DNA of 64,000 nucleotides from Ardenticatenaceae bacterium. Lineage in GTDB: Bacteria > Chloroflexota > Anaerolineae > Promineifilales > Promineifilaceae. The notes beneath the pieces are model-generated. The model was not told the DNA's origin, did no database searches, and was given only the letters and a program-made list of their open reading frames with translations. Positions 1 to 64,000 of this stretch are shown piece after piece; position 1 is the stretch's first letter, and every line of letters starts with the position of its first letter. Both the position numbers and the translations under genes were made by a program. The stretch spans positions 1 to 64,000 of the forward strand of contig JACKBT010000016.1 of the NCBI GenBank assembly GCA_020634415.1, in the 5' to 3' direction.

Positions 1-580
1 ATAATGTATCATTAAGGGGAGACGATGGGGAGGAGGAAACGGCCGTTGCTGGCTTCGCAGATTCTATCTGTCCCAGTTCCTTTTTAACCTCTGGCGGAGC
101 TAGTTTTTCCACCCAATAAGGCAATTGTGCTTGCTCAATCCGAGTTGCTTCAGCTCGCCGCTTAATATCGGCCAAAATCGGTGACAAAGCCTGGCGACCC
201 AGTGCCTGGTGAATGCTATTTCCATTTGTTGGCAGGTCTGATAGTTTGGTTTCTTTGGCTGGAGAGGAGGCTATTGTCTCAATATCTCGTGCCAACAAAA
301 AATACCTCGCTTTATGACTGTCAAAGGCTAGATGTCCCCCGGCTCGAATACGCATTCCGTCAGCAAGATGACTTTCTTCTGCGGCTCGTACCGAAAGTTT
401 GCATTGAATGCTGTAATCCTTAGCGACCAATTCAAACTTGGTACGCGGGGTGGTGTGGAGATCGGCCGTTTTGTGCAAATTTTCCACTTGCCCCACAACA
501 AATACTAGCCCTAAAGGTAGTTCAGGCGGTAACTGTAAAGCCAGACGCGAATTTAGGTGATTTACAGAAACATCTGTCAT
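1..580 (-). CDS. OB-fold-like hypothetical protein, C-terminus cut by the window edge
   Basis: An open frame starts with ATG at 580 and runs off the left edge without a stop, giving about 193 visible codons. Residues about 18 to 100 (from GLVFVVGQVE through FLLARDIE) alternate hydrophobic and polar residues like a five-stranded OB barrel, as in nucleic-acid-binding domains. The rest is charged and helical and ends in a Ser/Pro-rich stretch. No catalytic motif is seen and no precise family is recognised. It is divergent from the tRNA-tuf operon, with about 255 bases between them. The Shine-Dalgarno sequence is weak. One AACGGCCGTT palindrome lies in the frame at 48-57. Nucleic acid binding is inference from fold only. 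Confidence 0.6.
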   Translation of the reverse strand, partial: MTDVSVNHLNSRLALQLPPELPLGLVFVVGQVENLHKTADLHTTPRTKFELVAKDYSIQCKLSVRAAEESHLADGMRIRAGGHLAFDSHKARYFLLARDIETIASSPAKETKLSDLPTNGNSIHQALGRQALSPILADIKRRAEATRIEQAQLPYWVEKLAPPEVKKELGQIESAKPATAVSSSPSSPLNDTL

Positions 581-739
581 GAAGGGATCTCACAAAAACA
601 AAAAGTGCTTCATCCAATCCCATTATATGCCACTCAGACAAAATATGAACGATAACACCTCATAAATAGCCCAAAGTTACTATTCTTAAACACCCGAAAC
701 ATCCTGACACAATTCATTCAAGAAACTTTCACTTTCTAT

Positions 740-768
740 TTGACGAAATAATAACAAGTGCATATACT
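740..768 (+). promoter_or_regulatory. Sigma-70-type promoter of the tRNA-tuf operon
   Basis: TTGACG at 740-745 and TATACT at 763-768 are separated by exactly 17 bases in a locally AT-rich stretch, about 70 bases before the first tRNA. A second weaker pair (TTGCTT 770-775, TATGTT 793-798, 17-base spacer) follows. Either would start a transcript carrying the three tRNAs and tuf. Confidence 0.65.
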
Positions 769-835
769 ATTGCTTGCTCTTTTGAGCTAGTGTATGTTTG
801 CCATATAGCAGTTTACAATATAAAAAAACTGGTTG

Positions 836-908
836 GCCGACGTAGCTCAATCGGCAGAGCGATGCTCTTGTAAAGCATAGGTTATGGGTTCGATTCCCAT
901 CGTCGGCT
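836..908 (+). tRNA. tRNA-Thr (anticodon TGT)
   Basis: The 73-nt cloverleaf has the acceptor stem GCCGACG (836-842) pairing with CGTCGGC (901-907) and discriminator T908. The anticodon loop is CTTGTAA with anticodon TGT. The T arm is GTTCGATTC-like. CCA is not encoded. It is first in a Thr-Tyr-Thr array in front of tuf. Confidence 0.97.
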
Positions 909-952
909 TGTATAGTGATAGTTTAATTAATAACACTATAGTAATTTCTCAA

Positions 953-1035
953 GGGTCAGTGTCCCGAGTGGCAAAGGGGGCGGACTGTAAATCCGCTGGC
1001 GGAAGCCTTCGTAGGTTCGAGTCCTACCTGGCCCA
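953..1035 (+). tRNA. tRNA-Tyr (anticodon GTA)
   Basis: This 83-nt tRNA has the long class II variable arm expected for bacterial tRNA-Tyr. The acceptor GGGTCAG (953-959) pairs with CTGGCCC (1028-1034), including one G-T pair, and the discriminator is A1035. The anticodon loop CTGTAAA gives GTA. Confidence 0.97.
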
Positions 1036-1052
1036 TTACTTAATATAGAAAT

Positions 1053-1124
1053 GCCCTCGTAGCTCAGGGGTAGAGCGCATTCTTGGTAAGAATGAGGTCA
1101 TGGGTTCAAATCCCATCGAGGGCT
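1053..1124 (+). tRNA. tRNA-Thr (anticodon GGT)
   Basis: The acceptor GCCCTCG (1053-1059) pairs with CGAGGGC (1117-1123), and the discriminator is T1124. The anticodon loop TTGGTAA gives GGT. It is the last tRNA before tuf, the position held by thrT in the E. coli tufB operon. Confidence 0.97.
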
Positions 1125-1127
1125 TTG

Positions 1128-1161
1128 TACCCCGCTATCCATACATTTAGGTAGCGGGGTA
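1128..1161 (+). terminator. Hairpin between the tRNA array and tuf
   Basis: TACCCCGCTA-TCC pairs with GGTAGCGGGGTA around a short AT-rich loop. Only a weak T-rich tail (ATTCTTG) follows, so it may be an attenuator or an RNA-processing hairpin separating tRNAs from the tuf message rather than a full stop. Confidence 0.55.
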
Positions 1162-1236
1162 TTCTTGTGAAAATTGGACATGTGGCAGCAAAAATTCTTT
1201 TGTTGTCAAACAAATTTAGGATTAAGGATTTTAGCA

Positions 1237-2439
1237 ATGGCAAAAGAGAAATTTGAACGGGCAAAGCCACACGTAAACATCGGGACAATCGGGCACATCG
1301 ACCACGGGAAGACCAGTTTGACGGCGGCCATCACCAAGGCCCTGTCATTGAAAGGGTTGGCCGACTTCAGCGCGTTTGACCAGATTGACAACGCACCCGA
1401 AGAAAAAGCACGTGGGATCACGATTGCTATCTCCCATGTCGAATACCAAACCGAAAACCGGCACTACGCCCATGTAGACTGTCCAGGACATCGGGACTAC
1501 ATCAAAAACATGATTACCGGAGCGGCGCAGATGGATGGAGCCATTCTGGTGGTAGCCGCACCTGATGGCCCGATGCCGCAGACACGGGAACACGTTCTAT
1601 TAGCGCGGCAGGTAGAAGTGCCGGCGATGGTCATCTTCCTGAACAAATGCGACATGATGGATGATGAAGAGCTGTTAGAGCTAGTCGAGTTAGAACTGCG
1701 CGAGCTGCTGGACAGTTACGAATTTCCTGGGGATGAGACGCCCATCGTGCGGGGTAGTGCCTTAGTTGCGCTGGAATGTGAAAGCAGCGACTCCAACGAC
1801 CCGGCCTATGCCCCCATCTACGAACTGATGCGGGTAGTAGACGAGTACATTCCGACGCCAGAGCGGGCTACAGACAAGCCCTTCTTGATGCCCGTCGAAG
1901 ACGTGTTCAGCATCAAAGGGCGAGGCACAGTAGTGACAGGGCGAGTCGAACGAGGCACCTTGTTACCCGGCAAAGAAGTAGAAATCGTGGGCTTGCGGGA
2001 CGACATCCGCAAGGTAGTGGTGACCTCGATGGAAATGTTCCACAAGATACTGGACAAAGTAGAAGCTGGCGACAACGCTGGATTGCTGCTGCGCGGTATT
2101 GGTCGGGAGGAGATAGAGCGGGGGCAGGTATTGGCCCAGCCCAAGAGCATCACGCCGCATCGCAAGTTTGAGAGCGAAGTGTACGTGCTGCGCAAAGATG
2201 AGGGTGGACGGCACAAGGCATTCTTTCCTGGGTATCGGCCCCAGTTCTACATTCGGACGATGGATGTGACGGGGCAAATCACCTTACCAGAGGGAGTGGA
2301 GATGGTGATGCCGGGAGACAATGTGAACTTGGTGGTGGAACTGATCACGCCAGTGGCGTTGGAGCAGGGCAGCAAGTTTGCTATTCGAGAGGGTGGATTG
2401 ACGGTTGGTGCTGGTGTCATCACCAAAATCCTTGATTAG
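1237..2439 (+). CDS. tuf: Elongation factor Tu
   Basis: A 400-residue translational GTPase that delivers aminoacyl-tRNA to the ribosome in the cytoplasm. The start is the ATG of [14 protein letters not shown], which has AAGGA 8 bases upstream. An in-frame ATG at 1174 would add 21 residues foreign to the family. Visible are the P-loop GHIDHGKTS, the switch motif [25 protein letters not shown], and the beta-barrel domains 2 and 3 ending in [10 protein letters not shown]. The usual PGHADY is PGHRDY here and NKVD is NKCD, differences from the E. coli sequence. It sits behind tRNA-Thr/Tyr/Thr and before rpmG, the classical tufB context. Third codon positions look more C-rich than in the following ribosomal protein genes. 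Confidence 0.98.
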
Positions 2440-2448
2440 GTTTTTGTA

Positions 2449-2473
2449 AAGGGAGGCGTAATGCGCCTCCCTT
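2449..2473 (+). terminator. Perfect 10-bp hairpin between tuf and rpmG
   Basis: AAGGGAGGCG, loop TAATG, CGCCTCCCTT. No T-run follows, so it is more likely an attenuator or processing/stability hairpin than a strong terminator. It also contains a GGAGG-like sequence that could be masked in the stem. Confidence 0.5.
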
Positions 2474-2486
2474 ATAGGGTGTTATC

Positions 2487-2651
2487 ATGGCTAAAAAAGC
2501 GATCCGCACACATATTATTTTATCATGTACTGTGTGCAAAGAGCGCAACTATATTACGGAAAAGAATCGGCGTAATGATCCCAGCCGGATGGAACTAAAG
2601 AAATATTGTCCTCGTTGTCGGCAGCATCAGTTGCATCGAGAGAACCGATAA
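2487..2651 (+). CDS. rpmG: 50S ribosomal protein L33
   Basis: A 54-residue basic protein, [12 protein letters not shown] to HRENR, of typical L33 length. It keeps the four zinc-ribbon cysteines as C14-x2-C17 and C41-x2-C44, so it is the zinc-binding form. It is a structural component of the large ribosomal subunit near the E site. It lies between tuf and tRNA-Trp/secE, the usual rpmG-secE-nusG order. It begins 13 bases after the preceding hairpin. Confidence 0.95.
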
Positions 2652-2671
2652 GTTAATATCTAGATTGGTTT

Positions 2672-2744
2672 AGGGGGTTAGCTCAATTGGCAGAGCGACG
2701 GTCTCCAAAACCGTAGGCTGCGGGTTCGATTCCTGCACCCCCTG
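2672..2744 (+). tRNA. tRNA-Trp (anticodon CCA)
   Basis: The 73-nt cloverleaf has acceptor AGGGGGT (2672-2678) pairing with ACCCCCT (2737-2743) and discriminator G2744, the usual Trp identity base. The anticodon loop CTCCAAA gives CCA. It is placed between rpmG and secE, as in several deep-branching bacterial lineages. Confidence 0.97.
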
Positions 2745-2749
2745 CTGAA

Positions 2750-2788
2750 GGAAACCGAGCTTTATTTTTATAGTAAAGCTCGGTTTCC
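2750..2788 (+). terminator. Perfect 15-bp hairpin after tRNA-Trp
   Basis: GGAAACCGAGCTTTA pairs fully with TAAAGCTCGGTTTCC around a 9-nt AT-rich loop. There is no T-run downstream. It could separate the tRNA from the secE message by RNase III-type processing or act as an attenuator. Confidence 0.55.
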
Positions 2789-2817
2789 AACTCCATTATA
2801 GATGAAACAGTAACAAA

Positions 2818-3105
2818 ATGGTGCAAGGAAAAAACTCAGTGTCGAATAGTGAAAAACGTACAGGTGCTGTTAAAAAGGCAGCCCCTGAGAATAACAAAAA
2901 CAAACAACCTAATCCTATTTCACGGTACTTTCGTGAGACTCGTGGGGAACTGCGGAAAGTTACGTGGCCTTCTCGAGAAGAATCTTGGCGTTTGACACTA
3001 ATTGTGTTGGGCGTGACAATTGCGATGGCTCTTTTCTTTTGGCTTTTCGACTTTGCTTTTTCCAATGTGATTCAATTCCTGATTCAGCAGATTGTTGGTT
3101 TGTAA
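2818..3105 (+). CDS. secE: Preprotein translocase subunit SecE
   Basis: A 95-residue membrane component of the SecYEG channel. A charged Lys/Asn-rich N-terminus (about residues 1 to 35) leads to the family signature RYFRETRGELRKVTWPSREE. One transmembrane helix follows (about 58 to 80, LTLIVLGVTIAMALFFWLF), then the short tail VIQFLIQQIVGL. This is the short single-helix form found outside the Enterobacteria. It is followed at 25 bases by nusG, a near universal pairing. Confidence 0.95.
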   Translation: MVQGKNSVSNSEKRTGAVKKAAPENNKNKQPNPISRYFRETRGELRKVTWPSREESWRLTLIVLGVTIAMALFFWLFDFAFSNVIQFLIQQIVGL

Positions 3106-3130
3106 TGGCATTAGACCCAGGTGATATAAA

Positions 3131-3724
3131 ATGAGTGATGAGGAATTGAACGAGAAAAGCACCCTATTAACAGATAGTGATGAAGGCTTGATCGCTGAAG
3201 ATGGTCGGGCATGGTATGTGGTTCATTGCTATTCGGGTTATGAAAATAAGGTGCGCCATAGTATTGAGCAGCGGATTGAAACGATGGGGATGCAAGATAA
3301 GATCTTTGATGTTGTTGTTCCTACGGAGGAAGAGATTGAAATCAAGGATGGTAAGCGTCGTACAGTTGAGAGACGTGTTTTCCCTGGCTATATTCTTGTT
3401 CAGATGGTGATGGGGGAAGATTCGTGGTATGCTGTTCGTAATACCCCAGGTGTTACGGGTTTTGTGGGGATGGGTAACGAGCCAACACCTTTGCGCCCCG
3501 ATGAAGTGGCGAAGATCATGAATCGCATGGAAGCTGAAGCACCGAAGGTGAAATTTGATTTTCAAATTGGTGAAAAAGTGCGTATTGGGACTGGGCCATT
3601 TGCTGATTTTATTGGCACGGTGGCTGAGATTGACGCTGATCGGGCTAAAGTGCGGGTTATGGTGTCTTTTTTTGGACGAGAAACCCCTGTGGAATTGGAT
3701 TTCTTGCACGTGGAAAAAGTTTAG
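3131..3724 (+). CDS. nusG: Transcription termination/antitermination factor NusG
   Basis: A 197-residue protein that binds RNA polymerase and couples it to Rho or to the ribosome. An acidic N-terminal extension (1 to 27) precedes the NGN domain, starting WYVVHCYSGYENKV and containing RRVFPGYILVQM and TPGVTGFVG. The C-terminal KOW domain (about 140 to 197) has the motif GPFADFIGTVAEID and ends in VELDFLHVEKV. The start has AGGTG seven bases upstream. It is cotranscribed with secE, and a terminator/attenuator hairpin separates it from rplK. Confidence 0.97.
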   Translation: MSDEELNEKSTLLTDSDEGLIAEDGRAWYVVHCYSGYENKVRHSIEQRIETMGMQDKIFDVVVPTEEEIEIKDGKRRTVERRVFPGYILVQMVMGEDSWYAVRNTPGVTGFVGMGNEPTPLRPDEVAKIMNRMEAEAPKVKFDFQIGEKVRIGTGPFADFIGTVAEIDADRAKVRVMVSFFGRETPVELDFLHVEKV

Positions 3725-3750
3725 GTTAGGATTTTCAATATTGAGTGTTG

Positions 3751-3790
3751 AAGGCTGGAAAGTGTAAGCTTTCAGCCTTTTATTTTGTTT
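3751..3790 (+). terminator. Rho-independent terminator/attenuator after nusG
   Basis: AAGGCTGGAAAG pairs with CTTTCAGCCTT (one bulged base), followed by the T-rich TTATTTTGTTT. Partial termination here would set the ratio of nusG to the L11-L1 mRNA. Confidence 0.7.
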
Positions 3791-3834
3791 ATTGGAGGAG
3801 CCTGAATAGGGCGTTTGAACTCCGGGAGTAGAAA

Positions 3835-4260
3835 ATGGCAAAAAAAATTAAAGCAGTTGTCAAAATTCAGATTCAAGGTGGAAAGGCTAATCCTGCGCCA
3901 CCGGTTGGTACAGCTTTAGGCCCTCAAGGTATTAACTTGATGCAGTTTTGCAAAGAGTATAATGCGAAGACTTCTAATATGGTGGGTCAGATTGTGCCAG
4001 TTGAAGTTACTGTCTATCAGGATAGTAGTTTTACTTTTGTGTTAAAGACGCCACCTGCGGCTGATTTGTTGAAGAAAGCCGCTGGTATTAAGAGTGGTTC
4101 TTCGATTCCAAATCGGGACAAGGTGGGAACTGTATCTCAGCAGCAGGTGCGGGAGATTGCTGAAACGAAGTTTAAGGATCTGAATGCCCGAGATGTGGAT
4201 GCGGCAATGAAGATTATTGTTGGTACGGCTCGGAGTATGGGGATTACTGTTACGGATTAA
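3835..4260 (+). CDS. rplK: 50S ribosomal protein L11
   Basis: A 141-residue protein, the canonical L11 length, forming the GTPase-associated centre together with 23S rRNA and the L10/L12 stalk. The N-terminal domain carries [20 protein letters not shown] and [12 protein letters not shown]. The C-terminal RNA-binding domain holds [16 protein letters not shown] and ends [15 protein letters not shown] lies six bases before the ATG. It is cotranscribed with rplA in the universal L11-L1-L10-L12 order. Confidence 0.98.
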
Positions 4261-4319
4261 TTATGTTTGATATGTGGGAGAGCTGATTTGGCAGCTTGTT
4301 TGTACCACAAGGAGTTGAT

Positions 4320-5021
4320 ATGCCTAAAAGAGGAAAAAAATATTTGGAAGCGGCCGCTAAGGTTGATCGTGATAAGAATTATTCACGGCGTGAGGCGGTG
4401 CAGTTGATTAAGGAAACCGCGTATACGAAGTTTGATCCTACGGTTGAGGTTCATTTTCGTTTGGGTGTAGATCCGCGTCATGCTGATCAGCAGGTGCGTG
4501 ATGTTGTGAATTTGCCGCATGGTTTGGGCAAGACGGTGCGTGTGCTTGTTTTTGCTGAGGGTGAGGATGCGCAACTGGCTCAGGAAGCTGGGGCAGATAT
4601 TATTGCTGATGATGAGGTTATTAAGAAGATTCAGGGTGGCTGGGTTGAGTTTGATGTAGCCATTGCTGTGCCATCTATGATGGGTAAGGTCGGCCGTTTG
4701 GGGCGGGTGTTAGGGCCTCGTGGTTTGATGCCGAATCCTCGTGCGGGCACGGTTGCTCCTGGTGCTGATTTGCCTCGTTTGATTGAAGAGTCTAAGGCTG
4801 GTCGTGTTGAGTTCCGCGTGGATCGGACGGCGAATGTTCATGCGCCGATTGGCAAGGCTGGTTTTACGGAAGAGCAGTTGTTGGAGAATTTGCATGCGTT
4901 GATTGAGGCGGTCCGCCGAAATCGTCCGGCGGCTGTGAAGGGTGCTTATATCCGTCGGATTACGATGGCAAATGCAATGGGGCCTGGTATTCGGCTTGAT
5001 TTAGCTGAGGCTTTGGCGTAG
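4320..5021 (+). CDS. rplA: 50S ribosomal protein L1
   Basis: A 233-residue protein of the mobile L1 stalk that assists tRNA release from the E site and often represses its own mRNA. The start [12 protein letters not shown] is preceded at five bases by AAGGAG. An upstream in-frame ATG at 4296 would add eight residues and would place the ribosome binding site inside the frame. The family signatures are [35 protein letters not shown] and [17 protein letters not shown]. Third positions are T and G rich. One ACGGCCGT copy follows directly after the stop, at 5026-5033. Confidence 0.97.
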
Positions 5022-5055
5022 AATTACGGCCGTTCACTTTACAACTAATCATTTT

Positions 5056-5170
5056 CTGCCGAAGACAGTTGGTGGCTATTGCCTTAATGATGCCAGCCGA
5101 GGTGGGGATAACAAGATTTTATGATTGTATTGCCATGTCATTTGTGTGGTGATGCAGCATGTTTGTATGT
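5056..5170 (+). ncRNA. Ribosomal protein L10 leader RNA (autoregulatory)
   Basis: The rplA-rplJ spacer carries the conserved pieces of the L10 leader family: CTGCCGAAGACAGTTGGTGGC (5056-5076) and GCCAGCCGAGGT (5092-5103), spaced as in Firmicutes and other bacteria. A full intrinsic terminator follows at 5171. In characterised members, L10(L12)4 binds the leader and favours the terminator, so excess stalk protein shuts off rplJL. The boundaries are approximate and come from these motifs, not from a covariance model. Confidence 0.75.
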
Positions 5171-5209
5171 AATCCTCATGTCATCGGCATGAGGATTTTT
5201 TATTTTTTT
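5171..5209 (+). terminator. Attenuator terminator of the rplJ-rplL leader
   Basis: AATCCTCATG (5171-5180), loop TCATCGG, CATGAGGATT (5188-5197), then TTTTATTTTTTT. It is a textbook intrinsic terminator placed directly before the AAGGAGGTG ribosome binding site of rplJ, so it must be conditional. Confidence 0.85.
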
Positions 5210-5227
5210 GAAAGGAGGTGAGACTGA

Positions 5228-5755
5228 TTGGCTATCTCAAAAGAACGCAAGGATGAGTTAGTAGCTCAGTACGCAGATTTGATTGATCGCAGTTCTGCTT
5301 TGTTTATGGCTGAATATTCTGGTATGGATGTGAAAGCTATGAATGATTTGAGAACAAAGGTATATGATGCTAATGGGGCATTATATGTAACAAAGAATAC
5401 TTTGTTGCAATTGGCTTTGCAGAAGGCTGATAGACCCGCGCCGCCCGATTTTTTGAATGGGCAGTTAGCGACAGGCTTTGCTTTAGACGAAGTGCCTGCT
5501 ATGGCTAAGGTGTTGGTAGATTATGCTAAAACGCAAGAAAAATTCACCTTAAAAGGTGGCATGTTAGGAGCTGAGTTCCTGACTGCGGCACAAGTTGAGG
5601 CGTTGGCAGAGCTGCCTTCGCTGCCTGAGGTGCGTGCTCAGTTGTTGGGCTTGATTAGTGCACCGGCCCGGAATGTGGCTTCGGTGATTGCAAGTGGTAT
5701 GCGTCAGGTTGTGAATGTGATTGACGCATATTCTAAGAAAGAAGACGAAAATTAA
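5228..5755 (+). CDS. rplJ: 50S ribosomal protein L10
   Basis: A 175-residue base of the ribosomal stalk, anchoring L7/L12 dimers. It begins with TTG (5228), chosen because AAGGAGGTG lies seven bases upstream and the protein then starts MAISKERKDELVAQY as in the family. The N-terminal rRNA/L11-binding domain includes MAEYSGMDVKAMNDLR and VTKNTLLQLAL. The C-terminal helix that carries L12 ends VVNVIDAYSKKEDEN. It is only 12 bases from rplL. A TTG start with a near-perfect ribosome binding site suggests tuned initiation under the L10 leader. Confidence 0.97.
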   Translation: MAISKERKDELVAQYADLIDRSSALFMAEYSGMDVKAMNDLRTKVYDANGALYVTKNTLLQLALQKADRPAPPDFLNGQLATGFALDEVPAMAKVLVDYAKTQEKFTLKGGMLGAEFLTAAQVEALAELPSLPEVRAQLLGLISAPARNVASVIASGMRQVVNVIDAYSKKEDEN

Positions 5756-5767
5756 TCGGAGGATAAA

Positions 5768-6145
5768 ATGGCTGATTTAGCGAAAATTGTTGATGATCTG
5801 AGTAGTTTGACTTTGTTGGAAGCGGCAGAGTTGACAAAAATGTTGGAAGAGAAGTGGGGTGTTAGCGCTGCTGCACCTGTGGCTATGGTGGCGGCCGGTG
5901 GGGCTGCTGCTGCTGCTGTTGAAGAAGTAGAGGAACAAACTGAGTTCAATGTTATTCTCAAAGATATTGGTCCGAAGAAGATCAATGTGATCAAGGAAGT
6001 CCGTGCCTTGACTGGACTGGGTTTGAAGGAAGCGAAAGAGGCAGTGGATGGCTTGGGTACGATCATGGAAGCTGTGAGCAAGGAAGCTGCTGCGGAAGCG
6101 AAAGCGAAACTGGAAGAGGCAGGAGCTGTCGTCGAGGTAAAATAG
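5768..6145 (+). CDS. rplL: 50S ribosomal protein L7/L12
   Basis: A 125-residue acidic stalk protein present as multiple dimers, which recruits translational GTPases. The N-terminal dimerisation helix pair ([21 protein letters not shown]) is followed by an Ala/Glu-rich hinge around residues 38 to 58. The C-terminal factor-binding domain is [20 protein letters not shown] with [17 protein letters not shown] precedes the ATG. A terminator follows, and the next gene is an unrelated glycosidase, so rpoB and rpoC are not downstream as they are in most bacteria. Confidence 0.98.
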
Positions 6146-6171
6146 TACGACATTTTCTGGCTTTTTAGAAC

Positions 6172-6202
6172 AAAAGGCTGGCCTGTAATGGGCTGGCCTT
6201 TT
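6172..6202 (+). terminator. Terminator of the ribosomal protein operon
   Basis: AAAAGGCTGGCC pairs with GGCTGGCCTTTT (two G-T wobbles) around TGTAATG. The T-run is part of the 3' arm. Confidence 0.75.
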
Positions 6203-6221
6203 GTGGTTATAGGGGATTGGT

Positions 6222-8417
6222 ATGGGGCGTAAGTGGGATTTGACGGTAGATGATCCGCTAGCTTTGCGGCTGGCGGCGGATGTGCGCGGGGGGAAGACTG
6301 ATTATGGGGATGATCAGGTTTGGGAGTTGGATTTGGCGGCTCTGGGGTTACGAACAGTGTATGGGGGGCGTGGTTGGGGGAGGATTGATGTGGTGAACGG
6401 CCGTTTACCACACCTCCATTTCTTTTATCCCAATTATCTGCAATTGAGCTTCCGCAATGAACAGAATGAAGTGGTTATGGCCGAATTTTGGGCAGCGTCA
6501 AGCCATGCGGTGGCTTTGAGAGTGTCTGGTGAGGCAACGATTCGGGCGATGTATGAGGTGGATGGATTGTTGCCGGTGTGGGTGGAGGGAAACGGCCGTT
6601 ATGTGCTTGCTAGTCGGCCGGAAGCAGAAACTTCGTATCAATTGGCGCAAACCATACTTGAACAGGATTGGGATGTAATTTTTGAGCAAATTCATCAGTT
6701 AAACCAGTCTACGCCTGAAATTTATACGGGCGATTTGGACTGGGATGCAGCGTTGGCTTTTGCCTTTAAGGTGAGTTTGCAGAGTTATGTGGGTAAGACA
6801 GAGCATTTGCCGCACCCGAGTTTTGTTTTTACGCGGATACCGGAACGGGGATTTAGTCGGGTAGGGGATGGCTCGGATCATAATTGGCAGTGGGATGGGC
6901 AGGTGGCGACGGAGGCGTATGTGAATTTGCCGATGGTGGCGTATGCTGCGCCGGAGTTGGCGATGGGGGTGATCCGCAATTATTTGGCGGTGCAGGAGGG
7001 GGATGGATTTATTGATTGGAAACCAGGATTGGCGGGGCAGCGAAACGGCCGTCTTTGCATTCCTTTGTTAGCGGCCACAGTCTGGCACATTTATCAGCTT
7101 ACTGAAGATGCAGCGTTTTTGCGGGAAGTGTATCCTGGTTTGAGTCGTTTTTTGCGAGTATGGTATACGCTGCCGCATGATCGCGATCAGGATGGTGTGC
7201 CTGAGTGGGATACGACGATTCAGTCGGCTTTTGATGATCAGCCGAGTTTTGTACGCTATCGTGCCTGGGCGCAGCGGGCGGATATTACCAAAGTGGAGTC
7301 GCCTGATTTGATGGCTTATTTGTATCAGGAACATCGTGCAATGCAGCAGATTGAGGGGGTACTGGGGCTGGGGACTGATCCATTTCATGAGGAGCGGGCG
7401 GTGCATTTGGAGGGGCAGTTGGCGACGATGTGGCAGCCGATGACGCGCAGCTACCATTTCCGAGATAGGGACAGCCATGACTTGCCTACGCAGGCTCTGT
7501 TGTTGGCAATGGTGGCGGAGGAGGGTTTGACGGCCGTTAGCCAAACGGTGGGCGCATTTTTGCCTAAACCGAACCGAGTCCTTGTGCGGTTAGAGGCTAA
7601 TCGGCAACGGCCGAAATTGAATTTAGAAGTAACGATTGAAGGCATTAGCCAGGCAGGGTGGAGCACTACTGAGGTTTTAACAAGCCAAGATTTTTATTGG
7701 TATCAAACGAGTGGATCGGCGACTGGCGAGACTTTGTGGCAGTTGGTGGAGCGGGTGCATGTAACGGGGATGAGTGGTGTGATTACGGAGTTAGAGATTG
7801 TTGCGCCAGATTTGGGCCGACAAGATCAGACTTTGCTGCTGCCTTTGTGGGCGGGTATGGTGCGTGATGCTTTCGTGGAGCCGTTGGTGAAGCGGACGGT
7901 GACGGATCCGCGCCGTTATTGGCGGCGTTATGGGATGCCCAACTGTTCTGCCCTTGATCCGGCTTATCGTGCTGATAATCGAGAAGGGTCGGGTGGGGTG
8001 TGGTTGATGTGGAATACGATGATGGGGGAAGGGCTGCTGCGTTATGGATACCGACAGGAGGCGGCGGAACTGATTACTCGGCTGATGACGGCTATGTTGC
8101 ATACGTTGAAGACGGAGAAGTGCTTCCGTGAGGCTTATAACCCGGATGTGTTGGCTGGATTGGGGGAGCGGGATTATTTGTGGGGTGTGGCTCCTTGCCA
8201 TTTGTTTATGCAGGCTGTTGGTATTCGCATAATCAGCAGCAGTAAGGTGTATTTGGTAGGTTATAATCCATTTACCTGGTCGGTGACTGTGGTGCATAGG
8301 GGGGTGGTAGTGAAACGGCCGTCTGGCCCTGATGCTGAAACGGCCGTTATTTTTCCGCCGGGGGTGGCTGGTGAGGTGGCTGCCGATGGCAGTGTGAGAT
8401 TCCAGATTTTGCCTTGA
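6222..8417 (+). CDS. (alpha/alpha)6-barrel glycoside hydrolase-like protein (GH63/GH37 type)
   Basis: A 731-residue protein without signal peptide, so probably cytoplasmic. The first about 170 residues are beta-rich. From about 170 onward it is all-helical with toroid repeats typical of clan GH-G enzymes (trehalase, GH63 glucosidase and mannosylglycerate hydrolase). The pieces HNWQWDGQVATEAYVNLP, LPHDRDQDGVPEWDTT and GSGGVWLMWNTMMGEGLL correspond to the acidic substrate-binding loops of that clan. The substrate cannot be told; alpha-glucosides or a compatible solute are plausible. It follows the rplL terminator, so it has its own transcript, and the ribosome binding site is weak. Six exact ACGGCCGT copies lie in the frame, read as NGR or TAV. 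Confidence 0.6.
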   Translation: MGRKWDLTVDDPLALRLAADVRGGKTDYGDDQVWELDLAALGLRTVYGGRGWGRIDVVNGRLPHLHFFYPNYLQLSFRNEQNEVVMAEFWAASSHAVALRVSGEATIRAMYEVDGLLPVWVEGNGRYVLASRPEAETSYQLAQTILEQDWDVIFEQIHQLNQSTPEIYTGDLDWDAALAFAFKVSLQSYVGKTEHLPHPSFVFTRIPERGFSRVGDGSDHNWQWDGQVATEAYVNLPMVAYAAPELAMGVIRNYLAVQEGDGFIDWKPGLAGQRNGRLCIPLLAATVWHIYQLTEDAAFLREVYPGLSRFLRVWYTLPHDRDQDGVPEWDTTIQSAFDDQPSFVRYRAWAQRADITKVESPDLMAYLYQEHRAMQQIEGVLGLGTDPFHEERAVHLEGQLATMWQPMTRSYHFRDRDSHDLPTQALLLAMVAEEGLTAVSQTVGAFLPKPNRVLVRLEANRQRPKLNLEVTIEGISQAGWSTTEVLTSQDFYWYQTSGSATGETLWQLVERVHVTGMSGVITELEIVAPDLGRQDQTLLLPLWAGMVRDAFVEPLVKRTVTDPRRYWRRYGMPNCSALDPAYRADNREGSGGVWLMWNTMMGEGLLRYGYRQEAAELITRLMTAMLHTLKTEKCFREAYNPDVLAGLGERDYLWGVAPCHLFMQAVGIRIISSSKVYLVGYNPFTWSVTVVHRGVVVKRPSGPDAETAVIFPPGVAGEVAADGSVRFQILP

Positions 8418-8814
8418 ACTATTGGAGCACTCGTCTCAACGACATGGTTAATACTGTGTGTAATCAGCAATTTGAAATGTTTTCTCTAACAGTGCGTTAA
8501 TATACTTAGGGAAAATGAAAATACCAAATGCCTTATCTGGCCAAGCTCGGTTCAAAATAGTCTTTTGGTCAAAATTGACATGGGCAGCGCGATGGATTAC
8601 CCTACATGATTAACATGCAGGGTATGGAGAAGGTCGGTGCTCTCTTAGAGAAGACTATTTTGGTCAGATAAGAAGTGGGATAGCTTAAGGCGCAACCCGT
8701 GATGGTTTTAATTGCGGATAGTGGAGAGAAATAAAAATTTGCCATGAGATGCTCAAATAGTCGTCAGATTTGTGAAGTTGTTCGGGGAGATACTTTTTTT
8801 GGGGGGGTAGTACG
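8418..8814 (+). other. Gene-free spacer with a nested inverted repeat
   Basis: About 400 bases without a credible gene, AT-richer than its flanks. The only organised structure is the element at 8532-8671. A run of G and the sequence GGGGGGGTAG just before 8815 can serve as ribosome binding site for the kinase. Confidence 0.6.
8532..8671. repeat. 140-bp element with imperfect terminal inverted repeats and an inner hairpin
   Basis: The left end CTTATCTGGCC...CAAAATAGTCTT and the right end AAGACTATTTTGG-TCAGATAAG are inverted copies, with about nine extra bases in the left arm. At the centre, TACCCTACATG and CATGCAGGGTA (8598-8624) form a second hairpin around ATTAA. The layout suits a small non-autonomous mobile element or a structured RNA. 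Confidence 0.55.
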
Positions 8815-10290
8815 ATGAGGGAACACCCCCGCATTTTGATTGTAGATGATAATTCTGCCGAACGGTTTACGCTGGAGGCATTGTTTTTGCCGCAGGATTA
8901 TAATGTTGTTGTCTTGGACAGCGGTCAAAAGGCATTGCAGGTTGCGGAGGAGTTTTTGCCAGATGTTATTTTGTTGGATGTGATGATGCCAGACTTGAAT
9001 GGCTTTGAAGTTTGCCGACGTTTGCGACAGAATCCGAAAACGGCCGATATTCCCATCCTTTTGCTTACTGCCCTTGATGATCAACCCTCCCGTCTACGTG
9101 GTTTAGAGAGTGGTGCGGATGATTTCATCTCAAGGCCCTACAGTCGCCTCGAACTACAGGCACGCATTAGAACCATTACCCGCCTCAATCGTTATCGCCG
9201 CTTGCTGTCGGAGAAAAGCAAGTTTGAACGTGTGGTTGAGCGTGCTGAAATAGGCTACCTGTTGGTCAATGATGCTGGTAACATCCTGTTTGCCAACCCG
9301 ATTGCCGCTCTCTACCTCGATCTCCCTCAAGATAACAGTCTGGCAGTGGGTGAGAATTTCCTGAAATTGGCTGAAAATCAATACCTTTGTGAGCCAGGGG
9401 AGGCTTGGGCCTCGTGGCCGGAGCCTCTGCCGGACAAGATGCCGCGCTATCTGGTGCGGCCAGAATCTGAGTCGTCGCAGGCGATGTGGATAAAAGTGGA
9501 TGTTTTGGATTCGCTGACAGAGGAAACTGAGTTGGCGCGATTGATAAGTCTGCGGGATGTGACGGAGCAGATGGCTGTTCAACGAGACCGGCGCAAGTTT
9601 CATACCATGATAACCCATAAAATGCGGACCCCCTTTATTAGCATTTTGACGGGATTAGAGTTGTTAATTAAGCATATTGATGATCTCTCGCCTAGTGAGG
9701 TTGTAGATTTATCTGGGGATGCCTATAAGTGGGCCAAACGTTTGTATGAGGATGTGGAGGAGATTCTGCGTTATGTGGATGTTTCTACGATGCTTGAGCC
9801 GGGTGCTGAGTTTAACCTGACTCTGTTGCCAGCCATTGTGACCAATATTTGTGCGCGAATGGATATTAAAAAAGTCTCGATATCGGGTTTAGCTAATCGT
9901 ATTGGCCCGCGTGTGACGCTTTCTAAAGCAGCGTTGGAAATGGTTTTGTGGGAGATCATTGGGAATGCTAAGAAGTTCCATCCGCAGCAACAGCCTGTTA
10001 TTGAGGTGGCTGTGGCATATGAAGAGGCGGGTGAGGTGATGATTCAGATTAGTGATGATGGTATGACGCTGGCCCCGGAGCAGGTTTCCCAGATATGGAT
10101 GCCTTATTATCAAGGTGAGAAATATTTTACGGGCCAAGTGGAGGGGATGGGGCTTGGTTTGTCGTTGGTGGCTTCTATTGTTTGGAGTATTGGGGGACGC
10201 TGCCGTTTGTATAATCGTGCTGGTAGAACTGGCCTAACCGTTGATCTTATTTTGCCTTGTGTCTCGCAAGCAGAAGTTTCGCAGGAATAG
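8815..10290 (+). CDS. Hybrid REC-PAS sensor histidine kinase
   Basis: A 491-residue cytoplasmic signalling protein. The receiver domain (about 5 to 125) has acidic pocket DD11-12 and phospho-acceptor D55 in VILLDVMMPD. The usual receiver lysine of the KP(F/Y) motif is arginine here (ISRPYS, about 107). A PAS-like domain spans about 138 to 255. The HisKA dimerisation helix has H268 in FHTMITHKMRTPF. The HATPase (about 350 to 485) has N, G1 and G2 boxes (EIIGNAKKFHP, ISDDGMTL, GMGLGLSLV). With no membrane segment it must sense an internal signal or be driven by another kinase through D55. It is followed 70 bases later by a response regulator, probably its partner. Confidence 0.9.
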   Translation: MREHPRILIVDDNSAERFTLEALFLPQDYNVVVLDSGQKALQVAEEFLPDVILLDVMMPDLNGFEVCRRLRQNPKTADIPILLLTALDDQPSRLRGLESGADDFISRPYSRLELQARIRTITRLNRYRRLLSEKSKFERVVERAEIGYLLVNDAGNILFANPIAALYLDLPQDNSLAVGENFLKLAENQYLCEPGEAWASWPEPLPDKMPRYLVRPESESSQAMWIKVDVLDSLTEETELARLISLRDVTEQMAVQRDRRKFHTMITHKMRTPFISILTGLELLIKHIDDLSPSEVVDLSGDAYKWAKRLYEDVEEILRYVDVSTMLEPGAEFNLTLLPAIVTNICARMDIKKVSISGLANRIGPRVTLSKAALEMVLWEIIGNAKKFHPQQQPVIEVAVAYEEAGEVMIQISDDGMTLAPEQVSQIWMPYYQGEKYFTGQVEGMGLGLSLVASIVWSIGGRCRLYNRAGRTGLTVDLILPCVSQAEVSQE

Positions 10291-10360
10291 TTGGTTTTTA
10301 ACCAGGTATGGATAGGAGACGCTGATCTGATGGGATCGCTCTTTGCAATGAGAGGTAACC

Positions 10361-11083
10361 ATGTTTGACAATGAAAGTGAGGTAATCACTCGCCTTCGTA
10401 TCTTGGTTGCTGATGATGTTCGGTCTACGGTACAAAGTATACGATTGATGCTGCGGTTGCTGCCGGATGTGGAGATTGTGGCTACGGCGCAGGATGGGCA
10501 GCAGGCGATTGAGTTGGCAGAGAAGCATGAGCCGGATATTGCTTTGATAGATATTAATATGCCGCGAGTTGATGGGTTAACGGCCGTTAAATCCATGCTC
10601 AAGCTTCATCCCCAAATGGTCTGCATCATTATGTCGGTGGAGGGAGATGATTCGGCGCGGCAGGAGGCAACCGCTTCTGGTGCGTTAGATTATCTGGTTA
10701 AACCTTTTACTACTGAGGAATTGGTTTCTACCATCGAAAGGGCCTCGCAGCTTATTATGAGCCGCCAGCCTGAGGACAGGGATACTGCCCTGTTACGCCG
10801 CAAATTGACGACTGCCCCCCTCCGCTTGGGTAAAACAACGGAACTACGGCAGCAGCGGGAAGATGAGTTAAAACAGTTGGCAACCAAATTGCTCAAGGCC
10901 AAACGAACCGATGACGAAGTGATAAAAGTTTTGGAAGAATTGGCGGCAAGTCCGTATTGTGAATTGCATTGGTTGAAATGGCTGGCCCTGATTTATGTGA
11001 ACCGCAATAAGTGGGAGAAGCTGGAGATTTTGGTGGGGCGCTTGAAGGAGCAGACTGTGCAAGGGAAACCAACACATTTGTGA
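10361..11083 (+). CDS. Response regulator with a helical C-terminal output region
   Basis: A 240-residue protein. Residues about 12 to 130 form a receiver domain with D64 in IALIDINMPRVDG and K114 in DYLVKPF. The C-terminal about 100 residues are helical and charged (DELKQLATKLLKAKRTDDEV, then WLKWLALIYVNRNKWEKLE) with no recognisable DNA-binding helix-turn-helix. They resemble TPR-like protein-protein interaction helices, so the output may be protein binding. Its position right after the hybrid kinase indicates a two-component pair. It contains a symmetrical TTAACGGCCGTTAA at about 10578. Confidence 0.85.
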   Translation: MFDNESEVITRLRILVADDVRSTVQSIRLMLRLLPDVEIVATAQDGQQAIELAEKHEPDIALIDINMPRVDGLTAVKSMLKLHPQMVCIIMSVEGDDSARQEATASGALDYLVKPFTTEELVSTIERASQLIMSRQPEDRDTALLRRKLTTAPLRLGKTTELRQQREDELKQLATKLLKAKRTDDEVIKVLEELAASPYCELHWLKWLALIYVNRNKWEKLEILVGRLKEQTVQGKPTHL

Positions 11084-11530
11084 GATCAGTCGGCCAATTT
11101 TTGCTTTGTTTGTAACCAGTCGCTTTTGCTGGGGGGTGTTTACCTCTGTTAACTGCTGTCTTTGCAACGTATAGCTGAACTATTTAGGTCTGAGTGAGGT
11201 AGGTGTTGTGGCCCTCGTTTGGCTGGTAATGTAGCAGACCGTCGGAAAAGGGGTCGCGGCTGTGGCTCTTTTGCCCTGTCTCCAGAGGAGAGAAAGGGAT
11301 TTCACGGCTGCTGTCAGGGTCAATGCTTTCTGAGAGGTAGGGGGAAGATCGGCCGTTTTCATTGATGTTTGCGTTTTGTCCATGTATAATTTAACCATAG
11401 TTAAATTTATTTATAACATTTGGAAACTTGATTGTTGGCACTGGTGAATAATGGATATTTATCATGAAAGATGGATGATAAACGGCCGTTCTTCCCGCCT
11501 AACGAACAGGTAAAAAAATAGAGGCAATTG
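11084..11530 (+). other. Gene-free spacer holding the metal-ATPase promoter
   Basis: About 445 bases with no frame that looks coding. The left half shows nothing organised. The right half has a strong promoter with an operator-like dyad (11362-11404), one AACGGCCGTT at about 11482, and then the ATPase ribosome binding site. Confidence 0.6.
11362..11404 (+). promoter_or_regulatory. Promoter plus operator-like dyad before the metal ATPase
   Basis: TTGATG (11362-11367), a 17-base spacer and TATAAT (11385-11390) form a near-consensus promoter. Immediately downstream, TTAAC-CATA-GTTAA (11391-11404) is a dyad overlapping the expected transcription start, where a metal-responsive repressor could bind. 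The regulator itself is not in the neighbourhood. Confidence 0.6.
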
Positions 11531-13918
11531 GTGAAAATAAACGATTTAAGCAACCCAGAAGTTGAGTTACCCCCAGATGAAAATAGCTGCATTGAAGTGC
11601 TGGCCGATTCCGTTTCTGAGCAAACCGGTGTGCTGAATGTCAGTGTAGACCCTGAGCATGAGTTGGTGGCGTTAGACTATGATCCGGCACGGTTGTCCCC
11701 AGCACAGGCCAAACAGGTGGCCCAACAAGTAGGGCCAGCGCTGCAAGCGCAGTGGCAGACGTGCCTGATGCGTTTGGAAAAGCAAGGTGGCCGTGCCTGT
11801 GAAAGCTGCGCCCTGGCTCTAGAGAGGCGTTTACATCAGGTTCCCGGCGTACAACGCGCTTCGGCCAGTTATGTAGGGGGGGTGCTGCGTGTTTCTTATG
11901 ATGATGCGGTGATAAATCAGCGTGATGTGGCGCGGGTGGTGGAAGGCATGGGTGTGTCGGTCAAGCCGTCGGCGAGTGAGGCAACGGCCGATGCTGAACC
12001 TGCTCCTTCGTGGCTTGATGCCCGCCTGATTGAAGCTATCTTCACGGCGATTACGCTTGTTACTATGATCGCCGGACTCATCATTGAAAGGCAATCGGGG
12101 TTTACGACAGCCGCGATTGTGCTGTATGCCATTGCCTACGTGACTGGCGGGGTCTTTGGTTTGCAGGGTGGGTTGGAGTCGCTGCGGCAGCGCACCATTG
12201 ATGTGGATTTGTTGATGATTTTGGCTGCCGTGGGGGCGGCGCTGGTAGGTGCGCCGTTTGAGGGAGCCATGCTGCTCTTCCTCTTCTCGCTTTCCAATGT
12301 GTTGCAGGATTATGCGATGGATCGGACGCGCAATGCGATTCGGGCTTTGATGGAATTACGGCCGTCTCAAGCCCTGGTGCGGCGCGGCAACAAAGAAGTG
12401 GTGCTGCCCATCGAAAAAATCCTCGTTAACGACCGCATCATCGTCAAACCGGGCGAACGTATTGCTCTGGACGGTGTGGTGCTGGCAGGCGAGAGCAGCG
12501 TGGATCAGTCGTCTATCACGGGTGAGTCGGTGCCGGTGGCTAAGGCAGTAGGCAGCACGGTTTTTGCAGGGACGATTAACAAGAATGGCAGCCTGGAAAT
12601 TGGTGTGACGAAGCTGGCTAAAGATTCGACGATTGCCCGCTTGATCAAGATGGTGGAGGAAGCCCACAGTGAGAAGGCCGAGACGCAGCGCTTCATTGAC
12701 ACGGCCGAGCAGTATTACGCGATGGGCGTGATTGTTTTTACGGCGTTGGTGATTTTGGTGCCGCTGCTGTTTATGGGTCAGAACTTTGCTGAGGCTTTTT
12801 ATCGAGGTATGACGGTGCTGGTGGCGGCTTCGCCCTGTGCCATTGTTATTAGCACGCCAGCGACGGTGCTGTCGGCGATTGGCAATGGGGCGCGGCGCGG
12901 TGTGCTGTTTAAGGGTGGGGTGTATGTGGAGAATGCGGCCAGTGTGAAGGTGATTGCTTTTGACAAGACGGGTACGTTGACGGTGGGCAAGCCGCAGGTG
13001 ACGGATGTGCTGGTTTTGGATGAGACGCTGCATGAGGATGAGCTTTTGGCGTTGACGGCGGCGGCGGAGTCGCGTTCGGAACATGCGTTGGCGCAGGCGA
13101 CGGTGGCAGCGGCCAGTGAGCGCAATTTGTCGCTGTCGGATGCGTTGGCTTTTCAGGCGGTGACGGGGAAGGGGGTGCAGGCGCAGGTGGACGGCCGTTC
13201 CGTGCGCATTGGCAATCTACGGTATTTTGAGGAGATGGAGACGGTGGGGTTGGCAACGGCCGTTCCCCACATCACCCGCTTGCAAAATGAAGGCAAAACC
13301 AGTGTGCTGGTCGCGCAAATGGTAGAGGAAACTGCCCAAATTCTGGGCATCATCGCCTTCGCCGACGTGGTGCGCCAGGATGCCGCCCAAGTCGTGCGCG
13401 ATTTGCGGGCAGTGGGTATCGAGAAGGTCGTCATGCTCACCGGGGACAATCGGCAAGTGGCCGAGCGGATTGCGGCCCAGGTGGGGGTGGATGAGGTCTA
13501 TGCCGATTTGCTGCCGGAGGATAAGGTGCAGGCTATTAAAACGATTGAGGCCAAATATGGCCCGGCGGTGATGGTGGGGGATGGCGTGAATGATGCACCA
13601 GCCCTGGCAACGGCCACGATTGGCATGGCGATGGGCGCGGCAGGGACGGATGTGGCTTTGGAAACGGCCGATATTGTCCTCATGGCCGACGATTTGAAGA
13701 ACATCCCTTATGTGATTGGCTTGAGCCACAAAACGCGGCAAACGCTGGTCGTGAATTTGGGTTTTGCCCTGTTCATGATTTTGTTGATGTTGGCGACGAT
13801 TTTTGTCTCTGGTCTGGCCTTGCCGGCGGCGGTGGTGGGGCATGAAGGCGGCACGGTGTTGGTGTCGCTGAACGGGCTGCGGCTGCTGGGGTATAAGTAC
13901 AAGCCTGTTAACTTGTGA
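11531..13918 (+). CDS. P1B-4 type heavy-metal exporting P-type ATPase (Co/Fe(II)/Zn class)
   Basis: About 795 residues. The start is probably GTG 11531 (AGAGG six bases upstream), though TTG 11528 is in frame. The N-terminus holds two HMA-like folds, the second with a CESC pair. Membrane helices follow, then TGES in the actuator, the metal-site motif SPC within ASPCAIVISTPATV, the phosphorylation site DKTGTLT at about D479, MLTGDN and GDGVNDAPALA. The last helices carry HEGGT, which with SPC marks subgroup P1B-4 (CoaT, CtpD, PfeT relatives), exporters of Co(II), Fe(II) or Zn(II). It sits in the cytoplasmic membrane and drives metal efflux at ATP cost. It has its own promoter. The metal preference is inferred from motifs only. 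Confidence 0.9.
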   Translation: MKINDLSNPEVELPPDENSCIEVLADSVSEQTGVLNVSVDPEHELVALDYDPARLSPAQAKQVAQQVGPALQAQWQTCLMRLEKQGGRACESCALALERRLHQVPGVQRASASYVGGVLRVSYDDAVINQRDVARVVEGMGVSVKPSASEATADAEPAPSWLDARLIEAIFTAITLVTMIAGLIIERQSGFTTAAIVLYAIAYVTGGVFGLQGGLESLRQRTIDVDLLMILAAVGAALVGAPFEGAMLLFLFSLSNVLQDYAMDRTRNAIRALMELRPSQALVRRGNKEVVLPIEKILVNDRIIVKPGERIALDGVVLAGESSVDQSSITGESVPVAKAVGSTVFAGTINKNGSLEIGVTKLAKDSTIARLIKMVEEAHSEKAETQRFIDTAEQYYAMGVIVFTALVILVPLLFMGQNFAEAFYRGMTVLVAASPCAIVISTPATVLSAIGNGARRGVLFKGGVYVENAASVKVIAFDKTGTLTVGKPQVTDVLVLDETLHEDELLALTAAAESRSEHALAQATVAAASERNLSLSDALAFQAVTGKGVQAQVDGRSVRIGNLRYFEEMETVGLATAVPHITRLQNEGKTSVLVAQMVEETAQILGIIAFADVVRQDAAQVVRDLRAVGIEKVVMLTGDNRQVAERIAAQVGVDEVYADLLPEDKVQAIKTIEAKYGPAVMVGDGVNDAPALATATIGMAMGAAGTDVALETADIVLMADDLKNIPYVIGLSHKTRQTLVVNLGFALFMILLMLATIFVSGLALPAAVVGHEGGTVLVSLNGLRLLGYKYKPVNL

Positions 13919-13941
13919 TAAAATGGCGATGGAGGTAAATG

Positions 13942-14637
13942 ATGATTACCAAAACAGGTATTGACTTGCCGAAACGTACCAAAATGAGCTATGAGGAGTA
14001 CCTTGAGTATGCCAATGAAACACGCATTATGGAATGGGTGGATGGGGAGGTAATTGAGTATATGCCAGCCGGCTATCTGCATCAAAATATAGTCAGATTT
14101 TTACTTGCCTTGCTTAATTCATTTGTCGAAATGATGCAACTAGGCATCATTCTTCCTGCTCCTTTTGAAACGAAACTATGGGCGGATGGGCCAGCTCGTG
14201 AACCGGATATTATATTTGTCAGTCAAAAGCAACTTAACAAATTAACCGATAGACGTTTTGAAGGTGCGCCGGATTTGGCTGTGGAAATTGTCTCGCCAGG
14301 TAGTGTTTCTGAGGATCGGGTGCGTAAATTTAATCATTATGAACAGGCAGGTGTGCCAGAGTATTGGATTATTGATCCTCGTCCGCGCCAGCAGCAGGTG
14401 GATTGTTATGTGATAGATGAGGATGGCATTTATCACCCAGTTCCGATTAATGAGGATGGTGTTTATCGTTCGGCCGTTTTGCCGGGCTTTTGGTTTAAGG
14501 TGGATTGGTTGTGGCAAGAGGAGTTGCCTCAGGTGCAGTTGGCATTAGCCGAAATTTTGCTTTCGATGGAATCATTGCCACCTCAAGTTAGAGAAGTCAG
14601 CCAGGCATGGTACGATTTGCTAAAGCCTGGAAATTGA
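13942..14637 (+). CDS. Uma2-family (DUF820) PD-(D/E)XK nuclease-like protein
   Basis: About 231 residues. The second of two adjacent ATGs is chosen because GGAGG at 13931-13935 is six bases from it and only three from the first. The family core is present: MSYEEYLEY, then REPDIIFV, DLAVEIVSPGSVSEDRVRKFNHYEQAGVPEYWIIDPRPRQ, where D, E and a basic residue form the PD-(D/E)XK site. Uma2 proteins are abundant in Cyanobacteria and Chloroflexota, often in many copies, and their biological role is unsettled (transposon-derived or nuclease). It starts about 20 bases after the ATPase and may be read through from it, and it ends at a strong terminator. Confidence 0.85.
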   Translation: MITKTGIDLPKRTKMSYEEYLEYANETRIMEWVDGEVIEYMPAGYLHQNIVRFLLALLNSFVEMMQLGIILPAPFETKLWADGPAREPDIIFVSQKQLNKLTDRRFEGAPDLAVEIVSPGSVSEDRVRKFNHYEQAGVPEYWIIDPRPRQQQVDCYVIDEDGIYHPVPINEDGVYRSAVLPGFWFKVDWLWQEELPQVQLALAEILLSMESLPPQVREVSQAWYDLLKPGN

Positions 14638-14651
14638 GGTTTGCTGTTTAT

Positions 14652-14676
14652 GCCGCCCGCGGGGGCGGCTTTTTTA
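14652..14676 (+). terminator. Intrinsic terminator after the Uma2 gene
   Basis: GCCGCCC, loop GCGG, GGGCGGC, then TTTTTTATT. GC-rich stem with a T-run. Confidence 0.85.
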
Positions 14677-14682
14677 TTATCG

Positions 14683-14712
14683 TTGCTTGATTGGAACGGC
14701 CGTTGTTACAAT
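14683..14712 (+). promoter_or_regulatory. Promoter of the C1B aminopeptidase gene
   Basis: TTGCTT (14683-14688), an 18-base spacer and TACAAT (14707-14712) lie about 40 bases before the start codon. An exact AACGGCCGTT occupies the spacer (14695-14704), so a protein binding or modifying that palindrome could affect transcription. Confidence 0.5.
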
Positions 14713-14750
14713 CCCCCTATTATTATTATCAACAATTTAGGAGAACCCCC

Positions 14751-16109
14751 ATGTATAATTTTCCCCCAGTCGCAGGCATAGACACCGAACAATTACAGCA
14801 GTTTGACCAAGACTTCAACCGCCAGCCGCAGCATCGCCTGGCGTTGAATGCCGTTACCAAAAATAACGTGCATCAGGTCGCTCTGAATCGGGATGTGGTG
14901 ACGAGTACCGATCATACTTTTTCCCATATGATTAAGAGCAATGAGATTACGTCGCAGGATAGAAGCGGCCGTTGTTGGATTTTTGCTGGTTTGAATTTGT
15001 TCCGGCATGAAGCAATGCAGCAGATGAATGTGGAGAAGTTTGAACTGTCTCAGAGTTATTTTATGTTTTGGGATAAGTTGGAGAAGTCGAACTTCTTTCT
15101 GGAAGGTATTTTGCGGACGTTGGATGAGCCGATGAACGGCCGTCTTCTCATGCACCTCGTCCAAAACCCCATCCAAGATGGCGGGCAGTGGGACATGTTC
15201 GTCAATCTCGTCAAAAAGTATGGGGCCGTGCCCAAAAGCGTGATGCCCGAAACAGAAAGCAGCAGCAGTTCTTGGCCCATGAACCGCCTCATCACCGCCA
15301 AGCTGCGCGAATTCGCCGCCGAACTGCGCCAGATGTATGTTGGTGGGGCTGGCACACAGCTTTTGCACACGCGCAAAAAAGAGATGCTCAACATCATTTA
15401 TCGTATGTTGTGCATCCATTTGGGGCAGCCGCCTAAGTCGTTCCATTGGCAGTGGCGCGATAAGGATGATGGCTTTCATCGTGACGGCCGTATTACGCCG
15501 CAGGAGTTTTATGAAAAGTACGGGCAGTACGATTTAGACAATTCTATGTGCCTCATCCACTGCCCAACGGCCGATAAGCCCTTCAACCAACTCTATACCG
15601 TTGACTACTTGGGCAATGTGGTCGAGGGCGACATTATCAAATATGTGAATGTGGACATGGCCGTGTTTAAACAAGCGGCGGTAGAGATGATTAAAGCGGG
15701 CAAACCAGTCTGGTTTGGCTGTGACGTTGGCCCCATGTTGGAGCGGGATTTGGGCATTCTGACGACCAATACCTATGAATATGAACTGGTTTATGGCTCG
15801 CCCTTCACCTCCACCAAAGCCCAACGAGTGGATTTTGGACAGAGCATGATGACCCATGCGATGGTCTTTACCGGTGTGGATTTGGATGAGGAAGGCAAAC
15901 CGGTGAAGTGGCGCGTGGAAAATAGCTGGGGCGAAAAGATTGGCGACAAGGGCTATTTGGTGATGAGTGATGCCTGGTTTGAGGAGTATATGTATGAGGT
16001 GGTGGTGGATAAGCAGTATGTGTCTGCCGAAATTGTGGCTTTGTTAGACACAGAGCCAGTGGTGCTGCCACCCTGGGATCCGATGGGGGCGTTGGCAACG
16101 GCCGAATAA
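14751..16109 (+). CDS. pepC: Aminopeptidase C / bleomycin hydrolase (peptidase C1B)
   Basis: A 452-residue papain-fold cysteine aminopeptidase, cytoplasmic in known members, where it forms hexameric barrels and trims peptides. The start at 14751 follows TTAGGAGA at a good distance. A frame opening at 14691 would add 20 residues overlapping the promoter. Catalytic Cys is about residue 75 in DRSGRCWIFAG, His lies in MTHAMVFTGVD and Asn in VENSWGEK. No signal peptide. It is monocistronic between the Uma2 terminator and a complex inverted repeat. PepC_symbol use rests on the family; the substrate range is unknown. Confidence 0.92.
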   Translation: MYNFPPVAGIDTEQLQQFDQDFNRQPQHRLALNAVTKNNVHQVALNRDVVTSTDHTFSHMIKSNEITSQDRSGRCWIFAGLNLFRHEAMQQMNVEKFELSQSYFMFWDKLEKSNFFLEGILRTLDEPMNGRLLMHLVQNPIQDGGQWDMFVNLVKKYGAVPKSVMPETESSSSSWPMNRLITAKLREFAAELRQMYVGGAGTQLLHTRKKEMLNIIYRMLCIHLGQPPKSFHWQWRDKDDGFHRDGRITPQEFYEKYGQYDLDNSMCLIHCPTADKPFNQLYTVDYLGNVVEGDIIKYVNVDMAVFKQAAVEMIKAGKPVWFGCDVGPMLERDLGILTTNTYEYELVYGSPFTSTKAQRVDFGQSMMTHAMVFTGVDLDEEGKPVKWRVENSWGEKIGDKGYLVMSDAWFEEYMYEVVVDKQYVSAEIVALLDTEPVVLPPWDPMGALATAE

Positions 16110-16121
16110 CAACTGCAAAGA

Positions 16122-16260
16122 TTGGTTCAATCTTCTTGGTCTTTAAATAATTGATCGGGTAACAAAGTAGAGCGATTTTGTAAATCGCTCGGACGATTTA
16201 CAAAATCGTCTTACACTCGTTACCCGATTTATTTTTTAATCTGCAACAAGATTGAACCAA
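16122..16260. repeat. Three-tier nested inverted repeat between convergent genes
   Basis: The outer arms TTGGTTCAATCTT / AAGATTGAACCAA (16122-16134, 16248-16260), middle arms ATCGGGTAAC / GTTACCCGAT (16154-16163, 16219-16228) and inner arms CGATTTTGTAAATCG / CGATTTACAAAATCG (16173-16187, 16194-16208) are all perfect. The inner arms are also self-complementary. It starts 12 bases after pepC and ends one base before the subtilase stop codon, so it may terminate both transcripts. The perfect outer arms also suit a small mobile element. Confidence 0.75.
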
Positions 16261-16261
16261 A

Positions 16262-18682
16262 CTACTTTTCTCCCAGGGCCATTTTTACCGCTTCGTAGGC
16301 ATTGACAATGCCATAACCCGCGATGTTGTTGGGCACAACCGATGTATCCGTTTCTGCCAGACAAGTGCCAGTGGTGGGATCGGCCGTTCCTGTACCCAAC
16401 TCCTCTAACTGCGTTAGAAAATCAGCTTCACCTGCCTCCGAGGCAGGCTCAGTCGTGGGCTGGAAGCGGGTGGCGCTGGCCTGCAAAATGGTCTCCGTTT
16501 GCTCTATATCGCCGATGAGGGCCGGATTGGCTGACCAGATGAGGGCGACAACACCCGCTACATGCGGCCCGGCCATCGAAGTGCCAGAGTTAACGCCGTA
16601 GCTGCTGCCCGGCATAGCCGACAAAACATCCACGCCCGGCGCGGCAATGTCGGGTTTCACCCGCCCACTGCCATCCACCGCCACAGGCCCAGTGCTGCTA
16701 AAGCTGGCGATATTATTGTCAAAATCCACCGCTCCCACCGAGAACACTTCATCGTAAATGGCTGGCGCATCTTCCACCGAACTGCAATTGGGGCCGCTGT
16801 TGCCTGCCGAGACGACGACGAAAATGCCCGCAGCGCGGAGGGCGCGAACGGCCGTTAACAGCGACTCTGGATCACAGCCCTCATACGTTTCGGGGCAGCC
16901 CCACGAGTTGTTGAGAACGTGCGCCGATTGCGTGGGACGGCCGTCGGCCAAAGGGTCGCCGCCCTGAGGATAAGGAGCCAGCATAAACTGCATACAGTCC
17001 AGATACAGCGCGGGGTTGCCCAAATTGCGCACCAAATTGGCACAGGCAAACCATTGCGCATCGGGGGCCACGCCCGTGTTATTGCCCAAAACCGAGCCTA
17101 AAGTGTGCGTGCCATGTCCGCCATTGTCCACCGGCGCCACCGTGCCGCGCCAGGGGTCGAGCCAATAGCCACTATGGTCGCCCGCACTGCCCAAATACCC
17201 ATCCATCAGTTCGGGGTGATCCCACTGCACACCCGAATCGCTCTGGCCGACGATGATGCCCGCGCCGCGCACACCCAACTCCTGCCAGACGCGATCCGCG
17301 CCAATGTTGGTGAGATTCCATTGGGGGCTGCTGGGGGCAGGTTCAGGCAGGGAAGGCAGTTCGGCATCCTCGCTGATGGGGCGCAGGACGGGGCTGGGCA
17401 TGACGCGATCCACATCGGGGCGGGTGGCAAGCCAGAGGCGGACGAGCAGCCCGCCGCGCACTTCCAGGGCGTTGACGAGGTAGTAGGGCGTGTAGGTTAG
17501 GCCCAGATTGTCGAGCGATTGGCGCAAATCGGCCTGCGTGGTTTGGGCGTGGCTGGTGAGGGTGTCGTAAACGAACTGGCGGCGCTGGTCGTAGTCGGCG
17601 ATGGTGCTGGCTGATGAGACATCGGCTTGCGTGTTGAGGATGACAAAGAGCCTGTCGCCATACAGCCCTGGCTGGCCGCTGCTGAAGTACACGAAGAGGC
17701 TGAGGGCGAGGGTGATGAGGGTGAAGGCGGGGGCTAAACGGCCGTTCCCTCTCCCCAACCGCTCCCGTAAAAAGAACAAAACAAAACCCACAACCCAGGC
17801 AAAAACGGCCGTACTCAACATCGCTTGCAGACTGGCAAACAAAATGCCGTCAAAGGCCACCAGGTTCATGGCATCGGTGTCGGTGAAGGCCAGGATGATG
17901 GCGGCGGTGAGGCCAATTAATAATCCAGATGATAATGAATTGCCTTTGATGGCAAGGGCGGCCATGACCCAGGCCAGGGCGGGCAGGGCGATGATGAGCA
18001 GGATTTGGGTGCCGTTGAAGCTGAGGGCTGAGGCCAGGATGAGTACGGCCGTGCCCATCACAAAACCGCCCAGGGTGATGTCCCAGCCGGAGCCTTGACT
18101 ATGTTGGGGGAGAGTGGGCAGCCAGGAACGGCCGTTCACCAAACCCACCACTACGCCAAACATCAGCCCCAATATGAGCGTCAAAACGGTGTCTAGCAGT
18201 GAGCCTAACGCGCCTTGCAGGAACCAGGGCAGGCTGACCAGCAGGGCCAGGCTGATGGCTAACCACGCTGGTTTGCCGAAGGGCTGTTTGCGCCAGAGGA
18301 TGAGGATGAAGACGGCCGTTAATCCTGTCTGGGCCAGCAAAAGCAGTTGGCTGTGCGTGGGCAAGATTAAGCGGGTGAGGGCCAAAAGCAGTGGGTAAGC
18401 GCAGGCCAGCAGCCACGTCTGGAAAGCAGCGCGATAGCGTAAAAGCGGCCATTTCCAGGCCAGCAAAGCCGCGGGCAAGGCCACGAGGACGGTCTGGGCT
18501 AACACCGCCCATACCCAGGGCCACATCGCGTCGGCCACGCCAGCACCAGCCATAAACCAGGGTGTTCCCTGGGCGCTCAAGACGACAAAGGCATTCCAAA
18601 AGCTGAGCAGAACAACCAAAATACGCCCACCCCAGCTTTGCCAGGAGGGAACGGTTGGTTCGTGGTTAGAGGGTTCGATCAT
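16262..18682 (-). CDS. Polytopic membrane protein with C-terminal subtilisin (S8) protease domain
   Basis: 806 residues. The first about 345 residues hold around ten or more hydrophobic helices (from ILVVLLSFWNAFVVLSA on) with short loops. A linker of about 100 residues follows, reminiscent of an inhibitor-type prodomain. The peptidase domain (about 470 to 800) has the triad D482 in GQSDSGVQWDHPEL, H523 in GGHGTHTLG and S702 in GTSMAGPHVAG, with oxyanion Asn in SAGNSGPN. The protease is therefore tethered to the cytoplasmic membrane and probably faces outward. Most subtilases are secreted with a simple signal peptide, so this architecture is unusual. No ribosome binding site is evident at ATG 18682, which abuts a repeat element. 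At least seven ACGGCCGT copies lie in the frame. Confidence 0.88.
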   Translation of the reverse strand: MIEPSNHEPTVPSWQSWGGRILVVLLSFWNAFVVLSAQGTPWFMAGAGVADAMWPWVWAVLAQTVLVALPAALLAWKWPLLRYRAAFQTWLLACAYPLLLALTRLILPTHSQLLLLAQTGLTAVFILILWRKQPFGKPAWLAISLALLVSLPWFLQGALGSLLDTVLTLILGLMFGVVVGLVNGRSWLPTLPQHSQGSGWDITLGGFVMGTAVLILASALSFNGTQILLIIALPALAWVMAALAIKGNSLSSGLLIGLTAAIILAFTDTDAMNLVAFDGILFASLQAMLSTAVFAWVVGFVLFFLRERLGRGNGRLAPAFTLITLALSLFVYFSSGQPGLYGDRLFVILNTQADVSSASTIADYDQRRQFVYDTLTSHAQTTQADLRQSLDNLGLTYTPYYLVNALEVRGGLLVRLWLATRPDVDRVMPSPVLRPISEDAELPSLPEPAPSSPQWNLTNIGADRVWQELGVRGAGIIVGQSDSGVQWDHPELMDGYLGSAGDHSGYWLDPWRGTVAPVDNGGHGTHTLGSVLGNNTGVAPDAQWFACANLVRNLGNPALYLDCMQFMLAPYPQGGDPLADGRPTQSAHVLNNSWGCPETYEGCDPESLLTAVRALRAAGIFVVVSAGNSGPNCSSVEDAPAIYDEVFSVGAVDFDNNIASFSSTGPVAVDGSGRVKPDIAAPGVDVLSAMPGSSYGVNSGTSMAGPHVAGVVALIWSANPALIGDIEQTETILQASATRFQPTTEPASEAGEADFLTQLEELGTGTADPTTGTCLAETDTSVVPNNIAGYGIVNAYEAVKMALGEK

Positions 18683-18683
18683 G

Positions 18684-18750
18684 GGGAGATTGGGGACTGG
18701 AGACTAGAGACTGGAGATTGCACGGTCTCCAGTCTCCAATCTCCAATCTC
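18684..18750. repeat. GGAGACT-family inverted repeat, copy 1
   Basis: GAGATTGG-GGACTGGAGAC and GTCTCCAGTCTCCAATCTC are inverted arms about a short centre, between the subtilase start and the M20 peptidase stop. Same family as copies at 37481, 51250, 53212, 60500 and 62204. Confidence 0.75.
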
Positions 18751-18754
18751 TTTG

Positions 18755-19900
18755 TTAAAAAGTACGCAGCAGATGCACGTAGCCGCGCAAACTCTCGGCG
18801 ATTTCGGCGATGGCGATGTTTTCTTTAACGGTGTGGGCCACGAACTCATCGCCGGGGCCGTAGCCGATCATGGGCAGGTTGTAGGGGACGAAGTGACGGC
18901 CGTCTGTGGCAAAACGGTAGTTGGACAAAGGAATTTCATGGCCGACACCTGCTTCTAGGGCGGCTTTGGCTTTGATGACGGCCTCGTGGTCGGGCGGCGC
19001 GTAGAAGCCGGTGATGGTTTTGTCTGTTTCGATTAAACGGCCGTCGCCATATCCTTCCTCCAGCGTGAAATTCAGCCCTTCACCCACGCGGCGGAAGAAA
19101 TCGGCCAGGCTTTGGGTGCTTTCCAGGGAGGTGCGGCAGTCGAGCAGCACTCGCGTCCAGGCAGGAGTGACATTGTAGCTGGTGGTATCTACTTCGATGA
19201 CGGTGGGGGCGATGGTGGTTTTGCCCAAAAGGGGGTGTTGGGGTAGATGGGTAACGGCCGTCTCCAACCTCTGCAAAAATTCGGCCATCTGGTAATTGGG
19301 ATTGTCGCCCCGTTCGGGCACGCTGGCATGGACGGAACGGCCGTGAAAGACGGCCCACAGCCAATGCCCACCGCGATGCCCCAGGCACAGTTTGTTGCTC
19401 GATGGCTCGCCAATCACCACCAACGCCACCGGATAATCGAGGTTTTCTACCCAATGAATCGCCCCCGCGCCGCCAATTTCCTCTTGCACCACACCGGTGA
19501 AGACGACATCGCGTAACGGCCGTTCCCCGGCTCGTAACAATGCGGCCATGCTGTAGACCTGCACCGCCATCGGCCCTTTGATGTCGCACGCGCCCCGGCC
19601 CAGAATACGGCCGTCTACAATCTCACCCGAATAGGGCGGCACAGGCCACAAGGTGGGGTCGCCCGGATCAACATGATCCAGATGTGTGTTTAGCACCAGT
19701 GTCCCCAAACTGCGATCCTGCCCAAAGATACGGCCGCAGGCATTGCCCGCGCCATCAAGCCACACCTCATCAAAGCCCAACTGCCGCATCTCCTCGGCCA
19801 CTACCTGGGCAATGGCGGCTTCTTGGTAGGACATGCTGGGTGTTTGGATGAGTCGTTGGGTGAAGTGCAGGCAATCGGCCGTTAATGTTTCATAATCCAT
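18755..19900 (-). CDS. M20-family metallopeptidase / amidohydrolase (ArgE/DapE/YgeY-like)
   Basis: A 381-residue cytoplasmic enzyme with the co-catalytic dizinc site of the family. The ligands are H in NTHLDHVDPGD, D in GRGACDIKG, the catalytic and ligand pair EE in VQEEIGGAG, the acid in GEPSSN, and the last His in GDEFVAHTVKE. The insert dimerisation domain carries GRSVHASVPERGDN. AGGAGA stands five bases before the ATG. Family members hydrolyse N-acyl or peptide-like amide bonds (acetylornithine, succinyl-diaminopimelate, carnosine-like substrates), and the sequence does not decide which. The leader holds two tandem CCTCCCGGAGG-type hairpin units. Confidence 0.88.
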   Translation of the reverse strand: MDYETLTADCLHFTQRLIQTPSMSYQEAAIAQVVAEEMRQLGFDEVWLDGAGNACGRIFGQDRSLGTLVLNTHLDHVDPGDPTLWPVPPYSGEIVDGRILGRGACDIKGPMAVQVYSMAALLRAGERPLRDVVFTGVVQEEIGGAGAIHWVENLDYPVALVVIGEPSSNKLCLGHRGGHWLWAVFHGRSVHASVPERGDNPNYQMAEFLQRLETAVTHLPQHPLLGKTTIAPTVIEVDTTSYNVTPAWTRVLLDCRTSLESTQSLADFFRRVGEGLNFTLEEGYGDGRLIETDKTITGFYAPPDHEAVIKAKAALEAGVGHEIPLSNYRFATDGRHFVPYNLPMIGYGPGDEFVAHTVKENIAIAEIAESLRGYVHLLRTF

Positions 19901-19911
19901 TTTCTTCTCCT

Positions 19912-20036
19912 GAACCTCCCGGAGGGTTAACCCTGGAGCCAGGTGTTGGGCGGAACCTCCGGGAGGATGAGTTTCTCTTGAATCTCCCGGAGGGTTAACC
20001 CTGGAGCCGGGTATTGGGCGGAACCTCCGGGAGGAT
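19912..20036 (-). repeat. Two tandem 68-bp hairpin units in the leader of the M20 gene
   Basis: Units starting at 19912 and 19980 are nearly identical. Each runs from CCTCCCGGAGGG-TTAACCCTGGAG through to CGGAACCTCCGGGAGGATG, so each folds by CCTCC/GGAGG-type pairing. They lie between the stop of the VWA gene and the ribosome binding site of the M20 gene. Related single units precede the ATP-grasp genes at 52296 and 54724. Confidence 0.75.
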
Positions 20037-20038
20037 GA

Positions 20039-21697
20039 TTACCGACCTACGCCCACGCTGCCACCAAAGGCGGCCGACATCTCCTCGTAAATGGCGGCAA
20101 TACTGGCCTCGTCGCCCTGATAGAAGTTGCCGTTGGCCTCGCTAGCAATGGTCATCAGCACATCTTCATCGGCACTGCTGCCGTAAGCGATGGTGAACAC
20201 AGTGGTGTTATTGGCTGTGGCTGCCTCGATGAGAGCCGAGTTGTAGCCGTAGCGGGTGCTGGCGGTGTCTTCGCCATCAGTCAATACAACCAGGGCATTG
20301 GCGGTATCTACCGATTGGGTGCTGGCGATAACGGTCGCGCCATCACCGATGGCATCGAACAGGGTGGTGTCGCCAGCGGCGCGTAAGCCTTGAATGGTGT
20401 TGATGATTTTTTGGCGTGAGGCCCCGACTTGTTCATGTTGGATGAGGAGGTTGGGTTGATCGCTAAAGGCGATGATGGAGATGTAATCATCTTCGCCCAT
20501 CTGCTGCACAAACTGTTCGGCCGCTTCCAGCATGTTGTCAATGGCGCGGCCGCGCATACTGCCCGATGTGTCCAGCAGCATGACCAGATTGACATCTTTG
20601 CGGGCTTCTTGCCACAATTCCTGCACGGCATAGATGGTTTCTACAGTGGGCGGATTGAAGCGAATGACCGGTTGGCTCAAGTCTACACCGCGAGAGGCAT
20701 CCAAAGGTGCGCCCACAGTCACAGCGTCATTCACGGGGCGGAGACCGAAGGAAACGGCCGTTGTCTGCCCCTCATCACCTACCAAATAATCCCGAAAAAT
20801 CTCTGCCGCCTCTTGCACATCCGCCTCTGCGGCACTATTGATGCAGGCGGGGTGGGTGGCAACAAAGGTGCCTTCCAGTGGATAAACAGGCACGATGCTG
20901 CCGCCGCCATATTGCACAACGGTGCTTTCATACATCACCGCTGCGCCCAGGTAAGATTCGCCGCGTTCGCTCATCGTCGCGCCCAAATTGTTGGTGCTGT
21001 TGCTAAACCAGGCCACCGCACTTTCAAATGACCCCACAGAGGCTTGGACGACTGGCTGTTGGATGTCTTCCGTTGTCACTGCTTCGGTTTTAGATTCGGC
21101 GGCTTGTACCAAAGCCAATAAGGTGCTGATGCCCGAACCGGAGAGGCCGGGATGGGTGTGGCTGAGGCGCAGGGCATCGCCAAAAGAGCCGCCAGTGTAA
21201 TATTGCCAGGCGGAGGGATCGGCGGCGAGGCTGCCGACATCGAGCCAGCCGAGGGGCAAACTGGGCCAGCCGAGTGATTCGGCCACGTCGCGCCACATGC
21301 CGATGACGAGGGGACTTTCGGCCACGCTGACGCAGGTGTTTTGGAAGGCGCTGTTGCCTTGATCGGCCAGTAAGTTGGTCCAGACGGGTTCTTCGGGAAT
21401 CCACAGGCCCGCGTTGAGTTCGTCGCTGCTGATTTCGGTGACGGCCTGGCCGGATTCGGTGGCGTGTAACTGGACGTAGATTTGGTCGCCACTGCTGGTT
21501 TCGGTTTCGGTGGCGTTGAATTGGGTAACGGCCGTTGCCAGCCAGGGTTCCAAACTCGAATTAGCCACCACATCCACCACCAGCGCATTACGTGGCACAC
21601 TGCTTTCACTGTCCGAATTCAACACGCTGCAAGCCACTGCCGGCAAACTAAGCATCATAAACAGCAGGAAGATGCTGCGATAGGTTTTGAAGTTCAT
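20039..21697 (-). CDS. Lipoprotein with solute-binding-like and VWA domains
   Basis: About 552 residues. ATG 21697 is preferred over 21703, which touches the AAAGGA ribosome binding site. The type II signal peptide has lipobox LPAVAC at about residue 18 to 23, so the protein is lipid-anchored outside the membrane. Residues about 40 to 330 resemble a periplasmic-binding-protein fold (VDVVANSSLEPWLATAV). The VWA domain (about 360 to 545) has MIDAS motif DTSGSM, a Thr in GDTTLFDA and VLTDGED, all consistent with metal-dependent ligand binding. It lies downstream of a solute-binding/OmpA gene in the same direction, and the two look like partners in an envelope function. Confidence 0.82.
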   Translation of the reverse strand: MNFKTYRSIFLLFMMLSLPAVACSVLNSDSESSVPRNALVVDVVANSSLEPWLATAVTQFNATETETSSGDQIYVQLHATESGQAVTEISSDELNAGLWIPEEPVWTNLLADQGNSAFQNTCVSVAESPLVIGMWRDVAESLGWPSLPLGWLDVGSLAADPSAWQYYTGGSFGDALRLSHTHPGLSGSGISTLLALVQAAESKTEAVTTEDIQQPVVQASVGSFESAVAWFSNSTNNLGATMSERGESYLGAAVMYESTVVQYGGGSIVPVYPLEGTFVATHPACINSAAEADVQEAAEIFRDYLVGDEGQTTAVSFGLRPVNDAVTVGAPLDASRGVDLSQPVIRFNPPTVETIYAVQELWQEARKDVNLVMLLDTSGSMRGRAIDNMLEAAEQFVQQMGEDDYISIIAFSDQPNLLIQHEQVGASRQKIINTIQGLRAAGDTTLFDAIGDGATVIASTQSVDTANALVVLTDGEDTASTRYGYNSALIEAATANNTTVFTIAYGSSADEDVLMTIASEANGNFYQGDEASIAAIYEEMSAAFGGSVGVGR

Positions 21698-21714
21698 GAT
21701 CATTCCTTTGTATC

Positions 21715-21801
21715 ATGTCATTCCGAACGAAGTCTTCGGAGTGAGGAATCTCTCTGGGATTGCTGCCAAGAGAGATTCCTCGGCAGACCTCGGAATGACA
21801 T
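21715..21801. repeat. 87-bp nested inverted repeat bounded by TGTCATTCCGA
   Basis: The outer arms ATGTCATTCCGA / TCGGAATGACAT are perfect and 12 bp long. The inner arms AGGAATCTCTCT / AGAGAGATTCCT (21744-21755, 21769-21780) are perfect too. It sits between the OmpA-type gene stop and the VWA gene start. It may attenuate or terminate the transcript between them, or be a miniature mobile element. Confidence 0.75.
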
Positions 21802-21809
21802 ATGGACGA

Positions 21810-23453
21810 TTACCGTCCGGCCGTTACCAACGTCAATTCCACAAAGCGGTCTTGGGCTTGTAGATTGGGATCGTCGGTGTTTTGGCGTTCGGATGGGGGC
21901 AGCACGGCATCAATGATGAAACGAGCGGGGTCAATGCCTTGCGACACGAGGTAATCCACCACCGATTGGGCGCGGCCTTCGGCGACTTCTAATATCTCAG
22001 CTTCGGTGTAAGGTGGGTTGTTGGCCGGCCAGGCCGATGAGCCTGTCACTTTGAGGAACAGACCCACGCTTTGCGAGAGGGTGGGGATGACACAGCCATC
22101 CAAAATGCGGCGAGATTCCAACGTCAGTTCGGTGGATTCGGGCAGGAAGGTGAAGGTGCGGCAGGGGAGGACGGCCAGGGTAGCGGCTGTTGCCGACCCT
22201 ACGCCGGACACATCCAACTGCGTTTGGGCCGACATGGAGAAGGTGTCATTCACAGGGTTGCCGTTTGCCTGCAAACTGGCCTGGTCGGCGGCGCGGAGGA
22301 CGAAGCCGGGATTGACCAGTTCGTTGACATCATCATCGGCGGGGTTGGCATCGGAGGCGGCCCAGACGCGGCGGGCGATTTCCAGCCGGTTGACGATGGG
22401 GCGGGTGTCGCGCATGACGAAGGCGTTATCACCTAAATCGGCCTGGGCAACACTTTCCAGCCACACCTCGAAATCATCGGTGGCGGTTTCGGAGTAGATG
22501 AAGCTCCAATCGTTGTGGCCCCATTGGGCGATTTGGGCGGCGGCGGTGTCGAAGTCCTCAAATTGGGCTTTGAGCGTGTCGAACCAGGCGTTGTGGAAGT
22601 TCTGCACCAGATCGGCATTGTTTTGGATGGATTGGCGGGAGGTGACGATGACATCTACCACAACCCGCAGTTGGTTGGAACTCATTAGCGGTACGCCGCC
22701 GCTGCTTTCGGCATCGTAAATGTCGGGTTCCCAGCCAGAGACGGCATCGGCTTGCCCGGCGTTGAAGGCGGCGACGGCATCGGCCACGCTGTCTTGGGGG
22801 ACGAGGGTGACTTGGGAGCGGGGGCTAAGCTGGGCAATGGAGAGGGTGTAGTAGAGGAAGTATTCGCCCACGCTGTTCTGGGCGAAGCTGATGCGCTTGC
22901 CTTGCAGTTCGTTGATGGTGGCGATGTCGCGTCCCCACAGCTGATCGGCGCCGGCGCTTTCGTCTACGATGGCGGTGATGACGCCGGGGCTGGAGAGGGC
23001 TACGGAGTCGAGGGTGGTGAGGAGGCAGCTCCACTGCCCGGCGTTGAGGAGGGCGGTGCGCTGCTCTTCGGAGACATCGTAGGCGGGGTTTTCATCGAGG
23101 AAGAAGGGGACGATGCCCAGATGGAAGCCGTGTTCCACGTCTTTGCCGGAGATTTGCATCTGCTGCAAGGTGAAGTAGCTGCCGAAGGCATCGGCGCCGC
23201 AGATGTAGGTGGGCAGGCCATCGCTGCTGTCGTAGTCGGGGGCGAAGATGGGGTCGGGGGAGTCGAGGTTGACGACGGGGGTGGCTCCGCCGTTTTGGTT
23301 GGATGATACGGTGGCGACTCCGGCAACGGCCGTTGGCTCTTCACCCTCATTAATGGCATTGGAAATCAGGTTGTAGCCAACCACGCCACAAATAGCGACT
23401 AAGGCCAGGCCAATGATGGCGATGAATATGATTCGGGTGCGATCTAGTTGCAT
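21810..23453 (-). CDS. Substrate-binding (NMT1/phosphate-binding-like) protein with C-terminal OmpA domain
   Basis: 547 residues. An N-terminal membrane helix (about 8 to 28, IIFIAIIGLALVAICGVVGYNLI) anchors it. A type 2 periplasmic-binding-protein fold (about 75 to 395) contains LQGKRISFAQNSVGEYFLYY and AAFNAGQADAVSGWEPD, the usual hinge-strand pattern of NMT1/THI5 and phosphonate binders. The end (about 420 to 547) is an OmpA-like peptidoglycan-associated domain, with EAEILEVAEGRAQSVVDYLVSQGIDPARF and the terminal strand DRFVELTLV. Binding both a small ligand and the cell wall is an uncommon combination, known mostly from gram-positive-like and Chloroflexota genomes. It is upstream of the VWA lipoprotein. 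Confidence 0.8.
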   Translation of the reverse strand: MQLDRTRIIFIAIIGLALVAICGVVGYNLISNAINEGEEPTAVAGVATVSSNQNGGATPVVNLDSPDPIFAPDYDSSDGLPTYICGADAFGSYFTLQQMQISGKDVEHGFHLGIVPFFLDENPAYDVSEEQRTALLNAGQWSCLLTTLDSVALSSPGVITAIVDESAGADQLWGRDIATINELQGKRISFAQNSVGEYFLYYTLSIAQLSPRSQVTLVPQDSVADAVAAFNAGQADAVSGWEPDIYDAESSGGVPLMSSNQLRVVVDVIVTSRQSIQNNADLVQNFHNAWFDTLKAQFEDFDTAAAQIAQWGHNDWSFIYSETATDDFEVWLESVAQADLGDNAFVMRDTRPIVNRLEIARRVWAASDANPADDDVNELVNPGFVLRAADQASLQANGNPVNDTFSMSAQTQLDVSGVGSATAATLAVLPCRTFTFLPESTELTLESRRILDGCVIPTLSQSVGLFLKVTGSSAWPANNPPYTEAEILEVAEGRAQSVVDYLVSQGIDPARFIIDAVLPPSERQNTDDPNLQAQDRFVELTLVTAGR

Positions 23454-23465
23454 GGAAATGCTCCT

Positions 23466-23492
23466 TGTAAAACGTAATGCGTAAAACGTAAT
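23466..23492. repeat. Tandem GTAAAACGTAAT repeat
   Basis: GTAAAACGTAAT occurs twice with a 14-base period directly upstream of the OmpA-type gene. A related inverted form follows lon at 59955. Confidence 0.55.
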
Positions 23493-23529
23493 TTTGCCCT
23501 AGATATGGGCGTTTTTCTTGAAAAGTGAG

Positions 23530-23556
23530 AATATCAACTGTATATACGTTGATATT
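23530..23556. promoter_or_regulatory. Operator-like perfect dyad
   Basis: AATATCAAC and GTTGATATT are perfect 9-bp inverted arms around TGTATATAC, in the AT-rich spacer upstream of the minus-strand OmpA-type gene. The size and spacing fit a dimeric repressor site. Folding as a weak terminator for the preceding decarboxylase gene is the alternative. Confidence 0.45.
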
Positions 23557-23594
23557 ATGAAGTTCGTTGCTTAGTTTATATTGAGTATCAAACC

Positions 23595-25031
23595 TTAGCC
23601 TGGATTGTAACCGAGATTGCGGAGGACGGTAACGGCCGTTTGCCCCTGCAACGTCTCAAAAATAGTGTCGCCATTCTCATCCACATTCACAATTAGCTCG
23701 ACGGCTTCGGGGATGACACAATGTTTGCTGCCGCCCACACCGCCCAGCATCTCCTGGTAGGCACCGATGCTGAAGAAGCCGACATATAATTCGTCGGTGT
23801 CGGTGGGCAGGTAGAGGGGGGAGTGGCTGGGTTTGGGTGGGTATACGTCGTCGCTGTCGCAGGTGATGCCGCCGAGTTGGACTTGCTGGAAGGGCTTGTC
23901 GAGATTGTTGAGGGGAAGGAGGATGAAATGTTCGCTGAGTGCCCAGCTATCGGGGAAGGAGGACATGATGGAGCCGTCTATGATGTACCAGGGCAGTTTG
24001 GAGCTGTTTTCTTTGACGGTGATGATTTTGAAGAGGTGAGCGCCATGTTCGGAGGTGGTGTAACGGCCGAATTCGCCCATCACATCGGGTACAGGTACAC
24101 CATAACGGCCGCACACCTCTTGCAGCGCGGTCAAAAGCTGGCGCACAAATTCATGATAATCAAAATCGAAGTCGAGGGTCATAGCTACCGGCATACCGCC
24201 GCCGAAGTTGAAGATGGAGAGTGAGGGGTGTCGTTGGCGCAGGCGGGCGTAAATCTCCATGCCTGGTTTGAGGTAGGAGATGAAGGCTTCGATGTCGGTC
24301 AGTTGGCTGCCGACCATGAAGTGATACAGCTTGAGGGTGAGGTTGGGGGCGGCGGCGATGTAATCGGCCGTTTTCCAAATCATCTCCATGTCCACGCCGA
24401 AGCGGGAATTGGCGGCATCCATCTCGGCTTCGGTGGTCTGTGGCCCATAGCTTTTTTGGCGCAAACCGACATCAAATTTGTGGCTGGAGCCGAGGAATGT
24501 GGCCAGTTCGCCCAAATCTTCGATGACGGGAATGAGCTTGTCGTGCAGAGGTTTGAGGGTAAGCAGATTTCGGGCGTAGTGGCTGCCTTCGGGTTTGAAG
24601 CCGTTGCTGATGATGAAGCGGTCGGGGGGGAGCAGGCCACGCTGGATCATGATTTTGGCGATGTCTACATCTACGGTGGAGGACATTTCGTGGTGTGCGC
24701 CCGCGCCGAGGGTGGTGCGGATGACTTCTTCGGCGGCGTTGGCTTTAGAGGCGTAGGTGTAGTGAAATTGGCCTTCGTAGCCAACTTCGGTGCTGACTTC
24801 GGCGAAGATGCGCTGCATTTTGTGGATTTGCCGCCGGATGAGGGGCAGGTAGACGATTTCGAGAGGGCTGGTGAAAGGGTCGCCATCGCGGTTGGCTTCA
24901 CGCAGGAAGAGGTCGGCGAGGTCGAGATTTTGCAGGTGGAGACGGCCGTTTTCTGCCCTCAAATAGTCGTTAAATTGATGTCCATCGGGAACGGGGTTTT
25001 CGCTCTCCCAGCCAATAATGGGATGTGTCAT
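23595..25031 (-). CDS. Biosynthetic arginine decarboxylase-like PLP enzyme (fold type III)
   Basis: A 478-residue protein with an alanine-racemase-type barrel. The PLP lysine is K96 in YTYASKANAA. The phosphate loop GGGMPV, the Cys loop ITCDSDDVYP and the GAYQEMLGG motif match the SpeA branch of decarboxylases. SpeA proteins usually have about 630 residues with inserted helical domains, and this one is shorter, so substrate could be arginine or a related basic amino acid. The product would be agmatine, feeding polyamine synthesis. GGAGG is five bases before the ATG. It lies 19 bases downstream of the HNH gene and may be cotranscribed with it. No polyamine genes are adjacent. Confidence 0.8.
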   Translation of the reverse strand: MTHPIIGWESENPVPDGHQFNDYLRAENGRLHLQNLDLADLFLREANRDGDPFTSPLEIVYLPLIRRQIHKMQRIFAEVSTEVGYEGQFHYTYASKANAAEEVIRTTLGAGAHHEMSSTVDVDIAKIMIQRGLLPPDRFIISNGFKPEGSHYARNLLTLKPLHDKLIPVIEDLGELATFLGSSHKFDVGLRQKSYGPQTTEAEMDAANSRFGVDMEMIWKTADYIAAAPNLTLKLYHFMVGSQLTDIEAFISYLKPGMEIYARLRQRHPSLSIFNFGGGMPVAMTLDFDFDYHEFVRQLLTALQEVCGRYGVPVPDVMGEFGRYTTSEHGAHLFKIITVKENSSKLPWYIIDGSIMSSFPDSWALSEHFILLPLNNLDKPFQQVQLGGITCDSDDVYPPKPSHSPLYLPTDTDELYVGFFSIGAYQEMLGGVGGSKHCVIPEAVELIVNVDENGDTIFETLQGQTAVTVLRNLGYNPG

Positions 25032-25050
25032 TGTGGCCTCCAGATTTATG

Positions 25051-25452
25051 TTAGGGAAATAGGTTAAGCTGAATCCACAAGCGGCGAGCGTTTCGTTGGG
25101 ATTCGCTGTTCATTCTTAAGCAATCAACTGTGACGCGCCCGATAGCTGTCAAGCCGATAACTAAACCGTTGTGTTGGTCAGCTTCAAAATGGATTTGCCA
25201 ATTGTCATGGCGCGGATGGAAAAGGGGAGCTGCTTCGTTGGTAAGAGGGTCTATACATTGTAGTAGATTTTGTTTGTACAGGTTACAGGAACGGCAAGCT
25301 AGAGCTAAATTATCGGCTTCGTGTTTCCCTCCTTTGGCTTGGGGAATGATGTGATCTAATTCAAAGTGAAAATTGAAAATGGACTCAGGAGCAAGACAAT
25401 ACTCACAACGATGTCGGGCACGCAGGGCTACGAAGTCGTAAGGCAGATTCAT
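25051..25452 (-). CDS. HNH endonuclease
   Basis: A 133-residue protein. The zinc-stabilised HNH fold is CEYCLAP (first Cys pair), FELDHIIPQAKGGKHEADNLALACRSCNLYK, with DH as first His, N in DNLA and the second CxxC. The remainder (LFHPRHDNWQIHF, IGLTAIGRVTVDCLRMN) is a conserved tail often seen with this HNH subtype in Cyanobacteria and Chloroflexota. Its ATG overlaps the stop of the preceding gene as ATGA, indicating translational coupling. It probably cuts DNA. Whether it acts in defence, in mobile element biology or as a toxin is open. Confidence 0.88.
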   Translation of the reverse strand: MNLPYDFVALRARHRCEYCLAPESIFNFHFELDHIIPQAKGGKHEADNLALACRSCNLYKQNLLQCIDPLTNEAAPLFHPRHDNWQIHFEADQHNGLVIGLTAIGRVTVDCLRMNSESQRNARRLWIQLNLFP

Positions 25453-25811
25453 GGAGTCAGATCATTGAGTATAGCGGCGGCACGTTGAGCAGATGCTTGT
25501 AATTCTGCGTCTATGAGTGCTTCTAATTCAGACTGTTCGGCTAAAGATAGTTCTTGGCCCTGGTTCAATGCGTCACGCCAATGTTGCATTAATTCGGTCA
25601 GCCGTTTAATTTGGGCAGCTGTGAAGAAGCGATCTGGTCTTTGGTTTTGGACAATGACTAAAGTGCCGGTTTCTTCATCTTCTAATTGGGCAGTGATAGC
25701 GTCTAGGGCTTGTCCCGCAGTTTGGCCGAAGGATTGTTTGTTGCCAGCAATGGCATGATAAGTGGTGCGACCTTCCTGAGTTTGTATGGGCAGAATGGAT
25801 ACTTGTGTCAT
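25449..25811 (-). CDS. Small acidic protein coupled to the HNH nuclease
   Basis: 120 residues, family not firmly recognised. The N-terminal half (VSILPIQTQEGRTTYHAIAGNKQSFGQTAGQALDAI) looks like a short alpha-beta module similar to HicB-type or UPF antitoxin folds. The C-terminal half is helical and acidic (FFTAAQIKRLTELMQHWRDALNQG). GGGAGA precedes the ATG. It overlaps the HNH start by four bases, so both are made together, as in antitoxin-toxin or inhibitor-nuclease pairs. The antitoxin role is inference. Confidence 0.7.
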   Translation of the reverse strand: MTQVSILPIQTQEGRTTYHAIAGNKQSFGQTAGQALDAITAQLEDEETGTLVIVQNQRPDRFFTAAQIKRLTELMQHWRDALNQGQELSLAEQSELEALIDAELQASAQRAAAILNDLTP

Positions 25812-25905
25812 CTTTTGTTCTCCCTGTTTCTGCTAATGGGACTATTATACATGAGTTTGAGGGTAAACGGCCGTTTTCGGCATCATGTGTACCATTGCTC
25901 ATGCA

Positions 25906-26742
25906 CTATGGTTTTGGTAACACAAAATCAACCAGAATTTGTTCATATCCATATGGTGTTCCTTGATGATCATACTTTTCTTTGACGACACCAGTTCCAT
26001 TGCAAAACCATTTATGGAGCGGGCCAGATAAAAACACTGTTCTGATATGAAAACAATCATCAAACCGACCTATTGGTGTACTGAGGGCTTCAGAAGCCAT
26101 GACCAAATGATAAATCCTTGGCAACTCTGGGCTAAATTGCCATGATTGACCATCTATCAACGGAAAGAGATATATTGGCCCAGATGAAGGTATAATGCTC
26201 AAGTCTAGCTTGTGTTGAAGAAAAACAGTTGTTCCGCTAATTATATACCAACGAGATGTATCCCAAGTTTTTCCGAGAAGGTAATTGTCATATCGGGAAT
26301 CTCCTAAATTTACGGATGATGTAATGACCGACTGACTTCGTTCTAATTCGATAATATTATACGGGGAATCCTTTTTAATATTTTGCACCGTTTCCGTGAT
26401 ACGATAAGTAGCCGTTATTCTCTTTGTCGTGAAGTTGTCTGCTCCATACTCGCCAGAAGTCCACGTGTCATAATAAGTGGAAGAATAAATCCAAGTTGTT
26501 CCTAAAGCTAAAGGGAAGTCTGATAATTGACCTGATAGAGACATTTGTAGCTCATCTGGAGTGGCAAAAGGTATCGTAGTTTGATTTGTTTCATACCATC
26601 GTGTTGCACGAGCAGATTTCATGTAACGGTCATTTGTCATTGCCGCTGGACCCAAAAGCACTACAGCCAGTAAGCAAATTACCAAATGTATACCTACAAA
26701 GGCGGTTAAGAATTGGCGAACTAGCTTACTGGAAGAGTCCAT
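25906..26742 (-). CDS. Membrane-anchored extracytoplasmic protein of unknown function
   Basis: 278 residues. One N-terminal hydrophobic helix (about 9 to 33, FLTAFVGIHLVICLLAVVLLGPA) serves as signal anchor. The rest is beta-rich and aromatic (FPLALGTTWIYSSTYYDTW, then GQSWQFSPELPRIYHL and a GTPYGYEQILVDF end), resembling the outer beta-domains seen in many Chloroflexota secreted proteins. No catalytic motif is visible. Base composition is clearly AT-richer than the flanks and it has no ACGGCCGT copy, which suggests recent acquisition. The start codon lies inside the 3' end of the McrC gene (17-base overlap), so translation may be coupled. Confidence 0.7.
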   Translation of the reverse strand: MDSSSKLVRQFLTAFVGIHLVICLLAVVLLGPAAMTNDRYMKSARATRWYETNQTTIPFATPDELQMSLSGQLSDFPLALGTTWIYSSTYYDTWTSGEYGADNFTTKRITATYRITETVQNIKKDSPYNIIELERSQSVITSSVNLGDSRYDNYLLGKTWDTSRWYIISGTTVFLQHKLDLSIIPSSGPIYLFPLIDGQSWQFSPELPRIYHLVMASEALSTPIGRFDDCFHIRTVFLSGPLHKWFCNGTGVVKEKYDHQGTPYGYEQILVDFVLPKP

Positions 26743-27901
26743 TTAGGAAGTTATTTCCTGCTCCCTCTAAATCATTTGCCAATGAGAAAGGGAGGGTGCG
26801 GATGTGGATGTTGTCGAGGTGGATGTTGAGAGGTTGGGAGAGGGGCGCAGGGTAAATGAGGATGGCGTTGGGGCAGTTTTTGGCGGTGGCGTAGGCGATG
26901 ATCTGGTTGATGTCGGCAGGGGCGGGTTTAGCGGCCGTTTTATATTTCGTATCCAACACATACCGCGCCTTGCCCGCGCTGTCCTCAATAACGAGATCGA
27001 TCTCGAATTGGAGTTCGTTGTGGGGGCCAATGTGCAGCTTTTCTTGCGCTTTCACGCGCCAGGGTGGGGGCAGATTGGCTTTGAGCCACTCAGCCACAAA
27101 CAGCTCATAGAGACGAGCCATGTTGACTAGGAAGGGGATCATTTCGTGGTCACCAACCTGGTGGCTAGGCCCCGTGTGTTCCAAAAAGAAGCGGCAGAGG
27201 GCGTGCATGGGTTGGTAATCCTGGTTGAGACGGGTGTAGAAGCGGTTAATGACTTCACTCACACTCACTTCCATTTCCGATACGGCTCCTTTGACGGCGC
27301 GATAGGCCTGGCGCACGGCCGTTTGCACTCCTCCCCCACACACATGACTCAAGGCAATCCGGCGCAGGGTGTAGGCCAGGATCTGGTTGTCGGGGATGTC
27401 GGCGGTGAAGTGGGCGTAGTGGCAGGGAACGGCCGTTTGCCAGGGCTGCGGCCAACTTTGCTGTAAACGGCCGCGCACATACGGCAGTGATTGTCGTTGG
27501 GGTATATAAGAATGATGCAAACCTTGTTGGGCTCGTTGTTTTACCTTCTGTGCCAGAATATGGGCCAGTCGCTCATAAAATTCATCTAAAGAGGACAACC
27601 CTGTCAGGCCATCCAGCAGTTGAAAGCTTTGCAGTTGGTAAGCATATTCCAACATGCGGAACAGGTTGTGGATGGGGGTTTTGGGGAGGAGGTGGAGGTG
27701 GAGATCGGCCGTTAGCGGAATCATACCCACCCAGCCCTGCGAGGTAATCTGCCACTGCTGCTGATTGCGAAAACTCGGCTCCTCAACGTGCAGTTGCCCG
27801 CTCCGCGCATCATAATCCCGCCAAAGTTGTTCGCCCAGAGAGGGAGAGAGTATCGCTTGCGACAGACTTTGGGTTTCGTATTCTTTTAACTCAATAATCA
27901 T
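26726..27901 (-). CDS. mcrC: McrC-family restriction endonuclease subunit without McrB
   Basis: 391 residues. An N-terminal beta domain (about 1 to 110), helical middle and C-terminal PD-(D/E)XK nuclease core with LQFEIDLVIEDSAGKARYVLDTKYK (catalytic D, then D-x-K) are typical for McrC. In the known McrBC system McrC docks on the GTP-driven AAA+ McrB ring to cut modified DNA. No GTPase or AAA+ gene is adjacent: upstream is a histidine kinase and downstream is the overlapping membrane-anchored protein. It may use an McrB encoded elsewhere, be a remnant, or work with the overlapping gene. Exact ACGGCCGT copies occur at about 27318 and 27431. Confidence 0.85.
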   Translation of the reverse strand: MIIELKEYETQSLSQAILSPSLGEQLWRDYDARSGQLHVEEPSFRNQQQWQITSQGWVGMIPLTADLHLHLLPKTPIHNLFRMLEYAYQLQSFQLLDGLTGLSSLDEFYERLAHILAQKVKQRAQQGLHHSYIPQRQSLPYVRGRLQQSWPQPWQTAVPCHYAHFTADIPDNQILAYTLRRIALSHVCGGGVQTAVRQAYRAVKGAVSEMEVSVSEVINRFYTRLNQDYQPMHALCRFFLEHTGPSHQVGDHEMIPFLVNMARLYELFVAEWLKANLPPPWRVKAQEKLHIGPHNELQFEIDLVIEDSAGKARYVLDTKYKTAAKPAPADINQIIAYATAKNCPNAILIYPAPLSQPLNIHLDNIHIRTLPFSLANDLEGAGNNFLNGLFQ

Positions 27902-27922
27902 ATTGGCTGCCCCACCCCAGCT

Positions 27923-29083
27923 TTACCTGACTACCTGCGGTGGCAGTGGCTCTCGTTCTTCCACTGGGGCGACAGGCAGCGTGAACCAAAATCGGCTGCC
28001 TTTCCCCACCTCACTGTCTACACCCACATTGCCGCCCAGGCGCTGGACAATGCGTAGAACGATGGACAAACCCAATCCCTCGCCTTTGACACGGGGTTCA
28101 TGCAGCCGGGAATGGGGCTTAAATAGGCGGGCCTTATCTTCGGGGCCAATGCCAGGGCCATTGTCCTCCACCCAAAAGCGGATCATGTCGCCTTCCTGTG
28201 TGGCTCCTAACGTAAGTTGGGGGGGAGTACCACCATATTTGAGGGCATTGGTAATGTAGTTGACCCATACCTCTTCCAGCCAGGGGGCATGGCCGATGGC
28301 TGTCGGCCAGGAACCGGGCAATTGCAAATCGGCCTCATGCTCATATATTTGCAAGCGCAGCCGTTTGCGTACCTCACCCACGATGCGCTTCATATCTAAG
28401 GGGAATAGGGCTACATCGCTCTGGCTGCGCACGCTGGCTAAAAGCAGTATCTCGCTGATCATGTTGTTCATCTTGAGGCCGCTTTGTAAGATGCGGTTGA
28501 GGATGTGGGCCACATCTTCGCCGATTTCATCGCTGAAGGTGGTTTCTGCATATTCAGCATAGCCAATAATCTGGCTGAGGGGGCCGCGAATTTGGTGGGC
28601 CATTGTGTGAGAGAAGGCATCGAGAGCGGCATTGCGAGCCTCTAGCTCGCTGGCTTTGTGTGATAGTTCGGAGACGAGGCGGTGGCGTTCGATGGCGTAG
28701 CGGATGGCGCGGGATAAGAGGGCACTGTTGGTGACATCACCTTTGACAAGGTAGTCTTGTGCTCCTTGCTGCATGGCATCCAGGGCTAATAGTTCGTCGT
28801 CCAGGCCGGTGAGGAGAACGATGGGGGTGTTGGGGATGGTGTTGGCCACGCGCTCGAAGGTGCCCAGACCAAAGCTGTCGGGCAGGGAGAGGTCTAGCAG
28901 GATGATGTCGAAGATGTGTTGGCGGATTTGTTCGAGGCCTTCTTCCAGGCGGCGTGCGTGAGTAAGCAGGAACTGGGTTGGATTCCGCTGGTTTTTCACT
29001 GCGTCCGCGAGGAGGTCGCGGATCAATTGAGCATCCACAGAGTTGTCTTCGATCAATAAAATATGGATGCGGGGATTATTCAT
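27923..29083 (-). CDS. REC-histidine kinase hybrid
   Basis: 386 residues, no membrane helix. The receiver domain (about 5 to 125) has D64 in IILLDLSLPDS and K114 in DYLVKGD. A coiled coil (about 130 to 155) connects to the HisKA helix with H163 in FSHTMAHQIRGPL. The HATPase (about 255 to 375) has NYITNALKYGG, VEDNGPGIG and GEGLGLSIVLRIV. The receiver-first order suggests it is a phosphorelay component receiving phosphate from another kinase. Its neighbour at 29197, same strand and 113 bases upstream, is a GAF kinase that could be that source. Confidence 0.9.
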   Translation of the reverse strand: MNNPRIHILLIEDNSVDAQLIRDLLADAVKNQRNPTQFLLTHARRLEEGLEQIRQHIFDIILLDLSLPDSFGLGTFERVANTIPNTPIVLLTGLDDELLALDAMQQGAQDYLVKGDVTNSALLSRAIRYAIERHRLVSELSHKASELEARNAALDAFSHTMAHQIRGPLSQIIGYAEYAETTFSDEIGEDVAHILNRILQSGLKMNNMISEILLLASVRSQSDVALFPLDMKRIVGEVRKRLRLQIYEHEADLQLPGSWPTAIGHAPWLEEVWVNYITNALKYGGTPPQLTLGATQEGDMIRFWVEDNGPGIGPEDKARLFKPHSRLHEPRVKGEGLGLSIVLRIVQRLGGNVGVDSEVGKGSRFWFTLPVAPVEEREPLPPQVVR

Positions 29084-29196
29084 AGCTGCTTACTTCTTCC
29101 AATACAAGATGAATGTGGTATGAAATGACCTGATGGATCAGGCTGAATGCTATTTGATGTTGATAAAGACTGCCCTTGGGGGCGAACTAAACGACC

Positions 29197-30489
29197 TTAT
29201 TCTAGCACAGGTAGGGTGAAAAAAAAGGTGGTTCCGCTGCCTGGTTGTGATTCTACCCAAATACGGCCGTTATGCCGTTCCACAATCTTTTTACAGATAG
29301 CCAAGCCGATGCCTGTGCCGGGATATTCCTGGCGATTGTGTAAACGTTGAAAGATGACAAAGATACGTTCCGCGAATTGGGGGTCTATGCCTATGCCGTT
29401 GTCTTGCACCCACATCAGCCAATAATCATCCTCGCGGCGGCTGCCAATGTGGATGTGGGGCGGCTGTTCGCCATGAAATTTGATGGCGTTGCCGATGAGG
29501 TTTTGCAGAAGCTGTCTCAGTTGGGAGGCATCGGCCATAACGGTGGGGAAGGTGGGGTCGTGGGTAATAACGGCCGTATTCTCCTCAATCGCCAATTGCA
29601 GGTCCGCCAACACCTGCGTCAAAATCTGCCGGAAATCTGTCGGCTGCAACGGCTGTGCCTGCGTACCCACCCGCGAATAAGCTAACAAATCCTGAATCAG
29701 ATGGCGCATCCGGTCAGCCGCATCTACTGTATATTGAATGAAACGCTGCCCATCCGCATCCAGCTTGTCGGCATAACTACGGTTGAGCAGTTGCAAATAG
29801 CTGGAAATAATGCGCAGCGGTTCTTGCAGATCATGGGAAGCTACGTAAGCGAACTCGGCTAACTCCCGATTGCTGCGCTCCAATTCGGCGGCATAGGTTT
29901 TGAGCGATTCGCGTACTTGGTGGCTTTGTTGTTGCAGGTGATGGTTGTTGATCGCCACGGCAATGAGATCACAAATACCCACTAAGAGCAGCTCATCTTC
30001 ACGATCCAGGCCGCTGACGGCCTGGCTTTGAATATCCAGCACGCCCAATATCTCCTCGCCCAGCTTGATAGGTACGGCGATCTCCGATTGGGTGTTGGGC
30101 AGCATGGGGTTTGCCAGCCAATTTGGCTCTTGAGAGACATTGGTGACGAGGATGGACTGACCAGTGGCGGCGGCTTGGGCTACCAGGCTTTTGGGGGCGT
30201 GGAGAGGGATGTGATGGCTGGCTTCTTTGAGTTGACGGCCGATTTCCCCTGTCCCTTCTTGCAAAACGAGGCGTTCCTCTTCCAGGGTGTAAATTTGCGC
30301 ATGATAATAACCAAACCGCTGTTTGACGGTCTGAACGACGAGTTGAAACAGCTTCTGTAATTCAGGTGCAGCGGCAATGTCTCGGGCAACTTCGATGCTG
30401 GTTTGCACCTGATGGGTACGGTGCATCTGTGACGAGGGTTTGTTTTCGGGCGGATACATAGCTGTGGATCCTTGATTATTTTTGTCCAT
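29197..30489 (-). CDS. GAF-domain sensor histidine kinase
   Basis: 430 residues. ATG 30459 (residue 11), which has AAGGA nine bases upstream, may be the true start. The GAF domain spans about 40 to 185. A coiled coil (about 186 to 212) leads to HisKA with H219 in YVASHDLQEPLRIISSYLQLL, the phytochrome-kinase subtype. The HATPase has NLIGNAIKFHGE, VQDNGIGID and GTGIGLAICKKIVE and ends in TTFFFTLPVLE. It is cytoplasmic. The GAF domain should bind a small ligand or chromophore, but no phytochrome Cys is apparent. It probably signals together with the REC-kinase downstream. Confidence 0.9.
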   Translation of the reverse strand: MDKNNQGSTAMYPPENKPSSQMHRTHQVQTSIEVARDIAAAPELQKLFQLVVQTVKQRFGYYHAQIYTLEEERLVLQEGTGEIGRQLKEASHHIPLHAPKSLVAQAAATGQSILVTNVSQEPNWLANPMLPNTQSEIAVPIKLGEEILGVLDIQSQAVSGLDREDELLLVGICDLIAVAINNHHLQQQSHQVRESLKTYAAELERSNRELAEFAYVASHDLQEPLRIISSYLQLLNRSYADKLDADGQRFIQYTVDAADRMRHLIQDLLAYSRVGTQAQPLQPTDFRQILTQVLADLQLAIEENTAVITHDPTFPTVMADASQLRQLLQNLIGNAIKFHGEQPPHIHIGSRREDDYWLMWVQDNGIGIDPQFAERIFVIFQRLHNRQEYPGTGIGLAICKKIVERHNGRIWVESQPGSGTTFFFTLPVLE

Positions 30490-30569
30490 AGGATGTGACT
30501 GTTGACATTTTTAACTTGCCGATAGCTGCCTATTGTCCGTGAGAATTGGCTAAAGAGCAAGAACGGCCG

Positions 30570-30598
30570 TTGTAAACACCCACCCCCCCTGTTAGACT
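30570..30598 (+). promoter_or_regulatory. Promoter of the sugar dehydrogenase gene
   Basis: TTGTAA (30570-30575), a 17-base spacer and TAGACT (30593-30598) lie 33 bases before the ATG. AACGGCCGTT (30562-30571) overlaps the -35 hexamer. The divergent kinase gene starts about 80 bases upstream. Confidence 0.4.
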
Positions 30599-30631
30599 TG
30601 TGCCAACTGTTTTGAAGGAGTGTATAAAACC

Positions 30632-33103
30632 ATGAACTTTTCTGTAAAACGTCTATTTATTGTTTTGTTAACCAGCTTGTGCCTGGCAACGGCCGTTATC
30701 TCCGTGGCCCTGGCGATGATGCCAGCAGAAGAAGCGGCTGGTGGCATCAGCCTTTCATTGTCCAGCCACGCCACTGGTCTAAGCAGCCCCGTTTCCATTG
30801 CCAACGCCGATGCCGGCTACGGCCGCCTCTTCGTCGTCGAGCAGGTAGGGCGAATCAAAATCGTCGAGCCAAATGGAACCGTCAGAAGCACCCCCTTCCT
30901 CGACATCATTGGCCGTGTAGATTCATCGAGCAGTGAAGAAGGGCTGCTGGGTCTGGCTTTTCATCCCCAGTATTACGACAACGGCTATTTTTATGTCAAC
31001 TACACCAACACCACCGGCGGCATTCGCCGCACCCGTATTTCACGTTTCAGCGTAACGGCCGATCCTACCCTTGCCGACCCCAACAGCGAAGACATCCTCC
31101 TGACCATCGTGCAGCCCAGTTCCAACCACAACGCGGGCGACATCCATTTTGGCTCAGACGGCTACCTCTACATCCCCCTCGGGGATGGCGGCGGCAGTGG
31201 GGACACCAGCAACAACGCCCAAACTCTCAGTCTGGCCTTAGGCAAAATTCTGCGTATAGATGTAGATAACCCCGCCGGAGTGACCCCGCCTGAATGCAAC
31301 GATGTCGGCGGCAGCAACAACTTCACCATCCCCGCCGACAACCCCTTTGTGGGGGCCGACGGCGTTTGCGACCTCATTTGGGCCATTGGGCTGCGCAACC
31401 CCTGGCGCTCCAGCTTTGATCGCCTGACGGGTGACTTTTTCTGGGGTGATGTAGGTCAGGGGTCATGGGAAGAAGTGGATCACCAGTCGGCCGCCTCTAC
31501 CGGTGGCGAAAATTATGGCTGGCGCTGTTACGAGGGCGATCACCCCTTCAACACCAATGGCTGTGGCCCTATAAGCCAATACACCTTCCCCATTTTTGAG
31601 TTTGAAAGCTCAACCAACTGCTCGGTTATTGGCGGCTATGTCTATCGCGGCACACAATATCCGGCGATGGCGAGCCATTATCTGGTGACGGATTACTGTT
31701 CGGGTAATTTCTGGGATATGGTGGTGGATAATACCGGCCTGTTTACGCCCACCATGCACACCAACTTGACCACATTTGGCTATGTCTCTTTTGGCGAGGC
31801 GGCCGACTGTGAACTGTATCTCTCCAACATTAACAATGGCACGATTTACCACATTCAGGAGACGACGCTGCAAGTGCCGCGAACGGCCAGTACGGCTCTG
31901 TGCAACAATCGGCCAGTGGCGGCGGATGATGATGGTTATGAGCTGATGCAGGGTGGGGTGCTGGTGGTGAATGCGCCCGGTGTGTTGGGCAATGACGGTG
32001 ATTTGGATGGGGATGGTTTAACGGCCGTTGCCATCACCCCCCCCACCAACGGCAGCCTCAATCTCAATCTGGACGGCTCCTTCACCTACACCCCCACTGC
32101 CAACTTCTTCGGCATAGATACCTTCACCTACCGGGCACTGGACAGCTATGATGAGTCCAGCCTGGCGACGGTGACGATTACGGTGACGGAAATTAATACC
32201 GCGCCCGTCGCCCTGAATGATGTGTACACAACGACCTGGAATGTGCCATTTTCGGTGGCCGCGCCCGGTGTGCTGGATAATGATACCGATGTGAATGGGG
32301 ACAGTTTAACGGCCGTTCTCGACACCCCACCCAGCCAGGGCAGCCTCACCCTGCTGGCTAGTGGGGCCTTCGTCTACACCCCCACCGCCAACTACACCGG
32401 CACAGACAGCTTCACCTACTATGCCTTTGACGGCGGCGATAATTCCAATATGGCCACCGTGTCTCTCACCATTGTCGAGGGCAATGCACCGCCGGTAGCC
32501 ATTAGCGACAATTACAGCACCACCCAAGACACCCCCCTGACGGTAGACCCGCCCGGTGTGCTGGCTAATGATAGCGATCCCAATGGCGACAGCTTAACGG
32601 CCGTTCTCAACACCCCACCCATCAGCGGCAGCCTGGCTCTCAACCTGGATGGCTCCTTCATCTACACGCCCAATCTCAACTTTGCCGGACAAGACAGCTT
32701 CACCTATTTTGCCAACGATGGGCTGGATAATTCCCTAGAACCGACGACAGTTTGGCTGGAGGTCATTGCTGGCAATCAGCCGCCGACGGCGACCGATGAC
32801 CACTACACCACCAGCATTAACACCCCGCTGCTGGTAGCCGCGCCCGGTGTGCTGGCTAATGATGAGGACGTGAATGGGGATGTTGTAACGGCCGTTATCG
32901 CCACCATCCCCGTCACCGGCAGCCTTACTCTTAATGGCGATGGCTCCTTCACCTACACGCCCACCCTGGACTTCACTGGCACAGTCACCTTCACCTACCG
33001 CGCCACCGACGGCCAGGCCCAATCCAACGCGGCCCTGGTCACTATCGAAGTGACACCCATGTTGAGCTATGTATATCTGCCCTTTGTGGTGAACGAACCC
33101 TAG
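30632..33103 (+). CDS. Secreted PQQ-type sugar dehydrogenase with tandem cadherin-like repeats
   Basis: 823 residues from ATG 30632 (AAGGAG 11 bases upstream; the in-frame GTG at 30620 overlaps that site). A signal peptide covers about 1 to 28. The beta-propeller (about 45 to 415) is of the GSDH/sorbosone dehydrogenase family, with EEGLLGLAFHPQYYDNGYFYVNYT, SNHNAGDIHFGSDGYLYIPLGDGG and WAIGLRNPWRSSFDR; PQQ would be cofactor. Four cadherin-like modules follow (about 425 to 810), each with PGVLANDxDxNGDxLTAV and DGSFTYTPxxNFxGxDSFTY, as in surface adhesins. The tail SYVYLPFVVNEP matches a segment seen in several proteins here. Each repeat carries an AACGGCCGTT at the LTAV codons. Confidence 0.85.
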   Translation: MNFSVKRLFIVLLTSLCLATAVISVALAMMPAEEAAGGISLSLSSHATGLSSPVSIANADAGYGRLFVVEQVGRIKIVEPNGTVRSTPFLDIIGRVDSSSSEEGLLGLAFHPQYYDNGYFYVNYTNTTGGIRRTRISRFSVTADPTLADPNSEDILLTIVQPSSNHNAGDIHFGSDGYLYIPLGDGGGSGDTSNNAQTLSLALGKILRIDVDNPAGVTPPECNDVGGSNNFTIPADNPFVGADGVCDLIWAIGLRNPWRSSFDRLTGDFFWGDVGQGSWEEVDHQSAASTGGENYGWRCYEGDHPFNTNGCGPISQYTFPIFEFESSTNCSVIGGYVYRGTQYPAMASHYLVTDYCSGNFWDMVVDNTGLFTPTMHTNLTTFGYVSFGEAADCELYLSNINNGTIYHIQETTLQVPRTASTALCNNRPVAADDDGYELMQGGVLVVNAPGVLGNDGDLDGDGLTAVAITPPTNGSLNLNLDGSFTYTPTANFFGIDTFTYRALDSYDESSLATVTITVTEINTAPVALNDVYTTTWNVPFSVAAPGVLDNDTDVNGDSLTAVLDTPPSQGSLTLLASGAFVYTPTANYTGTDSFTYYAFDGGDNSNMATVSLTIVEGNAPPVAISDNYSTTQDTPLTVDPPGVLANDSDPNGDSLTAVLNTPPISGSLALNLDGSFIYTPNLNFAGQDSFTYFANDGLDNSLEPTTVWLEVIAGNQPPTATDDHYTTSINTPLLVAAPGVLANDEDVNGDVVTAVIATIPVTGSLTLNGDGSFTYTPTLDFTGTVTFTYRATDGQAQSNAALVTIEVTPMLSYVYLPFVVNEP

Positions 33104-33110
33104 CCGCTAT

Positions 33111-33143
33111 AGACCTCCGAGGGTAGCCAAACCTCGGAGGTCT
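33111..33143. terminator. Bidirectional terminator between convergent genes
   Basis: AGACCTCCGAGG and CCTCGGAGGTCT are perfect 12-bp arms around a 9-base loop, seven bases past the plus-strand stop and touching the minus-strand stop. Confidence 0.75.
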
Positions 33144-35029
33144 TACTCCCCGTCAGGTTTTTTTAGGAGAGGAATATAGGTGCTTTGCCAGGGTGGCTGC
33201 ACGGTGATGGTTTGGGTGATGGTGCTGCTGCCCTGGGGATTAACGGCCGTTAACCCCACCACCACTTCCCCTGCCGCCGTATACACATGCGTGGGCACAG
33301 GCACAGTCGTTGTCACCCCATCGCCCAAAGACCAGGTATAGGTGATAGGGTTTAGCCCCGTGCTGTTGTTGTAGAAAACGGCCGTTTGCCCCGCCACCAC
33401 CGGCTCTTGCACAGCAAAATCAGCCACCGGTTCGGCCGGAATGGGGTGGAACAGTGGCCCGCCAAAACAAGGGTATGTCTCCGGGTTTGGTTCCCCCGTC
33501 ACCGTCCAGCAGTAGTAGCTGCCGGGATCGCCATCTGTGGCCATTTGCGGCACATACCACAACACAAGGTTGGTATGGGTGATGGGTTCGGGCATTTGCG
33601 GGACGCTGGTTGTGCCATAGATAAACTTTTCCGGCCCATGCTCATGGGTATCGGCACAGCAGTCGCCAATGACACCCATGTCCACATCTCCCTCTTCCGG
33701 CTTGTACAAGGTCACATACACCAGCGGCTCATCGCCGCGCCCACCGTCGGCAAACTGGCCTATGGCTGGTTCCAGCAAATAACCCGCACCGGTGGTGTCG
33801 GTGATGCGCCAGGCGGTGTTAGCGGCCGTTAATTGGTGCGGCCCATGCCCCGCTTCGGCATAAGGCACACGGTATGTCTCTGCGGTTTGTGCCACCCACT
33901 GATGTCCATCCCAATAGGCAAAATTATCACCGCCGTCATCGCCACCGGCGGCCAAATCTAGCCGTACAATGGGGCGATAGAGGGCGTGTGTGCCACAACC
34001 GCGCCCGTAGGCGGCACTGGCCAGGCGAAAACGGCCGTCTGCCCAAAACTGGTAATGCTGTTCATAACGGTAATTACAGTTCTGCCCCCACTGCAACATG
34101 CGAAAATCCTGCACCACCTCGAAGCCCACCACATTGGCCTTCTCATCTAGCAAATCCCGCACCTGCGTGTCGCCGTAGGGGAAAATAGGGAAGCCGCCAC
34201 CGCCGCCGCCACAACCCGTCACATCCTCAAAGCCGGTTGTGCCATAATCCACGTGCCACTCCAGCAGTTTGGCACTGGTGATGACCAATTGGCCGTTGTA
34301 ATGGGCATTGGTCGCTCGCAGACCATCCGTGCCGGTTACATCATAATCAAGCTGCCAGCCATCTCGGTTGACACTGCCAGCAGGGGGACAGCCGCCAGTG
34401 TCAACGGCCGTTGCCCCCGCCGCCGCCGTCTCCTCTGCTAACAAGGTCCAGTTCAAGCCGGCCAATTCCTCCGTCGTCAAATCCACCACCGCCCACAGCG
34501 CCCTATCGCCCAGATCGAAGGTGGGGCTGACGCACAAATGCCCGGCCTCGCAAGCTGAATTCACCAACGAGGCATCTACCGGAGCCATGTCGGCACTGAT
34601 GGGCCGATAGCCCAACGCGGTTTGCACTTCGGGGGCGTTCAGGGCTATTGCCAGGGCTAAATCGGCCAGCCGTTTGTTGATGCCGGGATGCACACCGGGC
34701 TGTTGATAGACGGCCGTTACCATCTGGCTGTGGAGATTGACGAGGGCGATAACGGCCGTATCTCGGTCCCAATCATATATCTCCACCTGAAAACAGTCGG
34801 CACAGGTTGTCAGCTGCCGTACCCCAAACACCTCTGTGCGGTGGTCTACCGTCAAGGCCCGTACCCGCTCATCCGCCAGGGCCAGCTCTTGGGCGGCGGC
34901 CTGTTCGGCCGTTAGCTCTTGTGTCAGGGGCATGGCCGCCGATTTGCCGCGTAACGGCCTTACGGCCCAGCCCACAGCCAACATTGCCAAGATTAAACCC
35001 ACACCGAACAGCCCTTTTTGCCAGTTCAT
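33143..35029 (-). CDS. Copper-amine-oxidase-like secreted protein with PKD domain (paralog A)
   Basis: About 628 residues from ATG 35029 (GAGG five bases upstream; an in-frame ATG at 35059 lacks a site). N-terminal anchor (MNWQKGLFGVGLILAMLAVGW). The first 150 residues have the layout of CAO N-terminal domains (LTAEQAAAQELALADERV, HPGINKRLADLALAIALNAP). The centre matches the catalytic domain in DGLRATNAHYNGQ, DYGTTGFEDVTGC, and NYRYEQHYQFWADGRF, where the N-Y-D/E topaquinone motif is N-Y-R. The stretch before RLD is ALYRPIV, without the H-x-H copper pair. A PKD domain (about 545 to 610) and the tail STYIPLLKK end it. The enzyme may be inactive or altered. Next to a close paralog. Confidence 0.55.
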   Translation of the reverse strand: MNWQKGLFGVGLILAMLAVGWAVRPLRGKSAAMPLTQELTAEQAAAQELALADERVRALTVDHRTEVFGVRQLTTCADCFQVEIYDWDRDTAVIALVNLHSQMVTAVYQQPGVHPGINKRLADLALAIALNAPEVQTALGYRPISADMAPVDASLVNSACEAGHLCVSPTFDLGDRALWAVVDLTTEELAGLNWTLLAEETAAAGATAVDTGGCPPAGSVNRDGWQLDYDVTGTDGLRATNAHYNGQLVITSAKLLEWHVDYGTTGFEDVTGCGGGGGGFPIFPYGDTQVRDLLDEKANVVGFEVVQDFRMLQWGQNCNYRYEQHYQFWADGRFRLASAAYGRGCGTHALYRPIVRLDLAAGGDDGGDNFAYWDGHQWVAQTAETYRVPYAEAGHGPHQLTAANTAWRITDTTGAGYLLEPAIGQFADGGRGDEPLVYVTLYKPEEGDVDMGVIGDCCADTHEHGPEKFIYGTTSVPQMPEPITHTNLVLWYVPQMATDGDPGSYYCWTVTGEPNPETYPCFGGPLFHPIPAEPVADFAVQEPVVAGQTAVFYNNSTGLNPITYTWSLGDGVTTTVPVPTHVYTAAGEVVVGLTAVNPQGSSTITQTITVQPPWQSTYIPLLKKPDGE

Positions 35030-35106
35030 ACCAACCTCACTTGCGCCCCACAGCGGCAAACGGCCGTGTGTGGCACACTACCCCTCCATGAATAGCCTAT
35101 GAAACG

Positions 35107-35139
35107 AAAAAAGGCGAAGGAAATACCCTTCGCCTTTTT
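35107..35139 (-). terminator. Intrinsic terminator of paralog B
   Basis: On the minus strand, AAAAAGGCGAAGG pairs with CCTTCGCCTTTTT around six bases, followed by a T-run. It lies 26 bases after the stop of the gene at 35165. Confidence 0.85.
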
Positions 35140-35164
35140 CAGGTTCATTTTCGCCTAATGCCGA

Positions 35165-37096
35165 TTAATCATCTGAAGGCACAGGCACCGTTTCCGCATT
35201 GGGTACGCTGTTGCCACCACCTGGCGGGTTCAGCAGCGGTTCATACACGCTAATGGTATCCACAAAGCTGTCCGAACCTTGGGCATTGGTCACGGTGAGG
35301 GTGATGGTGTAGGTGTTGGAGATGGTGTATTGATGGGTTGGGCTTTCTAAGGTTGATGTTGCGCCATCACCAAACTCCCACAGGTAAGACAAGTTGCCCG
35401 TTCCCGACGAGGCGTTTTGGAAGGTGGTGGGCAGGGTGGTGACGTTGGGTGTGCTGTGGGTGAAAGCGGCCGTTGGGGCCTGGCTGAAAGGCACAAACAT
35501 AGGCCCAGAGAAACAGGGGTAGGTAACGGGATTGGGTTCACCTTGCAGTGTCCAGCAATAGTAATCGGGGCTGGAAGCATCGGTTAAAGATTGCGGCACA
35601 TACCAGAGGACGAGATTGACATCCTGGATGTTTTCGCCATTGATAAAGGTATGTGGCCCCTGCTGGTGATTGTCGTTACAACAACTGCCAATTGCCCCTA
35701 GATCGGTATCACCTTCGTTGGTATGATGCAAAACAGCATAGACAAAAGGATCGTCGCCATGACCATTGTCACCATCATACTGCCCCACGTCTTGCACCAT
35801 GTAATAGCCCACGCCAGCGACAGAATCGGAGACGCGCCAGCTATATCCATTGGCATCAATCTCGTGGGGGCCATGACCCGTTTCTGTGTAGGGAACAAAA
35901 TAATTTTCGGTGGTGACATCGGCCCATTGGGCACCATCCCAGCGGGCGAAGCTGTCATTGGCATCACCGCTTACGGCGATGTCTATGCGGGTAACGGGGC
36001 GATAGAGGGCGTTGGTGCCGCAGCCTTTGCCATAAGCGCCAGAAACGGGACGGAAACGGCCGTCATTGTAAAAACGCATCCGCTGCTCATAACGATAGTT
36101 GCAGCTATTCCCCCAGTTCCCCATACGGAAATCTTGCACCACCTCAAACCCAATCACATTATTCTGATCGTCCAAGAGATCGAGAACCTGGGCATCGCCG
36201 TAGGGATAGATGGGGAAACCACCAGATGGACTGCAGCCAGTGGCATCCACATAGCCAGAAGAGCCATAGTCAGCGTGCCACTCTACTGTTTTAATGCTGG
36301 TGGCAACATCGGTTCCATTGTAAGCGATGTTGTAAACACGCAAACCGTCATTGCCCGTTACGGCATAATCCAGCGTCCAGCCGTCACGATTGACATTGCC
36401 AGAGATAGGACAGCCATCAGGAGCAAAATAGGTGGAACTGCCTGTGGGGTCAATATTTGTCCAGTCAATGCCGGCCAACTTCTCATCAGTCAGGTCTACA
36501 ATGGCCCACAAAACGCGGTCGCCCAATTCAAATGTGGGTGCCGCACACAGGTGGCCCAGATCGCAGCTTGTTCCCAACGAATTGGCTTCCACGGGGGCCA
36601 TATCCGCTGCTTCGGGCTGATAGCCTAAAATCTCAATCACTTCGGGGGCATTCAGGGCAATCTCTAGGGCCAAATCGTTGAGGCGTTTGTTAATGCCGGG
36701 GTGCATATGAGGCAGATACAGAACATCGAGAACCTCGCTGGTGTCTACATTGACGATGGCTGTAATGGCTGCGTTGTCATCGAAATTGTAGATTTCTACC
36801 TGGCGGCAGTCGGCTGTGGCACAGGCGCTGCTCTTTTTGGTGTATTCATCGGCCAAAATCTGATGCACGCCAAAAACTTCACTGCGACGGCCGAATGTAT
36901 AGCGCTGCACTTCGGCATTGGCTAAGGCCAGGTCTTGCGCCAATATCTGCTCTGGGGTCAATTCATCGGAAATGGGCATGGCTGCCGATTTGCCCCGTAC
37001 TTCTTGGGTCAATTGCCCCGTACTGGCTAACCCAATCACAATGAGCAGGCTAATCACAACTACCCCTACAATGCGGAAAATAAGTTTTTTGTTCAT
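35165..37096 (-). CDS. Copper-amine-oxidase-like secreted protein with PKD domain (paralog B)
   Basis: 643 residues. Signal anchor at about 7 to 26 (IVGVVVISLLIVIGLAS). Same order as paralog A and similar along the length: LTPEQILAQDLALANAEV, HPGINKRLNDLALEIALNAPEV, DGLRVYNIAYNGTDV, DYGSSGYVDATGC, NYRYEQRMRFYNDGRF, and ALYRPVTRIDIA at the place where amine oxidases have the H-x-H copper motif and RLD. A PKD domain (about 550 to 625, LWEFGDGATSTLESPTHQYT) is C-terminal, but the YIPLL tail of paralog A is missing and the protein ends in a short acidic stretch. It has fewer ACGGCCGT copies than paralog A. The two arose by tandem duplication, and a terminator separates them. Confidence 0.55.
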   Translation of the reverse strand: MNKKLIFRIVGVVVISLLIVIGLASTGQLTQEVRGKSAAMPISDELTPEQILAQDLALANAEVQRYTFGRRSEVFGVHQILADEYTKKSSACATADCRQVEIYNFDDNAAITAIVNVDTSEVLDVLYLPHMHPGINKRLNDLALEIALNAPEVIEILGYQPEAADMAPVEANSLGTSCDLGHLCAAPTFELGDRVLWAIVDLTDEKLAGIDWTNIDPTGSSTYFAPDGCPISGNVNRDGWTLDYAVTGNDGLRVYNIAYNGTDVATSIKTVEWHADYGSSGYVDATGCSPSGGFPIYPYGDAQVLDLLDDQNNVIGFEVVQDFRMGNWGNSCNYRYEQRMRFYNDGRFRPVSGAYGKGCGTNALYRPVTRIDIAVSGDANDSFARWDGAQWADVTTENYFVPYTETGHGPHEIDANGYSWRVSDSVAGVGYYMVQDVGQYDGDNGHGDDPFVYAVLHHTNEGDTDLGAIGSCCNDNHQQGPHTFINGENIQDVNLVLWYVPQSLTDASSPDYYCWTLQGEPNPVTYPCFSGPMFVPFSQAPTAAFTHSTPNVTTLPTTFQNASSGTGNLSYLWEFGDGATSTLESPTHQYTISNTYTITLTVTNAQGSDSFVDTISVYEPLLNPPGGGNSVPNAETVPVPSDD

Positions 37097-37243
37097 AAAA
37101 CTACCTCAATTGGGTGCTGCGCTGATATTGGGAACTCATATCAAGCGCACTATCGAATAGTGGGATACTCATTTTTACTATAATACATGATTACTGTGAA
37201 ATGAGAACCTTACAAAATTGATCTGCCAAAATCAATTGATGAA

Positions 37244-37271
37244 AAAAAGCGTGGCAGTTGCCACGCTTTTT
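37244..37271 (-). terminator. Terminator of tRNA-Ser
   Basis: On the minus strand, AAAAAGCGTGGCA pairs perfectly with TGCCACGCTTTTT and is followed by two more T. It begins two bases after the tRNA 3' end. Confidence 0.9.
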
Positions 37272-37273
37272 AG

Positions 37274-37360
37274 CGGAGAGGGCGGGATTCGAACCCGCGA
37301 CCCCTTTTGGGGGTACGCGATTTCCAGTCGCGCGCACTAGACCAACTATGCGACCTCTCC
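37274..37360 (-). tRNA. tRNA-Ser (anticodon GGA)
   Basis: An 87-nt class II tRNA on the minus strand. The acceptor GGAGAGG (37360-37354) pairs with CCTCTCC (37281-37275), and the discriminator is G. The anticodon loop CTGGAAA gives GGA. The long variable arm TACCCCCAAAAGGGGT is typical of tRNA-Ser. It has its own promoter and terminator. Confidence 0.97.
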
Positions 37361-37373
37361 TAATGCGGGGGGA

Positions 37374-37402
37374 ATTATAACAAGGGAGTTGTGCCTTGCC
37401 AA
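37374..37402 (-). promoter_or_regulatory. Promoter of tRNA-Ser
   Basis: On the minus strand, TTGGCA (37402-37397), a 17-base spacer and TATAAT (37379-37374) stand 13 bases before the tRNA. A GC-rich CCCCCCGC discriminator follows, common in stable RNA promoters. Confidence 0.75.
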
Positions 37403-37480
37403 CCTGTGAACGGTCTATTCAATGGGCAGTTCAATGGAAATAGGGGGCTTGGGTATAATCCCAATAAAGTTTGGTCTTGG

Positions 37481-37526
37481 GGAGACTGGAGATTGGAGAC
37501 TACCCAGTCTCCAATCTCCAGTCTCC
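37481..37526. repeat. GGAGACT-family inverted repeat, copy 2 (perfect)
   Basis: Perfect 21-bp arms (37481-37501 and 37506-37526), each a mix of GGAGACT and GGAGATT units, with a four-base centre ACCC. The best preserved copy of the family in this window. Between it and the tRNA-Ser promoter no gene is seen. Confidence 0.85.
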
Positions 37527-37582
37527 ACCCAACGGAGGGGTTGTTTTGGCGCAAGCTCTTTGTGCCTCAGGCGGACCGGCCG

Positions 37583-38194
37583 TTAGTCGGATGGTAGTGT
37601 GATGGTGACATGGATGGTTTCTTTGGCGGCTGTGGGGAGGAGGAATCCATCGCTGGTGGCTAAGAGTGTGCCGCCTTCGGCATCGTAAACGAGCCAGCGG
37701 AAAGTTGGTTGGGCCCCCAAATGGTTTTGGCCCACAAACCAGAGTACGTCGTTGTTTTCGGTTAGGTGGCCGGCCCAGCCGTTGACATCGTACCATTGGC
37801 CGTCGCCAGCCAGCCATTGCACTTGTGTCCATAGGCCCGCACGGAGTCCTTGGAGGGTGAGCTGGATGAAGCCGCCGTCAACTTCTGGCTTGGATGGGGC
37901 TGTGGTGGGGGCGGCGTTGGTGGTGGGAACGGCCGTTGGGCGCAAGGTGGGTGTGGGCATCATGGTGGGTGTGGGGGTGATGAGAGCTACGGGTGTGGGG
38001 GTAGACGGTCGTATCGGCAGTTCGGCATGACTCACATCCACAGATCCTATCACCACATCACTGTTCGATGCGGTGCGTTCCAACACCTCCCGATAGACAA
38101 AGGGCGAGATGACGGCCAAAGCAATGAGAATCAGGATACCGTCTTTTAGTCCGATGCTGAATGATTTGAAAAAGGCGAATAATTTATGCTGCAT
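37583..38194 (-). CDS. Membrane-anchored protein with Thr/Pro-rich linker, unknown function
   Basis: 203 residues. Near the N-terminus one hydrophobic helix (about 18 to 33, DGILILIALAVISPFVY) anchors it. A low-complexity linker of TPTP and PTAVPTT follows (about 62 to 102). The outer part (about 108 to 203) is a small beta domain (GGFIQLTLQGLRAGLWTQVQWLAGDGQWYDVNGW, then FRWLVYDAEGGTLLATS, then TIHVTITLPSD), resembling an immunoglobulin-like or carbohydrate-binding sandwich. No family name can be given. It is downstream of the giant adhesin gene in the same direction, with a CCCCTTCA hairpin (38211-38230) between them. Confidence 0.65.
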   Translation of the reverse strand: MQHKLFAFFKSFSIGLKDGILILIALAVISPFVYREVLERTASNSDVVIGSVDVSHAELPIRPSTPTPVALITPTPTMMPTPTLRPTAVPTTNAAPTTAPSKPEVDGGFIQLTLQGLRAGLWTQVQWLAGDGQWYDVNGWAGHLTENNDVLWFVGQNHLGAQPTFRWLVYDAEGGTLLATSDGFLLPTAAKETIHVTITLPSD

Positions 38195-38270
38195 GTTATT
38201 GACTCCTTACCCCTTCACCGCTGAAGGGGATTCCTGATGACTTTACACAAATATATAATAACTGTCTGTA

Positions 38271-41200
38271 TTACGGATTCAATGATACGGTGATATGTCC
38301 GATGTTGTTATATGGCTCATTGGTTATTTCGTGGGTTTCGCGCACACCACCACTTTCTCTGGTGACATCGGCCGAATCTACCTGGACGTAGATTTCCATG
38401 CCATCCGTGAAGGTTCCTGAGAAATCAGTTAGGTCTGGATCGAGTGCGGGGTGGTTGAGGTCAATAACCAGAATGCCGCCGGGTATGAGGGCTTCTATGT
38501 CTGTGATGCCCCAGACGATGCCCGCTTCACTGAGCTGATCCCAGGTTTGGTTGGCGGCAGTGGGAGCGGGGTCGGGGTTGATGTACAGGTCTACCCAAAA
38601 ACCATTGGCAACGGCCGTATTGCCGCTGTTTTCGATGATAATGGTGACGTTATCCGGTGTGACCGTTATTAGTTGCACTTCCAGGTCGGGCGCGTGGACG
38701 GCGTTGTTGGTAACGAGAGGCAGGTAAATGACGGACTGAACCACATTGACGATCAGTTGGTCTGTGCCGGTGGCCGTTTCATCATCCATCACCGACAGGG
38801 TGACGGTGTATGTGCCGGGGGCGGCGTAGGTGTGGTTGGCGGTGAGGGTGTTGAAGACCGATTCGCCATCACCAAAATCCCATTCGATGAAGTGGGAGTC
38901 TAATGTGCCCGGATCGGTGAAGCTGCCGTTGAAGGCGGCTGTGGCCCCGAAGGGGATGGTCTGGTCGGAACCGGCAGAGACGATGGGGGCGACGTTGGCG
39001 ACTTGGATGACGACCAGGTCGCTGCCGGACAGCCCCATGCTATCGGTGTAGGTGAGGGTGACGGTAAAGGTGCCATTTTCGGGGTAGGTGTGGGTGGGTG
39101 TGAGGGTGGTGGTGAGGGTGGTGCCATCGCCAAAATCCCACAGCAGGCCGCTGCCACCTTCGGCCGGGCGGCTGGGGTCTAGGATGATGCCGTTGAATTG
39201 GATGGGTGTACCTTCGAGGGTGGGGGTGGTGACGACGTTGAGGGTGACGACGGGGACATCGTTGATGTCGAAGACGGTGACGGTGACAACGGCCGTATCT
39301 GTGAACACGCCGTCGCTGATGGTGTAGCTGAAGAGAGCGGTGCCGGTGAAGTTGAGGGTGGGTGAGTAGGTGATGGTGTTGTTGGGGTTGAGGGTGGTTG
39401 TGCCGTTGGTGGGGGGGGTAACGGCCGTTACGGTTAATACATCGGTGGGGTCTACGTTGATGTCATTGTCTAGCACATCAATGACCACTTCGGTGTCTTC
39501 CAGAGTGATGGCAGTATCGTCTACGGCTGTGGGTGGGTCGTTAACGGCCGTTACGGTAATGACCACCGTGGCCGTCGCGCACGCGGCGGGCAGCGGTGTG
39601 CCATCATCACAAATTTCATAATCGTAGCTGTCTACGCCGTTGAAGTTGAGGGAGGGGGTGTAGGTGATGACACCGGTGGCAGGATCGGCTGTGGCCGAGC
39701 CGTTGCTGGGGCTGCTGTCTATGCTTAGCGTGGCAGGGTCAATATTGCCGTCTATGTCGAAGTCGTTAGCCAGAACGTCGGTGGTGACGGGGCTGTCTTC
39801 GCTGGTGGTGTCGCCATCGTCAACGGCCGTTGGCGGGTCGTTTACCACCGTTACGGTGATGGTGACGGTGGCGGTGTCGGTGAATACGCCATCTGAGATG
39901 GTGTAGTCGAAGACATCGGTGCCGCTGAATTCGGCGGCGGGGGTGTAGTCTACGCTGTTGCTGTTGATAACGGCCGTGCCATTGGCGGGCACGGTTACGG
40001 TGACAACGTTGGCATCGCCGTCCACATCAATATCATTGAGGAGGACATCAATGTTGATGGGCATGTCTTCGGTGGTGGTGATGGTGTCGTTAACGGCCGT
40101 TAAGGGGTCGTTTACGGGTGTTACTTCAATAGAAACGGTGGCGATGTTGGAGTTGTTGGTGCCATCGTTGGCATGGTAGGTAAAGTTGTCGTTGCCGTTG
40201 AAGTTGGCGGTGGGGGTGTAGGTGAAGGAGCCATCCAGGTTCAGGTTGACGGTTCCATTGGCCGGGGGGGTGTTTAAGACGGCCGTTAAGGGGTCTAAAT
40301 CAATGTCGGTGTCATTGCTCAGCACACCTGTGGCGGCGATGTTGAGAACAGCATCTTCGGCCACCGTGTAAAAGTCGTTGTTGGCTACGGGGGCCGAATC
40401 ATTGTCCGTGATGGTGCCGAGGCCCTGACTGTCGGCGATGGCGGCGTTGGTGGCGTTGCTTAAATCTACCGTGAAGGTTTCACTGCCTTCTACCAGCGTA
40501 TCATCAATGATGGTGACGCTGAGGGTGGTGCTGATGGTGTTCATGGGGATGGTGATGGTGCCGTTGGTGGCTGTGTAGTCGCCGGGGGCAACGGCCGTGC
40601 CGTTGTTGGTGGTGTAATCCACAGCCACGTCTACCGCCACCAGGGTGGATAGGCTGACGGTGAAGGTGGCTGTGCCTGCTGCTTCATCTACGGTGACATC
40701 GCTGATGGACAACCCTGCGGGCGACAAGAGATGGTCTTCTACTTCACCATTGGTGACTTCGCCTGTGAGACCGATGGCGGTGTCATCGCTGCAGTCGGGG
40801 GTTGTGCCTGTGTCGGGGATGAGGCGGAAACGGCCGTAAAACGAATTGCCGCCCAAGATAGTGCCTGCGGGAATATCAAAGGAAAGGGTATTGGTTCCCG
40901 TTGCTACTTCGGCCATCACCAGTATGGCATCACCAGCATCGGAGAAGTTGTTGTTATGTCCCCAATCAATCCAGCCGCTGACGCAGCCGGGCCCGCTGGC
41001 GATAACGTTGACTGCGCCCCCGTTTACGCCCACAGCCCAGGCCCCTACGGGTGAGATGCCATCTTCGTCGTCCAGGCCGTTGGCATCGTCGCCATCGGCG
41101 TTGGCGGAGACTTGGCCATCGGCTTCACTATCAACGGCCGTTCCCAAATAGAGATCGCCAATGAGGTGCCGCGCCCCATTGTTGGCGGTGGTGGTGAGGG

Positions 41201-41909
41201 CGTATGCGGCGGGCAGGTCGCCAAAATCGTAGTTGCTGAGGGCTAAGGTGTCGAGCAGCAGTTGGAAGCCCGGTGTGCTGGAACCATCAATATAAAGGGC
41301 AAATGCGCCAATATTGGCAAAATCTGCGCCGGTTCCGCCCTGAACGGTAAAGCTGGTGAAGGGGATGAAGAAGCTTTGATTGTTTGTACCTGCACTTACC
41401 GGGAGGGTGGCCTCAGAAAAGTTTGTGCCGTCTGTATAGGCGGTAAAGGTCAGGTCGGCTGTGCCATTGGCGGAGGCGATTTGCACGAATAGGCCGCTGT
41501 TGCTGCCGCCGTCGGTGAAATCCAGGCCGCCCAAACCGGTGGCATCCAGTGTAACCGCGTCGTTATCGTCGCCGTCCCAAACCACTCTTGTCCAGCCCGT
41601 CATGAGGGGGTCTTGGGAGTGGAAAAGGCTGTTGAGGGGGGGGCCGGCAAAAACATCCTGTGAACCAAACAGGCCAGTGAGCATGGTTGTTTCGATGTCT
41701 CGTTCGCCGCCTAAGGTGCCGGTGTTGTCTAGGGCTGATGAGGCGGAGCCGCCGCAGCAGGCGACTGTTAGAAATTGGGTGGGTGAAACATCAAAATCAT
41801 CAATGAGGAGGGGGGCGGCGAGGGTTGGTTGCGGCTGCCAGAGCAGGGCGAACCCGACCGCCAGGATGGAAAACAGAATTGTTTTACGAAAACTAAAAGA
41901 GGCTGTCAT
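38271..41909 (-). CDS. Giant secreted adhesin: GEVED, Calx-beta, cadherin-like, PKD and CARDB-like modules
   Basis: About 1212 residues from ATG 41909, which has AAGGA eight bases upstream and a signal peptide (TILFSILAVGFALLWQPQPTLAA). An in-frame ATG at 41990 would add 27 residues without a ribosome site. The order is a beta domain, a GEVED module (DGDDANGLDDEDGISP, GEVTNGEVEDHLL), a Calx-beta module (VDVAVDYTTNNGTAVAPGDYT), about five cadherin-like repeats, two PKD modules (WDFGDGTTLTTTLTPTHTYP, EWDFGDGESVFNTL), VIYLPLVTNN and a CARDB-like end. No LPxTG or dockerin is seen. It probably forms calcium-stabilised surface or matrix structures. Repeat DNA carries many AACGGCCGTT at LTAV-type codons. 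Confidence 0.85.
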   Translation of the reverse strand: MTASFSFRKTILFSILAVGFALLWQPQPTLAAPLLIDDFDVSPTQFLTVACCGGSASSALDNTGTLGGERDIETTMLTGLFGSQDVFAGPPLNSLFHSQDPLMTGWTRVVWDGDDNDAVTLDATGLGGLDFTDGGSNSGLFVQIASANGTADLTFTAYTDGTNFSEATLPVSAGTNNQSFFIPFTSFTVQGGTGADFANIGAFALYIDGSSTPGFQLLLDTLALSNYDFGDLPAAYALTTTANNGARHLIGDLYLGTAVDSEADGQVSANADGDDANGLDDEDGISPVGAWAVGVNGGAVNVIASGPGCVSGWIDWGHNNNFSDAGDAILVMAEVATGTNTLSFDIPAGTILGGNSFYGRFRLIPDTGTTPDCSDDTAIGLTGEVTNGEVEDHLLSPAGLSISDVTVDEAAGTATFTVSLSTLVAVDVAVDYTTNNGTAVAPGDYTATNGTITIPMNTISTTLSVTIIDDTLVEGSETFTVDLSNATNAAIADSQGLGTITDNDSAPVANNDFYTVAEDAVLNIAATGVLSNDTDIDLDPLTAVLNTPPANGTVNLNLDGSFTYTPTANFNGNDNFTYHANDGTNNSNIATVSIEVTPVNDPLTAVNDTITTTEDMPINIDVLLNDIDVDGDANVVTVTVPANGTAVINSNSVDYTPAAEFSGTDVFDYTISDGVFTDTATVTITVTVVNDPPTAVDDGDTTSEDSPVTTDVLANDFDIDGNIDPATLSIDSSPSNGSATADPATGVITYTPSLNFNGVDSYDYEICDDGTPLPAACATATVVITVTAVNDPPTAVDDTAITLEDTEVVIDVLDNDINVDPTDVLTVTAVTPPTNGTTTLNPNNTITYSPTLNFTGTALFSYTISDGVFTDTAVVTVTVFDINDVPVVTLNVVTTPTLEGTPIQFNGIILDPSRPAEGGSGLLWDFGDGTTLTTTLTPTHTYPENGTFTVTLTYTDSMGLSGSDLVVIQVANVAPIVSAGSDQTIPFGATAAFNGSFTDPGTLDSHFIEWDFGDGESVFNTLTANHTYAAPGTYTVTLSVMDDETATGTDQLIVNVVQSVIYLPLVTNNAVHAPDLEVQLITVTPDNVTIIIENSGNTAVANGFWVDLYINPDPAPTAANQTWDQLSEAGIVWGITDIEALIPGGILVIDLNHPALDPDLTDFSGTFTDGMEIYVQVDSADVTRESGGVRETHEITNEPYNNIGHITVSLNP

Positions 41910-42103
41910 CTTAATGTCCTTTGTTGGTATTCTTTTGGAACTGCTTGCTGAGAGGGGCCAGGTGAAGAAGTTCAGTAGACGATTGAACACCCGTGTTGTA
42001 AAGAATATTACAGATGATTATACATCTGCGATGGCATCGCATTATGTAGAACTTTAGTCACGTACCAGAGGGGAATGAGGGGGATTTGGTTGGTGGGGGG
42101 AGG

Positions 42104-43474
42104 TTACGGCCGTTTTCTTTCCACGTCAATAATGGCTTGGGCGGGCGGCAGGGGGATGGCGAAATAATTGCCCAGGGCATAGTCGGTGAGGGGGGCAATG
42201 AGCCGTTGGGTTTGATCGTCTACGTTGGAAAAGCAGCAGCCAAGATGCCAGATGGCGGCTCCCTTGATTTGGGGATAGGGGGCATATAGATCGGCGGCCC
42301 AGGCGATGTGCTGTAAGGCGCGGGAGATGGAGGGAACATCTTGATATTCCCAGCCCCATTCGGTGATGAGGACGGTGGGGCGGGGGATGTTGTTTTGGTC
42401 AACGATTTGGAAGAACTGCTGAAAACGGCCGACTTTGTAGGGATATTGGTCGGCGATGTCGTCTGTCAAAAAGCTGTACTCGTGCAGGGCGATGGCGAGT
42501 CGGTCGGGGTGGTTGGCGGCCAGTTGTAAGAAGGCCAGCATGGCGGGTGTTTGCCACTGTTCTGGTTCTGGTTCGCCGGAGGCCCAGCCGAAGGCGGCCC
42601 ATTTGAAGCCATCAGCCAGGGCGAGATCGGCCGTTTTTAAGGCGAACTGCCCCAGCCACTCGGCCCGATTTTTGTCTACTTCATTAATTGTCTCAATCCA
42701 AACCAGGCTGGGGTCTAATTCGGGGGGGAAGGCATCGCGGTGTAACTGCCAGTGCAGTTCGGCGGCTTGCTCTGGCGGCAGGTCGTAGCGAGGCACATCA
42801 TACTCATTGCCGCTGCGCCGATAGACGAGGGTGTGGGGGACACCGCTGGCCTGCATGAGCTGCTGGGCCGCAAACAGCGGCCCGGCATCATCCACACTTT
42901 TAAGGAAGAAGGGGACACCTGCTTCGTCCAAACGGCGCATCCACTCATCTAACCCCTGGCGGTTGCCACCGACGCTGGTATGAAAACCAATTTTCACGAA
43001 GCCTAAATCCTGGCCGCTGGCTTGTAACTGCTCTCTAACGGCCGTAAAGTCAATGGTAGGGGTGGGCGTGGGTGTGGGGGTGTTGGTGGGCTGGGGGGTG
43101 GGGGTTTGGGTAGGGGTTGCGGTGGGCGTGGGTGTAGGTTCTTGGGCGAGTTCGACAAAGGGCAGGTAGCTTTGCTCGGTGCTGCCCCCTTCGTGGGGGG
43201 CGGGGTAGGGCGTGGCGGGTGGTGGCAGAGGTGTGGGCAGTGAGGGGTAGGCGGTGGCAAGTGGAGCGTGGGGTGTAGCGGGTGGTGGGTAGGGGGAAAC
43301 GGCCGTTGCCTCGGCTCTGACAATTGTGGTGGCTGTCAAAGTAGGTGTGCCGGTGGCTGTGGCCGCCACAGCTACCGCAGTAGTTGGTCTGGTTGCTACT
43401 GTTTCTTCCTGGCAGGCAGGCAGCAGGCAGAGCAGTAATAAAATCAAGCAAAATTTTCTCATCACAACCGCCAT
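42104..43474 (-). CDS. Lipoprotein TIM-barrel glycoside hydrolase (clan GH-A-like)
   Basis: 456 residues (an in-frame ATG at 43462 is an alternative start). Lipobox LLPACQ around residue 20 to 25. A long Thr/Pro linker (about 30 to 140) has YLPFVELAQEP in its middle. The barrel (about 150 to 445) has IGFHTSVGG, the acid/base Glu in ETINEVDKNRAEWLG, HEYSF, the nucleophile Glu in ITEWGWEY and GAAIWHLG, the strand 4 and strand 7 placement of GH-A enzymes. Substrate unknown; a cell-wall or exopolysaccharide is plausible. It is divergent from, and about 45 percent alike by eye to, the N-terminal barrel of the gene at 43595. Three ACGGCCGT copies. Confidence 0.72.
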   Translation of the reverse strand: MAVVMRKFCLILLLLCLLPACQEETVATRPTTAVAVAATATGTPTLTATTIVRAEATAVSPYPPPATPHAPLATAYPSLPTPLPPPATPYPAPHEGGSTEQSYLPFVELAQEPTPTPTATPTQTPTPQPTNTPTPTPTPTIDFTAVREQLQASGQDLGFVKIGFHTSVGGNRQGLDEWMRRLDEAGVPFFLKSVDDAGPLFAAQQLMQASGVPHTLVYRRSGNEYDVPRYDLPPEQAAELHWQLHRDAFPPELDPSLVWIETINEVDKNRAEWLGQFALKTADLALADGFKWAAFGWASGEPEPEQWQTPAMLAFLQLAANHPDRLAIALHEYSFLTDDIADQYPYKVGRFQQFFQIVDQNNIPRPTVLITEWGWEYQDVPSISRALQHIAWAADLYAPYPQIKGAAIWHLGCCFSNVDDQTQRLIAPLTDYALGNYFAIPLPPAQAIIDVERKRP

Positions 43475-43495
43475 TGTATGGGAGGTTCAGGCCAC

Positions 43496-43524
43496 TTAAA
43501 ACAGTTCTCATTTTGTGTTATACT
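43496..43524 (+). promoter_or_regulatory. Candidate promoter of the two-barrel glycosidase
   Basis: TTAAAA (43496-43501), a 17-base spacer and TATACT (43519-43524), in the divergent spacer, about 70 bases before the ATG. The -10 is good, the -35 is poor. Confidence 0.35.
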
Positions 43525-43594
43525 TGCCCATGTCCAATTTCTCATATGCTCCCGTGAAAGTGGTTTGTTCGCGGAGTGATAAGGAGACTTCCCC

Positions 43595-46294
43595 ATGCAG
43601 GTACACAGCAAAATTGGTTTTCACAGTGGGCCTACCGGCAATATGGACGGCATTGGCAATTATTGGCGCAAATTGTCGAATGCGGGTGTACCCATCTTCC
43701 ACAAGGCGGCCGATGGGTATGGCCCTTTGTATGAGATTGCCGAACTTGTACCTAATCCGCACAATGTGGAGCATTATCTTGTGTACCGCATGAGTACGCG
43801 GGGGCAGAATGATGGTTATGATTATGATGTGCCTCCTTATCATAAAGCGCCACGTGAGGCGGCCAAGGAGCATTGGCAGCGCACTCGTGATAAGCTGCCG
43901 AAGGAGTTTAACCGGGAGAAGGTGTGGGTGGAGCCGATTAATGAGATTGACAAAAACCGCTGTGATTGGCTGGGTCGTTTTGCGGTGCATACGGCGAATC
44001 TGGCGCAGGCGGATGGGTTTAAGGTGACGCTGTTTGGCTGGTCGAGTGGGGAGCCGGAGCGGGAAGGCTGGGAGACGGAGGGGATGCTGAAGTATTTGCG
44101 TTTGTGTGCGGAACGGCCGAATCAGGCGGCCGTTTCGGTTCATGAATACAATTTTGGTTTGGATGCCTATGAAAAGGTGTATCCGTACCATGTCGGCCGT
44201 TTCCAGATTTTGTTTGATGTTTGTGACAATCATGGCATCGCCCGGCCTAATATTCACATCACTGAATGGGGGTGGGCCTTGAATAATGTGCCTTCGTGGC
44301 AAAATGCCGAGTCGTACATCACTAAAGCCAACGAACTGTATGCCAAGTTCCCTGAAATTAAGGGGACTGCTATCTGGAATTTGGGGCGCGGGCCAGAGTT
44401 TGGCGATGTGCATAACCAGACGAATCGGCTGATGGCACCGCTGGGTGATTATAATTTGAACCGTCGTTTTGAAGGGCCAAAAGCGGATGGGCCAACTCCG
44501 ATTGACCCTGTTTTTCACCAAGAATCGGCCGCCTCATCGGGGCGTAACCAGCCGTCGTCGCCGACCCCGCGGCCCACACCGCCGACAACGACGGGGCCCA
44601 CGCCAACTATTGTGAACACGATGGGGGGAGGGCAGCAGGGGAAACGGCCGTCTATCCAACCCGGCGTGCAGTTTGTGCGTGATGTTAATTTGCCCGACGA
44701 TTCGCGTATTATCGCCGGTACTCAGTTCACCAAAACGTGGCGTGTGCGCAACAGCGGCAATGCCTCTTGGGGGGCTGACTACAGGCTAAAGCATGTGGGT
44801 GGCACGGCCATGACAGACAGCACCAGCCAGCTTGTTCCCACCATCCACCCCGGCCAGGAGACGGATGTTTCGGTGAGAATGGTTGCGCCCACCACGCCGG
44901 GTACATATGTGAGTGATTGGCGCTTTCAGGATGACAATGGCAATTTCTTTGGCGACAACATCTTCACGCGCATTATTTCTGAAGCCCCCGCGCCGGTTGC
45001 AGGCACGAGTGGCAGCCAATTTGTGATGGATGTGAATATTCCTGATGACACGGTGATGGAGCCGGGACAGACCTTTACCAAGACGTGGCGTTTGCGCAAC
45101 AGTGGCACACGTGCCTGGGGGGCCGGTTTTACGGTGAATTTCATTAATGGTGTGCCTATGACGGGGGCCACGAGCCAGCCTATTCCGGCGGCGGCCCCTG
45201 GCACGGAAGTGAATATTTCGATTGCGATGACGGCCCCGAATGATGCGGGGAGTTATACAAGTGAGTGGTTACTGAAAGATGATCAGGGCAATTTTTTCGG
45301 CGCTAATTTCTATACTCGGATCGTGGTTAAAAAAAAGCAGCGGCGCAGTAGGGCTGCGGTAAAGCTGCAAACGGGCATGAACATTAATCCCGATGCGCCG
45401 AACAGCAATCCGGTGGAGGGGGATGCTTTGCGGGGGACGGATTGGGTGCGTTTTGTGTTTAAGCTGGCGGCGCGGGAGAATGCGGCGGAGCGTGGTGATA
45501 TTAACCATGCGTTTGCTCAGTATGATCCGCTGGTGCGTAAGTATCATAATAAGGGGGTGAAGTCGCTGATTGTGCTGAATCAGGAGACGGTGTGGGGGAA
45601 TGCGCCCTGGACGGGGAATGATGATTGGCGCACGTTTGGCAGTCAGTTGGCGCAGGTGGCGCGGCAGATTGCGGCGCGTTATAGGGAGTATGGGGCGGAT
45701 GTGGGGTATGAGATTTGGAATGAGGGGGATTTGCCGAATAATCCGGCTTCGGTTTATGTGGAGCCGGAGCAGTTTGCGGGGGTGTTGAAGACGGTGGTGG
45801 CGGCGATTCGGGCGGAGTCGCCGGAGTCGCCGTTGGTGTTTGGTGGTTTGGCGACGGGGCCGGACCAGGGGATTGTGTATTTGCGCCGTTGTTGGCAGGC
45901 GTTGGGTGGGGTGTGGCCGGTGGATGCGATTGGGATTCATCCATACGGCCGTTGGGCGACCCGTGCGCCGTTTGATTGGGGGACACAGTTTGGGACGCTG
46001 GGGCAGGCTTTGGCGCAGTATGAGGAGAATTTCCCGGATATGCCGTTTTGGATTACGGAGATGGGGGTGGCGGCTGATAATGAGATTGGGCCGGAGCATT
46101 ATGCGGCGATTGCGGATTATTTGACGGATGTGTATGAGCATGTAGCGGCGGAGCATACGGCCGTTGTGCCGGTGCTGATTTGGTTTGCCTGGTCTGATTG
46201 GATGCGGAATTCGGGTGTTGTGCGCCGTGATGGCAGCCACAAAGCGCATGTGTATGAGGCGTTTCAGGGTGTGATTAAGGCACGGGATAAGTAG
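43595..46294 (+). CDS. Two-barrel glycoside-hydrolase-like protein with NBR1-type Ig domains
   Basis: 899 residues. AAGGAG at 43581 is eight bases before the ATG, and there is no signal peptide. Barrel 1 (about 1 to 300) has IGFHSGPTGN, NEIDKNRCDWLG (acid/base Glu), HEYNFG, ITEWGWAL (nucleophile Glu) and GTAIWNLGRG. A Pro/Thr linker follows. Two NBR1-like Ig domains come next (about 360 to 470 and 475 to 575), each with F(T/V)KTWR(V/L)RNSGxxxWG. Barrel 2 (about 595 to 895) has YEIWNEGDLPNN and FWITEMGVAADNE, again two Glu in GH-A positions. It is a gene fusion of two related barrels bridged by Ig domains. Despite an extracellular-type design it lacks an export signal. Cytoplasmic or non-classical export is open. 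Confidence 0.75.
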   Translation: MQVHSKIGFHSGPTGNMDGIGNYWRKLSNAGVPIFHKAADGYGPLYEIAELVPNPHNVEHYLVYRMSTRGQNDGYDYDVPPYHKAPREAAKEHWQRTRDKLPKEFNREKVWVEPINEIDKNRCDWLGRFAVHTANLAQADGFKVTLFGWSSGEPEREGWETEGMLKYLRLCAERPNQAAVSVHEYNFGLDAYEKVYPYHVGRFQILFDVCDNHGIARPNIHITEWGWALNNVPSWQNAESYITKANELYAKFPEIKGTAIWNLGRGPEFGDVHNQTNRLMAPLGDYNLNRRFEGPKADGPTPIDPVFHQESAASSGRNQPSSPTPRPTPPTTTGPTPTIVNTMGGGQQGKRPSIQPGVQFVRDVNLPDDSRIIAGTQFTKTWRVRNSGNASWGADYRLKHVGGTAMTDSTSQLVPTIHPGQETDVSVRMVAPTTPGTYVSDWRFQDDNGNFFGDNIFTRIISEAPAPVAGTSGSQFVMDVNIPDDTVMEPGQTFTKTWRLRNSGTRAWGAGFTVNFINGVPMTGATSQPIPAAAPGTEVNISIAMTAPNDAGSYTSEWLLKDDQGNFFGANFYTRIVVKKKQRRSRAAVKLQTGMNINPDAPNSNPVEGDALRGTDWVRFVFKLAARENAAERGDINHAFAQYDPLVRKYHNKGVKSLIVLNQETVWGNAPWTGNDDWRTFGSQLAQVARQIAARYREYGADVGYEIWNEGDLPNNPASVYVEPEQFAGVLKTVVAAIRAESPESPLVFGGLATGPDQGIVYLRRCWQALGGVWPVDAIGIHPYGRWATRAPFDWGTQFGTLGQALAQYEENFPDMPFWITEMGVAADNEIGPEHYAAIADYLTDVYEHVAAEHTAVVPVLIWFAWSDWMRNSGVVRRDGSHKAHVYEAFQGVIKARDK

Positions 46295-46346
46295 ATAGTT
46301 ACCAGGTATGGCGCGAAAATTAGAGGTGAAAAAGGGGCCAGGGGCA

Positions 46347-46374
46347 TTGCTGTCATTCATGTAAATGCTATCAT
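46347..46374 (+). promoter_or_regulatory. Candidate promoter of the MBL-STAS-kinase-ATPase gene
   Basis: TTGCTG (46347-46352), a 16-base spacer and TATCAT (46369-46374), 29 bases before the ATG. Confidence 0.4.
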
Positions 46375-46403
46375 ATGACGCATGTCATGCTTAAAAGGGT
46401 CGT

Positions 46404-49400
46404 ATGAAGATTAAGTTCTGGGGCGCACGCGGTTCGGTCCCCTCACCGATTACACCGGATGTTATTGAAGAAAAGATTTGTCAGGCGATATGGGGGATGC
46501 CCGAGATTGATACGTCTGATATGGATGCGGTGCGGGCGTATGTGGGGGGGCTGCCTGTGCTGCAGCGGCGCACGGCGGGGGGAAATACGGCTTGTGTCGA
46601 GATTCAGGCGGGTAATGAGACGATTATTGTTGATGCGGGATCGGGTATTCGTGATTTAGGTTTTCAGTTGATGAAGGGGCCGTGTGGCCGGGGTGAGGGG
46701 GTGCTGCACCTGCTGTTTACGCATTGCCATTGGGATCATATTCAGGGGTTTCCGTTTTTTGTGCCGGCGTTTATTCCGGGGAATCAGATTTTTGTGTACA
46801 GCATTCATGATGTGGAGTCGGCGCTGGTGGGGCAGCAGGAGCCGCCGTTTTTTCCGGTGCCGCTTTCTTATTTGCGGGCGGAGATGTCGTTTACGCGGTT
46901 GGAGGTGGGACGGCCGTTTGCCATTGGCAAGGTAACGATTAATACGCTGGAAAATGCCCATCCCGGTAAAGCCTATAGTTATCGTTTTGAGACGCAGCAT
47001 AATGTGTATGTTCATGCCAGTGATGCGGAGTATAAGAAGTTGGATGATGCGCATGTGCAGCCGTATATTGAGTTTTTTAGGGATGCGGATGTGCTGGTGT
47101 TTGATACGCAGTATACGCTGCGGGAGGCGTGGCAAAAGGTGGATTGGGGGCATAGTTCGGCCATGATTGGGGCGGATTTGGCCCGCCGGGCGGGGGTGAA
47201 GAAGATGCTGATGTTTCACCATGATCCGACGTATTCGGATGATGAGCTGCAAAAGATGTTGATGACGGCGCAGGATTATCAGTTGCAGGATGCGACGCTG
47301 CCGCGGGTGGAGATTGAGGTGGCTTATGAGGGGATGGTGCTGGATTTGATTCCGCCGGGGGCGGTGGATGTGCATGTGGATGGGGATGTGATGATTTTGA
47401 CGCCGCTAAACGGCCGTGATGGGTTTGAGCTTTTGGCGGATCAGTTGGCGCAGGTGGATAAGGAGGGGAAATCGGTGATTGACCTGTCGCAGGTGGAGAC
47501 GCTGACGACGGCTAGTTTGCAGGAGATTGTGGCTTTGAGTCAGGCGCGGCAGGAGGGGCCGGTGGTGCTGGCGGCTCCGTCGGCGGCTATTCAGCAGGTG
47601 ATTAAGCTGGCGGGTTATTTGGATTATTTTCCGATTTATACGTCGGTGGAGGCGGCGTTAACGGCCGTTCAGGCCCGTGAAGCTTTGAATTTGCCCGGCC
47701 AATTGTTGGGGAAACGGTATCAGATTCAAAATAAGGAGAATGAGGATCCGTTATCGGCCGTTTTGCGAGCTACTGATACCTGGACGGAGGAGACGGTGGC
47801 TATCAAGATCATCAATCCGGCCTTTAGCCAGGAAACTATTGAGAGGGTTATGCAGCAGTCGGCCCAGCTTATTGATCTCAATTTTCCCTACATTGTGCCT
47901 GTTTATGCCTGGGAAAAGGAGAAGGATTTTGCCTTTATTGTCGAAAGTTACATCATGGCTCCTTCTTTGCAGGATATGTTGGATCGCAAAGAGGAGGTTG
48001 ACCCTGATGAAGCGTTGGAAATTGCATTGGATCTGACGCAGACGCTGGAATATGTGCATAGTCGCGGCATTATTCATGGAGATTTGCGGCCGCATCATAT
48101 TTATATGACGGATGCGGGCATTAAGTTGGGTGGGTTTGGTCTGGGGCGTTTGCTGGAGGGGCGCAATCTTTTGGAAGCGCCGATGCTGTTTTTGCCCACG
48201 CCTTATTTGGCCCCGGAGCAGATTTTGGGGCAGTCGCTGGATGCGCGGACGGATTTGTATGCGTTGGGGGTGGTTTTGTATCGGTTGTTTGCGGGGCGGC
48301 TGCCGTTTGTGGGTAATGATATGGAGATTATGCGGGCGCATATTTATGAGGAGACGCTGCCGCTGCGCCAGCTTAATCCGTCTATTTCGCCTTCGATGGA
48401 GCATTTGATTCTTAAATTGTTGTCGAAGAATCCGAACGGCCGTTATACCAGTGCCCATCAAACCCATCGTGTCTCTAGCAATCTTACTATCAGTGTGGAT
48501 GATCCTACGTTTAGCCATCGTGCGCCTTTCATTAAACGGGAAAGACAGTTAAAAACGTTGCAAACCTGCTGGCAGTCGGCGCAAAGTGGGGAGGGTTATC
48601 TGGTGTTTGTGACGGGTGAGCCGGGGGTGGGTAAGACGACGTTGGTGCAGCAGGTGGTGGCTCAAAGTGAGCCGCCGGTGTTGTTGATCGGCCGTTGCCG
48701 TGAGGCGGAAGGCAAAACGGCTTATCACCTTTTTAGCGAGATATTGCAAATGTATTTCGCCACTGTGCCGCCCGAATTTTATGATAAAGAGGCGCAAAAG
48801 TTGTTGAGCAATTTTGTGCGCCTTGTGCCGGAAATCCGCCATATGCTGCCGGATGTGGCGGCGCTGCCTTCTTTGGAACCGGCGGAGGAGCAACTGCGCC
48901 TGATGTCTGGGCTGACGCAGTTTGTGCGTAAGGCGACGCAGGAGCGGCCCTGGTTTCTGATTTTGGAGAATTTGCAGTGGGCTGATTCGAGCAGTCTGGA
49001 ACTGCTGCGATATTTGAGCCACCATTTGCCGACGATGCGGCTGTTGATTGTGGGGATTTACCGTGATGTGGAGTTGGAACAGGGCCATCCGCTGATGCAG
49101 ATGATTCGGGATTTGGGCAGCTATCCTACGTTTAAGGAGATTTCGCTGGGGCGGCTGGATGCGGCGGGGGTGGCGCAGATTTTGGAGTTTATCTGGCAGC
49201 AGGAGGTGCCGCAGGCATTGGTGGAGAAGGTGTATCAGCATACGGAGGGTAATCCGTTTTATGTGGAGGAGGTGGCGAATGGGTTGATGGATGATGGGTT
49301 GGTGGTGTGGCAGAACGGCCGTTGGCAGTTCCCTACGTTGGCTGAGTTACGTTTGCCGGCTACTGTGCATGAGGCGGTGTGGCGGCGCATTTCCCGCTTG

Positions 49401-51197
49401 AACCCGGTGACGCAGAATTTGTTGGGGGAAGCGGCCGTTTTCGGCCAGACTTTTCGCTTTGAAGACTTGCAAGCCATTAGCGGCTTGTCGGAGTGGGAGG
49501 TGTTGGAGCATTTGGATGTGGCGATGGAGCGGCAGTTGGTGCAAGAGGTGCCGGGGGAAACGATGCTGCGCTTCCGGCACGCGGAAATTCAGCAGGTGCT
49601 TTATGCCGATTTGGGGGTGCTGCGCCGCCGACTGTTGCACCGCACGGTGGCGGAATGGTATGAGAAAAAATACATTACCTCCCAGCCTTCGCCTGAAACG
49701 GCCGCGCCTAATCCTGTGGCTTATCCTCTGTTGGCCTACCACTTTCACCATGCGGAGGATGTGAATCAGGAGCGCCATTATGCCCGATTGGCGGGGGTGC
49801 AGGCGGCGGCTCAATTTGCTAATGCGGAAGCGATCACCTACTTTAGCCGGGTGCTGGCTCTGACACCGGAGGCTGACCTGCTGCTGCAATATGAGGTGCA
49901 TCTGTTGCGGGAACGGATTTATGATAGGCAGGGAATCCGGCAAGCGCAGGTGCAGGATTTGGCGGTGTTGACGGATTTGGCGGAAAGATTGGCGGATGGT
50001 GAAGCGGCTTCTATGCAGCGTAAGGCGGTTGTGGCTTTGCGGCAATCGAATTTTGCGGAAGGGACGGGGGATTATGCAGGGGCGATTGTGGCGGCGCAAA
50101 CGGCCGTTGCTCTGGCGCAACATTGCCAGGATGTCAGTTTGGAAGCCATTGGTTATTTGCGTCATGGTTCGGCTTTGTCGCGGCTGGGCAATTATGATGA
50201 GGCCCGCCCCCAATTTGAAAAAGCTCTCAAACTGGCCGAAACGGCCGACTTGAAGCAGATCAAGGCTCGCAGTCTGCGCAACTTGGGCATTGTTACCTGG
50301 CAGCAGGGGGATTACGAGGCTTGTAAGGCGTATGATCAACAGGCTCTGGCCCTCTACCAGGCCATCGGCGATTTGCACGGTGAAGGCAAGGCATCGGGGA
50401 ATTTGGGGGTTTCTTATTGGGATATGGGGGATTATGTGCAGGCGGTGTATTACTATAAACGGGCGTTGGAGATTTACCGACAAATTGGGGACCGACACGG
50501 GGAGGCGATTATTTTGAATAATTTGGGTGTGGTGGCTGATGAACAGGGGGATTATGAAACGGCCGTTGCCCACATTGAAAAAGCCCTAACCATCTGCCGC
50601 GACATTGGGGATCGGCACGGTGAAGCGGCGCGACTCTCTAGTTTGAGCCGGCCCTATCATCACCTGGGTGACGATGACACGGCACTGAAATACTCCCAAG
50701 AAGCGGTGACATTGGCGCAAGAGTGGGGTGGTGGCCGCCAGCTTGGTTATGCTCTGAACAACATGGGCAATGCGCTTTATGGCCTACAGCGCTGGGCAGA
50801 AGCGGCAGCGGCTTATCAGCAGTCGGTGTCCATACGCCAGGAGTTGGGGGAGATTCACTTAGCGATGGATGCCCATGCCGGGCTGGCGCGTGTCTATCTG
50901 ACCCAGGCAAACCTGGCCGAGGCGTTGACGCAAGTGGAAATAATTTTAGCCTATTTGCAGAAGGGCCGGTTGGATGGAACATCGGAGCCGTCTCGAATCT
51001 CTTGGACATGTTACCAGGTTTTGCAAGCCGCCAACGATCCGCGAGCCACGGGGATTTTGCAGATGGCTGTGCAGCGACTCCAGGCATTGGCTGTGCAGAT
51101 AGGAGATGACGCGGTTCGTCGTTCGTTTTTGGAAAATGTAGCTGTGAATCGTCTGCTTGTTGCCGAATGGGCAAAGCAGAGGGAGCAGGCCGAATGA
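46404..51197 (+). CDS. Metallo-beta-lactamase / STAS / pseudokinase / AAA (STAND) ATPase / TPR fusion protein
   Basis: A 1597-residue single chain. MBL fold at about 1 to 315 with zinc motif T106-H-C-H-W-D-H112, plus the later HASD and FHHDPTYSD motifs. STAS-like domain at about 320 to 430 (VIDLSQVETLTTASLQEIVAL). Kinase fold at about 435 to 700: VAIK with K468, HGDLRPHH with D560 (Asn of HRDxxxxN replaced by His), but DFG is G577-F-G, so the metal-binding Asp is missing; APEQ is kept. AAA/STAND ATPase at about 715 to 1030 with Walker A GEPGVGKTT (K744) and ILENLQWAD. TPR-type repeats from about 1120 to 1560 (NLGVSYWDMGDYVQAVYYYKRALEI). PknK-like kinases share the last three parts; the MBL-STAS front is unusual. 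Cytoplasmic; ligand unknown. Confidence 0.85.
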   Translation: MKIKFWGARGSVPSPITPDVIEEKICQAIWGMPEIDTSDMDAVRAYVGGLPVLQRRTAGGNTACVEIQAGNETIIVDAGSGIRDLGFQLMKGPCGRGEGVLHLLFTHCHWDHIQGFPFFVPAFIPGNQIFVYSIHDVESALVGQQEPPFFPVPLSYLRAEMSFTRLEVGRPFAIGKVTINTLENAHPGKAYSYRFETQHNVYVHASDAEYKKLDDAHVQPYIEFFRDADVLVFDTQYTLREAWQKVDWGHSSAMIGADLARRAGVKKMLMFHHDPTYSDDELQKMLMTAQDYQLQDATLPRVEIEVAYEGMVLDLIPPGAVDVHVDGDVMILTPLNGRDGFELLADQLAQVDKEGKSVIDLSQVETLTTASLQEIVALSQARQEGPVVLAAPSAAIQQVIKLAGYLDYFPIYTSVEAALTAVQAREALNLPGQLLGKRYQIQNKENEDPLSAVLRATDTWTEETVAIKIINPAFSQETIERVMQQSAQLIDLNFPYIVPVYAWEKEKDFAFIVESYIMAPSLQDMLDRKEEVDPDEALEIALDLTQTLEYVHSRGIIHGDLRPHHIYMTDAGIKLGGFGLGRLLEGRNLLEAPMLFLPTPYLAPEQILGQSLDARTDLYALGVVLYRLFAGRLPFVGNDMEIMRAHIYEETLPLRQLNPSISPSMEHLILKLLSKNPNGRYTSAHQTHRVSSNLTISVDDPTFSHRAPFIKRERQLKTLQTCWQSAQSGEGYLVFVTGEPGVGKTTLVQQVVAQSEPPVLLIGRCREAEGKTAYHLFSEILQMYFATVPPEFYDKEAQKLLSNFVRLVPEIRHMLPDVAALPSLEPAEEQLRLMSGLTQFVRKATQERPWFLILENLQWADSSSLELLRYLSHHLPTMRLLIVGIYRDVELEQGHPLMQMIRDLGSYPTFKEISLGRLDAAGVAQILEFIWQQEVPQALVEKVYQHTEGNPFYVEEVANGLMDDGLVVWQNGRWQFPTLAELRLPATVHEAVWRRISRLNPVTQNLLGEAAVFGQTFRFEDLQAISGLSEWEVLEHLDVAMERQLVQEVPGETMLRFRHAEIQQVLYADLGVLRRRLLHRTVAEWYEKKYITSQPSPETAAPNPVAYPLLAYHFHHAEDVNQERHYARLAGVQAAAQFANAEAITYFSRVLALTPEADLLLQYEVHLLRERIYDRQGIRQAQVQDLAVLTDLAERLADGEAASMQRKAVVALRQSNFAEGTGDYAGAIVAAQTAVALAQHCQDVSLEAIGYLRHGSALSRLGNYDEARPQFEKALKLAETADLKQIKARSLRNLGIVTWQQGDYEACKAYDQQALALYQAIGDLHGEGKASGNLGVSYWDMGDYVQAVYYYKRALEIYRQIGDRHGEAIILNNLGVVADEQGDYETAVAHIEKALTICRDIGDRHGEAARLSSLSRPYHHLGDDDTALKYSQEAVTLAQEWGGGRQLGYALNNMGNALYGLQRWAEAAAAYQQSVSIRQELGEIHLAMDAHAGLARVYLTQANLAEALTQVEIILAYLQKGRLDGTSEPSRISWTCYQVLQAANDPRATGILQMAVQRLQALAVQIGDDAVRRSFLENVAVNRLLVAEWAKQREQAE

Positions 51198-51249
51198 AAG
51201 AGGCTGGGTTACGATTACGAAGTAATCATTCGTGTTAACCTGGCGATTT

Positions 51250-51301
51250 GGGAGGTTGGAGACTGGAGGCCGATCTCCCTAGTCTCCAGTTTCTAACCTC
51301 C
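51250..51301. repeat. GGAGACT-family inverted repeat, copy 3 (degenerate)
   Basis: GGAGGTTGGAGACTGGAG on the left and CTCCAGTTTCTAACCTCC on the right, with extra bases in the middle. It lies in the 280-base spacer before the esterase gene, and the rest of that spacer shows only the promoter at 51411. Confidence 0.65.
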
Positions 51302-51410
51302 TGCTGAACAAGGAAGTGATTGGGGAACGATCACTCACTTTGCTTCGATGATAAACGCAAGGTAAGTTCCTCCCGGTTGCCGGACACCCATTACGGAATG
51401 CCAATTACTG

Positions 51411-51439
51411 TTTACCGTTCCTCAAATACCTGTTAGAAT
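51411..51439 (+). promoter_or_regulatory. Promoter of the esterase/ATP-grasp cluster
   Basis: TTTACC (51411-51416), a 17-base spacer and TAGAAT (51434-51439) preceded by TGT, an extended -10. 41 bases upstream of the esterase ATG. Confidence 0.45.
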
Positions 51440-51479
51440 CTCGCCAAAATTTCACATCCCCCTCAAGGAGACATTATCA

Positions 51480-52217
51480 ATGCAGCGTGTGATAGATGGC
51501 TGGCACAGTCCAAGCCTCAATAAGTACATGGAAATCGTCACCTACGGGCATTATGGCTTCCCCCTTCTCCTCTTCCCCACCGCTGCCGCCGATTTCCTCG
51601 AATACGAACGTTTTCTGCTCATAGATGCTATTGCCAGTCATATTGATTCCGGCAAAGTCAAAGTCTTCTCCATCAACAGCATCAACGCCGAAAGCTGGCT
51701 AAATCGCCAGGTACATCCTAAATACAAAGGCATGCGTCAGGCCCAATACAACGATTACATCATCAAAGAAGTTGTGCCTTACATATGGAACAGTTGTCAG
51801 GGGCAGGCAGGCATTATCACCTGTGGGGCCAGCTTGGGGGCTTTCCACGCTATGAACCAACTGCTGCGCCGCCCCGACTTGTTCGATGGTACAATGGCGA
51901 TGAGCGGCGCATACGACATTCGCGGCTATTACCAAGATGTGGGTCATTACGACGAAAATATCTACTTCAACAACCCTGTAGATTACCTGCCCCAACTGAA
52001 TGATGATCATTATCTGCCTCTGCTGCGGCAAAAACAGCACATCTATCTGGTAACCGGGCAGGGAAACTATGAAAACCCCGCTGCTTCCCGCCGCCTATCG
52101 GTCATTCTAAATGAGAAAGGTATTCCGCATGAGTTGGACTTGTGGGGCTACGATATGCCTCATGATTGGCCCACCTGGCGGCAGATGATGAGATATTATT
52201 TAGCAGAAAAATTTTAG
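51480..52217 (+). CDS. Alpha/beta-hydrolase, esterase-D-like, first gene of an ATP-grasp cluster
   Basis: 245 residues, no signal peptide. AAGGAGA stands eight to ten bases before the ATG. The nucleophile elbow GASLGA has S118, and the catalytic His is H228 in YDMPHDWPTW, with the acid probably in the QGNYENP region. The N-terminus (GHYGFPLLLFPTAAADFLEYE) is typical of the small esterase family related to COG4947-type proteins. In family terms it would hydrolyse an ester, thioester or acyl-enzyme intermediate. It is 78 bases from the first of three ATP-grasp ligases, with the same order and strand, so it probably acts on a substrate or product of these ligases. Confidence 0.8.
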   Translation: MQRVIDGWHSPSLNKYMEIVTYGHYGFPLLLFPTAAADFLEYERFLLIDAIASHIDSGKVKVFSINSINAESWLNRQVHPKYKGMRQAQYNDYIIKEVVPYIWNSCQGQAGIITCGASLGAFHAMNQLLRRPDLFDGTMAMSGAYDIRGYYQDVGHYDENIYFNNPVDYLPQLNDDHYLPLLRQKQHIYLVTGQGNYENPAASRRLSVILNEKGIPHELDLWGYDMPHDWPTWRQMMRYYLAEKF

Positions 52218-52226
52218 AGAAATAGC

Positions 52227-52278
52227 CTTCCGGAGGTTTTATCCAGGTAGTTAACTTGAGGGTTAAGCCTCCGGGGGT
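52227..52278 (+). promoter_or_regulatory. CCTCCGG-type leader hairpin before ATP-grasp gene 1
   Basis: CCGGAGGTTT pairs with AAGCCTCCGG across about 26 bases, ending 8 bases before the AGAGGAG ribosome site of the gene at 52296. It is related to units at 19912 and 54651 and contains both CCTCC and GGAGG strings, so it can mask or expose initiation signals. Confidence 0.5.
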
Positions 52279-52295
52279 TTAGAAGAGGAGTTGTT

Positions 52296-53210
52296 ATGTT
52301 AAAGATTGGTTTGATGGTTGGTATGGAGTGGTCTTGGCCACCGGCTTTTATTGAAGAAGTGAATAAGCGGAATGAGGGTGTAACGGCCGAATATGTCAAA
52401 ATTGGCGGTTCCCACATGAACGAACCGAACCCCTACGCCGTCATCGTAGACCGCATCTCGCATGAAGTACCCTATTACCGCAGCTACCTTAAAAACGCCA
52501 TGCTGCAAGGCACACGGGTGGTCAATAACCCCTTCATGTGGACGGCCGATGATAAATATTTTGGCGCGTCTATGATCAGCAAAATGGGTTTAGACAGCCC
52601 TAAAACGGTGGCCTTGCCCAACAAAGATTATGTACCAGGCATTGATCACCAAAAAAGTTTGCGCAACCTCGTCTTCCCCATCCCCTGGGAAGATTTGGTA
52701 AATGCCGTTGGCGGTTTTCCCTGCATCCTCAAAGATGCGCACGGTGGCGGTTGGAAAGAGGTCTACGTTTGCCATTCCTACGAACAGCTCTTTCACAGCT
52801 ATAACCAGACGGGCTTGCTGACTATGATCTTGCAAGAGTTCATTCAATGGGATAATTACATTCGCTGCATGGGCATCGGGCAGGAGAAGGTTCTGGTGAT
52901 GAAGTATGATCCCAACACCCGCCGTTACATGCACCATGACCTTTCCGATGGGATGTACGAGCGCATTGTAAGCGACTGCCTCAAGATTTGCCGAGGCTTT
53001 GGTTACGACATGAACACAATGGAATTTGCCATCCGTGATGGTGTGCCTTACGCTATTGACTTCATGAATCCGGCGCCTGATATGGATGTTAACTCGCTTG
53101 GGTATGAGTTCCACCGCTGGTGTGTGGAGAATATGGCGGATATGTGTATTAACTACGCCAAGAATCCCAAGCCGCAGGTAGGGGAGATGCGTTGGACGGA
53201 GCTATTTTAG
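52296..53210 (+). CDS. RimK-type ATP-grasp ligase
   Basis: 304 residues. The N-terminal pre-ATP-grasp domain (about 1 to 95, MLKIGLMVGMEWSWPPAFIEEVNKR) leads to the ATP-grasp core: FPCILKDAHGGGWKEVYVC (first lysine and glycine-rich loop), ILQEFIQWDNYIRCMGIG (nucleotide-clamping strand), YDMNTMEFAIRDGVPYAIDFMNPAPDMD (Mg-binding E and N). These enzymes activate a carboxylate as acyl-phosphate and join it to an amine or thiol. GAGGAG is close before the ATG. It stands between the esterase and a second, circularly permuted ATP-grasp gene. Whether the acceptor is a small amine, a peptide or a protein cannot be said from the sequence. Confidence 0.8.
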   Translation: MLKIGLMVGMEWSWPPAFIEEVNKRNEGVTAEYVKIGGSHMNEPNPYAVIVDRISHEVPYYRSYLKNAMLQGTRVVNNPFMWTADDKYFGASMISKMGLDSPKTVALPNKDYVPGIDHQKSLRNLVFPIPWEDLVNAVGGFPCILKDAHGGGWKEVYVCHSYEQLFHSYNQTGLLTMILQEFIQWDNYIRCMGIGQEKVLVMKYDPNTRRYMHHDLSDGMYERIVSDCLKICRGFGYDMNTMEFAIRDGVPYAIDFMNPAPDMDVNSLGYEFHRWCVENMADMCINYAKNPKPQVGEMRWTELF

Positions 53211-53211
53211 G

Positions 53212-53264
53212 GAGATGGGAGACTAGGAACTGGAGACTGAAAATCTCTGCTCTCTGGTCTCTAG
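53212..53264. repeat. GGAGACT-family inverted repeat, copy 4 (degenerate)
   Basis: GGAGATGGGAGACTAGGAACTGGAGACT with AATCTCTGCTCTCTGGTCTCT as an imperfect inverse. It begins directly after the stop codon of ATP-grasp gene 1 and ends before the ribosome site of the next gene. Confidence 0.6.
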
Positions 53265-53286
53265 CTGCCTCAACAGGAACATTCTC

Positions 53287-54639
53287 ATGGATTTACGTGA
53301 AGCCGTTGACTATTATCACAGCTTGTTGACAGATGAGATGGCGCGGGAGAGCCAGGCTCATATTGATGGGCAATTGCATCGGCGTGGGTTGTATTTTGGG
53401 GATCGGCCGTTATGCACTGTTTTGCGTCCCCGTTTCTTTACTCGTGGGCAATACCGCCTGCTGCACATGGCCTTACGGCCGATTCTCTTTGCCTTCGCCA
53501 AATCACTAGATGCTGCTTTGGCCGATCCCGCCGTCATGCACCAATTCCGCCTGATGGATTGGGAGCATGAGTTAGTGCGGTTTGATCCTGGCTTCCGCGC
53601 CGCCAGTCCCACCTCGCGCCTGGACAGCTTTTTCATACCCGACACCAATGAGCTAATGCTGACAGAGTACAATGCGGAAACCCCGGCCGCGCCTGCTTAC
53701 AATGATGTCCTCAGCAACGCCTTCCTCACCCTGCCCGTGATGGGCGCGTTCCAAAAGAGGTATGAAGTGCAGCCCCTACCGGCGCGGCACCACATGCTGC
53801 ATGTAATTTTGGATGCGTACCAACAGTGGGGAGGGACAGAACGGCCGACTATCGGCATCCTCGACTGGAAAGAAGTGCCCACCTACAGTGAGTTCGTCCT
53901 CTTCCGCGAATATTTCCGCAACAACGGCTACGATTGCATCATTGCCGACCCGCGTGAAGTAGATTACCGCGACGGCAAATTGTACGCTGGCGACACCCAG
54001 ATACACCTTATTTACAAGCGGGTTCTCATCAGCGAATTGGTATCACAAGGCGGCATGAACCATCCTATCATCAAAGCTGTGCTAAACCGCGATGTGTGCA
54101 TGGTTAACTCCTTCCGCTGCAAGGTGCTGTATAAAAAAGCCTGTTTATCCGTCCTCAGCGACGAGACAAATGCCCACCTTTTCAATAAAAGTGAATCGGA
54201 GGCCATTAACCGCCACGTACCCTGGACGCGCATGATGGAGGAGCGGAAAACGGTTTACAAGGGTGCGCCCATTGACCTGGTGCCTTTCTTGCAGAAACGC
54301 AAAGATAACTTTGTCCTGAAGCCCAATGATGATTATGGTGGTCATGGCATTATTTTGGGGTGGCGGGCCAGCCAGAGTGTGTGGGAAGCGGGTTTGCAAG
54401 CAGCTTTGCAGCACCCGACGGTGGTGCAAGAGCGCATTACTCTGCCCGAAGAGCCATACCCCAGCCTGATTGATGGCAAGGTGTCTATTACTGACCGCCT
54501 GTTTGATACGGCTCCTTTTGTGTGGGATGGGACGTATGTGTCGAGCTGTCTGACGCGCATTTCCACAGACCCGCTGTTGAATGTAACGGCCGGTGGCGGC
54601 TCAACTGTCCCCACGTTTATTGTGGAAGAGAGGGATTGA
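53287..54639 (+). CDS. Circularly permuted ATP-grasp ligase
   Basis: 450 residues. The visible plan is an N-terminal helical part, EYNAETPAAPAYNDVLS (an acid and Asn pair like the Mg site placed early), a Rossmann-like part at about 190 to 260 (TIGILDWKEVPTYSEFVLFREYF), and the lysine/glycine loop late, at about 345 (NFVLKPNDDYGGHGIILGW), then TVVQERITLPEE. An acidic metal site before the lysine loop is the mark of the circularly permuted group that includes glutathionylspermidine-synthetase-like ligases. It would form an amide bond on an unknown substrate. AACAGGAAC lies ahead of the ATG. It is 76 bases from ATP-grasp gene 1 and 84 bases from gene 3. Confidence 0.75.
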   Translation: MDLREAVDYYHSLLTDEMARESQAHIDGQLHRRGLYFGDRPLCTVLRPRFFTRGQYRLLHMALRPILFAFAKSLDAALADPAVMHQFRLMDWEHELVRFDPGFRAASPTSRLDSFFIPDTNELMLTEYNAETPAAPAYNDVLSNAFLTLPVMGAFQKRYEVQPLPARHHMLHVILDAYQQWGGTERPTIGILDWKEVPTYSEFVLFREYFRNNGYDCIIADPREVDYRDGKLYAGDTQIHLIYKRVLISELVSQGGMNHPIIKAVLNRDVCMVNSFRCKVLYKKACLSVLSDETNAHLFNKSESEAINRHVPWTRMMEERKTVYKGAPIDLVPFLQKRKDNFVLKPNDDYGGHGIILGWRASQSVWEAGLQAALQHPTVVQERITLPEEPYPSLIDGKVSITDRLFDTAPFVWDGTYVSSCLTRISTDPLLNVTAGGGSTVPTFIVEERD

Positions 54640-54650
54640 ACGTAAGGTCT

Positions 54651-54708
54651 AATCCCCCGGAGGTTTGTTTGGTGATGTCACTTTTGAAACGAAGCCTCCG
54701 GGAGGGTT
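54651..54708 (+). promoter_or_regulatory. CCTCCGG-type leader hairpin before ATP-grasp gene 3
   Basis: AATCCCCCGGAGG on the left and CCTCCGGGAGGGTT on the right enclose about 30 bases. The GAGGAG ribosome site of the gene at 54724 follows right after. Same family as the leaders at 19912 and 52227. Confidence 0.55.
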
Positions 54709-54723
54709 ATTTGAGGAGAAACT

Positions 54724-55941
54724 ATGTCTAACGGAAGTCCAGTAGTTGTCTGTTTTTCGAGTTATTTTAAGGGAGCGCGGCTGATTCAGGCGTGTAAAGA
54801 GGCGGGCTGCCATGTGATTTTGCTGACGAAGGAGTCTATGCACGATAAGGAGTGGCCCTGGGAGGCGATTGATGAAACCTTTTACATGCCCGATTTGCAC
54901 ACCCAGCCCAATATTACTTATGCGGTGAGTTATTTGATGCGCGAACGGCCGATTGCCCAAATCATAGCCCTCGACGACTTTGATGTAGAAGTGGCCGCTG
55001 CCTTGCGCGAACATCTGCGCCTGCCTGGTATGGGCGACACCCTGGCGCGGCACTTCCGCGACAAACTGGCTATGCGGATGCAGGCGCGAGCCAGCGGCAT
55101 TTTAGTGCCAGAGTTCACCTCTGTCTTCAACTATGATGCCGTGCGCGACTTTATGGGACGTGTGCCGCTGCCCTGGGTGCTGAAACCCCGCTCCGAAGCC
55201 AGCGCCATGGGCATTAAGAAGATTAATCACCCGGACGAGTTGTGGCGGCATTTGGATGAGTTGGGTGATAAACAGTCTTACTTTTTGTTGGAATCGTTCG
55301 TGGCGGGCGATGTCTATCATGTGGATGGGCTGGTGGTGGATGGTGAGGTGGTGTTCCAGGTGGCGAATAAATACGGCCGTCCGCCTATGAGTGTCTATCA
55401 AGGTGGCGGTGTCTTCATGACCCGAACGTTGGATCGGCAGTCGGATGATGCCAAAGACCTGTATGAGTTAAACCCGAAACTGCTCAAAGGGTTGGGGCTG
55501 ATGCGGGGTGCGAGCCATGCGGAGTATATTAAATCGGCGGCAGACGGCCGTTTCTATTTCCTCGAAGTGGCTTCCCGTGTGGGTGGGGCCAACATCGCCG
55601 AATGTGCCGAATATGCCACTGGCGTGAACCTGTGGGCCGAATGGGGCCGCATTGAAGTGGCCCATCTGCGCGGCGAAGCCTACCAACTGCCCCCCATGCG
55701 TGAGGAATATGCTGGTGTACTCAATTGCCTGGCCAAACAAGAATGGCCCGATCTGTCGGGTTACAACGACCCCGAAGTGGTTTACAAGATGAAAAAGAAG
55801 TGGCACGCGGGTGTCATTGCCACCTCGCCCGATGCCCATCGCCTGGAATCGCTGCTGCAAAGTTACAGCGAACGCTTTGCCCACGATTTTCTGGCCGTTC
55901 TGCCGCCGCTGGAAAGCGAAAAGCAGATGCAGGACGAGTAG
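54724..55941 (+). CDS. Carboxylase-type ATP-grasp ligase
   Basis: 405 residues. A Rossmann-like first domain (about 5 to 95, PVVVCFSSYFKGARLIQACKEAGCHVILLTKE). The ATP-grasp core covers about 105 to 300: DKLAMRMQARASGILVPEFT, WVLKPRSEASAMGIKKINHPDEL, ESFVAGDVYHVDGLVVDGEVVF, and the Mg site SAADGRFYFLEVASRVGGANIAE (E, then R-V-G-G like the N-P-R/S-x loop). This third ligase differs in subtype from both upstream ones (biotin-carboxylase/PurK-like against RimK-like and permuted). A strong terminator follows, so the esterase plus three ligases end here as a unit. Two ACGGCCGT copies read as GR(P/F). Confidence 0.8.
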   Translation: MSNGSPVVVCFSSYFKGARLIQACKEAGCHVILLTKESMHDKEWPWEAIDETFYMPDLHTQPNITYAVSYLMRERPIAQIIALDDFDVEVAAALREHLRLPGMGDTLARHFRDKLAMRMQARASGILVPEFTSVFNYDAVRDFMGRVPLPWVLKPRSEASAMGIKKINHPDELWRHLDELGDKQSYFLLESFVAGDVYHVDGLVVDGEVVFQVANKYGRPPMSVYQGGGVFMTRTLDRQSDDAKDLYELNPKLLKGLGLMRGASHAEYIKSAADGRFYFLEVASRVGGANIAECAEYATGVNLWAEWGRIEVAHLRGEAYQLPPMREEYAGVLNCLAKQEWPDLSGYNDPEVVYKMKKKWHAGVIATSPDAHRLESLLQSYSERFAHDFLAVLPPLESEKQMQDE

Positions 55942-55946
55942 ATTCC

Positions 55947-55984
55947 AGAGCTGACAGGTTGGCCAAACCTGTCAGCTCTTTTGC
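55947..55984 (+). terminator. Terminator of the ATP-grasp cluster
   Basis: AGAGCTGACAGGTT pairs perfectly with AACCTGTCAGCTCT around GGCCA, followed by TTTTGCCTTTT. It separates the cluster from folC. Confidence 0.88.
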
Positions 55985-56022
55985 CTTTTGCCCCTTTTTC
56001 TTTATTCGTTACAATCCCCTTT

Positions 56023-57453
56023 GTGAGTGAAACATTAGACAAAACGGCCGTCTCCCAGGAAGGTTTTCAAGCAGACCCCTACGGCGACGCTATCAACTAT
56101 CTCTACGGCTTCATTAACCTGGAGCATAAACGTGTGGACCGTTATATGGCGAGCAAAATGGACGCCACGCGGCCTGGTCGGCTGCTGACCTATTTTGGCT
56201 CGCCACATGAAGGGCTGCCTGCCATTCACATTGCGGGCACAAAGGGCAAAGGCTCGGTGGCGGCGATGTGCGCCGCTTGTTTGCGGGCGGCGGGCCTGAA
56301 GGTGGGGCTGTATACGTCGCCCCATGTGCAGGAGTTCCGTGAGCGCATCCGTGTGCTGACCCCTGAGGATGCTGATGGCCTGATTACGGAAGCGGATTTT
56401 GTGGCATGGGTGGATAAGCTGAAAACGGCCGTTCCCCACTTCCCCGGCATCACTTGGTTTGAAATCGTCACCGCCATTGCCTTTTTGCACTTTGCGCGGC
56501 AGCAGGTGGATGTCGCCGTCATTGAAGTGGGTTTAGGGGGACGCTTAGATGCTACCAACGTCATCACGCCGCTGGTATCAGTCATCACCAGCCTCAGCCT
56601 GGATCATACCTATCTGTTGGGCGATACGATTGACAAAATTGCCTTCGAGAAAGGCGGCATCATCAAGCCCGGTGTGCCTGTTGTTACCGCTGCCCAAAAA
56701 CCCGAAGCATTGGCTAAATTGATGGAGATTGCGGCGGAGCGGGAAGCCCCGCTGGCGGTAATCGGCCGTAATTGGCACTATGTGGGCGAGGGGCGCACGG
56801 CCAATGGTCAAGCCCGTTTGACGATCACCCAAACACCAGACCCTGACTTTATTCCGCCGCAGACGACTTTTACCCTGTCGCTGGTGGGGGAACATCAGTT
56901 GGAAAATGGGGCGGTGGCCCTGGCGGCCTTGCAGGCGGTGCGTCATCGGTTTAAGGGGTTGGGATTAACGGCCGTGCAAACGGGCCTTGCCTCTACCCAT
57001 TGGACAGGGCGGCTGCAAATTTTGCATCAGGCTGACCATACCCCCACCCTTTTGGTAGATTGCGCTCACAATGTAGATTCCGTTACCAAATTGAGCCACG
57101 CCTTAACCCACGACTTTACCTACGAACGGCTGATTTTAGTTTTTGGGGCAACGGCCGATAAAGACGTAACCGGCATGATCCCCCATCTCTTTCCTTTGGC
57201 AGCCACCACCATTGTCACCGTTTCCAGCCATCCTCGTGCTGCCAGCCCCTCCGAATTGGTGTTGGCCGCCAACGACCTCCATCTGCCTGTACAAACTGCC
57301 CCCACCGTGGCCGCAGCCCTCACCGATGCCTGGCAGTTAGCCGGAGCCAATGACCTCATCTGTGTCACTGGCTCCATCTTCATCGTCGGCGATTTGCTGA
57401 ATGAATGGCCCAAGTTAGAAGCACAGTTATTATCCAATTACGTAATTACGTAA
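56023..57453 (+). CDS. folC: Folylpolyglutamate synthase / dihydrofolate synthase family (FolC)
   Basis: About 476 residues from GTG 56023, the first plausible start after the terminator. No clear ribosome site is seen, and a TACAAT hexamer (56010-56015) lies just upstream, so a leaderless message is possible. The Mur-ligase fold shows HIAGTKGKGSVAAM (P-loop), LYTSPHVQEFRERI, the metal-binding GLGGRLDATNVI, SLDHTYLLGDTIDKIAFEKGGIIKPG, and a C-terminal Rossmann-like domain with DCAHN. The enzyme adds L-glutamate to (dihydro)folate/dihydropteroate in the cytoplasm. The 3' end merges with an AATTACGT tandem repeat that encodes the last residues and the stop. Confidence 0.9.
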   Translation: MSETLDKTAVSQEGFQADPYGDAINYLYGFINLEHKRVDRYMASKMDATRPGRLLTYFGSPHEGLPAIHIAGTKGKGSVAAMCAACLRAAGLKVGLYTSPHVQEFRERIRVLTPEDADGLITEADFVAWVDKLKTAVPHFPGITWFEIVTAIAFLHFARQQVDVAVIEVGLGGRLDATNVITPLVSVITSLSLDHTYLLGDTIDKIAFEKGGIIKPGVPVVTAAQKPEALAKLMEIAAEREAPLAVIGRNWHYVGEGRTANGQARLTITQTPDPDFIPPQTTFTLSLVGEHQLENGAVALAALQAVRHRFKGLGLTAVQTGLASTHWTGRLQILHQADHTPTLLVDCAHNVDSVTKLSHALTHDFTYERLILVFGATADKDVTGMIPHLFPLAATTIVTVSSHPRAASPSELVLAANDLHLPVQTAPTVAAALTDAWQLAGANDLICVTGSIFIVGDLLNEWPKLEAQLLSNYVIT

Positions 57454-57462
57454 TTACGTAAT
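57436..57462. repeat. Threefold AATTACGT tandem across the folC stop
   Basis: Three exact 8-bp units (57436-57459) plus AAT. Every ATTACGTAAT in it is palindromic. It begins in the last codons of folC and ends 12 bases before lon, so it may be an operator or a slippage-prone tract. Confidence 0.6.
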
Positions 57463-57474
57463 GAAAAGAACCCC

Positions 57475-59952
57475 ATGAGTCAACAAGATGATTTTGACCT
57501 CACTCACAATCCCCAACTGTTAGGCATGTTGTCTGACTTGGATGATGAGTTATTTGAAGATGATTTGATGGAGAGGGATGGCTACATTGAGTGCCCCTTC
57601 TTGCCCTTGCGCGACATGGTGATTTTCCCGCAGATGGTAACACCCTTGTTTGTGGGACGCGAGCGATCCTTAGCGGCCGTGCAAGCCGCCATTGCCAATG
57701 GCGAAAAGCTCATCGTCTCCGCTCAGCGCGATGGCGATGTCAACGATCCGGGTATGCGTGACATTTTTCCGGTAGGCACAGAAACTTCTATTAGCCGCGT
57801 CATGCGGATGCCGGATGAGAGCACCAGTGCTTTGGCGCAGGGCCGCCGCCGTGTGGAAATTCTCGAATTTACGCAGTGGGACCCCTATATTCGGGTCCGC
57901 GCTCGGACGATTTATGAGCCAATGGAATGGGTGGGTAACACGGAGACGTTGATGCGGGCGGTGCTGGCTTTGTTTGAGAAGGTGGTGGATTTGAACCGCC
58001 AACTGCCGGATGATGCCTATGTTTTTGCTGAAAATATTCACGAACCGGGCTGGCTGGCCGATTTTATGGCCTCCACATTGAATATGCCTTTGCTGGCGCG
58101 GCAAGATATTTTGGAGACGGCTGAGCCAACGGTGCGCCTGCAAAAGGTGAGCATTTTGCTGGCGAAAGAGCTGGAGGTTTTGGAGCTAGAGAATGAGATT
58201 CATACGCAGGTGCATCAGGAGGTGGAGCGGTCGCACCGGGAGCATTTTTTGCGTGAGCAGATGCGGGTGATTCAGGGTGAGTTGGGGGAATTGGATGTCT
58301 TTACGCAGGAATTGCATGAACTGCGGGAGGCTGTTGACAAAAAGCCTTTGCCGGAGGAGGTGCGGGCCAAAACGGAAAAGGAGTTGGCGCGGTTGGGGGC
58401 GATGCCGCCTATGTCGCCAGAGGTGGGCATTATTCGCACGTATATTGATTGGGTGTTGGATTTGCCCTGGCTGGAGGAGTCGCCGGATAACCTGGATGTG
58501 GCCCATGCGGCGGAGGTGCTGGATGCGGATCATTTTGGTCTGGACAAGGTGAAGGATCGCATTTTGGAGTACATTGCGGTGAAGAAGATCGCTTCGGATA
58601 AGATGCGCAGTCCGATTTTGTGTTTTGTGGGGCCGCCGGGAACGGGGAAAACGTCGGTCGGCCGTTCTATTGCCAGGGCTTTGGGGCGTGAGTTTGTGCG
58701 CATTAGTTTGGGTGGTGTGCGTGATGAGGCGGAGATTCGGGGGCATCGCCGGACGTATATTGGGGCGCTGCCGGGGCGTATTATTCAGGCCATGCGGCGG
58801 GCGGGGACGCGCAATCCGCTTTTTATTTTGGATGAAGTGGATAAGTTGGGGCAGGATTTTCGGGGTGATCCGGCGGCGGCTTTGTTAGAGGTGCTGGACC
58901 CTGAGCAGAATGACACCTTTGCTGACCATTACCTTGACCTGGATTTTGATTTGTCGAAGGTGATGTTTATTACGACGGCGAATCTGTTGGATGGGATTCC
59001 ACCGGCGTTGCAGGATCGGATGGAGGTGATTGAGTTTTCGGGCTATTTGGAAGAGGAGAAGTTGGAAATCGGCCGTCAATTTCTGGTGCCGCGCCAGTTG
59101 GAGGAGCATGGTTTGGGGCAGGCGGATATTCGTTTTGAGGATGAGGCGATGAAGATGCTGATTCGCCGGTATACGCGGGAGGCAGGGGTGCGCAATTTTG
59201 AACGGGAGGTGGCAAATGTGTGCCGTAAGATTGCGCGATTGGTGGCGGAGGAGAAGCGGTTTACGCGCCGTATTACGCCGCCGAAGGTGGAGGAGTTGTT
59301 GGGGCCGCCGCGCTTTGGGCAGGAGGAGCTGCAAGAGGTGGATGAGATTGGGGTGGCGACGGGGGTGGCCTGGACGGCCGTTGGCGGTGACATTCTCTTT
59401 ATTGAAGTGAATTTGATGCCCGGTAAAGGTAATCTCAAGTTGACGGGTAAGCTGGGTGAGGTGATGCAGGAGAGTGTTCATGCTGCTTTGAGTTATGTGC
59501 GCAGCCAAAGTGAACTGTTGGGCATTGACCCGGAAGCGTTTGAGCAAACAGATATTCATGTGCATGTGCCGGAAGGGGCTGTGCCCAAGGATGGGCCATC
59601 GGCGGGGGTGACGATGGCCACGGCGTTGGTGTCGGCGTTTACGCAACGGCCGATTTACCGTGAAGTGGGCATGACGGGTGAAATTACGCTGCGGGGGCGG
59701 GTGCTGCCTGTGGGCGGCATCCGCGAGAAGGCACTGGCGGCTAGGCGGGCGGGGGTGAAGACATTCATCATGCCCCGGAAGAATGAGAGTGATTTGCTAT
59801 CCATCCCCGAAAAGCTGCGGGAGGATATTCATTTTGTGTTGGTGGAGCGGATGCAGGAGGTGTTGTTGGAGGCGTTAAGGCCAACGGCCGTTCCTGTTCG
59901 CCCCCGTGCGCGGCGTAAAACACCGCCGATGTCCAGTGCGCCGTTAAATTAA
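57475..59952 (+). CDS. lon: ATP-dependent Lon protease
   Basis: 825 residues, a cytoplasmic AAA+ serine protease for damaged or regulatory proteins. An acidic N-tail is followed by the LON N-domain ([24 protein letters not shown]), a coiled coil (about 240 to 320), Walker [10 protein letters not shown] with K392, Walker B ([12 protein letters not shown]), and the protease domain with dyad S709 in [11 protein letters not shown] and K752 in [12 protein letters not shown], 43 residues apart as in E. coli Lon. The AATTACGT tandem directly upstream is a possible regulatory site. No CIRCE element is seen. The C-terminus has a short basic extension rich in Arg/Pro. Two exact ACGGCCGT copies. Confidence 0.97.
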
Positions 59953-59954
59953 TG

Positions 59955-59981
59955 CGTAAAACGTATTTTTTACGTTTTACG
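59955..59981 (+). terminator. GTAAAACGTA-type hairpin after lon
   Basis: CGTAAAACGTA and TACGTTTTACG pair around TTTTT three bases past the lon stop, and GTTTTAC is repeated once more after it. It probably works as a terminator. The sequence is related to the tandem at 23466. Confidence 0.6.
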
Positions 59982-59998
59982 TTTTACATTTTTGTTCA

Positions 59999-60496
59999 AT
60001 GTCCACAAAGTATGCAGAAGCGACTGGATTTCACCGTTTGATGCGGCAGATGGCGACCAAACGGCCGATTACGTGGCTTTATGCTCACATGTTGCATCAT
60101 CTGGATGGTTTGGTGCTGCGGGGGACGAACGGCCGTTACACGGCCACAAGCCTGATGACGGGACTGCCCATCATCAATCTCACTACTATTGGAGCCAAAA
60201 GCGGGCGGACGCGAACTGTGCCTTTGCTGGGCATACCAGATGGGGATAACATCATCGTGATTGCTTCCAATTGGGGGCAGAAGCAGTACCCGGCCTGGTA
60301 TTACAACGTGAAGGCCAATGAAGAAGTGATGGTGGAGTGGAACGGCCGTTCCACTCCCTACCTTGCCCAAGAAACAACTGGAACAGAACGAGAAAAATAT
60401 TGGCAGTTAGCCAACCAATATTACCTGGGCTACGCCAACTACGCTCAACGCGCCAGCCATCGGCATATTCCTGTCATCGTGCTGACACCCGAATAA
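59999..60496 (+). CDS. Deazaflavin (F420)-dependent nitroreductase family protein, Ddn-like
   Basis: 165 residues forming one split beta-barrel. The family marks are NLTTIGAKSGRTRTVPLLGIPDGDNIIVIASNWG followed by HPAWYYN-type AWYYNVKANEEVMVEWNG and ARQ/EREKYW. Members bind F420 and reduce enones, quinones or nitro compounds, or act on unknown substrates in Actinobacteria and Chloroflexota. It begins shortly after the hairpin that follows lon, and ends before a GGAGACT repeat. F420 biosynthesis genes are not in the window, so cofactor use is inferred. Two AACGGCCGTT copies with very clear strand-composition switches. Confidence 0.85.
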   Translation: MSTKYAEATGFHRLMRQMATKRPITWLYAHMLHHLDGLVLRGTNGRYTATSLMTGLPIINLTTIGAKSGRTRTVPLLGIPDGDNIIVIASNWGQKQYPAWYYNVKANEEVMVEWNGRSTPYLAQETTGTEREKYWQLANQYYLGYANYAQRASHRHIPVIVLTPE

Positions 60497-60499
60497 ATA

Positions 60500-60537
60500 G
60501 AGACTGGAGACTTTTAATCTCCAGTCTTCAGTCTCTA
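60500..60537. repeat. GGAGACT-family inverted repeat, copy 5
   Basis: AGAGACTGGAGACT and the inverse built from AATCTCCAGTCTTCAGTCTCT, around TTTA, between convergent genes, where it can serve as terminator for both. Confidence 0.7.
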
Positions 60538-61500
60538 AACTCCAATTCCCCCGTCTTGCTGCTGTCTCAACTTCTCTAGCTTCGCCTTTGTTTCCCGCCA
60601 GGTAATTTTAGACAACCCCAGCTTTTGGCGAATATCATCCGGTTCCACATTGTTACGCAAATCGCGTAAGGCCGACACCCAACGCAGGTTCTCGAAAGAG
60701 AGCAGTCCCTTATCAATGCCCGCCGCCTCAGCCACATCATGCAGCACATACTCCAGGTTACGGGCGGTACAGGTGAACACCGTGTCTGGCGGCGCATACT
60801 GTTCCAGGTATTCGTCGAATACGGTCAGCCAGGAGGTGTCGAGCGGCACTTTGCGCTCCTTGTAGCGCAGGCGCGGGTTGGCGTAGCGAATGAACAGCAC
60901 GGGCGCATCCGGTTCGGTGCGGTCAATGTGGTTGGGAACCATGTTCATGGCTTCGCTTTTCTTGATGCCCGTTTTTAGCAGCAGCGTTAGCAGCAAGTGC
61001 GGGCGGGCATCGGGTTTTTTCTCCTCGTGCCGAATGGCCTGGGTGACGGCTAATGATTTCTCCAGGTCGGCTTCGGTGGGGACGGTGGGCAGGGGGCTGG
61101 TGACGCTTTTTTGGATGACTTCGGCGGCGGGATCGTGGGGCAAAACGCCAATTTCGTGCAGCCAGCTAAAGAGCACTTTGAGGGTGGTGACGCGCCGGGC
61201 ATAGGATTTGGGGCCGCAGGGAACGCCCCGTTCGTCGGTCAGCCAGTGCAAGAAGTCGTTGAGATTTTTAGTGCCTATTTCGCCAATGGGCTGGCCTATG
61301 CCCAAGAATTTGCCCAACAGCCGCACATCGCTGGCAAAGGCTTTGATGGTATTGATGGCGAAACCTTCATCGCGCATGTGTTCTTCAAAAACGCCGAGTG
61401 TGGCCTGGATGGAGGCGGTGGGGGTGAGTTTTGGTTTGGCTTCACCTTCTTCGGGTGGGAGTGTGCCTTCTGGGAATAGATTGACTTGTGGATCGCTCAT
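60535..61500 (-). CDS. Tyrosine-recombinase-like protein lacking catalytic residues
   Basis: 321 residues, AAGGAG six bases before the ATG. The N-terminal SAM-like core-binding domain is clear (about 32 to 125, ASIQATLGVFEEHMRDEGFAINTIKAFASDVRLLGKFLG). The C-terminal domain follows the Xer/phage integrase plan, but TGLR-x-SE is TGIKKSE, the H-x-L-R-H box is E-N-L-R-W, LGH is LGL, and no Tyr occurs in the last about 60 residues. Only YKERKVPL and one Arg resemble the active site. Strand cleavage thus seems impossible, and it may bind DNA without cutting. No attachment sites or phage genes are near, so it is a chromosomal protein rather than an integrase of an element here. Confidence 0.75.
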   Translation of the reverse strand: MSDPQVNLFPEGTLPPEEGEAKPKLTPTASIQATLGVFEEHMRDEGFAINTIKAFASDVRLLGKFLGIGQPIGEIGTKNLNDFLHWLTDERGVPCGPKSYARRVTTLKVLFSWLHEIGVLPHDPAAEVIQKSVTSPLPTVPTEADLEKSLAVTQAIRHEEKKPDARPHLLLTLLLKTGIKKSEAMNMVPNHIDRTEPDAPVLFIRYANPRLRYKERKVPLDTSWLTVFDEYLEQYAPPDTVFTCTARNLEYVLHDVAEAAGIDKGLLSFENLRWVSALRDLRNNVEPDDIRQKLGLSKITWRETKAKLEKLRQQQDGGIGV

Positions 61501-61554
61501 ATCATTCTCCTTTTCGCATAGATGCGAGGAGATTAGAACATTTGAACGATTTTG

Positions 61555-62175
61555 TCAAGGGTTTGGCAGGTGTTTTTGTAAGATGGTGCGTAAATCTTGT
61601 TGGATGGCGGCAAACGGCCGATCCGCATCTACCACCACCCACCGCTCTGGCTCTAGCTGGCGCAGCTTGTGGTAGCCAGCCCGTACCCGCTGGTGAAAAC
61701 TCACCTTTTCCAGGTCGAGGCGGTTCATTTCCTGGTGATTGGACAGGCGGCGGGCTAAACCGCGTTCCACGTCTATGTCTAGCAAAAGTGTGAGGTCGGG
61801 GGTGAGGTTGGTGGTGGCAAATTGGCTGATGAGCCGCAGCGCTTCTAAATCCAGGCCGCGCCCATACCCCTGGTAGGCCAGGGTGCTGTCTACAAAACGA
61901 TCACAAAGGATGACAGTGCCAGCGGCCAGTTGGGGGCGAATGAGTTCGGCTACGAGTTGGGCGCGGGAGGCGGAGTAGAGGAGCATTTCGGCGGCGGGGG
62001 CCATTTCGGTGTTGGCGACATCGTGCAAGCAGGCTCGTACCTGATCGCCGATTCTCGTGCCGCCCGGTTCGCGGGTGGTCAAGACCTGATGGCCTTGTGC
62101 GGTTAAAAATGTGGCGAGGGCAGCTATTTGGCTGGTTTTGCCGCTGCCTTCGGGGCCTTCAAAGGTGATGAACAT
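61555..62175 (-). CDS. tmk: Thymidylate kinase
   Basis: 206 residues, cytoplasmic. It phosphorylates dTMP to dTDP with ATP. P-loop FEGPEGSGKTSQ at about 5 to 16, the DR(F/Y) motif in CDRFVDSTLAYQGYGRG, TREPGGTRIGDQVR, the LID region with DIDVERGLARR and a normal length. Known Tmk proteins are classed by Arg placement in P-loop and LID; here no Arg sits in the P-loop, and RR is in the LID, but this is not decisive. The neighbouring recombinase-like gene is 54 bases downstream on the same strand, so they may be one transcript. The ribosome site is weak. Confidence 0.95.
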   Translation of the reverse strand: MFITFEGPEGSGKTSQIAALATFLTAQGHQVLTTREPGGTRIGDQVRACLHDVANTEMAPAAEMLLYSASRAQLVAELIRPQLAAGTVILCDRFVDSTLAYQGYGRGLDLEALRLISQFATTNLTPDLTLLLDIDVERGLARRLSNHQEMNRLDLEKVSFHQRVRAGYHKLRQLEPERWVVVDADRPFAAIQQDLRTILQKHLPNP

Positions 62176-62203
62176 ATTCGTGAGGGATAACTGAAAAGTT
62201 GAT

Positions 62204-62264
62204 GGGGAGATTGGAGACTGGAGACTGGAGACTGATAAATCTCCAATCTCTAGTCTCCAGTCTC
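62204..62264. repeat. GGAGACT-family inverted repeat, copy 6, overlapping a gene end
   Basis: Three GGAGACT units on the left and AATCTCCAATCTC-TAGTCTCCAGTCTCC on the right. The right arm encodes the last residues and TAG stop of the minus-strand gene at 62250, so the element has been recruited as coding sequence. Confidence 0.75.
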
Positions 62265-63434
62265 CTCGTAATAAATGCGATAGATGTAGCCGCCTTTGTC
62301 GTCGCTGATGTAGAGGGCGCCATCGGCCCCGACAGTGAGGCCAACGGGACGGCCGTTTACCTCAAAATTATCTCCTGTTAACCAACCCGTCGCAAAATCT
62401 TGCACGGGGCCAGTGGGGGTGCTGCCATCCAGCGGCAGGCGTACCACTTTGTAGCCCGTGGGCACACTGCGATTCCAGGAGCCATGAAAGGCGATGAAGA
62501 GGTCGTTTTGGTATTCGGCGGGGAACAGGCTGCCTGTGTAAAAGACGAGGCCGAGCGGCGCGGAGTGGGCCTGCATCTCGGCAACGGGTGTGGGGACACT
62601 GGCACACGCGCCTTCAGAGCCAAAGTCGGGGTCTATGATGTGGCCGTTGTGGCAGTGGGGCCAGCCGTAATGCTGGCCTTCGCGGACGATGTAGACGGTT
62701 TCGGGCGGTAGGTCGTCGCCGAGGAGATCACGGCCGTTATTGGTGGCCCACAGTTCGCCCGTTTGGGGGTGGATGGTGAGGCCGACGGCGTTGCGTAAGC
62801 CCTGGGCGAAGATGGCTGCGCCCTCGGCCTGGGCGTTGTCGTAAACGACGATGCCTGCACGGCGGGGATCATCTTCTTCGCAGACGTTGCAGCTTGAGCC
62901 GATGGAGACGACGAGACGGCCGTCGGGCAAGAATTCAACCGTGCGTGTAGAGTGGGAGCCGGTGGTGGGAAAATCGTCTATGAGTGTGGTGCGGCTATCA
63001 GCGGTGCCATCGCCATCTTCATCTACCAGGCGGATGACACCGGAGGGTACGCCGATGTACCAGGCTCCCTCGTGGTAGACGAGGCTGTGGGGGCTGGCGA
63101 GATCGTCGGCGAAGATTTGGGTGCTGTCGGCGATGCCGTTTTGGTCTTGATCGGGAAGGCGGAGAATACGGCCGTTGCCCCGCTCTGCCACATAAATGGC
63201 TCCATCTGGCCCGGTGTAGATAAAACGAGGCTGATTCAGCCCTTGGGCATACACATTGGCGGCAAAACCGGGTGGCAGCATTAGATTGGTTTCGCTGCCG
63301 CTGCCTTGAAAGCCAGCAAAGTTAACTTGCTGGCGGAATTGGAGCCAGAGGACGAGGAGTATGCCTGCTAGAACAACGAACAGTCCCAGGCAGCCGAAGG
63401 CCATCAGCTTTTTTTTATTCATCGTGTCAGTCAT
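62250..63434 (-). CDS. Membrane-anchored PQQ-type sugar/aldose dehydrogenase-like beta-propeller
   Basis: 394 residues. A signal anchor (about 10 to 32, LMAFGCLGLFVVLAGILLVLWLQ) and a six-bladed propeller with LPPGFAANVYAQGLNQPRFIY, GAIYVAERGNGRILRLPDQDQNGIAD, SIGSSCNVCEEDDPRRAG, LTIHPQTGELWATNNGRD and HYGWPHCHNG match the sorbosone/GSDH group. The pair SCNVC might form a disulphide or metal site. Family enzymes oxidise sugars with PQQ, outside the membrane. It differs from the gene at 30632 in being anchored and lacking cadherin repeats. The C-terminal EETGD and stop are supplied by an intergenic repeat. Four ACGGCCGT copies. Confidence 0.82.
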   Translation of the reverse strand: MTDTMNKKKLMAFGCLGLFVVLAGILLVLWLQFRQQVNFAGFQGSGSETNLMLPPGFAANVYAQGLNQPRFIYTGPDGAIYVAERGNGRILRLPDQDQNGIADSTQIFADDLASPHSLVYHEGAWYIGVPSGVIRLVDEDGDGTADSRTTLIDDFPTTGSHSTRTVEFLPDGRLVVSIGSSCNVCEEDDPRRAGIVVYDNAQAEGAAIFAQGLRNAVGLTIHPQTGELWATNNGRDLLGDDLPPETVYIVREGQHYGWPHCHNGHIIDPDFGSEGACASVPTPVAEMQAHSAPLGLVFYTGSLFPAEYQNDLFIAFHGSWNRSVPTGYKVVRLPLDGSTPTGPVQDFATGWLTGDNFEVNGRPVGLTVGADGALYISDDKGGYIYRIYYEETGD

Positions 63435-63441
63435 ATAAAAA

Positions 63442-63486
63442 GTTCCCTCAGTTCCTCTCAGTCCCTCTTGGGGAACTGAGGGGAAC
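63442..63486. terminator. Long hairpin between the PPK2 and dehydrogenase genes
   Basis: GTTCCCTCAGTTCC pairs with GGAACTGAGGGGAAC (one extra G) across about 16 bases. It follows the PPK2 stop on the minus strand, and no clear T-run is present. Confidence 0.55.
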
Positions 63487-63514
63487 TCGGAGGAGCTGTT
63501 TTATGCCCAATGGC

Positions 63515-64000
63515 TCAGTATTTTTCTGGTACAAAAGTCTGTTCTTCGATGGGGGGGCGGATATAGCCTGTGGGTGGTTTGCGTGGGGGCAGTTGCAGAG
63601 GCGGCGGCAGGATGTCTTCATAGGGAATGGAATCTAAGATGTGGCTGATGCAGTTGAGCCGCGCCCGTTTTTTGTCGTCGGCGTTGACGACGTACCAGGG
63701 GGATTGTTTGATGTCGGTGTAATCGAACATGCGATCTTTGGCTTTGGAATATTCTTCCCACATGTCCCGCGATTTGATGTCCATGGGGCTTAATTTCCAA
63801 CTGCGTTTGGAGTCGTGGGCACGCTGTTGGAAGCGTTTTTCTTGCTCTTCGTCGCTGACGGAGAACCAATATTTGAGCAGGATGATGCCGGAGCGGATGA
63901 GCATCCGTTCAAACTGGGGGCAGGAGCGCATGAATTCTTCGTACTGGGTTTCGGTGCAGAAGTCCATGACGTATTCGGTGATGGCGCGGGTGTACCAACT
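63515..64000 (-). CDS. ppk2: Polyphosphate kinase 2 (PPK2), N-terminal part beyond the window
   Basis: The frame is open to the right edge, giving about 161 visible C-terminal residues. SWYTRAITEYVMDF opens it, matching the PPK2 DRSWYNRA loop, followed by FERMLIRSGIILLKYWFSVSDEEQEKRFQQR, SPMDIKSRDMWEEYSKAKD and SPWYVVNADDKKRARLNCISHIL, all conserved in PPK2. The Walker motifs lie outside the window. The enzyme moves phosphate between polyphosphate and nucleotides in the cytoplasm. A Pro-rich tail (LPPPLQLPPRKPPTGY) is unusual. The true start cannot be given; an internal ATG at 63967 is not the start because the family sequence continues upstream of it. Confidence 0.92.
   Translation of the reverse strand, partial: SWYTRAITEYVMDFCTETQYEEFMRSCPQFERMLIRSGIILLKYWFSVSDEEQEKRFQQRAHDSKRSWKLSPMDIKSRDMWEEYSKAKDRMFDYTDIKQSPWYVVNADDKKRARLNCISHILDSIPYEDILPPPLQLPPRKPPTGYIRPPIEEQTFVPEKY

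Follow-up and report, generated by a model that had tools for sequence, protein, structure and literature searches.

The stretch of DNA analysed here (64 kb, hereafter the window) is studded with a short palindrome at which the top strand passes from G-rich to C-rich, which raises the question of what kind of site this motif may be and what imposes a strand switch on its surroundings.

The palindrome and its flanks in the window

The window contains 91 copies of the 8-bp palindrome ACGGCCGT, where the next commonest 8-bp palindrome reaches a count of 4, and 43 of these 91 copies sit inside the 10-mer AACGGCCGTT, both sequences being perfect palindromes. With about one copy per kb, far above chance in the window as well as in the related genome G001 (4045 copies of the 10-mer versus 12 of its reversed control), the motif behaves as a highly iterated palindrome. 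Its density is higher in coding than in intergenic DNA. The copies at 32021, 32309, 32597 and 32888 (spacing 288, 288 and 291 bp) lie within repeated coding units and are therefore not independent. Copies less than 20 bp apart are rare: 5 such pairs were observed where about 48 were to be expected, a figure that drops to about 29 when spacings that the sequence itself forbids are left out (by-hand sums). A plasmid origin of the window was discarded, as positions 43595-51197 have no near match among plasmid records.

An earlier note on this DNA had singled out five palindromes, all of which are exactly AACGGCCGTT, and its G:C counts in their flanks were reproduced. With both arms, and with no strand assigned to any of them, these are the palindrome at 6396-6405 (6361..6440; 21:1 on the left and 1:12 on the right, over 35 bases) and, over 30 bases, those at 17737-17746 (17702..17781; 17:3 and 3:14), 18127-18136 (18092..18171; 15:4 and 2:14), 50558-50567 (50523..50602; 13:2 and 4:11) and 60341-60350 (60306..60385; 13:2 and 3:13). 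These five are strong examples among the 90 testable copies.

The full set, likewise unstranded, comprises the 91 copies of ACGGCCGT between 39 and 63175 with arms of about 40 bp each, for which positions, flanks, mean fall and z were compiled; on the top strand its left arms have G over C and its right arms C over G. The fall in G-C was taken as the left minus the right flank (35 bp each side, 5 bp skipped) at 90 of the 91 copies, the copy at 39 being too close to the window end. Its mean is 8.89, versus -0.06 at random sites (z = 11.7; none of 5000 resamplings was as large), and 74 of the 90 copies fall, versus 46% of random sites, while 16 show no fall. The switch from G-rich to C-rich at the palindrome is thus confirmed: for some 40 bp on each side, the strand running 5' to 3' into the motif has G rather than C, whatever the direction of the gene. 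The left arm appears longer than the right one because the top strand of the window has a positive background skew. The earlier note had also described a sawtooth of GC skew. The drops at the palindromes are there, but the switch extends about 40 bp per side and is gone within about 40-100 bp, and since the copies lie about 700 bp apart, these are local spikes and not a full sawtooth.

Six sets were examined in depth (the window and the genomes G001, G036, G017, G035 and G049), and in all six the averaged profile centres on the motif, changes sharply and antisymmetrically there and does not depend on the coding strand. The switch is seen in plus-coded, minus-coded and intergenic copies, in agreement with the previous claim that it is not a coding effect. 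Same-gene, same-frame controls, run for four of the sets, are flat, and relative to them the excess fall in the window is 11.0 +/- 1.4 for plus-coded copies (n = 37) and 7.3 +/- 1.3 for minus-coded copies (n = 48). Sense and antisense fourfold sites are alike in their shift, and it is at fourfold sites that the switch is strongest. A coding or codon effect is rejected by the fourfold sites and the flat controls, and an effect of the transcribed strand by the likeness of sense and antisense arms.

Dialects and maintenance of the core

Many genomes of one family of uncultured Chloroflexota hold thousands of copies, at most some 12,000 in a single genome, and a comparison set of 52 genomes with and without abundant motif was used. 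Related genomes employ dialects, ACGGCCGT, TCGGCCGA (in G017 and G035) and GCGGCCGC (in G049), which have CGGCCG in common and are told apart by the core's outer base, as alternative versions of a highly iterated palindrome would. The switch is present in each of the three, and tends to be stronger where the preferred outer base stands on both sides (in G001, 0.238 for AA versus 0.111 for GT; in G049, 0.244 for CC versus 0.10 for AC; in the window, 0.356 for AA). CGGCCG by itself does not carry it, being flat at 520 sites in G038, a genome without an abundant version; outside the motif, its skew is close to zero in G036, G017 and G049, but G001 (+0.057, n = 225) and the window (+0.080, n = 65) retain some. 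Motif positions in Lon, mapped across 31 sequences, are too sparse to be informative.

Between the sister genomes G036 and G037, the 8-bp core is unchanged in 353 of 372 compared copies (2 further copies straddle gaps), far above the 57-59% retention of control 8-mers (245/432 for other 8-bp palindromes and 16,373/27,608 for 8-mers with six G/C). This count rests on the larger of two alignments; the smaller one gave 176/183, and in it third codon positions diverge at 6/408 within the core versus 3155/22714 outside. The copies are thus individually maintained, which gives the motif the look of a functional site and not of a by-product. The base adjoining the core diverges at 0.12 (smaller alignment), which indicates that nothing past the 8 bp is strongly held.

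The flanks evolve at an ordinary and flat rate, with a divergence of 0.069-0.079 in every bin. Relative exchange rates in the nearest 20 bp differ little from those at 150-400 bp (A-G 0.185 versus 0.203; C-T 0.221 versus 0.208), A-C being the main exception (0.082 versus 0.053). Near-ordinary exchange rates together with shifted base frequencies would fit weak selection on the arms.

A proposed symmetric protein site, or a possible mutational scar

A putative DNA-handling protein probably lands on the palindrome. A reading with nearly an even chance of being right is that it constitutes a site maintained genome-wide, the switch being its weakly selected outer zone around a putative two-fold symmetric protein seated on the core. 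A dimeric protein would read the core and, holding it, would act outward along both arms, each half with the same polarity; the strand entering the motif would then be the one contacted, opened or tracked. Its role would lie in the upkeep of the chromosome, most likely as a landmark of recombination or repair. Seen in this way, the palindrome would be bound symmetrically by a protein, its arms being polar and under weak selection, and may mark places of recombination or repair. A bolder version, possible and to be held with real doubt, would make it a new bidirectional, strand-polar landmark of DNA processing, read by one dimeric protein whose specificity drifted among clades to give the dialects and which, acting outward for some 40 bp, makes G prevail over C in the entering strand.

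Several observations count against a protein site. The strengths of left and right arms show no consistent correlation (r -0.21 to +0.24), and the arms display only a 3-bp coding rhythm and, by eye, no clear helical periodicity. Motifs with one mismatch retain some skew (0.089 in G001, n = 176; 0.133 in the window, n = 52), and CGGCCG in other contexts is also fairly well kept as a 6-mer between the sister genomes (76/96). A mutation bias at an unchanged total rate could produce the same arms. Searches for six protein families yielded no binding protein and no family whose occurrence tracks the motif. At the 19 copies discordant between the sisters, a sample too small to bear on whether the switch or the motif came first, skew is 0.110 where the motif is present and 0.082 where it is lacking, versus 0.163 at shared copies.

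The earlier note had suggested a strand-asymmetric process that starts or stops at the motif. Spelled out, the motif would be nicked or cut and an outward tract of 20-40 nt resected or resynthesised, with the two strands mutated unequally. An antisymmetric skew that declines smoothly with distance, its maximum at fourfold sites and an entering strand raised in both G and T in G001 all speak for this reading, which is nevertheless unlikely, while retaining some weight. Nicking, resection, repair synthesis or converging forks, if mutagenic, sit badly with flanks diverging at background (about 0.07), with exchange rates close to those further off and with a core that hardly mutates. Deamination of an exposed single strand fares no better, as an excess of T over A accompanies that of G over C in G001, hardly does so in G017, and is absent or reversed in G049. 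What stands of the proposal is a sharp, antisymmetric asymmetry at the motif; its mutagenic nature is unsupported.

Kinship with known iterated motifs

The motif resembles the cyanobacterial HIP1 (GCGATCGC) and its alternates, which, in the available text of PMC4390886, are likewise short GC-rich palindromes that number about 1-2 per kb, can be extended palindromically and take alternative forms in related genomes. The methylation and mismatch-repair model put forward there for HIP1 by Elhai (PMC4390886, as far as its available text goes) could be carried over, a methyltransferase marking CGGCCG and methyl-directed mismatch repair creating or keeping the palindromes, with the skew as a side effect. 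The presence of the MutL family in 48 of the 52 genomes would suit this account, which is unlikely on the following grounds. Among incomplete metagenome-assembled genomes, nine with high copy numbers have no match to PF00145, and three of these (G001, G020 and G046) have only weak matches to PF01555 (best E 4.3e-8, 9.5e-10 and 5.0e-4), so that no cytosine methyltransferase shared by the high-copy genomes emerged from the searches with these two families; G046 also lacks a PF01119 match. The repair model, as written in the available text of PMC4390886, yields no polar arms of 40 bp, and HIP1 itself drops weakly on pAQ7 (1.29, z 3.4, 117 of 218 copies), which speaks against the switch as a property of every HIP. 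Short-patch repair by Vsr was rejected, Vsr being present in 8 of the 52 genomes. The motif thus differs from HIP1 in its CGGCCG core, its phylum and its strong polar arms. It is a HIP-like system outside the cyanobacterial phylum, one that has dialects, is missing from some close relatives and bears in its flanks a signature directed outward from the site.

DNA uptake sequences (DUS/USS) also occur in thousands of copies, with dialects among related clades such as the Neisseriaceae, and dialects of the motif would arise likewise if the palindrome were a tag that the competence machinery prefers, with biased uptake and recombination maintaining it. This is distinctly unlikely. Thousands of maintained copies, clade dialects and the ComEC family in 47 of the 52 genomes fit it; ComEC, however, does not follow the motif, being also found in relatives where the latter is not abundant (e.g. 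G038), and is therefore not discriminating. The flat divergence around the copies bears no local trace of gene conversion, the polar arms are left unexplained and, unlike the motif, uptake sequences are not known to be palindromic.

Chi hotspots are short, over-represented and clade-specific, as the motif is, and share its strand polarity. In a classic Chi-type site, a RecBCD/AddAB-type helicase-nuclease would recognise the motif and the G-rich entering strand would help the loading of RecA: on either side, the G-rich strand is the one whose 3' end would fall at the motif, and TGG repeats give the most stable RecA filaments, according to the available part of PMC3763553. This explanation is very unlikely. 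PF12705 appears in open frames of at least 900 aa in only 9 of the 52 genomes, the motif-rich G001, G002, G003, G020 and G046 having shorter frames only, which argues against the classic Chi enzymes, and the palindrome lacks the single active orientation of the non-palindromic Chi. TGG in the vicinity of the motif is no commoner than composition predicts, and 111 Chi sites of E. coli have no such flanks (codon-matched, -0.85 +/- 0.39 and -0.64 +/- 0.40, n = 107). A literature search on Chi and GT-rich flanks returned no paper combining all the features sought. Should the protein be found, the motif would join Chi, uptake sequences and methyl-marked HIPs as a further class; its function can be tested by comparative and biochemical means, thanks to copies that are maintained one by one and to arms that preserve a polarity.

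An effect at the RNA or coding level (a hairpin or terminator, an R-loop, a G-quadruplex or codon usage) is hardly credible: single copies, such as that at 60341, have complementary arms, and in the window CCC is commoner around the motif than composition predicts (1.49 versus 1.00 far from it), but arms pair equally well with their own or swapped partners (MFE -16.1 versus -15.9 +/- 0.3), against hairpins, REP elements or terminators, GGG and TGG follow composition near the motif about as they do far away, against selection for G-quadruplexes or TGG repeats, and the likeness of sense and antisense arms, the flat same-gene, same-frame controls and the higher motif density in coding DNA contradict it as well. 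A CCC excess beyond composition also appears in G049.

The G-to-C switch and its coding controls

The fall in G−C across the palindrome, measured over 35 bp per side with 5 bp skipped, averages 8.89 in the window (74 of 90 copies falling) and, among the genomes of relatives, 6.30 in G001 (486/639), 6.70 in G036 (420/522), 8.20 in G017 (181/220), 4.58 in G035 (169/226) and 6.24 in G049 (178/235). These six sets give z values from 11.7 to 25.6, random sites having a mean fall of about 0, and small samples from other genomes mostly follow the same direction, the exceptions being G022 (n = 3), G004 and G005 (n = 7 each). In 400 kb of G001 (639 copies), top-strand skew passes from +0.36 within 5 bp left of the motif to −0.44 within 5 bp right of it, and decays over about 50 bp. 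The G+C content is roughly constant across the flanks in G001 and G049; in G017 and the left arm of the window it is about 0.06 higher at 5-10 bp.

The earlier note had claimed that the switch is not a coding effect and had proposed separating the copies by coding strand. This claim is borne out: G001 shows a comparable switch whether the copies are plus-coded (304), minus-coded (297) or intergenic (36) (genome-wide tests were run on relatives' genomes in place of the window's own, with greedy longest-ORF gene calls), and control sites matched for gene and frame are flat in the window, G001, G017 and G049, the four sets tested. The skew shifts in one direction at all three codon positions, most strongly at third and fourfold sites, and is overridden in the first few bp by the neighbouring bases proper to each dialect (motif version differing in outer base); in G049, for instance, the base ahead of the core is C at 0.72. 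At fourfold sites of G001, G:C is 0.48:0.15 at 6-12 bp versus 0.33:0.35 far off in the sense orientation, and 0.57:0.15 versus 0.37:0.31 in the antisense one. The shift in ln(G/C), calculated by hand, is about 1.2 in both, and transcription direction is therefore irrelevant to the switch.

A property inherent to CGGCCG is discarded by 520 flat sites in G038, selection for GGG or TGG by the tracking of composition by both triplets, and a hairpin by arm pairing no better than composition predicts. Off the motif, GGCC, CCGG and GCGC show skews within 0.02 of zero in five sets. The picture is not entirely clean, since one-off versions of the motif have residual skews of 0.089 in G001 (n = 176) and 0.133 in the window (n = 52), and a slight one of 0.040 in G036 (n = 91); they are nearly without it in G017 (0.006, n = 43) and G049 (0.008, n = 14).

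Conservation of core and arms

The main comparison is an alignment of G036 with G037 over 159 kb, at 7.1% divergence, where 353 of 372 motif copies are identical and 19 discordant (two further copies span gaps). The corresponding figures are 245 of 432 for other 8-bp palindromes and 16,373 of 27,608 for 8-mers with six G/C. In a first, smaller alignment, divergence at third codon positions is 1.5% in the core versus 13.9% outside, and CGGCCG in non-motif contexts is conserved as a 6-mer in 76 of 96 cases. Among distant pairs, ungapped motifs are kept in 33/34 (G015-G014), 26/28 (G015-G013) and 30/35 cases (G013-G014), with 37%, 37% and 52% for 8-mers with six G/C. Conservation ends at the core edge, the adjoining base diverging by 0.12.

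The sister-genome comparison that the earlier note had suggested gives a flank divergence of about 0.07, no different from elsewhere. Exchange rates near the motif resemble those far off, A-C being the main exception, and base frequencies differ. Since exchange rates are about equal, base frequencies shifted and the core kept, these alignments suggest that many arm positions would be under weak selection or fixation bias, and the core under strong selection or active restoration. Alternatively, the arms may arise from a mutation bias that leaves the total rate unchanged.

Copy number, placement and host

The window's 64 kb hold 91 copies of ACGGCCGT and 43 of the 10-mer AACGGCCGTT, the runner-up 8-bp palindrome occurring 4 times. 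AACGGCCGTT reaches at least 300 copies in 29 of the 52 genomes of the family of G001, with a maximum of 5,060 in G019 (7 for the reversed control); among 298 genomes drawn from the class, the top count outside the family is 24. The TCGGCCGA dialect predominates in G017 (221 in 160 kb; 9,414 genome-wide) and G035 (226 in 140 kb; 7,668), and GCGGCCGC in G049 (235 in 160 kb; 12,040). G038 is without an abundant version, TCGGCCGA being mildly in excess (646 vs 138 for the reversed control). G004, G005 and G053-G056 show intermediate or mixed counts of two or three dialects, and are possibly in transition between them.

Motif spacing is near random apart from a scarcity of pairs closer than 20 bp: 5 in the six sets (summed by hand), versus about 48 expected, or about 29 after removing distances under 8 bp, most of which the sequence forbids. 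Pairs at 20-40 bp (35 vs about 47) show no consistent deficit, G035 lying above expectation. A promoter element is ruled out because motif density in G001 is higher in coding (1.6-1.7 per kb) than in intergenic DNA (1.0). Four window copies (32021, 32309, 32597 and 32888; spacing 288, 288 and 291 bp) lie at almost identical phase within a coding repeat, so internal gene duplication carries the motif along.

The window comes from the chromosome of an uncultured Chloroflexota bacterium of Anaerolineae type. Its Lon has full-length relatives in Anaerolineae MAGs (72-73% identity) and reaches up to 76% identity in the family genomes; an L10 leader and five tRNAs are matched, and no plasmid record is a near match to a 7.6-kb stretch of the window. 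Three records titled as a Klebsiella pneumoniae MAG (L027, L043 and L076) may be mislabelled, since their Lon is 49-51% identical to the window's and ranks among deltaproteobacterial loci. A single 1597-aa frame (46404-51197) joins beta-lactamase-fold, STAS, protein kinase, AAA and TPR domains in an unusual signalling fusion.

A putative protein site and its yardsticks

The motif is best read as the symmetric site of a putative protein: a sharply bounded, strongly constrained 8-bp core, recognized with a specificity that would shift at the outer base from genome to genome, and polar arms in which G would be weakly preferred along the strand entering the motif. A stronger switch tends to accompany the preferred outer base, which would follow if occupancy shaped the arms. 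Because the arms are polar and show no tie to transcription, we infer a role in recombination or repair.

Six protein-family profiles were searched in the 52 family genomes, mostly fragmented, so that single absences mean little, and none tracks the motif. Cytosine methylases (PF00145) match in 24 genomes, with no match in nine that carry at least about 1,900 copies of the 10-mer (G001, G010, G018, G020, G026, G029, G036, G037 and G046). PF01555 matches in 48 (weakly in G001, G020 and G046), ComEC in 47, Vsr in 8 and MutL in 48, with no MutL match found in the motif-rich G046 among these fragmented assemblies. PF12705, a PD-(D/E)XK nuclease domain, matches in 45, mostly in short frames (at least 900 aa in nine genomes); a frame of about 280 aa (e.g., G001:C1:73130-73840) is widespread in the family whether or not the motif is abundant.

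Our literature search yielded no paper dealing with this motif or with strand switches at highly iterated palindromes (HIPs); three papers contain ACGGCCGT or TCGGCCGA, the two strings searched, as words, and judged by their titles and the opening of their abstracts they treat different topics. Selection on the cyanobacterial HIP1 was reportedly studied by Xu and co-workers (2018). On the plasmid pAQ7 (records L255, L257 and L258; 218 copies), HIP1 itself shows a weak fall from G to C (1.29, z 3.4, reached by 3 of 5000 resamplings, with 117/218 copies falling), which may be the same phenomenon in faint form. The recombination hotspot Chi of E. coli (111 sites in 400 kb) shows no excess over codon-matched controls, being slightly negative (n = 107). 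To judge by their titles, works cited in PMC3763553 attribute the GT-rich islands surrounding Chi to codon usage; unlike in that account, codon controls leave the switch of the present motif in place.
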